Shown piece by piece: positions 1 to 64,000 of a DNA stretch of 64,000 nucleotides. Source of the DNA: Siphonodentalium dalli (Eukaryota; Mollusca; Scaphopoda; Gadilida; Siphonodentaliidae). Location: NCBI GenBank assembly GCA_032622095.1, contig CP136061.1, positions 187,246,369 through 187,310,368 on the forward strand. The letters are read 5' to 3'. The stretch's first letter is position 1. Each line of letters opens with the position of its first letter. The notes under the pieces were generated by a model that did not search any database, was not told where the DNA came from, and was given only the letters and a program-made list of their open reading frames with translations. A program made the translations under genes and the position numbers.

Positions 1-540
1 TCGGTGCCTCCCCGGGGGTCATAAGCGATTTGAAGTGGGGATCGGGTATAGATAATCTAAGGATCGACGTGAACCCAAATTGACCACCCCCTCCCACGGA
101 TAGATTGAGAGTTAATGCGAGAACGACGAACTGGTTTCTGACGCCCAATTCGCGTTCCAGAAACCTATTGCCACATTCAGATTCCGTCATCTCCACGCCC
201 ACTCTTCTGCACCACCTCATCGATTGGAGATCGGACCCTCCCAGGTAGTATAGGCTCTATTCAGAGGGGCGCAGTTCTGACCGATATCGTAAGGCTGGAC
301 ATCTTCCCGTCCGTCACAATATGCTTTATTTTATCAATCCCGCCACCTCCCCCGTCTACCGTAATGAGATATTCCAATGTTATGTCTACGTTTTGAACTG
401 GGTACTGGGTACTGGGTAATGGTTGCTAACTTCACACACCTCACAAAACACGATTCGTACAGTCATGGAATACAAGAAAACTAAGATGCATGCATCAGGT
501 CGGCCGTGAACTATCTACCATAGAATTGTTGTAGCTATCG
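1..540. other. No gene recognised; unique-looking sequence
   Basis: I see no ORF with family resemblance, no splice-site pair consistent with the missing 5' exons of copy A, and no clear repeat. If copy A begins to the left, this is intron. Confidence 0.4.
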
Positions 541-1440
541 ATTATACATTTTGAAACACCTGTCTGTATGTATGTATGTATGTCTGTATGCGTGAATGCA
601 TGTGTGTATGTGTTATAGACTCTAACACTGCTCGAATTTGGTATTTAACGTGTCAACTTGACCTCGCTCATAGGCATGTTTCTGGACCTTGACCGATCCG
701 ACTAAAAATTTGTGTGTAGGACTACTTCGATCCCGGGAGCAATATGGACGGGTCCAATTTCACGTGGGACCATGTCCTCGAACGTGCTGATATAGGCATG
801 TTTCTGGACCAATTGAACAATAGTTTGGCCAGACGCTGTATATACTGGGTACTGTCCAGATGGAGGCGATCACAAAAAAAATCCCTAACTAGCCCGAACG
901 AAGTCGAGTACATCAGCTAGTTTAATATATATTTTGGACATTTGTCTGTCTGTTTGTCTGTTAGCTATGGCCGGGAAAACTGCCGGACAGATTTGACGAA
1001 ATTTGATACCTAGGGGAAATTATTTCCAGGGAGTATTTTGGACGGGTCAAATCTTGATCCCGACCTGACTTTGACATTCAAAAAGATCAATTCAAGGTCA
1101 AATCTGGTAAAACGGAAGTATTTCAACGAAATTTGATACCTACTGTTACTTTTGTCCCAGGAGTGTTTCGGGTGGGTCAAATCATGATCCTGACCTGATC
1201 TTGACATTCAAAATTGTCAATTCAAGGTCAAATCGGGTATAAAGCCGGGCGGATTTCGACCGTGGGTACTTTTGTCGTGACTTTTGTCCGGGGAGTGTTT
1301 TGGACGGGTCAAATCGTGACCCCGACATGACCTTCACCTTTAAAATAGTCAATTCAAGGTTAAATCGCGCATTTCTCCGAAAATCAGAGGGGAACATCCC
1401 GGACGAAGTGGGGTCCACGAGCTACTATTATATATTTCTA
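541..1440. repeat. Two adjacent repeat units with similar ends
   Basis: A (TGTA)n tract at 563-586 starts the first unit. Both units end in similar sequence: CGAAGTCGAGTACATCAGCT near 901 and CGAAGTGGGGTCCACGAGCT near 1403, each followed by TAATATATA- or TATTATATA-like DNA. Inside, an imperfect core of roughly 120-130 bp (GGACGGGTCAAATC..GACCTGA..TTCAAGGTCAAATC) recurs near 1040, 1170 and 1300. This looks like a non-autonomous element with internal tandem cores. Confidence 0.5.
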
Positions 1441-1589
1441 GATTTAGTTACAAACTAAATACCTGTATATTGTACAAAGAAATGTTTGACAAATATATCT
1501 GTATCAATATTACTATACGGGTCATTAAAATAGATACGACGAAACAAATTTTGAAGGGTGCATGTATCAGGTAAATTTTTATATTTCAA

Positions 1590-2870
1590 ATGATGACAGG
1601 AATGCAGAAAGTTGAAGTACCTACGTAATACTGGCTATCCGCATGAAGAGATATACATGTATATAAAAACCAGATGAGGGATATGTCTGTACAGTTGCTA
1701 AACAATTCAGTCATGCAAAAGAGGATCAAAGAGTAAGATACCAAATTGCTGCCTGTGGTAATGTTTTTTAACGAAATTCGGGAAAATTAGATTACTCTCA
1801 CCCTGGTTATCCAGAAGATAATTGTGGAATCTGATGACGATCGGACAAGGGTGTCGTCTGTAGGATCAACCAAATTATTTAGCCATAAAAATAGTAAAAT
1901 TGAAGATCACCGCTGGCAGTGATGTCTTCACAAGGACAGTTTGAGAACAAAATATGGCTCACATCTAGCGGTGACCCAAAATATCCACATAAGAAAAAGT
2001 TCTCCAATAAAAGCTGGCTGCAGGGTGCGCCAATTGATTCAAATTCGAAATTTAGCAGGGTGTACTGCTTGTGGCCATGTTTTCCCCGCAAATTTGATAG
2101 ACTGATGGACAAAACCACTGAATCCGTTGAATCAATATACATGTATACATGGATTAATTTATATGCATTGTTATACACAGTACTGGTATATAAAGGTACT
2201 GAAAATAACTATATTACTAGTATACACAAAATAAACCATATATCATGGCTATGGGTTCTAATATCCGAACATGACAGCTGAGAACTTGGTGTGAATTAAA
2301 GAGTGGTGGTTTCTCAAGCATATCTAACCCTCCACGTTAGAAACATGCCATTAAATGTCATAAGTATAATCTAGCTTGAGGACAGAAGTGATCCATAAAA
2401 CCCCCCTTAATTCAACCAGGTCCTCGCGCGATGTATGATCGATCACATGATGATCTATGGGGGATTAGAATTGATGTATAAAAACAGCACTGCATGTAAA
2501 TATAAAATAAAATAGTGCTACATCTTATTACAGATTATTGCCATATATAATCAGTGATTATACAGACAGTCTGACAAAATAAAGTTTCAGTGACACTCTA
2601 TCCGAAGAGGGGAATAATTTCATCTGTTACAGTCAATGGAGCAATTATGAATCTGGAAAGGTGAAATTTCTAAGTAATACTAGATATCGACATGACGCGA
2701 TAAAATATAACGTAAATGCAATATGGCCGCTGGCGACCATTTTTTCCTATGAAATTAAAAAAATATTTGATAGCTCTCATCTGATAGATGAATATCAAGA
2801 TAAATATGAAGTTTGGTGATGATCGGATGAGTGAAGTGGACTGTGGTCTGTGCTAAACGGTTTAGTAATG
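1590..2870. repeat. Decayed copies of the 'AAGATGGCTGCTGG' core repeat family
   Basis: Fragments at about 1600-2060 and 2625-2870 share the layout of the 59.2-61.0 kb array: GGAATG..GAAAGTTGAA, CATGAAGAG, a GGCCGCTGGCGACCAT-like segment, then GTTTGGTGATGATCGGATGA. They are much more diverged than the array, so they are probably old copies. The overlapping small ORFs here are not genes. Confidence 0.45.
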
Positions 2871-3175
2871 CTTAAAAAGATTCTTACCTTAATATTTTTA
2901 TGTTCACTTTATAAACTTCACTGAGTCATCTTTGTCATGTATTGAGTTTGATATCTTTTGTTAACAGTTTATAAATCATGTATCTCTCATGTTTGTTATT
3001 TTAATTTATGTGTTTATTATCATTAAATAAAGTTGCATTCCTTAAAAAGATTCTTACCTCAATGTTTTTATGTTCACTTTATAAACTCCACTGAGTCATC
3101 TTTGTCATGTATTGAATTTGATATCTTTTGTTAACAGTTTATAAATTATGTATGTCTCGTGTTCGTTATTATATT
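2870..3175. repeat. Direct duplication of about 130 bp
   Basis: The segment starting CTTAAAAAGATTCTTACCT occurs at about 2873 and again at about 3042 and runs through TTTGTTAACAGTTTATAAAT. The two copies differ at only a few bases and are separated by about 40 bp of AT-rich DNA. Confidence 0.7.
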
Positions 3176-4690
3176 ATATACACTTTATAGTGTGTTTTCA
3201 GAACGAAAAAAATTTGAATAAAATCAACAAATTTGTAAATTTAAAAACAATTCAAACGTTGTTGTATTCCATGTCCCAGCCCGGACATATACACCAAATT
3301 TCAATAATATTCATTGAGAAACAACGGACCAAACGCTATTTAACACCCGTATACATCTTTTATTCCAATCGGACTCGGGTACATGTTATAGTAGGTACCG
3401 AATTGACACACGTCGACTGGGCGAGTTGGCCATGGGGCGATTAGGCCGATTCCGGCACATTCTATAATTTACCGTATGTATCCGTTTACGCGTAGTTTAC
3501 TTTAGAAAGTTCCGCAATTAATACCGTAAATAGAGCGACCTTATTTGACAGAGAATGCCTCTGTTATTGATTATCAAGTTGCTGTACATTAAAAACGACA
3601 AATTCACATGCTCGTTCAAGCGCAGTAGTCTATTTTCCCCATGTTAAAGGACATCCACAAATACTAAATAACGCTAACCTACTGCCGAATGTTTGACACG
3701 ACAACTGTTAACATATTTGGGCTGAATTCATCTGACGCGGTATTATTCCTCAAAATAAACAACAAAACCATCGTTACTTGGAAATGTAGTTTGGGCTAAC
3801 ATTTACATAAATCCTCCAGATCAATTATCCGACACACACGTCAGATGAAAAAGTCACATGAAGTAACCGGCCAAATTGGCCGAAATAAGTAGTGGCTCAC
3901 CTTGTCGATTGTCATGTTGTTTATCGCGATTAATTCGTTCCATCAATAATGAAGTATTTATTTATTTACAACTGCGTATACTTCAGACGTTATAATATGA
4001 TACATGAACATCATAAACACATTAGTTCGCAAAAATAAAGGAAGACAATTCGGTTTTACATATAGAGATGTAGCAATCAATCTAGTGGGTTGGACTCTGA
4101 TCTTGAAGACACCTGGCTATCATGTATCCACGAAGATACAGATGTTTTAAAGAAATTTTCAGGTGCTCATCTGTTCATGGTGCTCTATATTGGCTAAATA
4201 TTCTCAGTTTAAAAGAAATGTTGCTGCGCATGTATATCAGCTACCTGTGCCAGACACATGGCGAGATTTTGAGTTGTGTATGTCAGTCGATGAGTCTGTT
4301 CTAAAAATTCCGCTGCATCGTACAGATATACCCTTGTCAGATGTCAGTATTGGAGAATCCTGAAAAGTCATGTGCTACTGAGTGCGTTTCTTTTATATCA
4401 GAAGAAAATATATTTTACTGCACACTGTGACACACATTTGAACAGGCCTTCGATACATTTCCATATCTCTTGACAAATTGTAACTTTTTTGTGAAAACTG
4501 TATTGAATGGAACCGACTCAATTGTGTTATAATATATATGCAATCCTCTAACGGTTCGAGGTATCTCAGTTTGCAAGAATGTGTGTATCTCTTCTTCTAT
4601 GTATCTCTTTATGCTAGCTCATTATGTGAATGCCCTGATTGTCATCCCCATATAAATATGACAGTTGAGAAGATATAATTGTTCAAGTAA
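3176..4690. other. No gene recognised; one protein-like fragment at 4163-4363
   Basis: Most of this is AT-rich sequence with no identifiable structure. On the + strand, 4163-4363 is open and its second half (VAAHVYQLPVPDTWRDFELC, then MSVDESVLKIPLHR) looks more like real protein than its surroundings. It could be a remnant of a transposon gene; the VPDTW..ELC pattern is faintly like OTU-protease domains carried by some Helitron relatives. That is a guess. Confidence 0.25.
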
Positions 4691-6340
4691 CTTAATTGGG
4701 TCACATTTGTCGAGATTGTGAAATTTGAACGCCCAAAACTCCTTAAAATGATATGGAGATGGCCTGGTGACTATATGTAACTTATAGGTGGATATCGGCG
4801 AATAGCAATCTTATCAATGATAGTGCATATCCTCTCGCCGTCCGTGACCCAAACGACACCAAATGTGATTTAATTAATCGTATCATTAGAGAAGAACGTG
4901 TATGAATTTGGTGGAAATTAGTGCTAAACATATTTGTATCAGCTTTGGTGCAACTGCCATCCTCATGCATGACTTTAACGGCGCCACTTTTGACATATTT
5001 AAACGACGTCCATTAGACTCATGGATGCATGATATACTGGAGATGATTATATATAGGTTTGGTGGTAATCAGCAACTAAACAAATTCTTAGAATAGTTAT
5101 GACCCCCACCCCCCACATCTCTCACCCAAACGGCAGCAATTTGGCGTCTTTAAATCACACGATTATATTCCTCGTATCATAGAGAAGACTAATATATAAA
5201 TTTGGTGGAAATCTGCGCTAAAAATATTTATTAAATCAATTGTTGATGCCTCCCTGCAACGCTGACTTGGACAGTGCCATATCGCGGAGGTGATTTTGTA
5301 TGTGTTTGTTGGGAAATTGGCGACAGAACTATTTCAACATATTTTTTTTATTTTGCCGACCTCCCCCTTTTCTTCCCCTGACACCAACAGCTTCACTTTG
5401 GAAAATTTTAACCAGCACCATCATCTTTCTCGTAAAAAGTTACCCCTCTTAGAACGCCTTGGTGCAATCTCGAGCACACCGTGAAGTTATATACAGAACG
5501 CATGCAGACAGACAGACAACATGATTTGAGTTCTCGTATCATTTGAGAAGAACGTGTCTGAATTTGATGGTAATTGGTTCTAAAAATATTTTTGATCAGT
5601 TTTGGTGACCTTCCCGTCCCTATTTCGGACTCAAGCGGTTCCACCTTTGTCACCGTTAAACCACACACTTAGACTTATTAGAGATTAGAGATGCATATAT
5701 ATAAAATTGGTGAAAATTGGCGAGTATACAAATTCGTATCAAATTCAAGGTCCTCATATCTCTCACTCAGAGGGCACCAAGTTGGTGTATCTAAACCACA
5801 CAATAAGATTCCTCGTATCGCGGAGAAGAATATGTATCAATCTGTTGGAAATGGCGCTAAATATTTTTGTGTCCCTCTCACCTCTATACACCACTTACTC
5901 AAATGACCAGACTTGTGACATCATTAAACCACACAATTACACTTATGATACCATGGAGATGATTATTTATAAGTTTGGTGCTAATCAACGACTGAACAAA
6001 TTGTTATCAAATTTTATGCCCCTCCCCATCTCTCACCCAAACAGCACCAATATGGCGTCTTTAAATCAAACGATTAGATTCCTCGTTTCATGGCTAAGAA
6101 CATGTATCAATTTGGTGGAAATTGGCGCTAAAAATATTGTGTATCAATTTTGGTGCCCCTCTCCCTTTCAGTGCAACCCCGGACTCGAATGAGGCCACAT
6201 TTGACAGATTTAATTAGACTCCTCATACCATGGGGGTGATTTTATATAAGTGTGGTGGCAATCGGCGACTAACCCTATTCTTATGAAATTTAGTGTCCAC
6301 CCCCCCCCAATCTCTCATCCAAAACGACAACAATTTGGCG
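4690..6340. repeat. Diverged tandem array, units of about 150 bp
   Basis: Recurring phrases are AAATTTGGTGGAAATT(A/G)GCGCTAAAAATATT, CTCTCACCCAAACGGCACCAA, TTTGGCGTCTTTAAATCACA and GATTCCTCGTATCAT..GAGAAGAA. At least eight imperfect units can be followed, ending near a (CAGA)n tail at 6402-6420. This is the general layout of mollusc elements with a tandem core plus a GACA-type tail. The many short ORFs are by-products. Confidence 0.65.
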
Positions 6341-6574
6341 TTACCCCTAGTAGACCACTTTGGTATCATCTAGATGGTCCCCTGTGAATTTCTATAGAAC
6401 ACAGACAGACAGACAGACAGTCGCAAATATAGATATATATACAACAATGTGTACACGTTCACGGGCGATCGGTGCACCAGTTATGGTGGGATCCCCTCTC
6501 CAATGGAAAACAATTCATGTCAATGAATGTGGCGATGGTACAACAACGTACTAACTTGTCATCGAAATGTTATA

Positions 6575-6815
6575 TTCTAAACTGTTTTAACAGTTTAACA
6601 ATCCTCCAGCGAGAATCGATATATCCCTACACACCACCCATCATGCATTGTTTGAAATCAGTCAAGGGGCGGTTATATAACATGCGTGGGTGGCATATTA
6701 TCCACTATAGATAGGGTGTCTTGCTACTACCTTTGGTCCACGCAAATCCTAATCGGAAGAAATTGCTTCTCATTGGACGGTTGTTAAACTGTTATATCAG
6801 TTTAGCATATGTAGA
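6575..6815. repeat. Small foldback element
   Basis: AACTGTTTTAACAGTTTAAC near 6581 is the inverted counterpart of sequence near 6781 (GGTTGTTAAACTGTTATATC), with similarity over about 35 bp including the adjacent GAGAA/TTCTC. The interior has no coding signal. Confidence 0.45.
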
Positions 6816-7105
6816 GAAGGAACAACGGAGTCAATACACACCACCACCAACGTGAAGCAAGGGTATGTCCTCAGTTCGAAGCTGGTCCATCTTTACATTA
6901 ATGAACTACCATTTATTTATGATGGACATATCCTGTGATCCCATCACAATTGACGATTCACATGCACACATTCACATTATTTGCCAGTTCCAATCACGTT
7001 AAAAGCGTGTAGTCACTGTTTCAATTTTAAGGCTTGTAAAGTATGTATAGCTTTAAGCAGCATCCAGTGCCATGATATCATTTGGAATGCGTTATGATAT
7101 TTCAG

Positions 7106-7268
7106 AACTACTTCCAAAGCGAAACATCCCCTGATGCGAAATCTCACCTGACGGTTGAGTGGGTGAATCAACACGGTTGTGGGGGCAACGAAGACACGGA
7201 TCCAGCTAAACAAAACTGCAACCTTGTATTACAGTACATGTGCCAGAATGTGGATGATTACCCCCTGG
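7106..7268 (+). CDS. DD3-3-like: Copy A, first visible exon (residues 1-54 of the partial protein)
   Basis: The acceptor is TTTCAG ending at 7105 and the donor is GTAAGT at 7269. It starts in phase 0 and ends one base into a codon. The exon encodes NYFQS, then [13 protein letters not shown], then [10 protein letters not shown], a cysteine-bearing block typical of the N-terminal third of DD3-3 proteins. An upstream exon must exist, because family members have a signal peptide and a conserved NPRG-type segment before this point. I looked in 1-7105 and did not find them. Confidence 0.87.
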
Positions 7269-10200
7269 GTAAGTGTTTAACATCAGTCACCATTTAAACC
7301 GCAAGCGCATAGCGGGACAATGTCAGTTTCATTGATGGAGGAAAATAGGGAAATCACTCCGTTACACAAAGAAGGCAGTTATACCCCGGTAAGCAACTGC
7401 CAAAACATATATGTATACGTATGAATATACGAACACGATTGGCGTCCTTTTTATGTATCACAAGTCCGCTCTTATCGAGACTACATATATAGGACCAGCT
7501 TCGATTGACATCGCCGGGCGGCTAATGGTGGCCTGATGTGCTATGCAGATTGACGACTGAGTTATATATGCTTGTGAGAGTCATATGCATATTTATATAT
7601 CAGAACACAACGCGCATCTAAAGTGTCAGATTCATTTTGCCAACATTTTCAGGTATTACAAAATGGACATTCTCAAAATCTGTCTGGAATTTTTGTGTGA
7701 AATTTGGTAAAGCGATTACTGTAACACCATTTAATTTAAGAACCATCGGCCCATTTGGGAATTATAACCTCATTTACTATACTTTTATTGCATGAAATAA
7801 TATTTTTAATTTAACTGTTTCCAGGTACCAAAATCTTATGTTAAGTTTTTAGCTGAATTTATGCAAAACGTGCGCCTGTCCCTTAATCGAGAGTATTTTA
7901 TAGAATTGGCTTAGGACGGCGCAAGGATATTATACATTCATTGCATTGTTTCGAGGTTGACATGCGGATTTATAAACCTGAGGAAGTTGGTATTCAAGGG
8001 TTGATAAATCCTCGTGTCAACATCAAAACAATACAATAAGTGTTGTATTATTATGATCTATATACCCATGTTATCAGGTCCATTGGCCTGCAATACCTTA
8101 CTGACCCGTGTATGTTAGTACATGGATCCAAAAAATGCACAGCAATGTTATTCAAGAAGTCAAAATTTTATAAACAGGATTACAATTCCTGACGCCGCGT
8201 GATGTTGTTATTAACCCATATGTCCTATTTATAGGACCATCCAGTAGATATAATGATTTATCAACTCCTTTTCCGTATCAATTAGTATGGAATTTTTAAA
8301 AGAAAGTTTATGATCATATAATAAATATATTTGACGACAGTGGGGGCTCGATTAAATTGTATGACTGTGCGCCGCCAACAACGACTTCGATATGCGATTT
8401 AAGATTCTGGTGCAAGTTGTTTTAAATATATACTAGCTGATACAAGCTGCCTTCGATGTACTTTATTCAGTGCCGTATATGAGTTGCCCCTGTGCGTAGG
8501 GGCGTGTGTGGTTCGCGAATAGCCTCTATTGATTCTATAACTACCACAATTGTGATTTAAGTATGAGAAACAAAACCCAGATAATTGTGGAGAAGACAAC
8601 ATGAACCTATACGTCACTAATCGAGTTGCTAACCCAAAGCGGTTATGATTTTTAATTTGTTTGAAACACAAATAAACGTCTGTCTGGTGGGATAAACTAT
8701 AGTACATCAGCCATGGGAACATCGTTTGTCGTTAAACACTCATATCTGTAACTAACATTTAATTTCACAAGGGAAATAGGTAGGCCTGTCGATTGTGCCC
8801 CGATTTTGAATATCAAACAGACCTCAACCACTTTATTGATGTTTGTAAATTGCACATGACCCCTTTCACTCAAGGTTGAGCAATACTGAGCGAACAACGT
8901 TGAAAAGGTATTAGGACATACATATATGCACGCATACATACATACACACGCACGCACACACACACACACACACACACACGCACAGACACCCTCGCAAACA
9001 TACATACACACACATACATACATACAGAAGTTCCAAAAATATTTAATAGATTTAGTGATATCAATAATTCATTTTATATCACAAAATCGAATATATGATA
9101 TCATTGAATATTTTTTTGATATCACAAAATGATTTTAATATATCGCTAATTCTGATTTGTGATATCATAAATGAATTTTTGGATATCACAAAAAAGTAAG
9201 TATTTAGTGATATCAATAATTCGATTTTGTGATATCATAAAATGTTTGGGAATTAGTGATATCATCAAATGATTTTAGATATCACAAAATGGAATTAGTG
9301 ATATCATAAATTCATTTTGTGATATCACAAAATCGAACATATGATATCACAAAATAAGTAAGCATTTAGTGATATCAATAACACCGAACTTCAGCACCTT
9401 ATATATGGAGGGTTATTAGGGTCACAATCCTAACTTCACATTTTAATTCTTATATTTTAATTCTAACTTAAAGGGGCACTGTACGCCAAATGTTGTTGTT
9501 GGTTTCTATAGTCTCCGAGTCGGAGAATAAGGTAACAATTTTTCCATTATTTGAAAGTCTGTTGAGTACGAAGTCATGTTACGGATGACAAATTTACCGG
9601 AATGCAAAAATACAAATTGTCGTTGTCGAGTAATTTTTGTAAAGTTTTCAACCAAATGAATCAAATAAAAGTTATATTATATGCATACTAGTCCCATATA
9701 ATCATTTAAGTTATTGTATCGTCGCTAGTCAGTGAGTGGCTTGAGTGTTCTCCCCGTATCATCATAATATTTTAATCGATCGTGTGTGCGATCGGTTTAA
9801 AAATCCAGTATCCCTCAATTACTGTTTTTGATTACGGTAATTCGTAATTTAATTGACGCCATTTTATGGCTCCAGTCATAAATTAAATTTATATCAAATT
9901 ATTAAATTTTAAATTATTAAATTTTAAGATAGCCTATTAACCTGAGCGTTTACAGAATACATCTTCGACTCAAATTACTTATGTTTCTATATATTATCGA
10001 TATTAGATCGTTGTTGTCACCGGAAATTTAATGAAAATGGCGTACAGTACCCCTTTAACATTTTAACTCTAACTTAATCTTTTAATTCTTACTTAATATT
10101 TTAATTCTAACTTAACATTTTAATTCTTATATTTTAATTCTAACTTGATATTTTAATTATAACTTCATATTTTAATTCTTACTTAATATTTTAATTCTTA

Positions 10201-13200
10201 TATTTTAATTGTAACTCTAACTTTATATTTCAATTCTTACTTAATAGTTTTATTTTAATATTTTAAATCGACTACAAAAAGGTCTAATGTTGGAATTAAA
10301 ATATTAGAATTAAAAGTTTAAATTGGAGTGAACATAAAACGGACCTCAAAATTGAAACGCAAAAATGAAAACAGACATAAAACGGATACTGCAAGTTGGA
10401 ATTGTGACCCCAATAACACGCCTGCACTTCTATAACAATTCTATCGAAAGACGTCACTGCGATCGGACGGCGGAAATTGCCGATCTCGCAAGCTTTCCCG
10501 GCGTCGCAATCTTTGTCGATGCGCGATGCGGTGTTTCTGTTGGAACTTATTTGTCTCTGTGAGAACAATGGTTCCCGTTGTCAATAATTTGATGGTTATT
10601 TTAAAATTGCATCTGTAGATACAAGTGGCGTTTCAGACAGGAACGTAATAATAATTATAATATAATAATAAATAATTATGTTGAGATGTATTTCAAGCCA
10701 TATATGGTAGTAAAATGTTCGATTATATCTGCGTCCAAAGCTTGTGCTGAATATATTTCTTTTATATAATACAGGAATGGGTCGACAAGAATTAGATCAT
10801 GTCATGAATTTCTACTTGATGTTCTGACGGGGAACTTTATAGCATTCAACACACAACGCAGGGAATATAGTTCTTTGTTAGTACTTGTTCCTTAATAATA
10901 TATTTAAGTGGGGGTGGGCTATGGTACCAACTCCATATTGCATGATTTTATTTGCCATGTCTGTGAGTCGATATCTCAATAAACATTGAATTGATTATCC
11001 GCAAGAAATTCCACGATTGTAAGGGATGGCAATCAGACTTGGCTCAACAAATTGACCTCTTCTATTATTTCAAGGATGCAATCTCGAGCTGCATGGAACC
11101 TACATTTACTGTGGACTAACGGTACATAATTATTAACTGACGATTAGGTATTATACCTAAGAAATATATTATAAACTTCCCTGTCGGAACATGAACAAGT
11201 TCCCATGATTTAAACTGGTGGATTGTGAACTCTACGGACGTAGCCAGAGTAGAGATTCGTGACATGCAATGACCTAGCCAAATATATAATCCATCATTGC
11301 ACGTTCAAATGTTGAAATCAAATGAATACAAGACATACCTGGGGGGTGTGACATTAGTTGGTTAATTATCTATACTCCTATAATCTCCACGAATGCTATA
11401 AATCTTTACTCTCTAGTATACCCAAGTATACCCGACGGACTTAACATAAGTTAAAGGTACTCAATTCGATCAGACGGTCCCCATATAATCAAGATACAAC
11501 AACAACAAAATAATGCTAACCATGTCAACTATGGTATAAAATTTTCCAAAACGTTATTTAGCAACATTTGTTCAACGAAATCTGGCCGTATTATCACGAA
11601 ATTTGGCCGAATTACCACTAGATATTAGAGATATCCATCTTCATCCGCAATTTAGTCCGAGACCATTTGACAACGTTTTTCGATATCTGATCACTCTGAG
11701 CTTTGATGGGTGGGTTCCTCGACTCGAATCAAATATTTTTTACCCCCGAAGCCAAAGAAATGGTAATTTAGGAGCGTTAATTCGAATAATGCAACTTTAA
11801 TCTGAGACAGAAACTTTAATATCGGCATGATTATTAGACCCCATGCAAAAATTATATATGTACTTAAACAATCGCAGTCATCGATTATCTGAATGACCAG
11901 GGGCCGAACATGGGTGCAGAGAATGGCAGCTCCCCGTCTCACTGCTCACATGGGTTCACAGGGCAAGACATTTATAAATGTTATGATACTACCAATTTAT
12001 TTGATAACTGCATTAATAAAGATCAATCCACCTTGAGGAGATTGCTCTATATAAGCATATAATGCTTGTTGCCAAATCATCCTCTTCTCTTCAGGTCCAT
12101 ACACATACTAGTGTCTATTTTTTGGGAAATATAAATATTGTTTAAACCAATCCACCACTGTTTCAGTCTGACATTTTTTTTATTTTCAGCATTTGACTCA
12201 GATGTCTGTCCTTTTTTGGCCTGTTCGTCCCGTTTCATCTGTAGTATCCCCGATCCGGTTAGTTTTAATTCAAATAAACGAATGTTGAGTTCCCCAAGCA
12301 ACGTGTTGGCATTATTTCTTGGGCAATTAATCGATTCTGATAAATGAAGCGGCATTTCTAAAAATGTTTTTGTTGCTGTTGTTGTTGTAATCTGATATGG
12401 GGACCATCGAATCGGATTGAGTACATTTAACCAGAGAGTTAGAATGTATAGACTTCGTGGAGATTATAGGAGTATAGATAATTAACCAATTAATGTTACA
12501 CTCTCCTCGCTTGTATGTCTTGTTCCCAATTGATTTCAACATCTAAACGTGCAATGGAGGGATGTGCATATATTTTGAAAAACAATATTGGACACCAGGG
12601 AGGTTATATATTGCCTAGATCAATGCATGTCACGAATCTCGACTCTGGCTACGCCCGTATAGATCATGGGCATTTGTCCATGTGCTGACAGGGGAGTTTA
12701 TAACATTGACAAAAACATTGCAGCTATAATCTATTTCTTATGTATAATACCTGTTCCTTAGTTAATAATTATGTACCGGTATACCACAATAAGGGTCTAT
12801 TCATATTGCACACGCGCGTGCGATTAATCGCCGCGTTTTTTTTAAGGGGCGTGTTAACACAACGCAGATCTATTCGTGACCAATTATTACCTTCCTCAAT
12901 CAACCACGTCCTATTCGTGACCAATCATATTCTGCAACCAACCTCGTCATCGATATAGCCGTTACAGAGAATTGCATGGTTCACTCGGCCAGCATATACT
13001 CTCCGGGTACAGTCATTCTCATAACTGATGGGCGACAAAATAATAAATGAAGTACGGAAAGGAAATGGCTTGAAATATTTCTCTTGTGGTATTTATTGCC
13101 TAGATCAATGCATGTCACGAATCTCGACTCTGGCTACGCCCGTATAGATCATGGGCATTTGTCCATGTGCTGACAGGGGAGTTTATAACATTGACAAAAA

Positions 13201-16200
13201 CATTGCAGCTATAATCTATTTCTTATGTATAATACCTGTTCCTTAGTTAATAATTATGTACCGGTATACCACAATAAGGGTCTATTCATATTGCACACGC
13301 GCGTGCGATTAATCGCCGCGTTTTTTTTAAGGGGCGTGTTAACACAACGCAGATCTATTCGTGACCAATTATTACCTTCCTCAATCAACCACGTCCTATT
13401 CGTGACCAATCATATTCTGCAACCAACCTCGTCATCGATATAGCCGTTACAGAGAATTGCATGGTTCACTCGGCCAGCATATACTCTCCGGGTACAGTCA
13501 TTCTCATAACTGATGGGCGACAAAATAATAAATGAAGTACGGAAAGGAAATGGCTTGAAATATTTCTCTTGTGGTATTTTTGAAACCACTTTAAATGCTA
13601 TTCACCCAATCCCCTTATATATGTTGCCATTTTCCTATAACTGGTACCAACAATGTCCACCTGTTGGAAATATTAATATCATGAAATCCATATGGTCGGA
13701 ATATTTACAACTGATAGACAATTCAGCCTGGATTTTTTTTTTTGGACAAATCGGATGAACCCAGCATCTTATTTGGCTCAAAGCACGTTTGTGTGCTATT
13801 CCTGCCAACCACAAGACAAATAATATCCGCTTTTTCGACTGCAAATAACTCCGACTGGCCGGCATTTTACAACTGAATCAGCTATTAATGAGAGAACATT
13901 CACATAATAGGTCAAATATCTGGCCAAGATTGATTTGCGTGTGCCGTTTAGCATGTGCGATCACTGATGAGAAGCCGCCAATGATGATCAAATTGAAATC
14001 ATTCGCTCATGTGAACAGCATCCTTGCGACATAATTCGACCTTAAACGACGCGTGTGTGACTGTTAAGGTCGAATTCTGAGTCCCATCACTTATTATCAT
14101 TTGTACTTATTTGACTCGTGGTGGTTCATCAATTCTAGTGCCACTTTTTCATTGTTGCCACCGGCTATATCATTGAGCAATAGATGATGGGGGGGGGGGG
14201 GGGTAAAGGAAAACAAATTGTCGTACACCGGGTTGAAAATAAAAATCCCTCCCAACCATGGGGTCACCATCCTCCCTACATGCTAAACTAATTTTTTCCT
14301 CCAACACATTGGGGGGAGGGGGTCCCATCCCCTCTTTCCCCATTATATTTACTGGATATCATATGTTTAAGTGTACCTGTTTTAAAAGAGTCCTATATAG
14401 AAAGACGATGTGTGTCAGACTCGGCTAACTTTAAGTAAAAGTTTGAAAGTTCTGATCGAACCACTTGAATCGTACACTTTTGACGAGTGTGAGTGATAGT
14501 AACAATTATGTACATAAAACTCCGGTTTCCTGCATGATTGTGATCGTACTATATTGTGTTTTATATGCGTTTCATGTTGGAATCAAATATGCATATTTAA
14601 TCCCATCTGCATGGAATTGAACCCCCCTATTTCTATGATAGTACAAAAGTAAATATTTATCCAGCTATTTATAAATTGTTCCCCCAAATCTGCTGCCATT
14701 GTGATGGCATGGCTCGTGGTACTCACCATACCTGAGTGGACTTGATACCTCAGTTCAATCTAACAGAGGAAATTTAAGTTGATGTGTCAACATATATGTG
14801 GTCACCCCTACCAAAAGTACTTTATCACCCACCCACCCCACCCCTGTGTATGATTTTTTTCGTAAGACCTCCCAACCCTATATTGGGGAGGAAAAAAACT
14901 GCACTGGGAGGAATGAATGTAATCGAATGCATGCGGGTGTAGAGCCGGTCGACCTTAAAAAACGCGGCGATTAATCGCCAGCGCGTGTGCAATGTGAATA
15001 GACCTTAAGTGTAGGTTCCAGCTCGAGATTGCATGCGTGACATTGAATAGGTCAATTTGCATCCCTTACAATCGCGTGGAATATCTTCCGCGTAATCAAT
15101 TCAATGTTTATTGTGATATCGACTCACAAACGTGGCAATCACAGTCATGCAATCTGGAGTTGGTGCCATGCCCCCTACTGTTAAATAGATGATTAAGGAA
15201 CAAGTACTAACAACGAACTATATTCACTGCGTTGTCTGTTGAATGCTCTACAGTTCCCCGTCACGCAGAACATCAAAACGTTCCCATATACATTTTAAAC
15301 GGGCGGAATATAATCTTTATGTGCATAGCCATAGTAGAAATTCATGACATGATATAATACTTGTCGACCCGTATCTGTATTATATAAGAGAAAACAGATA
15401 ATCGAACATTTTACTACCATATATTTTTTGGCTTGAAATACAAAGGCATCTCAACATAATTATTTATTATTATATAATAATTATTATTATGTTCCTGTCT
15501 GAAACCCCCCTTATACTATAGATGGTCATTTAAAAATAACCATCAAATTATTGTCAACAGGGGCCATTGGCATTGTTCTCACAGGGACAAACAAGATCCA
15601 ACAGAAACTCCGCATCGCGCAACGATAATGATAGCGACGCCGGGAAAGCTTGCGAGATCGGTAATTTCCGCCGTCCGATCGCAGCGACGTCTTTCGATAG
15701 AATTGTTATTATAGAAGTGCAGGCATGTTATCAATCTCTACCAGAGCGCACCAGTCATACTTCCTTTCTGAATTACCGAGTCATCAAGGGAAGTAAACCC
15801 TGCATGGAGTTTGACGTGTTATTGGGGTCACAATTCCAACTTACAGTATCCGTTTTATGTCTGTTTTCATTTTTGCGTTTCAATTCTGAGGTCCGTTTTA
15901 TGTTCACTCCAATTTAAACTTTTTAATTCCAATATTTTAATTCCAACATTAGACCTTTGTGTAGTAGTCTTAAAATATCAAAATAAAATTATTAAGTAAG
16001 AATTGAAATATAAAGTTAGAGTTACAATTAATATATAAGAATTAAAATATTAAGTAAGAATTAAAATATCAAGTTAGAATTAAAATATCAAGTTAGAATT
16101 AAAATGTTAGAATTAAAATATAAGAATTAAAATGTTAAGTTAGAATTAAAATATTAAGTAAGAATTAAAATATTAAGTTAGAGTAAAAATGTGTTATATA

Positions 16201-19200
16201 ATAAAATGAATATATAATATCACAAATGATTTATTGATATCCCAAAATGGGTAATAAATAGAAGAACGGCGCCCCATATGAGTCTATGCCCATGCCGATT
16301 ACATGATGCATGATGCGGAAGTTCGGTGTTTCGAAAAAAAACCCTCAAATTGTAGAGTACATTCATCTTAAATTCTGCAAAAATTATCACAACTATAAGT
16401 CTAGGCTGGACTAGTGTCTAGCACACTATGCTAATAAACAATACAATTTAATTCAATTCAATGGCTGTGAATCCGTTGAATATATGTATGTATAGTATGT
16501 ATACATCTCTCGCCGCCAATGGGTATGGAATAAAAACATAATCAGGCTCAGATCGGGGCTGCATGGTGCGTTTACGGGATTGTGTATATATTGTGCGTGA
16601 ATTCCTAACTTCCTAGATATGACATGGCGGCTAGCATTGTGTTCGTCAACATCTATGTTTTGTAAACAGATGACATTGACTCGATTAGAGATGGCTTGAA
16701 CACGGAAACGCCTCGATATACGAAACCTTCGAGGAATGAAGCGACAGAAGCAAGAATATCAAGACGGTACGCAAATATCGAAGATTTAGAACGGGGCCAA
16801 CAAGAACCCTGGGAGAACTATGACAAATGTTACATGCGAGAGCGAAATCATGGTGAGTTCAGATTCTTATTAATTTTCTTGCCCAAAACACTGTGTACCA
16901 CATAAGTGTAGCGAGCGAAGATGTTGTTTTGTAGTTTTGCCCATCGAATTTGATCAGCTACAATTCACCATTAATTAATTTATGGCGACTAATGACGATG
17001 TTTATAACGAAATTCAGGGTCATGCCATGAATCTCTACTATGGCTAACGCCCATAGAGATCATATTCCACCAGTACAGAACTTGGGAACTTTTTAAAGTT
17101 TTGACAGGGAACGTTACAAAGTCGAAAAAATAACAGGGGAATATATTCTGCATAAACGGTGAATTAATTACCCAGGAGAATTCCATATAATATAATCCTA
17201 AACGACGCAAAGCAAAATGTCTCACAAAGTCACTTATTAAATGATTAAATCGTGAACTTTTGAGTTGGGACATTCACCTAGAGTGAGTACATTATTAAGG
17301 AACAGATTAAGAAATATATTCCCCGCATTATTTTTTCGACTTTATAAGGTTCCTTGTCAAAATTTAAACAAGTTTCAAGGTTTTGTACTGATGGAATATG
17401 TTCTCTACGAGCTTTTGCCCGAGTATATATCCATGGAATGATCTAAGGCCTAATGCTCACTATTTTTGCATTATAGTCCCATTCCAGTGATCAAATAGGT
17501 GGATAAATACGTTAAAGGTTTTATAATGACTTTATATATAGAATGATATAGGATAATAAAGAGTGGTTATTATTAGTCTATTCCTTGTATGATGAAAATC
17601 AAGAGCGTTTACTTAACTTCTCTGCATGCGTGAACAACTGAAAATACCTGGAAAATTGCTATGAACTTCAGTGAACTTTGGCAAGTTTTTCAGAGTACAA
17701 CTGTACCACACAGAGTACATGCATCCATCCCAACAAAGGTAGCTTGTCGCACAGGCCCATGGGGGAAATATATATACCAATATATACTATACCAGTGACA
17801 AGGTTCACAAGTCCCACAATTTTAATATATATTGTCTCTGTATTAAGTCTCACAAACATGTTAAAATTGAATTAAGACAAAAGTCCCAAAAACCGGTAAA
17901 AGTCCCAGAACATGCTTGGTCAATTTAGAATCCCCCCCTGAGTTGTCAGGAGTTATGGCCCCCTTTTTTGCGCCATTTTTTTTAAATTTCTGTGTGATAA
18001 CATTAGTTCTGGATCTTCAGTCGCCTTGAAACTTGGTATTTTGTGGTTTAGTCACAGAAGAGGAAGTTCACAAGAACACAGTATGGAAGTCCCATAACTC
18101 TTGTCGAAGGTCCCTCAAACTCGAAGTCCCACAACTACCATTTCGTTGATCCTAGCGTCCGTCCTATGTCTGTTCGTGTCATAACTTGAACAGTATTGTG
18201 TTCGGATCTCAATGCAATTTGATATGGATGTTCATAACTATGAGGACATTCAATAGAGGGTTCAATCTTTTTGTTCGGGTTTTCTATTCTAGAGTTATTC
18301 GTCTTTGTTTATTGGGAAATGTAGGCTTTTTGGTCCATCCGGTGTCTGTTCAGGCCATAACATGAACATGCAGTATAGCGCTCGGATCTCAATGATATTT
18401 GGTATGGATGTTCAGCACTGTGATGACATTCATCGGTGTGTTCAATCGTTTTGTTTAGGTTTTTCGCTCTATAAAGTTATTCATCTTTGTTTATCTGAAA
18501 ATTCTGATGTTTGGGTCCATCTGTCTGCATGTGTATATCAGCCATATATTTTATATATATGTATACCACAAGGGGGCCTATACACCCGACGACAGTCCAT
18601 GTTTGTTCCAATTTATTTTTGCATTGAAAATGAACTAAATGACATATAATTGGCGAGTACGCACCTAGAGTGAGTACATTATTAAGGAACAGATTAAGAA
18701 ATATATTCCCCGCATTATTTTTTCGACTTTATAAGGTTCCTTGTCAAAATTTAAACAAGTTTCAAGGTTTTGTACTGATGGAATATGTTCTCTACGAGCT
18801 TTTGCCCGAGTATATATCCATGGAATGATCTAAGGCCTAATGCTCACTATTTTTGAATTATAGTCCCATTCCAGTGATCAAATAGGTGGATAAATACGTT
18901 AAAGGTTTTATAATGACTTTATATATAGAATGATATAGGATAATAAAGAGTGGTTATTATTAGTCTATTCCTTGTATGATGAAAATCAAGAGCGTTTACT
19001 TAACTTCTCTGCATGCGTGAACAACTAAAAATACCTGGAAAATTGCTATGACCTTCAGTGAACTTTGGCAAGTTTTTCAGAGTACAACTGTACCACACAG
19101 AGTACATGCATCCATCCCAACAAAGGTAGCTTGTCGCACAGGCCCATGGGGGAAATATATATACCAATATATACTATACCAGTGACAAGGTTCACAAGTC

Positions 19201-22200
19201 CCACAATTTTAATATATATTGTCTCTGTATTAAGTCTCACAAACATGTTAAAATTGAATTAAGACAAAAGTCCCAAAAACCGGTAAAAGTCCCAGAACAT
19301 GCTTGGTCAATTTAGAATCCCCCCCTGAGTTGTCAGGAGTTATGGCCCCCTTTTTTGCGCCATTTTTTTTAAATTTCTGTGTGATAACATTAGTTCTGGA
19401 TCTTCAGTCGCCTTGAAACTTGGTATTTTGTGGTTTAGTCACAGAAGAGGAAGTTCACAAGAACACAGTATGGAAGTCCCATAACTCTTGTCGAAGGTCC
19501 CTCAAACTCGAAGTCCCACAACTACCATTTCGTTGATCCTAGCGTCCGTCCTATGTCTGTTCGTGTCATAACTTGAACAGTATTGTGTTCGGATCTCAAT
19601 GCAATTTGATATGGATGTTCATAACTATGAGGACATTCAATAGAGGGTTCAATCTTTTTGTTCGGGTTTTCTATTCTAGAGTTATTCGTCTTTGTTTATT
19701 GGGAAATGTAGGCTTTTTGGTCCATCCGGTGTCTGTTCAGGCCATAACATGAACATGCAGTATAGCGCTCGGATCTCAATGATATTTGGTATGGATGTTC
19801 AGCACTATGATGACATTCATCGGTGTGTTCAATCGTTTTGTTTAGGTTTTTCGCTCTATAAAGTTATTCATCTTTGTTTATCTGAAAATTCTGATGTTTG
19901 GGTCCATCTGTCTGCATGTGTATATCAGCCATATATTATATATATATGTATACCACAAGGGGGCCTATACACCCGACGACAGTCCATGTTTGTTCCAATT
20001 TATTTTTGCATTGAAAATGAACTAAATGACATATAATTGGCGAGTACGCACTCAATATATATATATATATATATATACTGGTCGTTGATTTGGTAAGGAG
20101 GCGCCCCATGCGTGAATTATTCAAAAATCTCAATTTCAAACTATCAATTTGAAGGGGAAAATCATTTTCCTCTGTGACCGATGTATGATATAATACACTA
20201 TAGTTTACCATCTGAAATCATTACTATCTGCGAGGAAATAAATACAATATTTTTCATTGCTTATTTTAGTGGTTTGGTGGTCATTTGTAGAACTATTTTA
20301 TCATCGTGTGAAGGACCAAAAACAACATAAATATTATTCAACCACGTTTGCAATAATCTGGCAGATATAAACACTCAATACTGATTCATATTTTCAGACA
20401 TGAATGTCGTTTTGTGGTGAATTTTCCTCTAAACTCATAGTTCTGCAAATGGCTAAAAAAACAAACTATAAAATATGCAATGAAAAATGTTTGATTTGTT
20501 TTATCGCAGTTATTAATGATTTCAGATGGTAAACTGAGCGCATACACTATATACAGTAATGCTCTAAATAATCGACTCCTTAACCACAGCATAATTATGG
20601 GTAACTTTTCACGACTTAGTCGAAAATATGGCTAGCAATTTTTTCCGCAACTAAATTGAGACTTATTGAAAATTCATTCTTAAACCGGCATCAGGCGTAT
20701 TTGTCCACAGTACTACGAAGTCGCTTCGTATAATTATCTTTAATTATAAGAAGTGGAGACTTTGATTGAAATATGCGATTCATTTGGGCAGATTAACTTG
20801 AGATCTGTCGACATATGGAGACGTTTTGTATAAAAGGTTTGTTATTTTATCTACAAATATTGAGTTTGAAATCGCCGGTTTATTGCTTTTATACTCAATC
20901 GATCATAGTTATAATTTTGGGACTCAAAATGGCCACATCTGATGTTCAGGGACTATTAGTATAGTGTCTGTGTTGTGATTTCGCATTAGCAGTCACAAAA
21001 CTCTTCAATGACATTTATTTTTGTACTTTGTATCTTTTTGAGCCCAATATGTTCCTGGACTATACTCTCGTTTGTGAATTATGGTCGTTAGAAGTGAGGA
21101 TGTATTCGAAATAGCGAACTCCCTTATAACGTATATCAATATAGTGATGCGTTGTTAAAGTGTCGCACTCGTTTTAAATTTTTTTAATTTATATTTTTAC
21201 TCGATTTTTAACGACACGGCCCATGTGACTTAGCTCTGTAAAAATGAACGGATGAAACCCGTTTAATTTGGATACATATTCCCCAATGGTGGAGCGTTGA
21301 ACGGATGAAACCCGATTAATTTGGATACCCATTCCCCAATGGTGGAGCGTTGAAATACGACATGTGATATATAACTATGATAGTTTATAGGGAGCTCCAA
21401 GTTCGGCGAACTGTTCGGGTCGATATTTTAAAAATATATTATATTATGTATTATTTTATGCATTAATTATCGATCCATTATATCTCTATTTCCAAATTAC
21501 TTAGAAATAATGGGGATGTACTTGAAAATGAGCCATGTCTGTTAATGTGCTGCAGTAATGAACATGTGTTTATATGACAAAATCTTGAACGTTTTTAATC
21601 ATGAAACCTATATGTCTTGTTCCCCATATTATCTTACTGGACCAGAATAAAAAAAAAATACCACCTTTGTTCAGGGGCATATAATAATTGTCCGGATAGG
21701 CCAAAATGTTGAGTATTTGTTTTTGTGTATATCTGGGTCCGAGGTAGACAAAATATTACCCATTTATATCCATATTTGATTTTCCGGTCAGAATTGTTGA
21801 ATGGGTGAAGCGGACGAGGGTGTAACAACGGCGAGACTAATTTCTGGATTCATACATACATCGGTCGTTTTTTTTTTTTTTTTTGCTGGAAAATTATACC
21901 AGTGTACATCTTGAAGAATAATGTACTTTAACTGCGTGGGATCTGTGATTCGATGGGAGGGTTGGAACTCTTTATTGTCACGCTGCTTTCTGAACTTATA
22001 GGCCTGTTCACTGCCGACCAGAATCTACAGAAGAACAAGTTTGATTACAGCAGTGCAGTGTTTACTCGACAAAATCGAGAGGGGGACCGATACGGGTATG
22101 AATGTCCAGAAGAACGAGATTATTACCCGTACTGGCACCCGACACCATGGAAGGACATCGCCATTATGAGCCAGGATGAATCACGATGCGAGTGAGTTTA

Positions 22201-25200
22201 AAATTGATCTTTTAATACTTGGTACATGCATGAGTAAGTGAATAGATGAATAACCACTTCGATATGAGACATCATACAACTCGTAGTTGAACATAAACAA
22301 CACCACGTGGTCGTAAATTGAATTAATTCTGTCTCGTTTCCCCCTAGGTCATGCCATGAACCTCTACTAAGGCTAGTTAACGCCCGTGCGTTAGCCTTAG
22401 TCTGTTAGTAGAGGTTCATGGCATGACCTAGTTTCCCCCGTTAATTTGTAAGTAGGAAATTACATATATATCGCGACACGTACCGTGTAAGAAGTGTTTA
22501 ACTACTAAGTAACATAGCCTACCACTTACAATTAAACTAAACACATAATATATAGTGAATGGTTGGAATAAAATAACAGCTCATGTTGTCGATAATCTCT
22601 TGTGTAGGGGTGTGCTCGATTGGTTATGGGTGACTTTGGGTGTTCTCGATTGTTGGCATAGAAGCTGAATGTTGCCGATTGCACGTCGACTCTCAGTTTA
22701 AACGTAAACAAATCGATGTTAGTCCTAATAAACCGGAATATTATATGCGTAATTTAATGTGAAAGTTAGATTATTATACATCATTATTATGACCATAAAA
22801 TGTCACTCTTTCCGTATGGGAGGCCCTTTTCACATTTATTATTTATTTACGCTTAAGCGCAAATATTTGCGCTTAAGCGCAAATAACCTCTATCATTTGC
22901 GCTTAAGCGCAAATATTTGCGCTTAAGCGTAAATCATTTGCGCTTAAGCTTAAGCGCATATCATTTGTGCTTAAGCGCAAATAGATCATATTTGCGCTTA
23001 AGCGCAAATGATTTACGCTTAAGCGCAAATAAAAATTAATATTCATTGATTCCCCCCTGAATTAATTTTAAATGGCACAGGCCTAAACACATCACTCAAG
23101 TCTATATATATAGGCCCACCATATGACTCTATGAGGGAAGCAATCCCCCAGTAACTCCTAGATCCTTTTATGACATGGAAATGGTAGGCCTATAGATCTG
23201 TGCAGGATATGTCTCATTTATAAAATATACTTGATCTCTGTAATGGAGACACAAATTCTTGTGGACAGGGATGCTGATAATATGAAAATAGGGTTTTCCC
23301 CCCTATTTCAAGTCAATAAGTACACCATATGAAGGAAGCAAGCCCCTGGTAACCCCTAATTCCCTTTTTATGGCCATGGAAATGGTATATATCTGTGCAG
23401 GAGATATCCCTTTAATAAAATATACTAGAGCTCTGGGAGTGAGACACCAATTACTGGGTCACCAGGCACAGAGATGCTGATATGCATATGGAAATATGTT
23501 TTTTCTTCAACTTTGAGTCTGTATGGGGCTATTACTATGGGCCCATCATAATTTACTATGAGATGGACTCAATCATTCACAATCAGAGGGAAGTAAGGGA
23601 GTGTTAGGTATTTGCGCTTAAGCGCAAATAAAATGATAGACACATATTTGCGCTTAAGTGCAAATAAATAATAAATGTGAAAAGGGCCTCCCATATTTCC
23701 GATATATATAGCGTCAGGTATTGATTTGTTGAGTAACATCGAGTAAAATAGACGATAAATCCCGCCACCAGGTCTGGACGTAACGCCTGTTATGGGAAGG
23801 GTATCCAGACGCGGTCTCGGACGTAAACCAGCATCTCGCTATCCCAGTGTCAAAGCTGGTTTACGCACGAGCAGAACTGGACTACATTCCGCCATTTTCG
23901 AGAAAAGTATGACGTATATATGTTCCCGGTCTTGTGGCCACTGCATGCAACCAGAAGCTACTAGAATAATAATTCGGCTATATTTACTCATAACAGCGAC
24001 TACCTGTCAAACAGTTTCAATGTCCATGCTTATGGTGAATGTGTGGAGTATGAGAGCGGCGCATTCAAAGGTACATCAAGATGGAATAACGAAGCTGACT
24101 GTACAGAAGAAGGTGGAACGTGGACACTCTTCCACAACTATCTAGAGAAAGCACCACGTGAGCACATATTTGTTATGTTAATGGTGGACAAATTTGCATC
24201 TTTGTCATACATTACACAATATTAATATTGTCACGGTGTCGTGAGATTGTTCGTGTAGCGACACTGCAACAAAGAGTTATTCGAGAATCATCCCCATACA
24301 CTCCTCACCCCGGTCACCCGATATTCTCCATGCTGATTGCTCAACATTAACTAACACTCGAAAGTGTTAATTTGATATCAGAATCAAAGTCTAAAATAGG
24401 GGAGAAGTACCTTGCCCGTCACGGATATTGTAACTTCGACACAACTTGACATATCTGGGGGTGCGGTGGGGGGGGGGGGGGGTGAATGCATATATACAGT
24501 CGTGCGTAGCTGTCAAAATACCAGACAAACTCATGGTCAAACGAAGTATGCCAAACGCAGTATCATCTCAATTCATATAACTTCCATGCAGACCGTGAAC
24601 TTATATTACCCCGGCTGTGGATTATTTTGGTGATATGATTGTAGATAAATGTTAGCAGCAGAAAAAAATATAACCAATATGTATAACGGTTCTTATATTT
24701 ATACCACCACCCCATGAATGTTCTAACCAAACTATACGAATTGCATTATACTTCGGAAAGACAATTGGTTCCCTGTCATACGAGCCAACTCGTCAGGTAT
24801 CCGTGGGCATAACGAATACGATTCCGTGGAACGTATATGCTTGTATATATATAACTTATAAGGCACACTTTTTCCCTTTCCGAAAGGAACACAGTGTGCC
24901 TTATACATACAAGCATTTATACGTGTAAGTATGTTCTTATTGTAAGATTACAGATATTTTAGGTTTTAAATTAGACCACCAGTTTTCAAAAATACTCCAA
25001 AAGGTTTCTAACTTGAACATATCAGTTTTCAGTACGAATAATAAGTGGGGTTTTTTTTACATAACAATGCATTTCCTTTATTTTCAAAGGCCATGCCGGT
25101 TATACTTAGAATTTACGGACGCATATCTGATCATAGATCAACCATAGCATCCATGTTGGATTAAGAGTCAGATATATATGGGGCAGCGGGGTTATTTTCA

Positions 25201-28200
25201 ATTTCAATTTTGGTATTGGTCGGTAACCGGAATGCTTGTACATGTAACTAACAGTATACCTTATTCTCAGAATACACGACTGAAACTGAATGTGAGCAAG
25301 CTAACGTGGACTATGCATCTCAGGGAATCAGATTCATTTACGAGGTGCCATACAATTCCTCCACACCAGATCAGAAAGAATGCCTCGTCGCCCTGAATGC
25401 ACCAGAGTGTTTCCCTGCCCCATGGTCAAGGTTAGTGTGCGTTGCATGGTGTTGATTCAAGTGCTTCTTTATTTAATACTAAAGCGATAAACCCAATTTG
25501 AGCGAATTGGACAGAATTGGTCAAAATTTGCGTCATGCTTATTCGAATCTTATATTAAAATGTGTGGTCGCAACGAAGTGCTATCCATGTTGTAATATGT
25601 GTGGGGCCACATATCATACATAATATAATGATTAGATTTCTATATATGGAGTCATGGTTGATGTTGCAAATTATATGGGAAATTACATAAGTGCCCATGG
25701 GGGCTCTACTTTTCAATGTCAATCGTGCTTAGAGTATTATATAAGATCACCCTAAATAGTTGTCCATTCACCAATGGTGTTGCAACTTGACTCGAAATTT
25801 TGTATTGCTTGCTATGGGACAAATCTCAGTTTTGCCCATGTTCAGCCTTCTGCTGGTCCACCTCCGTTATTGAAAAAGGCTTATAGCCAATTCCAACCGC
25901 GAACTGTTTATATGGGTCCAAGAGAAGCACTGTGGAGGATCCGCTCCTCGAAATCTCATTCCGTGAAGATTATTATACCTTAGAAACAAATCCTAACACT
26001 CGAAAGTGTCATCCAATGAGTTGCTCCCTCGATATACACCAATTAGTAAACATGGTGGTGGAAAATCGAGCAAAACGTTCGCGGAATCAGAACTTATATA
26101 CCGCTCGGAATGGGAATTTTGCTCGGGCGGAATGAGATTTCGAGGAGCATATCCTCATACAGTGAAGAGAAGGAATGCTTGTGTTGTATGCTCTGATACA
26201 CGAAGTAGACTAGTATATATATATATATGATACCGTTACCGCTACCAATAATGTTCGTTCTTTGCAACGAAACAAGTCATAATATTATGGTCTCTTGTAT
26301 AATCTGGTTGTCATCTCAGATTATACCCGGATAACTTGATAATCAGAATGTTCGTAACAATTAATGTTGAGCCTATATAAATAGATGACGTCACATCGAT
26401 GCTTACCCGATAACTACACTACAACACACGACAAAGCAGCATGGTGCGATATTTTACCTTTCCACTCATCGTTTCAGGAACAACCATCTTGGCAACGGGA
26501 TGAATGCGGAGCCAAATAACTACACATGGGTTTTACCGTTCTTTCCATCGTTAAAACCACAGCGATGTGTCCTCAGAATGAGGTAGGTATTGAGATATCT
26601 CAAATTCATTGTCTGGATCAGAAAATAAACAGGCAATCATTGTACTATGCCACTTAGAGCGACAGCTGGATAGCTGTCTAACAGCAATGCAGGGTAGAGG
26701 GTCTCCGTTAGGGGTGTCCACCTTGGGAAATTCCAACTACAGCCCCCCCCCCCCCCCTGAATCAGAATCAGACCAAACACAAGTTTTGCATAATTCCATT
26801 TGCATTTTGCAACCCCTTGCACTTCAGTGCTCAGGCCTAATATCCTATATATTCATAAACCATGGTATATATTCCCGGTATGAGAACATTAATATATTTT
26901 AACCTGAAAAATTACATAAATCCTAACATCTAGTGGTCTAACTCCCGCAGACAAATGCACACGACTACGGGCAAATACCATGACACACCGGGCTGACCAT
27001 GGTTATTCGGCCCGGTGTGAGAACATTTTGAAAACTATCCAAGAAAATCGCAAATCCTAGTATCTAGACTGGCCTCAACTGAAGCTTTCCTATTGTTGGA
27101 AATTTCAAACCTCATACTCCCCCTCAGTTTGGAAAATTTTCCAAATGATAACCATTTCACTCCACAAGTTCGACCAAATGTAGTAAAATATTATTTTGTT
27201 AAACTAATTAGCAGTTTTGTATTGCCCATGGGGGAGGGACAATGACACACCGGGCGGACCATGGTTCAGCCCAGTGTGCGAAAATTTTGAAATCTGAACA
27301 AGCAAATTGCAAAATCCTAGCATCTAGACTAGCCTCAAGCATTCCTAGAGTTGGAAATTTGCCACCTGTCACCCCCCCCCATAAGGTTGGAAAATTTCCA
27401 ACTGATGACCAATTTAGTCCAAAATTTTGACAAAAAATAGGAAAATATGCAAATATTGGTACAAAAACAATTAATTCCCCCAATAAATTGTTTGAAAATC
27501 AAACTACAAGAACATTTTCAACCTATTGTTGGTGTAAAATTTCCAACTAATGATTTGGCAGGTATGAAATTTCCAATTGTTGAAAATTTTGACCAAAGTT
27601 GGGGGGGGGGGTGAGACACCCCAACCCCTCCCCCTGTCGCCACGTCTCTGCCTCATTGGTGTGAAATTCCAGACACAAAATCACGAACATTGAACATTTG
27701 GTTACTTTTCGCCCACAAAATGTAAATTATTTGTATTTACAGACAGGAGTTCCAATCAGCTTTGTAATCTTTTACCAAATTGACGGCAGTTATAAGTACT
27801 CATCTCGAGAACATAAGAATTTTCAAAAATCTGATCGGATTGTTGTTGTTGGAATCTGTTGAGATGGGGACCCTCTTTACGGGTTGAGTACCTTTAATGA
27901 GATAGAACTTATGGTCATATTCAATGAAGGTTTTGACGGTCAGACTTTGACCAAGCCTTCTCTGTCCACAACAGCTTGGTGTATCGGTTCATGTGGTTTT
28001 GTACCGCGTCCCACCCGTATACTCTTCTATAACTGACTTTATACTCCCAGAATCGTGGGCAGGAGTATGTCTTCGGATTAGGTCAGATGGAAGCTTGGCA
28101 TATATGAACAGAGGGCAGCCTTACCTGGTGATATCAAACATGCACATATCAGAGGACCGTTAAAATGTAAAAAAAAAAGAGATCTAGAAGTAAACAAAGC

Positions 28201-31200
28201 CTTGTTTTGCTGAGAATTTCGAAATTGTCGAGCTATCAAAACATGCATGTAAACAATGCATAAAACTATTGTATCATCACTATATATTGTTCTATCATGG
28301 TAAATGATATATCATTTTGAAGACAAATTATTCGCGGATATGTCAGATGATTAGGCCAAAAAAAAAAAAACATGTCTGTTTCCGATAACATGGGGAAAAT
28401 TTTCCAGGTAGGCAGGCATTTGAAATTGATAAAATAGTGTAGTACACCCTTTTAACATGTATTATAAAATTGGCATGCTTTTATACATGCTAACTGGTAA
28501 TATATTATGCAGCTTGCTGGACTATTATGTCATGTATTAGGTGTTAAAGATATTTTCTAGCTCTAGTATGTGCTCCAGTGTGAAAATTCAATGTATTAGG
28601 CTATGGCCATGGGTTTAGTGTTATTCCTCTTACATACATGTAGTCCATGTAGCTACCAACCCACAATGCAACAGTAGCATCTGATACCTTTATTTACAAA
28701 TTACATGTGACCAGAACAATGTTACTGACTGTTCTTGGATATGCAGGAATAAACATGTTTTGTTCCAATCTTCCCTTGAATATCTCTGGTGTAGATTGGG
28801 CCTGAGATTACACATTTTATGCCATTCTATTCATCACTGCCGACGCAATTTTACAGGTGTTGGTGTTGACATAGATCGTTTTATGGAATAAATACTTGCC
28901 ATTTCAATAAAACCTTTTGTATTTTCATCCCCTCTTATTTCTCTTCATAGATGATCATTATTTTTCAGTGACAACTTGTCCATATTACCAAATCACTAAC
29001 TAGTATTGTGGTTTAAAGTCACCTATTTCCGACTTATTTTGTTACAATCCCGGAAAGTTTTAAATAGCAGAATTGATTACCTGCCAACTTTCAGTGTAAT
29101 TAACAGCAAGTTATCAAATAATCCTTACATGCAGTACATGTATGCACATCAGATGATCAGAAATGTGTGTTTAATACTTTCATACAGTGCGAGTTGTTTC
29201 TCCAGTGGTATCTGCTGCTTGGTCGGAAAACATCAAAGAGAGTCTGTCGTAAATAGTTACAGAGTTTATTCACGTGACCCACTGATGCGTTTGGTTGGTG
29301 ACACAGTGACCCAGTTGTTGTGTCATTCATAACAGACAGTTTATTTAAAGTGGGTTAAAATCGGGTGTATGTGAATATTCAAGGATGCCAATGCATTTTA
29401 ATCTTTGATGACGATTTCGTCTTGTCAATGGTGATGGTGATTTGGTGTCAGACCGGTTTTCCGAAGACCTATTACTACGAAGGCCCACAACTCCGACGGC
29501 CCACAACTCCGAAGACCCGATTCTCCGACGGCCCACAACTCCGAAGACCCGATTCTCCGACGGCCCATAACTCCGAAGATCCGATTCTCCGAAAGCCCAT
29601 AACTCCGAAGGGCCGATTCTCCGAAGACCTATAACTCCGAAGACCTATAACGCCGAAGGGTCGATTCTCCGAAGACCTATAACTCCGAAGGCCCGATTCT
29701 CCGACGGCCCATAACTCCGAAGGTCCGATTCTCCGAAGATTTTGTTTTATCGGGGTATTATCGTTTACTAAATAGTGTACAGTCCAGTGGCGAAGCCAAG
29801 GGGTCCCAAAATTCCAACTGCCCCCATTAAACCTCTACTTGCTATTTCAGACAATATGGGCCCCTACCAAAACATGTCCAATGTCATGTAAACGCCCGGA
29901 AATCGTTCATGGGGCATCAAAATATTCAAACTTTTCCTACTGCCCCCACCTAAATGGGAATCCTGGCCCGCCACTGACTATACACCAGATACTATAACGT
30001 TACGTTGGCCCATGAGATGCCAGAGTAAAATGCACAGGGGTGAACGGGGATGAACTTGTCGCCCCTGTGCATGTTAGGCTACTCTTGACATTCTTGCAGC
30101 GTTTCGTTATAATATACCCGGTGCACCCCAGTGGCGGAGCAAGGGTTCCCATTTAGGGGTGCACATTAATTAGCATATGTGGGGGATATGTGGGGGATAT
30201 ATCATGCATATGATATGCCGAAAGCATATCACGAAGGCCTGATTTGGGGAGCGCATACATGGAAGGGGTGGCCCCCAATCGTTGGTCTGGGGGCTCCCCT
30301 GCATGGGCAGGAACACTGTGAATATTTGAATGCCTAGGAGGGATTTCCTGACGTTTACATGACATTTGACATGTTTTTTTGGGGGCGGTATTCCCTAGGG
30401 CCCCATTGACCCCGCCACTGGACTGTACACTATTTAATAAGCGATAAAACATGATCTTCGGAGAATCGGACCTTCGGAGAATCGGCCCTTCGGAGTTATA
30501 GACCTTCGGAGTTATGGGCGTTCGGAGTTATAGGCCTTCGAAGTTATGGGCTTTCGGAGTTATGGGTCTTCGGAGTTATGGGATTTCGGAGAATCGGGAC
30601 TTCGGAGTTATGGGCTTTCGGAGAATCTGACCTTCGGAGAATCGGACCTTCGGAGTTATGGGTCTTCGGAAAAACGCTACGTAACCGGTGATTTCGGCTT
30701 TTGATGACGCTAAGTTCCAGGACTGATAACGTAATACGGACTTTCATTTTCCCGCCAAAAACGCACATGCTTTTCACTGTTTAATTTTGTCGCGAACAGA
30801 TGGTCTTTCAGGCAAGTTTTGCCCCCAATTAGGCAAAGGAAGTTAAGGGATCTACCGGTATAATTAATACATTGTACTCTTTAAAATACACAGCAGTGTA
30901 CACAGCCCACAAAAGACGAGGGGGGGGGATTTCCGTAGTGACTCGTCAGGGTAGAGTTTGATTTACGCGACGGTATTCACTGCGTAGCATGGCCGACCTA
31001 TAGTTGTCTTATTTTTATCAAGAATGCGCGATCGCGCACATGGCCTATACACATGCGTCAGGTGTGTATGCGATTGGTGATTAGTTCTGCTGTTGGTATT
31101 GGGAAAACCATAGCCATTAACCCAGACAGACAGGTTACTATGGACTTCGTGAAAAAAAAAAAAAAATTGAGGCCGGCAAGAAAATCTCAGCCAGGCCGGG

Positions 31201-34200
31201 TACCGGAAACAGAGACGTTTTTTTTTGGCCTTAGTCATATTCGGGGCTTTACGTGAATGTCGAAGCCACTGGGACGTCTTTTCGATGGAAGTCTGTAATA
31301 TAGTAGAGCAACGGGTGGGACTCGGTCCAAAAACAGCATCATCCCAAACGATATCACAAGCTGTTGTGGATCAAGAAGACTTGATCTAGGTCAGACTCGG
31401 ATACCGACATTCAACATTGTCAGTTTTATCAGTTTTTCAACTGTTGGCGAGTGTCGAAATTCGCAAGCGTTTACAAAGATATAAATACGCATGAGCTGAA
31501 CATTTTCTTCTTCTTTTAACAGGTACAACATTTCCACCGATGATTATGACCCAGACAACACAGACAGTACACAGAATAAAAACACGTGCGTTTTAGTCCA
31601 GCTTTACTAAGTGAAATCGCTCACTCAGTTATTAAAGTACATTGGAATAAGGAGACGAGCGCAGAAGGAGTCCTATTTAAATTGGAGGGATTTGTTAAGA
31701 TAATAAGTGCGACAAACGTCCTCGTTTCTAGAACTTCTCGAAAAAACGGAGTATATTATGTTATTGGTCTGTCCGTCGGTCAAAAGCTGTCCATTCGCTT
31801 TTTTCATTTCCGGATGATAACTGTTGTAAATCTGAACTGAATTGAATTAAATTTGGTATGTGGGTTTACTAGCACAGAACACAGGTCAAGTTTGAATTTG
31901 TGTTCTGCCCGCCAGTTTTCACCAGAGTTATGGTCCTTTGTTGAAATTATCACGGGCGTATTTTTCCACTCCCTATCCTATAGCGATGCTCTGGTTATAT
32001 TGTATGCTGCCCTAAAAAGACACCAGAGTTTTCTTTGTCAAAGTGTATCAAGGGTGGGACGTCTTTTCGTTGCATATGAATTCCATGTATGAAATTACAT
32101 ATACTATAGATTTGTCTACCCATTATGATAACATGATCGCAACACTAGCATGCGATTACTATGATCCATGTTAGATTTGAAGCTTGGTTTATACTGTTGG
32201 CTTAAATGATAGTCTTAGCGACTATCTCAGACAGTGCTCATTGTAAACATTGCATTGGACTACTCCTTGCTGCGTCATATATAACAAGAACAAAGAAACC
32301 CATCCCTTGGTGACGGTGAAATTACTATGATCGGAATAATAAATAGAGTTTTGATGTTGAATTATAAAGTATACTGATATGTACTATTATAGATAAATGT
32401 ACATAACACAACATATTGGAGTTTATGGGTCACTCGCATACATAAAATAATGCACTGGCACATGATCTGTAATGCTGCACCAGCACTGCCTTGGATTAAA
32501 TGTGAAAAGGTGACCCGGACATGGAATACTTGGGTTAATAGAGTCCAATTTAAGTTTACAATGATATTGTATCAAATTCTACCAACAATTACTGTCATCA
32601 AGTTAAGCCACCTCACTACTGACCCATTAATATAAATTATATAGCAGAGCTGTCAACTAATCACTGGTTTTGTTTATGCTGCACCTTGGCATCTCTATTA
32701 AACCTATAACATTTATAATGACCTCAGACCATCTGCAGAGGGATATACTCAGCTGTGCAATGCAGCAAAGATTTTCTAGTCTACTGTATAGCATGTCATG
32801 TGTATTGTTGAACCATTTTTTAAACATTTATAGATACCATATGCACATTGTCATAAGAGACATCAGAAAATGATATATCCATATTATTAGCTAAGTAATC
32901 CAAAGCCATGGGATGGAATTGGTGAACTGGGTTTAATTTCGCACCAAACACATTTACCAGTACATAACACAAGATTTTTGACCAATTTAAACCAAATTCT
33001 TTAAAACAAATAATTCTATTGAGCAAGGAGTTAAATCTAAATAATAATAAATTTGTTTTTAATTATTTAAAAAAACATATTTTGTTTTTATTTGTTTTTG
33101 GTTTTTGGTTAAATTGAGCAAGAAACTAAATCTAATTTTTTTTAAAAGAGTGAATATTTATCGAAAAAGGACCATAACACAGTTAAAAATGATTCGAACT
33201 CAATCAGTCTTTTGGGCTGAGAAATTCATATACAAAATTTGGTTCCGACCATATATAAAATGTTTGAGTTATCGCACCATGCGTAAAGTGTATACAGACA
33301 GAAGGACAGATGGATGGATGAACGAGTGGCCAATCCGGTGGTCGACACTATGGTACATGTATGGGTAAACATAAAAACAAACAACAAGACAGTCAATGAC
33401 TGTGGAGTCACTCACCAGACATGTACAGACGGAGAATTAAGACTGGGACTCTGAAGAATACAATAATCAGTACTTGTCAAATCAATTAAAACAAGTAGTT
33501 CTAAACAGGTAGAGGGTCTTCATTGAACAGTGGGATGGGATATGGGGGTGTCCACCTTGGAATTTATAACTGCACACCCCTCCCCAATAGATCATTGCCC
33601 ATTACCTCCCAACTGGACCAAACTAAATTACAATATTTCAAGATATCCAACTGTTGGAAATGTATCTAAACCTTACTGATAATACCGGTTTATATCAAAA
33701 TTATTACATATAATTTAGGAATCTATATACATGTACTGAACATGAATTCATAGTATAGATAGGGTGGGTGCGGGAGTGTTAAATCTATCTCTGCCCCTAG
33801 TTGAACCAAATGTAAATCCCAATCTATGAGATCCACTTATCTAGTATTTTCAAAGGTTATATTAAAAAAGTTGAAGTGAGTTCATTTTCCTTAAAATAAG
33901 TTATAAACTTAAGGGAAGGTTTATCAACATGGCACCCATGATAATTGTGTTTCTTGAATTCATCAGCATAATAAATGAGACACATCGTTCTCACAGATGA
34001 AAAGGAGTTAATAGCCATAGACATAATATTGTAACACCTAAATGTACAGCTGCTTAGAACAGAGCACAAAGGGATTAATCTAATTTAAATTGAAATGACT
34101 GACACAAATGAACATTATCCAGCCATTTATGTTATTAATGAACACTGTCAGATAAATTAAGATCTCATTTCATACACAAGAGACATTGGAGATAATGGCA

Positions 34201-34854
34201 TGCAGACAAGCTTTATATCGTCGTCAGGTTAGAAGATGACTTCCCATATAATATTGTGACATTAAGAATGTGAAAGAACAACATTTGTAACACGAGTACA
34301 TGTACTTGATCCTTCAATAGGCCAGGGTAATTACAAGTATATGTCTCTGATTTTAACTACATTTTGTGGGGATGAGTCGTCGTACCCTGGCTCGGTACAT
34401 GGCTAGTTTTAGATTTAAAATTAAAACAATTTTCCCATTAATTTTTTGTTTAATAGAGTAAGAATGTCCCTAGCTCCATCCACATTTGCTCCAGTGACGT
34501 CCCTTCAATAAATCTAAATTTAAATTTGAACCCCAGTCCCCCAAGGACCATTCATACCAAAATGAACCCATTCGGCCCGATGGTACTTGAGAAGAAGTTG
34601 TTTTAAGAATTACTATCGAGGGAAAGTTATGTCCCTGGCTTCGCAACTATTTGACCCAGTGACCTCATTTGAACAAGTCTGAATGTGAGTCACGTAGGGA
34701 ACATCCACACAAAATATGAACCCAATCGGTCTGATGGTTCCAGAGAAGATGATGTTGATGACAGACAGATGACAGACGGACGGACGGATGGATGGACGGA
34801 CGAGTAGTAATGACTGTAGCACCACTGGAGACATTGTCTTGAACTGAGACCTCA

Positions 34855-34885
<31 letters not shown>

Positions 34886-37800
34886 ACAGAAAAACTGGAA
34901 TTGTGTCACCCATTAATAATGATCCTTATGAGAATATCGGGCTCAGAAACTCTCCACTGCGGTTGGCGATCAACACTGCACAGTTTGGAAGAACTTTTCA
35001 GGACCGCAGCCACGTTTTCATATTGAAACCGAGAACAGATTCTCTTCTGGGAGCTCACATCTACAATCTCAATGTCCGCGGCAAACGTGGCAACATTGTA
35101 CAGGCATTCCCAGCAGTCGAGTATGATTTCATCCCAACTCACATGTTCATCAACAGGGAAGACTTGGTTCACATACAGTGGACAGGTATGTGTCAAATAA
35201 TCTATCTACAGAATATTATTAATGAGAGCAGCGGTTGTATTCACTGAATTGGACTATATTATTAACCTGTGAGTATATTTAGTATATGGCCAGAAAAACA
35301 AACTAGTTCGTTTCTCATGGAATTTCTTTTCAAAGTGATGAGTGAGGCAGATATTGTATACATTTTGTGGAGCCAGGTATCTATATATTATATATTTATT
35401 GGAGTCCCTTATTCATCAAAGGCTAAATATGGGCAATTATCAGGCCGGGTCTATCACATTTGCCTAAATTTGCCATTAATAATTTAAAATCCACAGATGT
35501 GTAATGAATGTTTTATGACATATGGTCATTGTAAAAATTGTCACACTGTTCACAATTCAGAACTTTTTTTTATGATGAGCAGATTCACACAGCTCACAAA
35601 CAATATACCACAAAATGATGAACAACTGGCACTACAATGAGTCTCACCAAATAACCCAGCATACTGTACAATTCACGGATAAAATTGAATTTTGAAAATC
35701 TTGTATATCACGATCAACAGAAAACGTGCACAATTTTGGTAAAGTGAATAAATGTAACTAGTTGCAAAATAGAGATATAACGAATATCTGGACTGTAAAT
35801 AGAAGTTTTGCCCAACATCCAAAATAGGGTAGAAAGACACCATCAGCCTGACTGAGCATGACTAACCCTGGGTTCTAATTGAGCACTGGCATCTAGCCTT
35901 ATTTAACGGGGTTGCGCTTGGAATGTGGCAGTACAGTAATGCCCTAAGTAATCGACTCCTTAACCACAGCAGAATTATGGGTAACTTTTCCGGATTTAGT
36001 CCGAAATATGGCAACAAGCCATATTTCCGACTAAATCCTGAAAAGTTATACCCATAATTATGTTGTGGTTAAGGAGGCGATTATTTAGAGCATTACTGTA
36101 TATTAATACATGTATTTATTTCTAGAGACAAAGTTTTCCCTGAGAAACAAACAATTTTGTTTATCTGAACTTGTATAACGACCCCTGTCTGCATTTTGCA
36201 AACATGGTCAATGGTGTGATAAAATCATCTTAAGTGAATAATTTTCAGCTCTTCCTTATGAATACCCTGGCTGTTGAAGCTCCTCCAGGGTATAAACCAC
36301 CTGGTCTATATTATAGTACTGTCTGGTGGACATCACTCTACCACGTATGATGTTCACAACCTTACATGGATCAGCAGGAAAGTGGGGTAGGTTGCGCAAA
36401 ATTTTCACTATTATGCAGACAATTTATTTTTGTCATCTCTGTAAACTTATATTAAAAGGACGTGGGTAGATGTGATAAATCATAAAACAGTCTGTAAATA
36501 AATCATCACAGAGACGAACATGAACACAGATTCACAACAATAATTTGCATTTTGAAGCAACCCAGTAAACATGCCAGCTTGTGGCCGGTACCAGCTTTTG
36601 CACGCGGGCACCTTGTATTGTGAATTTGTGATGATTTAGTCGGAAATAATACGAGGTGGATTTTGCGTTGGATTGCCGGCTTGTTGCCTACATATGGCCG
36701 GTACCGACTACCTGCATGAAATATTTGCCATCATGTAATATTATTGTTGGTACTGGTTTGCCTGTGCCGGACGTTACCGACTGACTGTCGGCAACCATCG
36801 CGGCATGCCGACTCGGCACCGGCCTGAATAGGCTACCATCACCGTATTACATTCTATAAACTGAACAAATATAAACTTTCCATGACTTTTGAATTATATA
36901 ATATCAGAACATGTCAAATAACCTTGTATTGTGAATTTGTGATGATTTAATGGGAAATAATAGGAGGTGGATTTTGCGTCGGATTGCCAGCTTGTTGCCT
37001 ACATATGGCCGGTACCGACTACCTGCACGGAATATTTGCCATCATGTTGGTACTGGGTTGCCTGTACCGGCCGGTGCCGGTAGACTGTTGGCATGCCGGT
37101 GCCAGCACTGCCGGTATGAACCAGAATGTGGCCGGTACCGGCCGGCACCGGCATGTTTACTGGGAACTGTTATGTAAACATCACTTTACAGAAATTTGCC
37201 AACAAACATCGTTGGTCGTGCCATTAATTAAAATAGTTTAGTCTCGATCTGTTTTTCAGAATATTGTTTAATGTTTTGAACTTTTCCAATGTTTTACTGT
37301 TTTGATTGTAATTTTTATATCATAGTGGGCCTTGATTGGTAATGTACCATCTCATTATTGGATAATAATTAATAATAAAAATAACAATAGAGTTTATCTA
37401 TTTTTACATGTACTTGTTGACGATGATCATTACTTTCCATGTGTACCCACTGTGAAGGAATTGCCTTCCTTTTAAGTGTATTGTTACAGGAGCTAAATTA
37501 TTATAAATGTAAACCTGTGTAGACGATCATTTCTATTGTTGTTAATCAGACCGAAAACTTATTGTTTGAATATAAGAAGTATTGTGCTAGCTAGAGCAGT
37601 ATCGTAAATATTTTCAATATTTTATATCAGAGCTACTTACAGAAGAGATCATTTCAGACCTTTGAGGCAAGAATTGCCCATTAATTTGCGGTTTAACCCT
37701 TTATTTGCCAAACGGATTCTCCTACTCAGTTATAATAGTAAACATTGGAGTGGTCTATTATTCATCTACAGGGGGGTGTACATGTACATGCAAAAAGATA

Positions 37801-40800
37801 ATAAAAGTGCAGAATTTGTATTTAAATGCCATTAGGCCATTTTTTAATACTTACTATCTGAACATTTCCTAAGGGAACTACTCACCAATGACGGTATGTT
37901 GGAAAGTAAGTGACTCGAGCTATATATACATCAAAATTGCAAGTGGGATGTCTGTTGTAAAAACATCCTGGTAACAAACTTAACAAAAATGTGTATGTTT
38001 GTCATATCTATTAACAAACAGTCTCTGTGGAATAAAAACTGAAAAAACATCTGTTATTTCAGGTTCTAACACGCATACCAATGGAGGTCCAGCAGGTGAT
38101 GGACAAGCTGGCGATGCTGGACAGGGGCGTGATGGTAAGACAATGGGTCTTTCCATAGCTGTCAATCAAAATAATTATTAATAGTAATAATAATATTCTA
38201 CCATCAGCGACTGAGTCGGTCGTTTGCTGCATTAAACAAACAGATGCCAATATTTGCTCACACTAATTTAGAAATATGTACATACATTCAGTGTTAAATT
38301 GGTCATATTCAAACTATGTACTGAACTTGCGATTTGTACTCTGATGATGGAAATTCATTCATGTCTTATAATAACACATATACTGTTTTTCGTGTTGTAT
38401 GACAGTCATAATATTTTTCACATGTAAAGACGAGAACAGGGTATGTTCTTGTGTGTGAAAATTAGCAGACTGTAACATCAGTTATTTTATTTGAGCAGAT
38501 GACTGTCTCCTAGCATTGCTAGCAACCATTGTGGTCCTCTCACTATTATGTTTGGCTGTGGAATTATCCGTTACCCATAAAATCTGCTATTTGCACTATT
38601 AGTAAGTTTTGTATATCTCAGAAAAATAATGAGATCGATACAATTAAAGATCCCATTCATAGGACGTATTGATGGTCAGATATTGACTTTCAGAAGCCAC
38701 TTTAACCATATTTTAAATATTGGTCATGCAATTGCTTCACATGAGTAGTAGTGTCATATAGAATGTAACAAAGTATGCTTCATTCTCACTGTCTACTGAA
38801 GAATTACTGTTTGGGGGGGGATGTTGCATGAGCTTTGTTTGGAAATAGAACTCTTACCTCCAGATATTATTTTTCAGCTGGGCATACAGAGTTTTATTCT
38901 GTCAATACTTGAAGTGTAACATTAACATTTTTCAAATGTGAACCTCCCAGCTATATAATCAATAATACTGAATCATTTAATTTAAGCCAAACAAAAAAAG
39001 GGTTTTGGTTCTCGGTCAATTTTTTATCAAATCAATGAGGGAGGGTTTTATTTTTATTTTTTCTGCACATAGTAAGCATGGATAAAGATACCTTACTCTG
39101 TCTAGTAATAATCAGAAATGTAGAGGGAACTGTTATGCATATAAACGCATAAAAATGACATTGTACAACAAGTGTATGACTGGGATTACCTAACATTTTA
39201 TAATGCCCCTGATATTCACTATTGTTATTGTTGTCTAAAAACTGATACCTCTCCATTCTAATATGTGATCCTGAATTAAGGAAACAATTTAGCATCTATT
39301 CTTAAATTAGATTCAAAGTCAACTTATAAATAATACGATCAAATTCCAGGTACGGACAGGCATAATTTCGTGCAGATGCAGGACCCTAATTATAACTACC
39401 CTACCCCCTGGGAGCAGGCGACTATGATTAAGGAGGCAGAAGTTAAATGGATCGCTCATAGTGGAACAGGCCTCAGTTCAATGGACACTGCTATCAACTT
39501 AGCTTCATCTGGGTACTACCAGTAAGTGAATAATTAAGAAATTTTATGATTGTATGTAAAATTAATTCATGTCATTGTATGAATGTATGTTAGATTCCCC
39601 CATATCGCATGGATGTATGTAAGATTCACCATATCATTGTATGAATATATGTAAGAATCACATGTCATTGTATGAATGTACATGTATGTAAGATTCCCCC
39701 ATGTCACTGTATGAATGTATGTAAGGTTCCCCCATATCACTGTATGAATGTATGTAAGATTCCCCCATGTCACTGTATGAATGTACATGTATGTCAGATT
39801 CCCCCATGTCACTGTATGAATGTATGTAAGATTCCCCCATATCACTGTATGAATGTATGTAAGATTCCCCCATGTCACTGTATGAATGTACATGTATGTC
39901 AGATTCCCCCATGTCACTGTAGGAATATATGTAAGATTCCCCATGTCATTGTATGAATGTACATGTATGTAAGATTCCCCCATGTCACGGTATGAATGTA
40001 TGTAAGATTCCCCATGTCATTGTATGAATGTACATGTATGTAAGATTCCCCCATGTCACTGTATGAATGTATGTAAGATTCCCCATGTCATTGTATGAAT
40101 GTACATGTATGTAAGATTCCCCCATGTCACTGTATGAATATATGTAAGATTCCCCCATGTCACTGTATGAATATATGTAAGATTCCCTCAGATCATCGTA
40201 TAAATATATGTAAGATTCCTCCATGTCAATGTATGAATCTATGTAAGATTCCCCATGTCACAGTATGAATGTATGCAAGATTCCCCCATATCGTATGGAT
40301 GTATGTAAGTTTCCACCATATTATCGTATGAATGTATGTAAGATTCCCCATGTCATCGCATGAATGTATGTAAGATTCCCCATGTCACTGTATGAATGTA
40401 TGTAAGATTCCCCCATGTCATTGTATGAATGTATGTAAGATTCCTCCATGTCATTGTATGAATGTACATGTATGTAAGATTCCCCCATGTCACTGTATGA
40501 ATGTATGTAAGATTCCCCCATGTCACTGTATGAATATATGTAAGATTCCCTCAGATCATCGTATAAATATATGTAAGATTCCTCCATGTCAATGTATGAA
40601 TCTATGTAAGATTCCCCATGTCACAGTATGAATGTATGCAAGATTCCCCCATATCGTATGGATGTATGTAAGTTTCCACCATATTATCGTATGTAAGATT
40701 CCCCATGTCATCGCATGAATGTATGTAAGATTCCCCATGTCACTGTATGAATGTACATGTATGTAAGATTCCCCCCATGTCTGTCACTCTATGAATGTAT

Positions 40801-42389
40801 GTAAGATTCCCCCATATCATATGAATGTATGTAAGATTCGATCCCATGTCATCGTATGAATGCATGTAAGATTCCCCCATGTCATCGTATGAATGTATGT
40901 AAGATTCCCCCATGTCATCGTATGAATGCATGTAAGATTCCCCCATGTCATCGTATGAATGTATGTAAGATTATCCCATGTCATTGTATGAATGTATGTA
41001 AGATTCCCCCATGTCATTGTATGTAAGATTCCCCATGTCAGTGTATGAATGCATGTAAGATTCCCCCATGTCATTGTATGAATGTATGTAAGATTCCCCA
41101 TGTAATCGTATGAATGTATGTAAGATTCCTCCATGTCATTGTATGAATGTTTGTAATATTCCTCCATGTCATCGTATGAAAATGTAAGATTCCTCCATAC
41201 CATCGTATGAACGTACATAAAATTCCTCATGTCAAGTTGTCAACCAAGGCACATTGCCCGCATACCCCAGTTAGGGACTGTATTTAGGTTGTATTCGTGT
41301 TTTGTAACAAGTTTGGGTGTGGTATATAGGATTGAGCTTGTTTGTCCACCTGTCTGTAGGTTCATAGATGCAACTTTGTCTGAGCTTTTATTCCTACATT
41401 TTTCGGTCAATTTTTTATAAGCTTGGCACATATATTTAGTACCATGGGAACCTGTGCACCATGATATAACAACAAGTTAATCTGGTAAAGTTCTGCTCAA
41501 GTGGGAACCAGCAAGAAAGTATTTGTCAAAACTATAGGATTAAGACCAATCATGGGCATGAGTCATCTCACTCCCTGTGTGACAAAGAAATTGCCGATAT
41601 AAATATATTTGAGTTTTAGTTTAAACTGTCTCAACCACAACTTATCCAATTTAGAATGCCCTTGTCTCAGTAAGCTGCTTACACCGTTACACGTCTCGCC
41701 ATGTATATAGTTTGGTCAATATAAACCAGTGATCTCATGTATATTTATGTCACAGGTCCTTGACAAAAACCATAGATTCATAGCACTAAAATAATTATGA
41801 ATTAAAGATAAGGTTATTAACTTCTCGAGTGAGAATTTCCACATGTTTCCATAAATGTGGCCATAAGTGCAATCATAAAAGACACAAAATCAAATATATC
41901 AATGAAACAAACGTATTACTGGGAGATCTCAATTTAATTTGGCATCAACCATTACATCTAGTTAGAGTTAAAATTTATCTTCTCTGAGACCGTTGGAGAC
42001 TGGGGAAAAAGCAGATGACTACTTTTTTGTGTTAGAAAAATAAAAAAAATATAAGACAGCTTATAAAGTTTGCATATACATGTAAGTACATGTAATTCCT
42101 GTATCAGTCTATTTTGATACTCATGCATGAATCACAGAAAAATATTAATTTAAAGCCTTCATGATTGTGTTCAATATCTCTGTCATTTTCCAGATGTGCA
42201 AGAGAAGGTGACTGTGATGGTGAATCCGTTGATGCAAAGGATACTTTAAATGAGGAGTTAGACAATGCGCCAGCGTCATATGGAGGAGCCGTTCTTAAAT
42301 TTAGTACCGGAGAATATTTCTACATGTCTACAAGGAACAATGCTTTCACGAACAGAAGTCAAAAGGGTTCACTGACTGTTACAGAATAA
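7106..42389 (+). CDS. DD3-3-like: DD3-3-like protein, copy A (5'-partial, 11 exons)
   Basis: This is the whole visible gene: exons 7106-7268, 16670-16852, 22002-22191, 23997-24157, 25271-25430, 26478-26582, 31523-31585, 34890-35185, 38063-38134, 39350-39521 and 42194-42389. Every intron is GT-AG and every phase joins. The spliced length is 1761 nt, giving 586 residues and a TAA stop. Recognisable family blocks in order are [102 protein letters not shown] and [13 protein letters not shown]. The family is named after a Dictyostelium protein and its biochemical role is unknown to me. It is expected to be secreted, but the signal peptide and the first conserved block are not in the window. There is no transmembrane segment before the stop, unlike copy B. 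Introns run from 1.0 to 9.4 kb and are full of repeats. I am confident in the exon chain and family, not in any function. Confidence 0.9.
7269..8925. other. Copy A intron 1, proximal part; hairpin at 7935-8040
   Basis: No exon or named repeat is seen except an imperfect hairpin of about 100 bp: TTGCATTGTTTCGAGGTTGA near 7940 pairs with TGTCAACATCAAAACAATAC near 8015. The rest is featureless AT-rich sequence. Confidence 0.4.
8930..9022. repeat. (CA)n-rich microsatellite
   Basis: CATACATA and CACACACA runs, with a nearly pure (AC) tract around 8956-8980. The Cys/Val-rich reverse-strand ORFs here are artefacts of the repeat. Confidence 0.9.
9048..9378. repeat. GATATC palindromic satellite
   Basis: About a dozen copies of a partly self-complementary motif: GTGATATCA, an AT spacer ending in TTTTGTGATATCA or ATATCACAAAAT. 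Spacing is about 25-35 bp. A short run of the same motif reappears at 16215-16250 on the far side of the inverted-repeat complex. Confidence 0.75.
9433..11112. repeat. Left arm of a long inverted repeat
   Basis: This arm is the reverse complement of about 14985-16190. Landmarks read outward to inward are the TTTTAATTCT(T/A)A array, TTGGAGTGAACATAAAACGG, the block CGGACGGCGGAAATTGCCGA, the TAATAATAATTATAATATAA tract, and GGAATATAGTTCTTTGTTAG. The arms differ by scattered substitutions and two insertions: a TTAA-flanked MITE here (9468-10058) and about 90 bp in the right arm (15727-15820). Small ORFs in the arm (for example 10296-10568) appear in both arms and have no protein similarity I recognise. 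Confidence 0.75.
9468..10058. mobile_element. piggyBac-type MITE with TTAA target duplication
   Basis: This 591-bp segment begins TTAAAGGGGCACTGTACGCC and ends with the inverted counterpart GGCGTACAGTACCCCTTTAA. TTAA at both edges is the piggyBac target-site duplication. The interior has no ORF of note. It interrupts the TTTTAATTCT simple repeat, and the right arm of the inverted repeat contains uninterrupted AATTCTAACTTAACATT-like sequence (reverse strand, near 16135), as expected for an empty site. Confidence 0.75.
11120..12780. mobile_element. Foldback element nested between the long arms
   Basis: 11120-11510 is an imperfect reverse complement of 12360-12780. Landmarks: CGGTACATAATTATTAACTG opposite TTAGTTAATAATTATGTACC; GGTTAATTATCTATACTCCT opposite ATAGGAGTATAGATAATTAA; CAGACGGTCCCCAT opposite ATGGGGACCATC, followed by a CAA/TTG trinucleotide run in each arm. 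The interior (11510-12360) is unique and has no transposase-like ORF. Confidence 0.65.
12609..13093. repeat. 485-bp tandem duplication, first copy
   Basis: This copy and 13094-13578 are identical as far as I compared them, including an identical 72-codon ORF with no protein resemblance. The unit carries ATTGCACACGCGCGTGCGAT, whose imperfect reverse complement sits at about 14975-14995. Identity this high points to a very recent duplication or an assembly duplicate. Confidence 0.9.
13094..13578. repeat. 485-bp tandem duplication, second copy
   Basis: Second copy of the preceding unit, directly abutting it. After 13578 the sequence departs from the repeat at GAAACCACTTTAAATGC. Confidence 0.9.
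13579..14984. other. Interior of the inverted-repeat complex; no gene
   Basis: It contains a hairpin at 14033-14078 (AATTCGACCTTAAACGACG opposite CTGTTAAGGTCGAATT), a poly-G run at about 14188-14204, and CCTCCC-rich strings near 14250 and 14865. No transposase or other coding signal is visible on either strand. Confidence 0.45.
14985..16190. repeat. Right arm of the long inverted repeat
   Basis: This is the reverse complement of the left arm (9433-11112). It carries a 90-bp insert at about 15727-15820 that interrupts the match between GAAGTGCAGGC and GTGTTATTGGGGTCACAA. The AT-rich AAGAATTAAAATATTAAGT array at 15985-16200 matches the TTTTAATTCT array on the left. The 116-codon + strand ORF at 15567-15917 runs across the insert and is not a credible gene. 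Confidence 0.75.
16191..16669. other. Copy A intron 1, distal part
   Basis: It holds a short GATATC remnant (16215-16250) and GGAAGTTCGGTGTT at 16319, the inverse of AACACCGAACTTC at 9380. These match the outer edge of the complex on the other side. No coding signal before the acceptor at 16669. Confidence 0.45.
16670..16852 (+). CDS. DD3-3-like: Copy A, exon 2 (residues 55-115)
   Basis: The acceptor is AAACAG ending at 16669 and the donor GTGAGT at 16853. The split codon G|AT joins perfectly to exon 1. It encodes [16 protein letters not shown], then a charged stretch, then [14 protein letters not shown], which matches the DD3-3 WYDKCYRRERN-type block. It lies 9.4 kb after exon 1, across the nested inverted-repeat complex. 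It is 183 nt long and starts and ends in phase 1. Confidence 0.87.
17028..17452. mobile_element. Foldback MITE with GTCATGCCATGAATCTCTAC end
   Basis: The left end is GTCATGCCATGAATCTCTAC followed by TATGGCTAACGCCCATAGAG. The left arm (about 17085-17165, with ACAGGGAACGTTACAAAGTC and GAATATATTCTG) is the inverse of 17300-17390 (AAATATATTCCCC, GACTTTATAAGGTTCCTTGT). The right arm runs into the first 1387-bp duplicate. Ends of this family recur near 11240, 12620, 13105, 15330, 22340 and 55935. Confidence 0.5.
17275..18661. repeat. 1387-bp tandem duplication, first copy
   Basis: This unit is repeated immediately at 18662-20048 with only a handful of differences (for example TTTGCATTATAG versus TTTGAATTATAG, and GCACTGTGATG versus GCACTATGATG). 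The unit includes two copies of a core of about 170 bp (18179 and 18353) with ATCTCAATG..TTTGGTATGGATGTTCA, the same family as 54.5-55.0 kb. Confidence 0.92.
18662..20048. repeat. 1387-bp tandem duplication, second copy
   Basis: Second copy of the preceding unit, abutting it, followed by an (AT)n tract at about 20055-20077. The very low divergence indicates a recent event inside copy A intron 2. The 114-codon ORFs found in both copies are in core-repeat sequence and have no recognisable product. Confidence 0.92.
20208..20536. mobile_element. Foldback MITE, about 330 bp
   Basis: TTTACCATCTGAAATCATTA at the left and TAATGATTTCAGATGGTAAA at the right are inverted, and the match continues inward (TTTTTCATTGCTTATTTTAG opposite CTATAAAATATGCAATGAAA). 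The arms are about 140 bp with a short loop. It sits directly beside a half-copy of another palindromic MITE. Confidence 0.65.
20553..20637. mobile_element. Half-copy of palindromic MITE (ACAGTAATGCCC family)
   Basis: Starts ACAGTAATGCTCTAAATAAT and runs through ACTCCTTAACCACAGC, AATTATGGGTAA and a TTAGTCGAAAATATGGC-like end. Only one arm is present. Complete or near-complete relatives are at 35.9, 42.7, 43.2, 49.1 and 50.1 kb. Confidence 0.75.
20638..22001. other. Copy A intron 2, distal part; 53-bp tandem pair
   Basis: Mostly featureless. A 53-bp direct duplication lies at 21245-21350 (TGAACGGATGAAACCCG.. twice), and a poly-T run of about 17 at 21869. No exon other than exon 3 is apparent. 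Confidence 0.5.
22002..22191 (+). CDS. DD3-3-like: Copy A, exon 3 (residues 116-178)
   Basis: The acceptor is CTTATAG ending at 22001 and the donor GTGAGT at 22192. The open frame runs upstream to an ATG at 21953, but that part is intron: the split codon G|GC from exon 2 gives the family motif [14 protein letters not shown] only with this acceptor. The exon then encodes [20 protein letters not shown], one of the most conserved DD3-3 signatures, and ends in SRC. Exit phase is 2. Confidence 0.9.
22336..22439. repeat. Near-perfect 100-bp palindrome
   Basis: CTAGGTCATGCCATGAACCT reads into a loop (TTAACGCCCGTGCGTT) and returns as AGGTTCATGGCATGACCTAG. The arms are about 40 bp with almost no mismatches. 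It is a minimal pair of the GTCATGCCATGAA..CTCTACTA ends seen at 17028 and 55935, so it could be the smallest deletion derivative of that element family. Confidence 0.85.
22815..23695. mobile_element. Foldback element with GCGCTTAAGCGC arrays and 6-bp target duplication
   Basis: It begins TATGGGAGGCCCTTTTCACA and ends with the inverted counterpart TGTGAAAAGGGCCTCCCATA. TTTCCG lies directly outside both ends (22809-22814 and 23696-23701), fitting a 6-bp target-site duplication. Just inside are runs of the 18-bp palindrome ATTTGCGCTTAAGCGCAAAT (about eight on the left, two on the right). The middle holds two diverged direct repeats of about 250 bp (CCCCCCTGAAT.. and CCCCCCTATTT..). No ORF. Confidence 0.8.
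23997..24157 (+). CDS. DD3-3-like: Copy A, exon 4 (residues 179-232)
   Basis: The acceptor is AACAG ending at 23996 and the donor GTGAGC at 24158. GA|C joins in frame to give [10 protein letters not shown], then [22 protein letters not shown] and HNYLEKAP, the order seen in family members. The paired cysteines ECVEY and EADC suggest an extracellular disulphide-stabilised fold. Exit phase is 1. Confidence 0.9.
24158..25270. other. Copy A intron 4; hairpin at 24838-24910
   Basis: It contains a poly-G run at about 24466-24482 and a strong hairpin: GCTTGTATATATATAACTTA then TAAGGCACACT, pairing with AGTGTGCCTTATACATACAAGC-like sequence ending near 24913. Otherwise nothing is seen. Confidence 0.55.
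25271..25430 (+). CDS. DD3-3-like: Copy A, exon 5 (residues 233-285)
   Basis: The acceptor is TTCTCAG ending at 25270 and the donor GTTAGT at 25431. It encodes [12 protein letters not shown], then [20 protein letters not shown], then [15 protein letters not shown]. The block [15 protein letters not shown] is a clear match to the family. Exit phase is 2. Confidence 0.9.
25431..26477. other. Copy A intron 5; inverted pair at 25935 and 26130
   Basis: GCTCCTCGAAATCTCATTCC near 25950 is the inverse of GGAATGAGATTTCGAGGAGC near 26128, forming a hairpin with a loop of about 160 bp. An (AT)n run follows at 26213-26229. No exon signal. Confidence 0.5.
26478..26582 (+). CDS. DD3-3-like: Copy A, exon 6 (residues 286-320)
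   Basis: The acceptor is TTTCAG ending at 26477 and the donor GTAGGT at 26583. It encodes [18 protein letters not shown], then [17 protein letters not shown] and a split arginine codon. The NHLGNG and YTW...LPFFPS...QRCV motifs are family hallmarks. Being short and inside repeats, it would be easy for an automatic gene finder to miss. Exit phase is 2. Confidence 0.9.
26583..29450. other. Copy A intron 6, proximal part; tandem-like repeats
   Basis: 26690-27600 contains two to three diverged direct copies of a segment with GACACACCGGGC(T/G)GACCATGGTT, AATCCTAGTATCTAGACT and a Pro-Cys-rich CCCCCC stretch. 27850-28060 resembles, in inverted orientation, 31310-31410 (CCACAACAGCTTG; TCCCACCCG). 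28100-29450 is featureless. Confidence 0.4.
29452..30682. mobile_element. Foldback element built from CCGAAG/CTTCGG repeats
   Basis: The left arm (29470-29735) is a tandem of about 17-bp units such as GGCCCATAACTCCGAAG and CGATTCTCCGAAGACC. The right arm (30452-30670) is the same repeat inverted (CTTCGGAGTTATGGGC and so on). Just inside the arms lie TAGTGTACAGTCCAGTGGCG at 29773 and its inverse near 30414. The outer edges also match (ACCGGTTTTCCGAAGACC versus GGTCTTCGGAAAAACG). The interior has no coding sequence. Confidence 0.8.
30683..31522. other. Copy A intron 6, distal part
   Basis: It contains a poly-G run at 30921-30929, poly-A and poly-T runs around 31150 and 31220, and GATATCACAAGCTGTTGTGG near 31350 that matches 27970 in inverse. 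No gene. Confidence 0.35.
31523..31585 (+). CDS. DD3-3-like: Copy A, exon 7 (residues 321-341), micro-sized
   Basis: This exon is only 63 nt. The acceptor is TTTTAACAG ending at 31522 and the donor GTGCGT at 31586. It encodes [20 protein letters not shown] and is flanked by introns of 4.9 and 3.3 kb. RYNIST is shared with copy B, whose corresponding exon also begins at this arginine. The donor at 31586 has no counterpart in copy B. Exit phase is 2. Confidence 0.88.
31586..34889. other. Copy A intron 7; old repeats with GACA/GGAC tails
   Basis: GACAGAAGGACAGATGGATG at 33298 and a GACGGACGGACGGATGGATG-like run at about 34775 are typical tails of mollusc core-repeat elements. The CT-rich run at 34856-34886 serves as the polypyrimidine tract of exon 8. 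Two ORFs just after exon 7 (31586-31840 and 31853-32092) show no family resemblance. Confidence 0.4.
34890..35185 (+). CDS. DD3-3-like: Copy A, exon 8 (residues 342-440), core of the conserved C-terminal half
   Basis: The acceptor is CTCACAG ending at 34889, after a long CT-rich tract, and the donor is GTATGT at 35186. It encodes [20 protein letters not shown], then a variable stretch, [27 protein letters not shown] and LVHIQWTG. Copy B has an intron inside this stretch, after FQDR, and its next intron falls four residues earlier, before WTG. The FIP...[11 protein letters not shown] segment resembles the first metal-site strand region of cupredoxins; that is inference. Confidence 0.93.
35932..36100. 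mobile_element. Palindromic MITE (ACAGTAATGCCC family), complete
   Basis: A 167-bp near-perfect palindrome: ACAGTAATGCCCTAAGTAAT at the left, ATTATTTAGAGCATTACTGT-like sequence at the right, and TTTAGTCCGAAATATGGC / GCCATATTTCCGACTAAA around the centre. T and A flank the ends, compatible with a TA target duplication (Tc1/mariner type). It lies in copy A intron 8. Confidence 0.85.
36590..37165. repeat. Two direct copies of a GC-richer GGCCGGTACCGG repeat
   Basis: The segment CTTGTATTGTGAATTTGTGA, then GGATTTTGCGT(T/C)GGATTGCC and ATATGGCCGGTACCGACTAC, occurs at 36611 and again at 36922. Around it are many CCGGTACCGG and CCGGCACCGGC palindromes (36590, 37045-37155). The base composition stands out from the surrounding AT-rich intron. 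Confidence 0.7.
38063..38134 (+). CDS. DD3-3-like: Copy A, exon 9 (residues 441-464), glycine-rich loop
   Basis: The acceptor is ATTTCAG ending at 38062 and the donor GTAAGA at 38135. It encodes [20 protein letters not shown] then QGRD. The SNTH motif followed by a Gly/Asp-rich loop is characteristic of the family. It enters and leaves in phase 1, so it joins both to exon 10 and, in frame, to the possible cassette exon at 38499. Confidence 0.88.
38499..38601 (+). CDS. Possible cassette exon: transmembrane helix then stop
   Basis: This stretch lies inside copy A intron 9. It has an acceptor (GAGCAG ending 38498, after a T-rich tract) and a strong donor (GTAAGT at 38602). Joined to exon 9 in frame it would encode [20 protein letters not shown] followed by [14 protein letters not shown]. 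That is about 22 hydrophobic residues and a short basic tail. The exon ends TA; reading on gives TAG, and joining to exon 10 (first base G) also gives TAG, so either way a stop forms. It would make a shortened, membrane-anchored form, or an NMD target. There is no homology support and T-rich DNA can mimic a helix, so this is a hypothesis. Confidence 0.22.
39350..39521 (+). CDS. DD3-3-like: Copy A, exon 10 (residues 465-521)
   Basis: The acceptor is TTCCAG ending at 39349 and the donor GTAAGT at 39522. It encodes [20 protein letters not shown], then [14 protein letters not shown], then a segment ending ASSGYYQ. TDRHNFV and the SSGYYQ ending match family members. Copy B has quite different sequence between GTDRNN and its own C-terminal motif. 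The donor lies 41 bases before the minisatellite that fills the next intron. Confidence 0.9.
39562..41230. repeat. 1.65-kb minisatellite in the last intron of copy A
   Basis: About 45 units of 27-39 bp with consensus GTAAGATTCCCCCATGTCA plus (C/T)(T/G)GTATGAATGTAT. Many units are 33 bp, so frames stay open on both strands ([11 protein letters not shown]- or [11 protein letters not shown]-type translations); these ORFs are artefacts. A larger block is duplicated at a spacing of 363 bp (GATTCCCTCAGATCATCGTA at 40181 and 40544). Note that each unit carries TGTAAGAT, a donor-like string. Confidence 0.93.
41231..42193. other. Copy A intron 10, distal part
   Basis: No named repeat or coding signal seen. 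The 3' end leads into the TTTTCCAG acceptor of the terminal exon. Confidence 0.4.
42194..42389 (+). CDS. DD3-3-like: Copy A, terminal exon (residues 522-586 and stop)
   Basis: The acceptor is TTTCCAG ending at 42193. The exon encodes [20 protein letters not shown], then [14 protein letters not shown], then [20 protein letters not shown] and SLTVTE before TAA (42387-42389). The TRNN-F-NR-QKG motif is the C-terminal signature of the family. Where copy B has Cys (YMCTRNN), copy A has Ser (YMSTRNN). The stop removes everything equivalent to copy B's membrane-anchoring tail. Confidence 0.93.
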
Positions 42390-42466
42390 AGGTGACTGAA
42401 GAACACAGACTGACAAAAGACTGCATAATTCAGCTTAGGACCTCACTCTAATAGATTCAAGGCAAG

Positions 42467-42472
42467 AATAAA
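42467..42472 (+). terminator. Likely polyadenylation signal of copy A
   Basis: A canonical AATAAA lies 78 bases after the stop codon, in A-rich sequence. It is the first good candidate downstream of the terminal exon. The cleavage site cannot be placed from sequence alone. Confidence 0.45.
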
Positions 42473-42684
42473 AAAGTATAATGAAAGTTTTAAGATTTCC
42501 TTCCGACAACGATGCCTTTCCAGACAAGGCAGATCGCCATACATTGGGAAATCCTTTGGTACCCTATATACAACATACTGCACTGGGATTGTGGCTAATG
42601 AAATGAAACAAAATGAACTGATCTTGCGAACTTGACCAATTCAGCATTAATTAGTGTCTAGCAAGAACCAAGTGCCACAAATGG

Positions 42685-42970
42685 TACAGTAATGCCCTAA
42701 ATAATTGACTCCTTAACCACAGCAGAATTATGGGTATTATGGGTAATTTTTCAGGATTAAGTCGGAAATATGGCTTGTTGCCATTCATTGGAAAGCTCTG
42801 TCAGCAGAATTATGGGTAATTTTTAGGATTTAGTCAGAAATATGGCTTGTTGCATTCATTGGAAAGCTCTCACTGATGAATGGCAACAAGCCATATTTCT
42901 GACTAAATCCTGAAAAATTAACCATAATTCTGCTGTGGTTAAGGAGTCGATTATTTAGGGCATTACTGTA
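42685..42970. mobile_element. Palindromic MITE with internal duplication
   Basis: The same family as 35932-36100: starts ACAGTAATGCCCTAAATAAT and ends ATTATTTAGGGCATTACTGT. The left arm contains a partial tandem duplication (GAATTATGGGTA..GGCTTGTTGC..ATTGGAAAGCTC twice), giving 286 bp. It lies 0.3 kb after the stop of copy A. Confidence 0.85.
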
Positions 42971-43213
42971 TAATATATTAAAGAGGGTTATATTGAGAAC
43001 TTCTAACTTCGTTCATCAGACTTATACTATTCCTCATTATGTGCCGGGAGATTGTGTCAAATGATAGTTCAACTATAATTTGTTGATAAACTTCGCTTAA
43101 AACCGAATATGAATTGTTATGCACCAGTAGCAGCCTTATTTAATGTAGACAGCAAATTTTGTGTGTCATTGACATCTAATGATATTACACAGACTTCCTT
43201 TACAAATAGAACA

Positions 43214-43427
43214 TACAGTAATGTCCTAAATAATCGACCTCTAAACCACAGCAGAATTATTGGAAATTTTTCAGGATTTAGTCGGAAATATGGCTTGCTG
43301 CCATTCATCGGAAAGCTCTTGGTGAGCTTTCCGATGAATGGCAACAAGCCATATTTCCGAATAAATCCTAAAAATTTCTCATAATTCTGATGTGGTTAAA
43401 GGGTCATATACTTTGGGCATTACTGTA
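43214..43427. mobile_element. Palindromic MITE (ACAGTAATGCCC family)
   Basis: The ends are ACAGTAATGTCCTAAATAAT and GGGCATTACTGT. The centre, GAAAGCTCTTGGTGAGCTTTC, is a small perfect hairpin. It is slightly more diverged than its neighbours. Small ORFs on both strands arise from the palindrome. Confidence 0.85.
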
Positions 43428-43794
43428 GCTGTCTTAATAGTTGTTCTACCAAGCCTTGAACCACAAGACAAGACAACTAGAGACACTAACATGTACACTA
43501 TATCGACAATTCTAATGGCAACGAAAATGGGTTAGGATCAATACTGCAAATGTACATCATGAACTAAAGGAATTGCATGAAATCTGACATTATATTCAGA
43601 TTTAGTGGTTTGAAGTAATGTATATACTACTGATATACACTCAGCCCTGAATGGCCCTGATGCACTCGGAAACATGAGCATCGCTGGGTGCATGGCTAAA
43701 TACCCCTATTTCTTAACTTGTAAACTTGTTATGAAATCTGGTGGGTTGAAAATCTAACTATTAACCGATGGGATGGACAGACGGACGAATGGAC

Positions 43795-44340
43795 TGATAT
43801 CATAAATAATGAAAGTGTCAATAAGGAATGTGGAAAGTATAAATGTTTAAGCAATACCAGAGGTCAACTTGAAGAGCCAAATGAAGTTTGGGATGAATTG
43901 GATGAAAATTTTGGCTGTAGGGTACGTGGGCTGAAAGTATGTTTTTTAGAAAAATTAGGAAAACAGTAATGGCTCCTGATATCACCCCAAAGCTTGGTGA
44001 CAATCGAATGAGGGATGTGGTCAGTAGGGTGTGCCAAAGAATTTAGTCATGCAAAGATTAAAATCAATGATGGCTACTGGCGGCCATGTCTTTCATCGAA
44101 CATCCTTCAAATTTGATAGCTCCCATCTAGAAATGATTCTAACAGTTCTCAAATAAATGCAGGCGGCAGGGTGTGCCGATAGATTCAAATTTGAATCAAA
44201 GATGGCTGCTGGAAGCCATGCTTTGTAAAAAAATTCGGTAAAAATTGATGGTTCCAATCTAGAGGTCACTCCAAGGATCCATATGCAGTTTGGTGAGAAT
44301 TGTATGAGAGATGAGAGTTGAAGGGTGTGCTATATTAAAT
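43795..44340. repeat. Diverged copies of the AAGATGGCTGCTGG core family
   Basis: Three to four decayed units containing AGGAATGTGGAAAGT, GATGGCTACTGGCGGCCATG, GATGGCTGCTGGAAGCCATG and GTTTGGTGAGAATTGTATGA, preceded by a GGACAGACGGACGAATGGAC tail at 43774. The family also occurs at 1.6-2.9, 57.4-57.7 and 59.2-61.0 kb. Confidence 0.65.
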
Positions 44341-44959
44341 TGTTGATGGACGCACACAAGTGTCCTGCGATTATTCGTTATTCGAAATGATATTTGATTT
44401 GACTTGAGTATTCGATTTGACAATAGGTGGCAATATCTATGGAAAATCTCTGTTTACCTTCACGATGCTATTTTATGTCAGAATATCCATGAATCCGATT
44501 GGGCAAAAACAGTGTTCTGTAGGAAGCACACTTCCCTGACAATGACGTAGGAACTTAAATATCCCCTAATTATGAGAGTAGTTCTAGTTGAAGGTCCCTT
44601 CCATGTGCTGTCCATTTCCTATTCTGTGTGGGGAGTGTCTGTGTTTCTAAATATAAACTCAAATTTACTTTGTCAGGTTGATCTAAATCTAGATGCAAAC
44701 TGTCTAAATATAAAATGCAATGTAGGCTAAATACATGTGCAGGTAATGTGAAATGTGGTTCAGAATCAATATTCTCAGATCGAATTACTTTCAATAACTA
44801 TCTCCAACTATCACATGCATAACATAATCGATCGATTCCATGTAATTTTCAATGAAAATTGGAAGATGACAGCAAGATTATATCTAACTCGGACTGTAAT
44901 AGAGAAAAGTAACAAGCTTAACCCTTACATGACTGCATGGAGCTTCCTGAAATTTTGCG

Positions 44960-45120
44960 AAAACCCTGTGCCAATACATATGCGAGTCTCCATAGGGAGC
45001 CTCGCATATATGAGAGAATATATTGGCCTAACAATATTTAACTTGATCTTGTAAGACAGTGCATTCTCTTATGCACTGGAACAGGATTATTAATGCAGCT
45101 CCCATCATGAAAGGGTTCAA
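44960..45120. repeat. Repeat with CCAATACATATGCGAG palindrome
   Basis: CCAATACATATGCGAGTCTC is answered by GCCTCGCATATATGAGAGAA and TATATTGG, then AGTGCATTCTCTTATGCACTGGA. A close relative lies at 52905-53060 inside copy B intron (GTGCCAGTGCATTCTCTTAT, GGGAGCATCGCATATGT, GGGCCAATACATTTTCTTAT). Confidence 0.55.
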
Positions 45121-45181
45121 CAATAAGAACACTATCATAAATACACAAAGTAAGGAAAGTACATATAGTTTCATTTTCTTT

Positions 45182-45654
45182 AAAGGCCCACTTAATTTTC
45201 GAGTCACCAATTATTTTTGTTATAGTGACTTTATATACGGTTTTAATAATAATCTATGCCATAAAATATGATCATCATACTATAATTCATCACCACTTGA
45301 ACGTCTGTGTCTCAGAAGGTGCCCATAGAGTAATGAAATAGCTGAAATCATAAAATCATTTCCCCGAATATGGCTCCCAGAATGCAACAGAAATCAAACT
45401 TGAATGGAAGGGGAATAACTCTATATCTAAATATATAGAGTTATTCCCCTTCCATTAAAAATAATAACAATTTGTGTAGAAACTTCATCCCAGAACAGAC
45501 ATCGGTTTCTCAACAAAACAACATGTTCACAGTTTATTACATCAAATAATTTGAAAATACAATGTTTTGGAGCTTCCTCTTTCAAATGGTATATACTATG
45601 GCATATATTATATAATGTGATCCAGGGCTTCAAAAATTAAGTGGGCCTTTAAAA
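45182..45654. mobile_element. TIR element TAAAGGCCCACTTAATTTT, complete
   Basis: It begins TAAAGGCCCACTTAATTTTC and ends AAAATTAAGTGGGCCTTTA. In the middle is an internal palindrome: GGAAGGGGAATAACTCTATA then ATATAGAGTTATTCCCCTTCC. It is 473 bp with no ORF. A second, disrupted copy is at 51457-52310. Confidence 0.8.
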
Positions 45655-45984
45655 TGTCTCCCATTGATCCACGTTGGGATATTTAGACAGCAATGAATTT
45701 TCGGTAGATATATACTGGCTGACTTAATTTCTGAAAGAATTTCTTGAAAAATAATAATGGGAAATAAAAATACAAAGACAATGTTCAGATTCATTGATAG
45801 AATATTATGAATAGAGAAATTATATAACAATTTGATATGTGTGTAAATAATAAATATATTGACTATAGTGGAATGATAAGGTGACTGCATGGTAGGCATA
45901 TGTAATAAAAAATATTATGAATCAATATTGAGCAAATATATTTGTTGTCACAGATGAATACTTATTTCATATTCCATGTGTATT

Positions 45985-46258
45985 ATAAATTTTAACCCTT
46001 TCATTACTAAATACTCATTGATGAACAGTTATAATCTCTTAGGAAATTTTCAGATAATAAGTTCAACAAATGACCATGAGGCATTTTGGTGAAATTATTA
46101 TTTGAACAATTTCTACCAATTATCAGTATTCCTTCTGCAGTTCTTATTGTCTGCTCATATTTACTGAATATCTCTCCAAATTAATAATAGATTATTCCAA
46201 TGTATACATTTATAACTGAATGGGAGAATCCATTTAGTAAAGAAAGGGTTAACCCTTT
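45985..46258. mobile_element. AACCCTTTC..GAAAGGGTT repeat
   Basis: The ends are AACCCTTTCATTACTAAATA and CATTTAGTAAAGAAAGGGTT (inverted). Relatives lie at 55050-55317 (about the same length), 53679-53911 and 53270-53352 (partial), and in inverse at about 37690-37880. It has no coding capacity. Confidence 0.7.
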
Positions 46259-46576
46259 AGCGAGTAGAACGACATATATGTCGTCTATCGGTTGATGAGT
46301 AGAACGACATATATGTCGTTTCAGGAAGTGTTATTTTACGTAGACATAACTTCAATAAATCATCTGATTTTTAAATGATTTGTATAGGAGTTATTTTGAT
46401 TAATATAATGTCCCAAATGTATAATTGCAATCGATTATGATAACACACGTTAACAAAAAATGTACATAAATTAAAACGAATTATTGGACCTTTTTGATCC
46501 GAACTTGTTAATAATTATTGCTATTTACTCATGACGTGATGTATATGACGTTACAGATACTCTCCAAAGGGTTAAA
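46252..46576. mobile_element. Repeat with two ACGACATATATGTCGT palindromes
   Basis: It starts AACCCTTTAGCGAGTAGA and ends TCTCCAAAGGGTTAA. GAACGACATATATGTCGT occurs twice, at about 46267 and 46303. It shares the AACCCTTT end with the preceding element and abuts it, so the two may belong to one larger insertion. Confidence 0.5.
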
Positions 46577-46748
46577 GATGCAAACAAACACTGACATTTT
46601 TATTTATTATCACTACAGTTATATTGTGACAAAACAAGAGGTGGCATCAGAGATGCTGTGTCTCGTTTTCGGTGGCTTACCGCCGGTGGCTACCGCCAAT
46701 TGGTGTGCATCAGTATCGGTAGACTAATTAATAGGTAAAATCGAAAAA

Positions 46749-47990
46749 TGACTAATTAAGGGCCATAACTCTATCAAATTTTATCGGGCCAGGCTGGTTT
46801 TCGAACTCGTCCGAAATATTCTTGGCAAGTACATCTATTCCAAATTTTAAACAAATCGGAGGACGTTTGTTGAAGTTATCGCGCTAACGAGCTAAAAATT
46901 CACGAAAAATGACTAATTAAGGGCCATAACTCTATCAAATTTTATTGGGCCAGACTGGTTTTCGAACTCGTCCAGGATATTATTGGAAGACACTTATATA
47001 CCAAATTTTAGTTGAATCGGATGACATTTGTTGAAGTTATCGCGCTAACGAGCTCAAAATTCGTACAAAATGACTACTTAAGGACTATAACTCTATCAAA
47101 TTTTATCGGACCGGGCCGGTTTTCTAACTCGTCCGAGGTATTCTTGGGAGACACCTATATATCAAAATTTCAATCAAATAGGATGATGTTTGTTAAATTA
47201 TCGCGCTAACGAGCTGAAAATTTGTGAAAAAATGACTAATTAAGGGCCATATCTCTATCAAATTTTTATCGGAACTGGCCGGTTTTCGAACTCGACCGAT
47301 ATATTCTTGGGAGACACCAATATACCAAATTTCAATCAAATAGGATGATGTTTGTTGAAGTTATCGCGCTAACGAGCTGAAAATTCGTGAAAAATGACTA
47401 ATTAAGGGCCATAACTCTATCAAATTTTATCGGACCAGGCCGGTTTTCGAACACGTCCCAGATATTCTTGGGAGACACCTATATACCAAATTTCAATCAA
47501 ATCGGATAACGTTTGTTGAAGTTATCGCGCTAACGATCTGAAAATTCGTGAAAAATGACTAATTAAGGGCCATAACTCTATCAAATTTTATCGGACCAGG
47601 CCGGTTTTCGAACTCGTCCCAGATATTCTAGGGAGACACCTATATACCAAATTTCAATCAAATTGGATAACGTTTTTTTAAGTTATCGCGCTAACGAGCT
47701 GAAAATTCATGAAAAATGACTAATTAAGGGCCATAACTCTATCAAATTTTATCGGACCAGGCCGGTTTTCGAACTCGTCCCAGATATTCTTGGGAGACAC
47801 CTATATACCAAATTTCAATCAAATCGGATAACGTTTTTTGAAGTTATCGCGCTAACGAGCTGAAAATTTGTGAAAAATGACTAATTAAGGGCCATAACTC
47901 TATCAAATTTTATCGGACCAGGCCGTTTGTTGAAGTTGTTGCGCTAACGAGCCTAAAATCAGTGAAAAATGGCAAAGGGCCATAACTCTG
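46749..47990. repeat. 161-bp tandem array, eight units
   Basis: Units begin TGACTAATTAAGGGCCATAA at 46749, 46910, 47071, 47233, 47395, 47556, 47717 and 47878, a period of 161-162 bp. Each contains AACTCTATCAAATTTTATCGG, GTTTTCGAACTCGTCC, GGGAGACACCTATATACCAA and GAAGTTATCGCGCTAACGAG. A shortened unit follows to 47990. It is the core of the element that ends at about 48156. Confidence 0.93.
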
Positions 47991-48127
47991 TAATAAATGT
48001 GCGGACGAACCCGATTTTTTGTCTGCAGCTTACGTGCATGGATATGTACTCACACACCAATCAATAAATGGTTGAGTTATAAGCAAAACAGGCCGCCCGC
48101 CCGCCCGCCGTCCCTCATCAAACTATA

Positions 48128-48156
48128 AGTCGAGTTTTGGAAAAAAACTCGACTAA
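48128..48156 (+). mobile_element. Helitron/Helentron-like 3' hairpin terminus
   Basis: AGTCGAGTTTT pairs with AAAACTCGACT across a loop of about 5 bases, and the hairpin ends in CTAA followed by T. It directly follows the 161-bp array and a CCGCCCGCCCGCC-type tail (48090-48110). CTRR-T ends with a 3' hairpin and internal tandem cores fit non-autonomous Helitron relatives such as those known from bivalves. No Rep/helicase gene is present. Confidence 0.5.
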
Positions 48157-48159
48157 TAA

Positions 48160-48660
48160 AATAAGAGTTGTGTACCGGCCCCCCCCCCCCCCCATCAGTT
48201 CTAGGTAAACCCGACTCTAATAGCTATGCAATACTATGTCTGGAGAAAATGCCAGGTGTTTTCTATTACCAATTAGCTCTGTGTTGCTATAAATAACTTC
48301 TAATGGGACCCATGCAGTATGAAGCCACAGCACACACATAGCTTTACCAATGACAGATATGGCCTCTATAATTATCATCCAATGCTTCAAATTGGTGCTA
48401 TTTTTAGCTATGTGGTGAATCTGCAACTCATGTATAGACACTTTGCTGATATTATGTTGTGATTGGTTGAGACTGACATAATGCTTGCTTGTGGTAATGG
48501 TGATCTGCCCCATATATAACTCCACACTCAGTAAAGCATTATAGCTGTTGAGTCTGTGTTTTAGCCAGAACTGTTCCCCCATACGATACTGATATAACCG
48601 GGTAAACTAAGAAGAATAACTCTACTACTGTTAGCTGAACAATTATCAATGGCACCGTCT
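48160..48660. other. Intergenic; no credible gene
   Basis: A poly-C run is at 48180-48193. A 121-codon minus-strand ORF at 48217-48582 has no recognisable motif and a composition like its AT-rich surroundings. It could lie in the 3' UTR of copy B, but I would not call it a gene. Confidence 0.35.
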
Positions 48661-48669
48661 CCAACTTTA

Positions 48670-49000
48670 AATTATCTGCTGATAATGAACTGCCAAACCA
48701 AATTTCAATGAGGTCCAGAAACTGTTGACACTGAGAAGATCAACATTTTCAGATAAGAGAATATCTCTAAAACGCAAATGCAATGATTTGATATTTTTTG
48801 GAAACCCCTCATGATGATGAACATCCATATCAAATTTCATCAGGTTCTGATCCAATAACCAGTAACTGAAATATCTTTTCTAGATAAAAGAAGAATTCCG
48901 AGATAGAAAATGTGAACACACACTCCTTTCAAGAGGTCTAATGACAAAAATCCATATTAAATTACGATGTTCATGTTTACCATTTCCATACAAAAAGATG
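48670..49000. repeat. Tandem core repeats, about 145-155 bp
   Basis: Two units with CCAAATTTCAATGAGGTCCA / CATATCAAATTTCATCAGGT spacing. The same phrase style (ACCAAATTTCATTGAGATCTG) is seen at 58030-58400, and it is also similar to the edge repeat at 63520-64000. Confidence 0.5.
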
Positions 49001-49065
49001 AATGGATGAACCTTAATCCAGTATTACAACTATTCACTTCATGATTAGGGTTGTATTAAATACAT

Positions 49066-49219
49066 ACAGTAATGCCCTAAATAATGGGACTCCTTAACCA
49101 CAGCAGAATTAGTGAGAGCTTTCTGATGAATGGCAACAAGCCATATTTCTGACTAAATCCTGAAAAATTACCCATAAATCTGCTGTAGTTAAGGAGTCCA
49201 TTATTTAGGGCATTACTGT
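49066..49219. mobile_element. Palindromic MITE (ACAGTAATGCCC family)
   Basis: The ends are ACAGTAATGCCCTAAATAAT and TTTAGGGCATTACTGT. The left arm is shortened, jumping from ACCACAGCAGAATTAG to GAGCTTTCTGATGAATGGC. It lies about 0.46 kb downstream of the copy B stop. Confidence 0.82.
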
Positions 49220-49682
49220 CTGCAATCATGTATCAATGTAAATTTGATACAAGATGTGAGAAAAGGATAGACTGGTTCTGCTCTGCTTTGGAGTGTACGT
49301 ATTAAGCAAAGAATTTTCCTGACAAATCAAACAAAACTGTCGCACTGATTTTTAGAAATGCTTGTGACACAAAACAGTAATTATTGATTGCACACAAAGG
49401 CTGTTCATTGAACTTATTTGCTGAACATATATATATACAAACAGATGAATGAATTTGAACAAGTAAGTACACTTTTTTTGTGAGTATCCTATTATCCAAG
49501 GGCTAAACGGAGGATATATCTTGTAAAAATGAGGTCATAGCACTATAGATAAATCCATGGAAACATACTGTCATGAGATTGTCATGTGACTGTCATGAAT
49601 TACACTATACATATATGAATGCAAAATATCACAGGAAGAAGTCATTTAAGCACTTTTCATGATCGAGAATTATTATGCTATA

Positions 49683-50072
49683 TCATATCTGACTCTGCAT
49701 GGATAGCTTCCCTTTCCTCACATTAGTCCGCAAGGCTTGCCACTGACCTGGATGTCGACGGAAATAGACGACAGTTCCGACAATGACAACAACAATCACA
49801 ATGCACATGATAGTAATTCCAACAATTAGGCCAACATTTTGGCTCGCTCTAGCAACATAGAGTCCACCACTATTAACTGCAAAATTGGCTTGACCATCCT
49901 GAATACTGGCACTTATCCGTGTCCATGTGTCGAAATTTGGTCCAGACGAACGATACATTTCAACATTGTGGGCATCAGAATCAACATGCATGGATACAGT
50001 AAATTCCTTTTCTTCAGAAAGCTTGCTTTGTGGTGATATGATAAGGTATTTGCTTGCATAAGAATCTCCCAC
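49683..50072 (-). CDS. DD3-3-like: Copy B, terminal exon with transmembrane helix
   Basis: The acceptor is TTCTAG just above 50072 and the stop TGA is at 49683-49685. The exon encodes 129 residues: [14 protein letters not shown], a beta-rich-looking segment with [17 protein letters not shown] and [12 protein letters not shown], then a hydrophobic helix of about 25 residues beginning [10 protein letters not shown], then a basic cytoplasmic tail starting YFRRHPGQW. The helix followed by FRRHP fits a type I membrane anchor. Confidence 0.92.
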   Translation of the reverse strand: MGDSYASKYLIISPQSKLSEEKEFTVSMHVDSDAHNVEMYRSSGPNFDTWTRISASIQDGQANFAVNSGGLYVARASQNVGLIVGITIMCIVIVVVIVGTVVYFRRHPGQWQALRTNVRKGKLSMQSQI

Positions 50073-53000
50073 CTAGAATAAACAGGAACATCTATTTAAT
50101 GTTTGTTTAGTTACAGTAATGCCCTAAATAATCGACTCCTTAACCACAGCAGAATTATGGGTAATTTTTCAGGAATTAGTCGGAAATATGGCTTGTTGCC
50201 AATCATTGGAAAATTCTGCTGTGGTTAAGGAGTCGATTATTTAGGGAATTAGTGTAGCTTTTTACTTTAACATCATTTTAGCTGCTAGGTCAAATCACGG
50301 CAAGAAAGACGGGATCAGAGAAAACTATTAATTTCAATTTCTAATGTAATATTATGATGTACAAATTTGTGCAAATTATTGACATAAATAATATTTACAC
50401 TATTAAAATTTTACTCGGCAATATTTTTTAAGTTGGAAAGGAAACTGGTGTTCTAAAACTATGTGATACAGAATATTTACAAGGAATACAGTTAGTTGCA
50501 GTGTGTGTCATTACAATTGAAGCACTGGTATATCAACGAGAGACCAATCATGATTGGTAGATGTTTAACCCATACCTTCAACCATACCACCTTGAAATCA
50601 GAGATCTAGAACTTAATATACAACTGTACACATAATGTGGATAAGATTGAACAGATATATTGTGGGAGGGGGTCCATCATTTACTTGGGTAATGGATATG
50701 TTTAAATATGGTATTGATCATATAAAGTATTGCTTTGAATAGCATGTGCTCATGTCATGGTTATGGGAAGGGTTAATATGTTCAAAACCAATCAATAGAT
50801 ACCAAAACATTTACTATATATGGGTAAGACTGTGTCATGATTAACCTGGATGTGATTATGAGAGTGATCAGGTGAAAAATAGTTATCACATTGTGTCAAA
50901 GGAATAGGTGGACAGGGTTAATATTTTTAAGCAAATCAACCTAATGACCCTCACTATACAGGTCATGGATATATCATCATAAACTGTGCCATGAAATATA
51001 AATACAGTCAATTAAAAATACTTTAGTTATCAAATCAGTTAATATGGGGTTAATCTTACTTAATTATTTCAACACTAATCATATGGTGGGATTATACCCC
51101 AGTATGCACTTGAATGTTTCATATATACAACACTAACATTTCATAACCCACAACATAGACAGCAGAGCCCAATGCAGACACATAAATATGTCTGGCACTA
51201 CAGCAGTATAGCTCTACCAGTAGTTTATTTATTGACTTTTAACTTCTCAGATCTGGCAAAATTAAAAACTAGGATGTGTACAACTATGTTTGCATATGAA
51301 CACTAATAAATAACTTTAGATATTCAATCAACAACCTAATTTGCTATGGCACATGGTGACAGCAATGGTAGACTAAATGAGCAGCAATTTACAGAAAAGA
51401 TAATTGGCAAGCTTACATATGTGTTTACATCTCACTCCAAAATCAACAGAATATTAAAGGCCCACTTAATTTTCGATTCACTGAATATTTTTTTATAGTG
51501 CCTTGATATACGGTTTTAATAACAATCTATGATTATAACTCGCCAATCAGACCTCGACCAATGGAAGTTATCTAATGAGGTCTGGTGACCGACCTTTATT
51601 TACTGTAAAGATCTTTAAGTCGTCGCCTGTTCTATCAAACGGTCTGTTGTGATTACAATAGGCCTGTGTATTGTATTCGCCGCATACACCTTGATAACCA
51701 ATTATGCACTCCCGATAATTCAAACAGATGATTTGTCCGCCGAGGTGAGCATTACTAATATGGTAAGAGAAACTCGCCACTGATTTTAAATTTCTCGGGC
51801 TGATTAGGTGTTATAAATATGTTATAAACATGGCGTCCAATTTATAAGCGAAATAAACACTACGCGCGCCCTCTGGGCGCTTGTGATCTTTATTTCGCTT
51901 ATAAATCGGATGCTGTGCTTATAACGTATATTTAAAATACTATAATTCATCACCATGTGGAACGTCTGTGTCTCGGAAGGTACCCATAGAGTAATATAAA
52001 TTAGCTGAAATCATAAAATCATTTCCCCCGTTATGATCCCAGAATGCAACAGAATTCAAACTGCAATTTATTTTCAATGGAAGGGTAATAACTCTATATC
52101 TAAATATATAGAGTTATTCCCCTTCCAGTGAAAATAATACAGTTTGTGTAGAAACTTGAGCACAGAACAGACGTATTTATCTCAACAAAAAACAACATGT
52201 TCGCAGTATATTACATTGAATAAGTTGAAAATACAATGTTTTGGAGCTTCCTCTTTCAAATGGTATATAATATGGCATATAATTTCCATAATGTGATCTT
52301 GGCATACTTAGGTATTGTGTGGAGATCATCAGCAGATAATAATTCAACTAACACTGAATCACATCTCTCTCCACTCACATAGAATATTATAGACTGTCGA
52401 TTATTGAAGTGTGAAATGCCATATACATAGCCAATCTAAACCTTGCTATATTGTCCAATTCATTACAGATATAGTGAGATTTGTTTAATTTGTTACTCAG
52501 AATGGAAAAATGTATACATAGTGCATAATGGATAGACAAAATGATGTTAGTACATGGTGGTGAGTGGGAGAAGTAAGTCTTGCCTCACAGTTTTGTATCT
52601 ATTTACTCACACTCATTTCCTTGTCAGCAGCTTTAAGCAGCTCCTCCCCCTGGCTTTGTGACATCACTTCTACCTTGATTATCTCAAGCTTCTCAAATGT
52701 GTCCTTATTTATTCGTATCTGTGCTTCACTGGAATTAGATCACGTTTCACGTTTTATTGAGCAATAGCAAAGGACAATGGTGGCCGACACATATATAACA
52801 ACAGTCTGACAATTTAAAACAAAACTGATCACAATACAGTGAGTAATTGGATCATAATAATCGTCTTGATGTATTGAGCTAATTGTATTTAACATTTTCA
52901 TGATGTGAGCTGTGCTGGTGCAGCATTAAATATCCTGTGCCAGTGCATTCTCTTATATATGCAAGTCTGCCATAGGGAGCATCGCATATGTCAGAGGATG

Positions 53001-56000
53001 CACTTACTTAGATATTGTTGGGCCAATACATTTTCTTATATATGTGAGGCTACCTTTGGGATTATGATTATTTTTCCGCAAAATGTTTCACTGGTGGTCA
53101 GTGTTAGCTTGCAAAAAAAATATCTTTGTATATTATAGTGGGAGATAGACAGGTGGTGCTGGCATTAATCTGTGGATTAGTTATACAGTCAACTGAAACT
53201 TTCCTCCAAATGATTGAACAGGAATCCAACGTCTTTTTTATGTCTTGTTTTAAAAAAAAACATGCATCTCTCATTCTCTCTAAATGAACAACAGACTATT
53301 CCAATGTATAATTTATAACTGAACTTGTAAATCCATTTAGTAATGAAAGGGTGTCTGACCTAGATCTAATATAACACATCTAGTGGTGGATGGGATGCAA
53401 GCAGCAGCACATACCTGTGTGGACTTGTTATATTTCCTCCCATTCTGCCGACAGCCACATACTGTGATGGGTACGGGTAGACCAGTACCCTTCCTTTCTG
53501 ATCTCGATTGGAGAAATTGTTGTTTCTGGTGCACATATAATGATATGTACCCACAGATGTGACCTTGCGAAGACCCAAATCGAAGTATGTTCCTGCATCA
53601 TCTAACTCAGACATCTCTCCTCTAAATTGACCTGACAAATATGGTGAATGAATGATAACACATGACCCATGAATTTTAACATTTTCTTTCTAAATACTCA
53701 TTGACGAGTAGTTCCTTTATATTAGGAAATGTTGCGCATCAGTCATTTTGTTGAACTTATTATGTGAACATTTCCCTCCAATAAATATGACTACTTCTGT
53801 ATTATCTGTGATCTGCTTATTTTTCCTGAAAACCCCTCCTGCTGAATAAGAGTCTATTCCAGTGTATACTTTAATAACGTAGGTGGAGAATCTATTTAGT
53901 ATAGAAAAGGTAAATGCTACATGTTCGTAACTTCATTTGCAAAAAGTCATTTGTGATGTCAGTAAAGATTTTAATACAAAATAGATATGGTAGAATGACA
54001 CAAGTGAGTGAACTGTATAACGTTATTGCGCGAGTTTGTTGTGATGTGACCTCGCGACATGACAAACACATGTAATATCTAGTTTAACAGTTCAGACCAC
54101 TGTGTCATATGTTTATTGAACACCCCAGAGACTGTGGATTGTAGAATTCTAATTGATGTTGGAATTATCTTATTTACTTGAACCATTCGGCTCTTAGTTC
54201 CCTTATTTACATAGAAAATAATTAACTTTTTGTTTTTAACGTCACAATGCGTTTTAAATAGTTATTCAAATAGTGAGTTTAGTACTGTACTATCACTATT
54301 TTCTGAATGCGGAATTGTTTTGTTTTCTGTTGTTCCCATCGTTTCCTTAAGTTCTGTTCTGAGTTCATATAGTTCATTCAGTTCTTTTTTTGAACACTCT
54401 CTGTTGAAATACACCTAATGGTGTCCATCGACTGTATATATACCCCCTTTTAAAAAAAAGGGGGTATACTGTTTGGCACCTGCCTGTCCAGCCATGCATG
54501 TGTCCGTCCGTCCGATGTCTCTTCATGTCATAACTTTAACAGTAGTGCTCAGATCTCAATGAAATTTGGTATGGATGTTCACTACCACGAGGACATTAAA
54601 TAGAGGGTTCCATCGTTTTGTTCGGTTTTTTCCGTTCTAAAGTTATTCATCTTTGTTTATCAGGAAATGTTGGCTCTTTGGTCCGTTCGATGTCTGTTCA
54701 GGTCATAACTTGAACAGTAGTCCTCAGATCTCAATGAAATTTTGTAAGGATGTTCACTACTATGGGGACATTCAATAGAGGATTCAATTGTTTTGATCGG
54801 GTTTTAAGTAAGTAATGCTTTATTCTCAGCCAGTATACATGGTCCATTCTAGAGTTATTCGTCTTTGTTTATCTGGAAATGTTGGCGTTTTGGTCCATCT
54901 GATGTTTGTTCAGTGTTCAGGCCATAACTTGAACAGTAATGCTCGGATCTCAATGAAATTTGGTATGGATGTTCACCACTATTTATTAGTATTTTCCAAT
55001 CTTCTATATTGCCTTCCAGAGTCAGGTGTAAAAAAGAAAATTCTCTTCAAACCTTTCTTTAGTAAATACTCATTGATGAGTAGTTCCCGTAGGACATTTT
55101 CAGACACAAAGTTCAATAAACACCCATTGGCCATTGTTGAACTTATTATCTGAACATTACCCACCAATGAATATGAATCCCTCTGCACTTGTATTATCTA
55201 TTTTTCTGTCAGTCGTCTGCTTTTATTACCTGAGCATACCTCCAGATGAATAATAGAATATTTCAAAGTATACATTTATAACTGAATGAGAGATTCCAAT
55301 TAGTAAGGAAAGGGTTAAATTAAGCTGAATAATTCAGTTCACAAGCTGACAAAATGCTAGTGTTCAAATATGCAGACTATATAGATTTCACTTTTTATTC
55401 ATCAGTAGTTTCATTAATTACCTGGGGTGAGTATGGCAAGATGCTTCAAATCATCCTTAGAGAATCCAACGAAATCTGCACTATTGATGTGCGATGGGTA
55501 GTTGTTCCCATAATGGCCGTACTCATCCCCTGGTCCATAGTTTGTTCCATTCCCCTCTGGATACACAGGTCCTCTCAGCAGGGCAATGTTATTTCTGTCA
55601 GTTCCAGCCAGTCCCTGTCCATCATTATTACGTGGGTTGGTGTTTGAACCTGTCCATCTGGTTTAAGATAAATCCAATTGTTGTGACAGAGAAATGAGCT
55701 TTTTTATAATATATTAATAGAGTAAGAGACAATTGGCACTAATAATCTTCTAATACACAAATGTTGGTTGTCTGCATTAAAATCTGTATTTGAGACAATA
55801 ATTAAATGGAAGTAATTTATGGACTATTATTCGCAATTGTGAATGTCACAAATAAACCTGAGTAATACTGCATGGGGCTCGCCGGGACCTTTATAAATCA
55901 TTTCTTTCATTATTTTACCATAGATAATATCATGAATCAGTACTCTGGTCTCAGGCGTAGCCAGAGTAGAGATTCATGGTATGATCTAGATTTCACCACA

Positions 56001-59000
56001 CTTTTCAGAATCTTACATTGTGGTGAAGGTGGTAAATAGTAATATTTAGTGAATAAAACCGAAAAGTTATTATCCAACACTAGTACTATCTCCAGTGGAG
56101 GAATGTAGAAATCAACTAAAATTGTCGAAAATTCCAACCACATCATCTACCATTTCAGAGAACACAGTGTTTGAACTAAAGACAAATGTAAATATTTACT
56201 ACTTTATTTGGGACAATGATTCGTCCAACAATAGTCACTTTCTGTACCTTGTTTTATTTTTATAACAATGATGTTGTTATCTACTTATTTGGATATGAAA
56301 TTTATGATAATAACTTATTTTGGCATGATTATTTATTATTCATTTCATAACATCTCAGAGGAGAGTTTCACATCACTGTAATAAAGATTATTACCACTTT
56401 AGAGGGCGTTCTCTAGCAGATTAACAGTATTTTACCCGCACAATAAGATTCCATAATTTTCAGGCGAAGTTGACCAGAAGCGGGCGTTAATGAAGCTTTG
56501 TGTTCATTAACGCCCGTCGCCCGCTTCCAGTTAAGTCACCGATCACGTGATCACACGAGGACAGAGTGGTAATAATATAATAACCTGATTTTGCTCCAGG
56601 AATGATTAACAGCCCTCGGGCCTATTATCGGCCATCGACTGCGTCTCGGCCTCTAATAGGCTCTCGGGCTGTTAATCATACCTATCGGGCTGTTAATAAA
56701 CCATAACGCCCTCAAAAATCATGTTATTGGTATATTGTATCACTCTTAAAAGATATATACCACTGTAATATTCTGTTAAGATAAATTTCTATTTATATTA
56801 AATGTTAAATTATCTTCCCACACATTGCAGAATCAGGTTCTGTGTATTAACCCTTAGATTTCACTCGATGGGAATATATAGGCCGAAATAGAATATCTCC
56901 CAGGGGGGGGGGGGGGGGGGGGGGGGGGGGTGAATCCCGGGAGTTGAGAAATCCCATTGTAAAAGTTTTATTGATTTTTCTACTAAGCTACAAAGCTTCT
57001 TCATGATAAATTCCGAAGTGACTTGATCGGTTGAGATTGTAGATTGGTTACTGCTGCCAGTGTAACTGGTGCTGTAGTGGAGGTGCGGATGTGATATTAT
57101 ATATGTGATATTATATAACACGGTTCATATCAGTGAGTGATGATGAGATGATTTATAAACTGGATCTTTACGGTAACTTACTGTATATGCACATAGTCTC
57201 CTGGTGAAGCCTCCATTGTATTTGGAACAAAATCATACTCAACAGCTGGGTAGACCTGGACAATGTTTCCTCTCTTCCCCCGCACATTGAGATTATAAAT
57301 TGGAGCCCCTTTTACGTCATATGGCCTTCTCACTATTGAAAATGTATGTGACCTGAAATAAACATGCATTTATTGCCCACTGATTATTTAATAATGAACA
57401 GGATAATCACATAAAGACTTATTACAAAACTAGAGGTTACCCTGAGGATCCATGAAGATTAGTGATGATCGGATAAGAGATGTAGCCTGTAGGTTGTGAC
57501 GAAGGATATAGTCATGCAAAGAGTAAAACTCGAGATGGCTGCTGGCGGCCATGTTTTAAAAGAAATTTCAGGAACAAATTTATGTCTCCAATCTAGTGGT
57601 CACCCAAAGATCCATATGAAGTTTGGTGATGATTGGAAGAGGGATGTGGTCTGTTGGGTGTGCCAAAGGATTTAATCATTATTAAATTTCACCAAGAAAG
57701 ATGACATCAATATTTCCAAAAACAACATCAATTGGATATGAACATTAGACATAAATTCATACATAAACTTGATTTTTATGTCTGTGTAACTTTTCTAATG
57801 AAATACCCTTTCTGCTATCCTGAATAATCCAATTCAGATTTAGAGTGAATTGTGATACTCTCAAATTCTCAACAATGCTATCAGTTATGTTAAACTGATT
57901 CAGTAACAAACAATCGGTTGTACCTCAGGGGCTGGCATATAGCTATGGTTCCAAATTGACATGTGGGCAGGATGGAATTGCAGGGAAAATGCAGACATTA
58001 CCAATACTTCATTAAATAAGGCCTTGTGATGGTAAATATCCACATCACATTTTATTCAGATCCGATAATCCATGGCTGAGATGCTTTGGTGGACGGACAA
58101 AAAATAATTATTTCTAGGACAACAAAGAAGCATAACTCTAGAAGAGAAAATGCAATAATTTTTAAAGTCATTTGACCCCCTTTTGAAAGCACTCCCAATG
58201 GCAAACATCCATACCAAATTTCATTGAGATCTGATGAACCATGGCTGAGATATCTGTGCAGACTGCGGATGGACAACAAACAAGGAATTCCAGACAGAAG
58301 AAGGATAAGTCTAGAATGGAAACATGAACAATGTCATGGACCCCTCTGGTCATAAAGGTTAGAGCCTCCAAACCAAATTTCTTTCAGTTCTGATAACCCA
58401 TGCCAGAGAAACAGTATGTAAAGCATGTGTGATAAGGAAAACTCTCAACACCGTGGGGATGTTTTTGGGAGAATGAATCACGGTGGCCCACCCAACAACG
58501 AAAGCTTGAGTGGAGAGGATTAGCAAGGGGTTACTGTGTAATTAGTACGGTTCTTTACACCTCACTACAAACCACCACGTTATCACCAGCATTCGCTGGC
58601 ATTCACCACAAAACTCATATATACGCAATGGGAAACGCATTGCATTTTCTACAATTGTCTTTTTTATTTGTTTTCATTAAACCTTTTGAAAAAAAGGCAA
58701 CATAATAATGTATAATAATATATTTACATGTATATACAAACTAGCTGAAACAGGCTAATGTTAAATGGCCCCCTTTATTATTGTGCCTCCTTTGAGCGCT
58801 TTGTGCACATTTTGATCTGTTAAACATCTTGGCATGTTGACTAAAAAAAAATATTTAAAAAAGATAATAATTATTGTTTTTTTCACATTAAACTCCTTGC
58901 TTAAGTTAAAGGCAATTGGTGTATGAAGGTCCAAATTACGATCGCACATTTGTTACATAGTGGCCCAGTTGCTCAGAATGGTGCATACTATTCGGCCTGA

Positions 59001-61432
59001 AATAAAATCTAAACATTTAATAAATAAAGCATACATGTAAAACAGGTTGCTTTCATCAACTTTGCGAAAATCCACAATCATCCTCCTTAAGTAAATAATA
59101 TGTGGAAAATAATCAAGAAGCTCATAACCGAGAGTGTTCTTAACCCTCTAAGAGCTCTTTCCATCAATGTATCACATTATTATAATCAATAAATTTGAAT
59201 GAAATTGTCAATGACACTGTAGCTCAACTTGGAAAGGGAACAATTTAATGTATTACAGTCAATGGAGCGATTAGGAATGTGGAAAGTTGAATGTTTAATA
59301 CTAGTTTATAGACATGAAGAGAAAACTAAAATCCAAGATGGCTGCTGGCGGCCATGATTTCGGCCGAATGACCCCAAAATGACTCATTCCCATCTACATG
59401 TCATTATTAACATTCATGACAAATTTTATGATGATCAGACTAAAGGTACGACATGTAGCCCGTGCTAAAGCATTTAGTCATACAAAGAGTAAAATCCAAG
59501 ATGGCTGCTGGCGGCCATGTTTTTGGCCGAATGACCCCAAAATGAGTCGTTCCCATCTACATGTCATCGTTAACATCCATGACAAATTTTATGACGATCA
59601 GAGTAAAGGTACGACCTGTAGCCCATGCTAAAGAATTTAGTCATACAAAGAGTAAAATCCAAGATGGCTGCTGGCGGCCATGTTTTTTGGCCAAATGACC
59701 CCAAAATTACTCGTTCCCTTCTACATGTCAATATTAACATCCATGACAAATTTCATGATGATCAGACGAACAGTACGAACTGTGGCCCGTGCTAATGGAT
59801 TAAATTTTTAAATGCAAGATGGCTGCTGGCGGCCATGTTTTTTGTCCAAATGACCCCAAAATGACTCGTTCCCATCTACATTCCAATTTCAACAGTCATG
59901 ACAAATTTTATGATGATCAGACTAAATGTACGACCTGTAGCCCGTGCTAAAGGATTTAGTCATACAAAGAGTAAAATCCAAGATGGCTGCTGGCAGCCAT
60001 GTTTTTTGACCGAATGACCGCAAAATGACTCGTTCCCATCTACATGTCATTATTAACATTCATGACAAATTTTTATGATGATCAGACTAAAGGTACGAAC
60101 TGCAGCCCGTGCTAAAGAATTTAGTCATACAAAGAGTAAAATCCAAAGATGGCTGCTGGCGGCCATGTTTTTTGGCCGAATAACCCCAAAATTACACGTT
60201 CCCATCTACATGTCAATATTATCATCCATGACAAATTTCATGATGATCAGATGAACACTACGACCTGTGGCCCGTGCTAATGGATTAAATTTTGAAATCC
60301 AAGATGGCCGCTGGTGGCCATGTTTTTTGTCCGAATGACCCCAAAATGACTCGTTCCCATCTACATTCCAATTTCAACAGCCATGACAAATTTTATGATG
60401 ATCAGACTAAATGTACGACCTGTAGCCCGTGCTAAAGGATTTAGTCATACAAAGAGTAAAATCCAAGATGGCTGCTGGCAGCCATGTTTTTTGACCGAAT
60501 GACCCCAAAATGACTCGTTCCCATCTACATGTCATTATTAACATTCATGAAAATTTTTATGATGATCAGATGTACGAACTGCAGCCCGTGCTAAAGAATT
60601 TAGTCATACAAAGAGTAAAATCCAAGATGGCTGCTGGCGGCCATGTTTTTTGGCCGAATAACCCCAAAATTACACGTTCCCATCTACATGTCAATATTAT
60701 CATCCATGACAAATTTCATGATGATCAGATGAACAGTACGACCTGTGGCCCGTGCTAATGGATTAAATTTTGAAATCCAAGATGGCCGCTGGTGGCCATG
60801 TTTTTTGTCCGAATGACCCCAAAATGACTCGTTCCCATCTACATTCCAATTTCAACAGCCATGACAAATTATATGATGATCAGACTAAAGGTACGACCTG
60901 TAGCCCGTGCTAAAGGATTTAGTCATACAAAGAGTAAAATCCAAGATGGCTGCTGGTGGCCATGTTTTTTGGCCGAATGACCCCAAAATAAAACTTGACA
61001 TGACAGTTATATTAGAATGGTTTAAAAATATGAAATGATAATTAAAAGAACAAATTATTTAAGTTGATAAATTTATAAATAATTTTAGCAAATTTACGCA
61101 CCATAAAGGCCTTATGACCCTTTGAAATAACTTATAAAATGACTCTGAAAATTATTTAGTCCAGTAGTATATAAATTCTAATGAATTACCTGTCCTGGAA
61201 TGTGCGTCCATACTGTGCCGTGTTAATTGCGAGTTCCAAGTCAAAGTCATCACCATCAAAAGGTTTTACTTCAGGATTGTTTTCAAAAACATATCCCCTG
61301 TCATCGGCAGACTGACCAGAGGGAAATGTATATTTCTGTGACAGATCAATCTTTGATGGGCGATTTCTTCTCTCACTGTTAAAGCTAGCATTTGTGTTCC
61401 ACCCATCATAGTCATTTGTAGAGATATTGTAT
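49683..61432 (-). CDS. DD3-3-like: DD3-3-like protein, copy B, membrane-anchored (5'-partial, 6 exons)
   Basis: Exons in transcript order are 61190-61432, 57182-57352, 55422-55657, 53415-53631, 52611-52728 and 49683-50072. All introns are GT-AG and all phases join; 1375 nt, entering one base short of a codon end, with a single stop at the end. It starts at the RYNIST block, so the N-terminal half must be encoded beyond 64000. Shared blocks are [49 protein letters not shown] and [16 protein letters not shown]. After these it carries about 160 extra residues: a mixed polar domain, one hydrophobic helix ([18 protein letters not shown]..) and a basic cytoplasmic tail. It should be a type I membrane protein with the DD3-3 region outside the cell. 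It converges on copy A, tail to tail. Confidence 0.91.
50113..50255. mobile_element. Palindromic MITE in copy B last intron
   Basis: ACAGTAATGCCCTAAATAAT to TTAGGGAATTAGTGT, with a shortened right arm. It starts only 41 bases upstream (transcript sense) of the last acceptor, so it lies where the branch point would be expected. Confidence 0.8.
50256..51456. other. Copy B last intron; no feature recognised
   Basis: AT-rich sequence without clear repeats or coding signal on either strand. Confidence 0.4.
51457..52310. mobile_element. Second TAAAGGCCCACTTAATTTT element, split by an insert
   Basis: The left end and the central palindrome (GGAAGGGTAATAACTCTATA / TATAGAGTTATTCCCCTTCC) match 45182-45654. 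About 400 bp are inserted at 51533-51936. The right end is missing after TAATGTGATCTTGG, so this copy is truncated. Confidence 0.7.
51533..51936. mobile_element. Insert within the second TIR element
   Basis: This sequence is absent from the intact relative. It has a strong hairpin (TTATAAGCGAAATAAA at 51843 opposite TTTATTTCGCTTATAA at 51890) around a GC-rich CGCGCGCCCTCTGGGCGC loop. On the minus strand 51568-51780 encodes 70 residues with five cysteines ([20 protein letters not shown]); it looks protein-like but I do not recognise it. Confidence 0.4.
52611..52728 (-). CDS. DD3-3-like: Copy B, linker exon
   Basis: The acceptor is TTCCAG just above 52728 and the donor GTGAGT just below 52611; it is 118 nt long. 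It encodes [40 protein letters not shown]. The composition is charged and probably extracellular. Phase 2 in and phase 0 out fit both neighbouring exons exactly. There is no counterpart in copy A. Confidence 0.85.
52905..53060. repeat. Relative of the 44.96-45.12 kb repeat
   Basis: TGCCAGTGCATTCTCTTATA, GGGAGCATCGCATATGTCAG and GGGCCAATACATTTTCTTAT are shared with that locus. It lies in the intron between the linker exon and the YMCTRNN exon of copy B. Confidence 0.5.
53415..53631 (-). CDS. DD3-3-like: Copy B, YMCTRNN exon
   Basis: The acceptor is GTCAG just above 53631 and the donor GTATGT just below 53415. It encodes [20 protein letters not shown], then [31 protein letters not shown] and a tail ending GGNITSPHR. 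Copy A terminates just after the homologous QKG motif, so everything after VYP here is specific to copy B. The [11 protein letters not shown] block resembles the GTYxYxC ligand loop of cupredoxins (inference). Confidence 0.93.
53679..53911. mobile_element. AACCCTTTC-family repeat, diverged copy
   Basis: TTTCTTTCTAAATACTCATTG at the left, AATCTATTTAGTATAGAAAA at the right, and TTGTTGAACTTATTATGTGAAC inside, as in 55050-55317. Another partial copy is just downstream of the YMCTRNN exon at 53270-53352. Confidence 0.55.
54439..54980 (+). mobile_element. Core-repeat element starting with TATACCCCCTTT hairpin
   Basis: TATACCCCCTTT (54439) pairs with AAAGGGGGTATA (54457). GTCCGTCCGTCCGATGTCTC follows, then three units of ATCTCAATGAAATTT(G/T)GTA(T/A)GGATGTTCAC at about 54550, 54728 and 54947. 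The same core lies at 18.2-18.5 and 19.6-19.9 kb. Confidence 0.65.
55050..55317. mobile_element. AACCCTTTC-family repeat
   Basis: AAACCTTTCTTTAGTAAATA to AATTAGTAAGGAAAGGGTT, 268 bp, same layout as 45985-46258 but diverged. It abuts the core-repeat element just before it. Confidence 0.65.
55422..55657 (-). CDS. DD3-3-like: Copy B, WTGSNT exon
   Basis: The acceptor is AACCAG just above 55657 and the donor GTAATT just below 55422. It encodes [40 protein letters not shown], a Tyr/Gly-rich stretch ([14 protein letters not shown]), and a segment ending HLAILTPG. The glycine-rich loop is shorter than in copy A, and the following part is not obviously alignable to copy A exon 10. Confidence 0.9.
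55931..55990. repeat. Short palindrome of the TCATGAATC..GATTCATGG family
   Basis: ATATCATGAATCAGTACTCT and AGAGTAGAGATTCATGGTAT flank GGTCTCAGGCGTAGCC. It is the same end sequence as at 17028 and 22336 and can be read as a minimal element. Confidence 0.6.
56395..56715. mobile_element. GC-richer MITE with two hairpins
   Basis: GAGGGCGTT near 56404 and AACGCCCTC near 56705 form short inverted ends. Inside are GAAGCGGGCGTTAATGAAGC opposite TTCATTAACGCCCGTCGCCC, and ATTAACAGCCCTCGGGCCTA opposite TAGGCTCTCGGGCTGTTAAT. No ORF. Confidence 0.55.
56902..56930. repeat. Poly-G tract of almost 30 bases
   Basis: An uninterrupted G run in copy B intron (read as C on the transcript). Length is likely unreliable in sequencing. 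Shorter G or C runs are at 14188, 24466, 26744, 48180 and 62652. Confidence 0.9.
57182..57352 (-). CDS. DD3-3-like: Copy B, exon with [11 protein letters not shown] core
   Basis: The acceptor is TTTCAG just above 57352 and the donor GTAAGT just below 57182. It encodes [44 protein letters not shown] and GDYVHIQ. The core is nearly identical to copy A exon 8, while the flanks differ. The next intron falls between VHIQ and WTG. Confidence 0.93.
57420..57680. repeat. AAGATGGCTGCTGG-family fragment
   Basis: GAGATGGCTGCTGGCGGCCA, ATTTATGTCTCCAATCTAGT, GTTTGGTGATGATTGGAAGA and CCAAAGGATTTAATCAT, about one and a half units of the family. It begins 68 bases beyond the acceptor end of the 57182-57352 exon, upstream in the transcript. 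Confidence 0.65.
58030..58400. repeat. Tandem core repeats, about 150 bp
   Basis: Three units sharing TCCATGGCTGAGAT / ACCATGGCTGAGATATCT and CATACCAAATTTCATTGAGA with GGACGGACAAAAAATAATTA-like links. Related in phrase and spacing to 48670-49000. Confidence 0.6.
59225..60995. repeat. 11-copy tandem array with three-unit higher-order period
   Basis: Each unit contains CCAAGATGGCTGCTGGCGGC; starts are at 59333, 59496, 59659, 59814, 59978, 60143, 60299, 60463, 60622, 60777 and 60941, so the period is 155-165 bp. Every third unit (59814, 60299, 60777) is a distinct type with ATGGATTAAATTTT in place of the ATTTAGTCATACAAAGAGTA phrase. This gives a higher-order period of about 480 bp. The small + strand ORFs are repeat artefacts. 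Confidence 0.92.
61190..61432 (-). CDS. DD3-3-like: Copy B, first visible exon
   Basis: On the minus strand the acceptor is CCTGCAG just above 61432 and the donor GTAATT just below 61190. It encodes [17 protein letters not shown], a long variable insert with Lys/Asp/Pro, then [17 protein letters not shown]. Copy A splits this stretch over two exons; here it is a single 243-nt exon with a longer variable part. The 5'-most codon is split, so at least one more exon precedes it; none was found up to 64000. Confidence 0.92.
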
Positions 61433-62380
61433 CTGCAGGAATAAAACAGTTGACATGTCAGAATTCCACCATATTCCCATATATCACATAAAAACAAATT
61501 TGCTTCTCAAAGTGTCCAAATTTACTCATTATGGTAGGTAATTACCCGAAAATATAAGCAAAGTGTTACAAGTACTTGTAATGTTTTGTTTGTTTTTAAT
61601 ACCAAGAAAATAATGTAAATCAACTTGAGTGCAGCCATTGCTGATGCAAATAAGTTAATGAGAAAATACGAAGCACCCCGTGTCTGATCATAATCAACAT
61701 TGTCTGTATTTTAGAATTATCTTTATTTGAAGAAAACAAAATAGTGACTTGTGCAGTTCAGCGCGTGATTAAATTCTATTAAAAACTCTCAAACAGCTCC
61801 AAGTTGCCCGAGTCTGAAGAAGTTAGGTGGGTTTTCCATTACCACCAGCTAGCATTATGTCAGCCAATTGCAACATCTATGAGTAAAGCAATGCAGAAAA
61901 TCAGGCGATTGTTGGAATTCCTATACAGTAATTGACTCGCCACTTAGCTAAAAATAGCACAATAAAGTTTCAAATTGATAATTTCACAAAATTAGAGATT
62001 ACTACAACTAATTTAACACTAAAAATATATGCGAAGAGTCCAGAATTTACAAATAATGCACAGCAAGAATAGAAATTCGTATTCCAAGAATTTCAACAGT
62101 TAACCCCAGTTTGAAGCGACAGATAACAATGAAACCAAAAGAAGATCATAAAACTATTTGTGCATTGTGATGTCATACAGCATGGATTAATAGCATGCAG
62201 AAGATATTTATAGCGATGGTAATGGAAAACCCATCTAATTTACCACTCAGAAATGCAGAGCAGTTTGGGAGTCTGATTTTAATCAGAACTATGACTTGTG
62301 CAGTCCACATTTAATGTAAATGTTTACAAACAATGATTTCAAAATTCAGAATCTCATCACAGGACACAGGGAGATTATTA
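61433..62380. other. Copy B upstream intron; no exon found
   Basis: I looked for the block equivalent to copy A exon 6 (NHLGNG, QRCV) on the minus strand and did not find it. No repeat family is recognised. Confidence 0.45.
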
Positions 62381-62850
62381 TTTTTTTTTTTAATAGTTTT
62401 TATTCGGATCAATCATAAGATCATATACATAACTATCTATCTACTTGATACTCCATCGCCCTAAATGTGCTGAGGAAAATGTGGAGTTCCAGGTGCTACC
62501 ACTGCCAAGTAACTTTATAACCCTGTGGTGACTCCAGTAGCGTTCTTTAATGTGCACACACCGAGGCGTGTACACAGGTCAGCCATTAATGTCTGCGCCT
62601 GATCGGACAGCGTACTGCACCCACGACAACATACCCTGACAAGTGTTGTAATGGGGGGGGGGGGAGTCGTCATTTTGCATTCGGATCTTTATTCAGTGAT
62701 CTCGAATGAGACTTTTCAGCCTGACAAACTTAATATCTGACCGAGTTCTGATTTTTGTCAGAATATCCTGACCAGGTTGCGATCCCCGGTCCGATAGCAT
62801 GAGAGACCAGTACCGTGGTATGCTACCTCTCGGCTTCCATCAACATACAC
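62381..62850 (-). mobile_element. Retroposon-like block with poly-A at one end
   Basis: A T-rich run at 62381-62392 would be the poly-A tail of a minus-strand retroposon. Next come GTGCTACCACTGCCAAGTAA, CTTTAATGTGCACACACCGA and, at 62772-62795, GACCAGGTTGCGATCCCCGG, faintly like a Pol III B box. I recall similar sequence blocks as interspersed repeats in molluscs. It could be a SINE or a LINE/Penelope 3' end; there is no ORF. Confidence 0.35.
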
Positions 62851-63519
62851 AGAACAAGAAGGTATGGTTACGATTATGAGTAATTTACTGAAGCAAAGAA
62901 ATATATGTATCTTTGAGGGTTTTAATTGTCAATCTCCTCAATGGGCATTTCTATAAAGGCACATTTGAAGAAGCGCAGTGACCACAAATCGAACAAATGT
63001 TCTAGTATTGTCCATCTCTCTTGGAAAAAATTGTCTTTAATTGTTCTATACCTTCTTAGGTATTCTATGAATTATTTTAGGGTAGGAAGTGTTTTTTTTA
63101 TTTAACAGCAATAAATATATCGCTTGAATAAGAGCAGACAGAAATTTAACATATTATCTGTTGGTCCATTTTCCTCCGTTAAACCCAGCTTAAATTTTTC
63201 TGGTGATATTGTAAAGTTAATCTCACATTTATTTTCTATAATTTCTTGGAATTCCAATAAAATTGATTTTGAAACACTGGGGGATTATTGATGAAGGTGA
63301 CCAAAAACGTATTCTATATGTTCAAGTTCTCAATAATAATGGTTTAAGAAACTTTGTATGATCTTTCAGCTGTTCCTACCACATGCACCTTGATTGAGGC
63401 ACTTGATAAAAAATAATGTGGTGAAATTATATTAAAATAAAAGGCTGCTAGGCCACATGTCCCCATGAATAAGGGGGCTTTATATGACTGCGGTGGCGTT
63501 TTCAGAATTTAATTATTTG
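62851..63519. other. No feature recognised
   Basis: AT-rich sequence in the presumed upstream intron of copy B, without coding or repeat signal that I can support. Confidence 0.35.
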
Positions 63520-64000
63520 ATTTTGAGAACAACCATTAATAACAAATGTTTTCACCCGGAAACCAAAATAGTTGTCAAATAATAAGTCAACAAGGACCAC
63601 AACTCTGGTAAAATCCATATATCAAATTTGCAAACATACAGATGCTATATAACTATAACTAAAGCTATATATCACCTGGAAACTAAGTCAACAAGGACCA
63701 TAACTCCTGTAAAAATATGCGGAGGGAAAAAAAGATAACTGTAACTAAAGCTATCACACAGAAACGAAAATAATTGTCAAATTATAAATCAACAAGCACC
63801 ATAACTCTGGTAAAATAAGTGCACGGAACTCAAATTCGAACCTGTATTTTCATATGAATTCATATACCAAATTTGAAAAAAACAGATAACTATGACTAAA
63901 GCTACAACCCAGAAACCAAAATAATCAAATTATAAGTAAACAAGGACCATAACTCTGATAAAAATAGAAGATTATAGTTTAGCAAGGGAAGCCTATAACT
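63520..64000. repeat. Tandem repeat running off the window edge
   Basis: Units share ACAAGGACCATAACTCTGGT, CAAATTATAAGTCAACAAGG and AACTATAACTAAAGCTATA at irregular spacing of about 90-150 bp (phrases near 63592, 63693, 63795 and 63940). Confidence 0.65.

Follow-up and report, generated by a model that had tools for sequence, protein, structure and literature searches.

Two diverged, convergent genes, most likely of the DD3-3-like family, differ in C-terminal membrane anchoring in the scaphopod Siphonodentalium dalli

The DD3-3-like family is reported to be widespread in invertebrates. In Dictyostelium, DD3-3 is treated as a single-pass membrane protein, and its knockout is described, as cited in PMC6208332, as showing faster aggregation and compromised cAMP signalling. 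HrSMLP1 of the ascidian Halocynthia roretzi is reported to be a DD3-3-like glycoprotein with a calculated mass of 73.8 kDa and a signal sequence (PMC6916515). It is described as a haemocyte plasma-membrane protein encoded by a single gene of seven exons, the word "transmembrane" is absent from the main text on it, and a domain similar to an Ihog FNIII domain is reported for the DD3-3-like protein (PMC6916515). Relatives have been linked to allorecognition in the ascidian (PMC6916515) and, in a sponge, to the response to microbes, a relative there being reported to rise after microbial patterns (PMC6208332). According to a figure legend, two or more DD3-3-like proteins are found in 9 of 14 species besides H. 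roretzi, Crassostrea gigas being among them (PMC6916515, Fig. 3c). Near-consecutive accession numbers in some of those species suggest that their DD3-3-like genes adjoin. When the literature was searched for soluble and membrane paralogues in mollusks, none of the matches listed concerned the DD3-3-like family by title.

The locus described here lies in a window of 64,000 nucleotides (the whole stretch of DNA that was analysed) from contig CP136061.1 of the S. dalli assembly GCA_032622095.1, positions 187,246,369 to 187,310,368. Two exon chains, referred to as copy A and copy B, are arranged convergently, with their 3' ends facing and 7.3 kb apart. The exons are as follows.

7106..7268, + strand: copy A exon 1 in the window, open frame, acceptor tttcag, donor GTAAGT, phase 1 out; peptide stretches NYFQSE and CGGNEDT
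16670..16852, + strand: copy A exon 2
22002..22191, + strand: copy A exon 3 (LFTADQNLQ)
23997..24157, + strand: copy A exon 4
25271..25430, + strand: copy A exon 5
26478..26582, + strand: copy A exon 6
31523..31585, + strand: copy A exon 7 (YNISTDDYD), the first with a copy B counterpart
34890..35185, + strand: copy A exon 8 (including VHIQWTG), the most conserved block
38063..38134, + strand: copy A exon 9, phase 1 out
38496..38602, + strand: candidate alternative terminal exon in copy A intron 9, 34 residues and then a stop
39350..39521, + strand: copy A exon 10
42194..42389, + strand: copy A last exon, closing with TAA; AATAAA 78 nt beyond the stop
61190..61432, - strand: copy B exon 1 in the window (YNISTNDYD)
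57182..57352, - strand: copy B exon 2 (SHTF...VHI)
55422..55657, - strand: copy B exon 3
53415..53631, - strand: copy B exon 4
52611..52728, - strand: copy B exon 5, opening a juxtamembrane region that A is without
49683..50072, - strand: copy B last exon, with a strand-rich juxtamembrane region, a transmembrane helix, a basic tail and TGA

The 11 exons of copy A (7106-42389, + strand) are spliced in one frame into 586 open codons, the other two frames holding 16 and 45 stops. The 6 exons of copy B (61432-49683, - strand) give 457 open codons, with 44 and 17 stops in the other frames. The introns at the 15 internal junctions, of which 10 belong to A and 5 to B, are all of the GT...AG type, and the phases fit throughout. 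The two proteins are identical at 109 of 290 aligned positions (38%, E 5e-44), and with the convergent chains this bears out the first-pass annotation, in which the pair had been described as tail-to-tail paralogues. The chains had also been called complete and in frame; the frame holds, but completeness does not, as the 5' edge of both chains is a splice acceptor. The 5' end of neither gene is found within the 64-kb window, and hence no signal peptide was seen; the part matching the first 321 residues of A is missing from B in the window. The mature N-terminus of HrSMLP1 (17 residues) scored locally at best 28 in the sequence preceding A and 26 in that preceding B, values that are at noise level since the best score elsewhere in the window was 31. 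The 5' exons of both copies probably lie outside the window. No third copy was found in the window by tblastn with both proteins, and Rfam (gathering scores) and ARAGORN returned nothing over it.

The conserved motifs of A and B are presumably those of DD3-3 (Dictyostelium discoideum, DDB_G0283095). Membership in the invertebrate DD3-3-like cell-surface family is the most likely assignment, the name being taken from these motifs and not from a sequence match. Neither copy matches a Pfam entry above its cut-off: copy A has no match up to E 5, and copy B has two at the anchor, with E-values of 0.11 and 0.29. Relatives were sought in collections that include no eukaryotic reference protein set, and matches were at chance level only in IMG/VR (the A/B alignment and its parts), GTDB genomes, phages, Pfam, NCBIfam, PDB sequences and PHROGs (copy A only). 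There are 4 N-glycosylation sequons in A and 5 in B, a motif frequent by chance and so weak as family evidence.

The principal difference between the copies is seen at their C-termini. A C-terminal membrane anchor is clearly present on B, and A ends before such an anchor. The TAA of A, at 42387-42389, falls just past the TRNN-F-NR-QKG motif, in agreement with the earlier placement of the stop right after the final conserved motif, and AATAAA begins 78 nt later, at 42467. Because A thus stops after its last conserved motif, in a terminal exon of its own and with a polyadenylation signal, its main product would be without a C-terminal anchor. Copy B runs on for 190 residues beyond the last shared residue (457 minus 267); the extension had been put at about 160 residues with a helix and basic tail, and the helix and tail are confirmed while the length is corrected. 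The best 19-mer in the C-terminus of B has a mean Kyte-Doolittle hydropathy of 3.32, compared with a maximum of 0.89 anywhere in the main chain of A. When the last exon of B was modelled alone with AlphaFold, a helix was placed at exon residues 79-106, the three ten-residue blocks spanning 81-110 having mean pLDDT of 84, 96 and 90; the strand-rich segment preceding the anchor had low model confidence. A Foldseek search with this exon returned 361 hits with E-values up to 10, of which none reached 0.001. Exon 8 of copy A, also modelled alone, had a mean pLDDT of 37, too low for the model to be informative. A cupredoxin-like fold for the conserved core was considered and is not claimed here. In the 1.5 kb past the stop of B, neither AATAAA nor ATTAAA is present.

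An anchor exon for A was also sought downstream of its stop. On a scale where the 17 mapped acceptors score 7.1-14.2, the region 42390-49682 (+ strand) holds no candidate at an acceptor score of at least 5; lowering the limit to 3 gives one, and lowering it to 0 gives 4 rows. The last exon of B, used as a positive control, was recovered by the scan. No likeness to the tail of B was seen by eye in three frames of the 240 bases past the stop of A. The absence from A of the anchor and juxtamembrane region of B would also be expected if A were a decaying pseudogene that had lost its 3' part. This is highly unlikely, considering that its 11 exons read through in a single frame, that its introns are GT-AG, that a clean stop is followed by a polyadenylation signal, and that amino-acid constraint is indicated against B. 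The latter is suggested by pN of 0.26 and pS of 0.88 (saturated) over 106 well-aligned codons picked from conserved blocks. Equally slim is the chance of an assembly or haplotype artefact, by which the true 3' exons of A were misplaced or are missing. The sequence is repeat-rich: the last intron of A contains an array of about 51 copies, and two other introns carry near-identical tandem duplications. However, the last exon of A comes after the array and has its stop followed by the polyadenylation signal, and the window has no N bases.

The age of the duplication also bears on how the pair should be read. Within the shared part, only one intron position coincides among 5 of A and 4 of B, directly before exon 7 of copy A. 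The few common intron positions and the 38% identity indicate that the duplication is old; the copies are therefore diverged paralogues and not variants of "the same extracellular module". Convergent neighbours with conserved motifs in common, one anchored and one apparently without an anchor, would fit the suggestion in the first-pass annotation that a single locus encodes a ligand/receptor or decoy/receptor pair. That suggestion finds no support in such old and diverged paralogues and is extremely unlikely; the B counterpart of the first 321 residues of A is outside the window, and no such pair appears in the accounts of DD3-3-like relatives considered here. The same annotation had called one copy membrane-anchored and the other apparently secreted. 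The anchor is indeed present on B and missing from the main chain of A, but secretion of A does not follow, its 5' exons being outside the window and an in-phase candidate that encodes a transmembrane-like helix lying in its intron 9.

Compared with the described relatives, copy B resembles Dictyostelium DD3-3, as that protein is treated, in having a single transmembrane segment, which the main chain of copy A is without. HrSMLP1 (73.8 kDa) is about equal in size to copy A (66.8 kDa without its N-terminus), whereas its single gene of seven exons differs from copy A, which has at least 11 exons and an adjoining paralogue. The published relatives may thus already differ in anchoring, DD3-3 being treated as single-pass and HrSMLP1 nearer in size to the anchorless form. 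A missing anchor does not by itself imply release, since HrSMLP1, with a size closer to that of A, is described as a plasma-membrane protein. On the whole, it is likely that the locus holds two old, diverged paralogues of the DD3-3-like family, with B tethered and A released or peripheral. Copy B would be a single-pass glycoprotein, of type I provided that a signal peptide is present, in which the conserved module would be linked to the membrane helix by about 115 residues rich in strands. The main product of A would either leave the cell or stay at its surface solely by binding to other molecules. We infer that both copies are expressed, and that A would carry a signal peptide and be extracellular. 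As glycosylated surface proteins, they would likely act in cell contact or in immune recognition, in line with what has been proposed for relatives.

A further possibility is that A exists in two forms, a main form without an anchor and a shorter, membrane-held form ending in the candidate exon 38496-38602, with anchoring switched by splicing. Exon 9 goes out in phase 1, the phase in which the candidate is open; about 20 of its residues resemble a transmembrane segment (mean hydropathy 2.97), and a stop follows. It is the sole in-phase candidate at an acceptor score of at least 7 among the 33,523 bases that make up the 10 introns of A, its acceptor score of 7.1 equalling the lowest among the 17 mapped acceptors; an alternative start at 38499 scores 3.3. 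In introns resampled as first-order Markov sequences from each intron's own dinucleotides, which are not exact shuffles, a hydropathy of at least 2.9 was reached in 2 of 1000 sets for any A intron and in none of 1000 for intron 9. At 2.5 the counts were 8 of 300 and 3 of 300, and at 1.9 they were 66 of 300 and 5 of 300, under a rule by which observed and resampled sequences alike needed a minimum of 22 residues and a stop no more than 120 codons away. Against these figures, the candidate was spotted by eye and the limits were chosen post hoc. At an acceptor score of 5, three weaker in-phase candidates appear in the introns of A (7741, 17950 and 19337, hydropathy 2.07-2.23) and one in an intron of B (58345, hydropathy 2.02), so such hydrophobic stretches are not unique. 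Use of the candidate exon would also cut the GTDRHN...TRNN-QKG end off the conserved core, its 34 residues have no Pfam match, and ATTAAA lies 41 nt past its stop, with no AATAAA in the rest of intron 9. The two-form reading is improbable. The fuller claim, that A alters its own anchoring by splicing and the locus provides tethered and free proteins both through its paralogues and, independently, through splicing, is very improbable.

Duplicated genes commonly gain or lose a C-terminal anchor, and a fairly ordinary divergence of duplicated genes is a plausible account of the pair. Adjoining copies that differ in membrane anchoring offer a simple experimental handle on the family, and the candidate anchor exon in intron 9 is a precise and cheap target for RNA testing. 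If true, a splicing switch would supply tethered and free versions within a family linked to self/non-self contact reactions.

Two convergent (tail-to-tail) paralogues, most likely of the DD3-3-like family, can be seen in the window:

7106-42389, + strand: copy A, 11 exons, 586 residues in the window
61432-49683, - strand: copy B, 6 exons, 457 residues in the window

Paralogous stretches were sought by comparing stop-to-stop frames of one strand with those of the other, and the exon chains were built by extending outward from them. Among the matches listed, 34843-35244 (+) was paralogous to 57181-57369 (-) and 61189-61506 (-), and 42165-42386 (+) to 53369-53689 (-). All 15 internal junctions of the two chains have GT-AG introns and matching phases. 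Each spliced frame contains a single, terminal stop; the other two frames contain 16 and 45 stops in copy A, and 44 and 17 in copy B. The positions 7106, 42387, and 61432 of the first-pass annotation agree exactly with these chains. No third copy was found in the window by tblastn with both proteins, the matches outside exons having E values of at least 1.4. The 64,000 bases include no N, GC content is 34-42% in 4-kb steps, and neither tRNAs (ARAGORN) nor Rfam matches at gathering scores were found. A eukaryotic source is indicated by the spliced genes, their long introns, and the repeats; it may be an invertebrate animal, perhaps a mollusc.

The two copies end differently. Copy A ends after QKGSLTVTE, and an AATAAA begins 78 nt downstream; by eye, no likeness to the continuation of copy B was seen in any frame in the 240 bases after its stop. 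Past the last shared motif, TRNN-F-NR-QKG, copy B continues with 21 protein letters, two more exons, a hydrophobic helix, and a 27-letter end; neither AATAAA nor ATTAAA was found within 1.5 kb downstream of its stop. The 19-residue mean hydropathy of this helix is 3.32, and that of the most hydrophobic 19-mer in copy A is 0.89. For the last exon of copy B alone, AlphaFold predicted five strands with low confidence, followed by a helix at 79-106 with high confidence. Anchor exons were also sought in any phase between the genes (42390-49682), graded by acceptor score, in a scan that recovers the last exon of copy B as positive control. No candidates were found there at acceptor score 7 or 5; one appeared at 3 and four rows at 0, the 17 mapped acceptors scoring 7.1 to 14.2.

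Within the introns of copy A, the sole in-phase anchor-exon candidate at an acceptor score of at least 7 is 38496-38602, which codes for 34 residues and then a stop. Lowering the score to 5 adds three weaker in-phase candidates in copy A introns, at 7741, 17950, and 19337 with hydropathy 2.07-2.23, as well as one at 58345 (2.02) in an intron of copy B. Chance was estimated by first-order resampling of the copy A introns. Hydropathy of at least 2.9 with an acceptor of at least 7 arose in any intron in 2 of 1000 sets and in the candidate's intron in 0 of 1000; the respective counts were 8/300 and 3/300 at hydropathy 2.5, 66/300 and 5/300 at 1.9, and 27/300 and 3/300 at acceptor 3 with hydropathy 2.5, none being clean probabilities because the candidate was first spotted by eye. 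The candidate runs counter to a simple anchorless reading of copy A. A product ending in this exon would lack the last part of the conserved core, an argument against its being functional, and an anchored form of copy A made in this way is improbable.

The first-pass annotation also described the chains as complete on both sides, with copy A apparently secreted and copy B membrane-anchored. At the 5' side completeness is wrong: the first mapped exon of each copy opens at a splice acceptor, and copy B has no counterpart in the window of the first 321 residues of copy A. Searches with the mature N-terminus of the ascidian relative gave best scores of 28 upstream of copy A and 26 upstream of copy B, which are noise, since 31 was reached elsewhere in the window (- strand). 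Copy A is therefore only putatively secreted.

Homology of the copies is clear, with 109 of 290 residues identical (38%, E 5e-44) and conserved blocks that include one of 34 protein letters as well as TRNN-F-NR-QKG. For 106 codons picked from conserved blocks, pN is 0.26 and pS 0.88, the latter beyond saturation. Intron positions scarcely agree (34890-35185 in copy A versus 61432-55422 in copy B). Within the region common to both copies, a single intron, the one directly before YNIST, agrees in place and phase; the introns at residues 342, 441, 465, and 522 of copy A are absent from copy B, and those at residues 81, 138, and 217 of copy B are absent from copy A. The introns at 522 and 217 differ in phase, in a poorly aligned region. 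One exon of copy A corresponds to three in copy B, and elsewhere copy B is unbroken where copy A is split. The proposal of two versions of the same module exaggerates their similarity; the duplication is an old one.

Several repeats lie in and around the genes:

10058-11032 and 15057-16192: inverted arms about 4 kb apart, copy A intron 1, 86-92% identical in three main pieces, perhaps a transposon
12605-13582: near-identical tandem duplication, copy A intron 1, unit 485, 99.6% over 494 bases
17275-20051: direct tandem duplication of 1390 bases, copy A intron 2, 99.6% identical, either of very recent date or produced by the assembly
29453-29807 and 30398-30673: pair of minisatellite arrays, inverted relative to each other, with related units
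35932-36099, 42802-42970, 43213-43427, 49065-49219, and 50113-50256: small MITE-like family, both orientations, in introns and between the genes
39541-41234: 33-base minisatellite, about 51 copies, copy A last intron
46743-47925: tandem array, unit 161 bases, also listed at 485
59327-60989: tandem array, copy B intron 1, listed at 319, also 485

The listed units of the last two arrays suggest a basic unit near 160 in both.

PMC6916515 describes the DD3-3-like HrSMLP1 as an ascidian haemocyte glycoprotein that has a mass of 73.8 kDa and a signal sequence, and proposes that it acts as a self-marker. It reports relatives from Cnidaria to Chordata, vertebrates excepted, with two or more in 9 of the 14 other species of the tree legend. 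Excerpts of other papers report a sponge relative up 3 h after microbial patterns (PMC6208332) and Dictyostelium DD3-3 as representing proteins with one transmembrane segment (PMC10022678); those of PMC8495957, PMC9441076, and PMC12960093 name DD3-3 only within gene or protein lists. No report of an anchored and anchorless neighbor pair was found in the excerpts naming DD3-3. The computed mass is 66.8 kDa for copy A alone, taken from its window part without the N-terminus, and 88.6 kDa for copy B summed with the first 321 residues of copy A; compared by mass alone, HrSMLP1 is closer to copy A. Because of this nearness in size, an anchorless member may be an already known type, and such a member could nonetheless occur at the plasma membrane.

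The pair is real and, apart from the 5' ends, was well described in the first-pass annotation. Nothing beyond the gene layout speaks for its suggestion of a ligand/receptor or decoy pair. Most likely, the two genes are old paralogues that have diverged in an ordinary way, within a family that has received little study.
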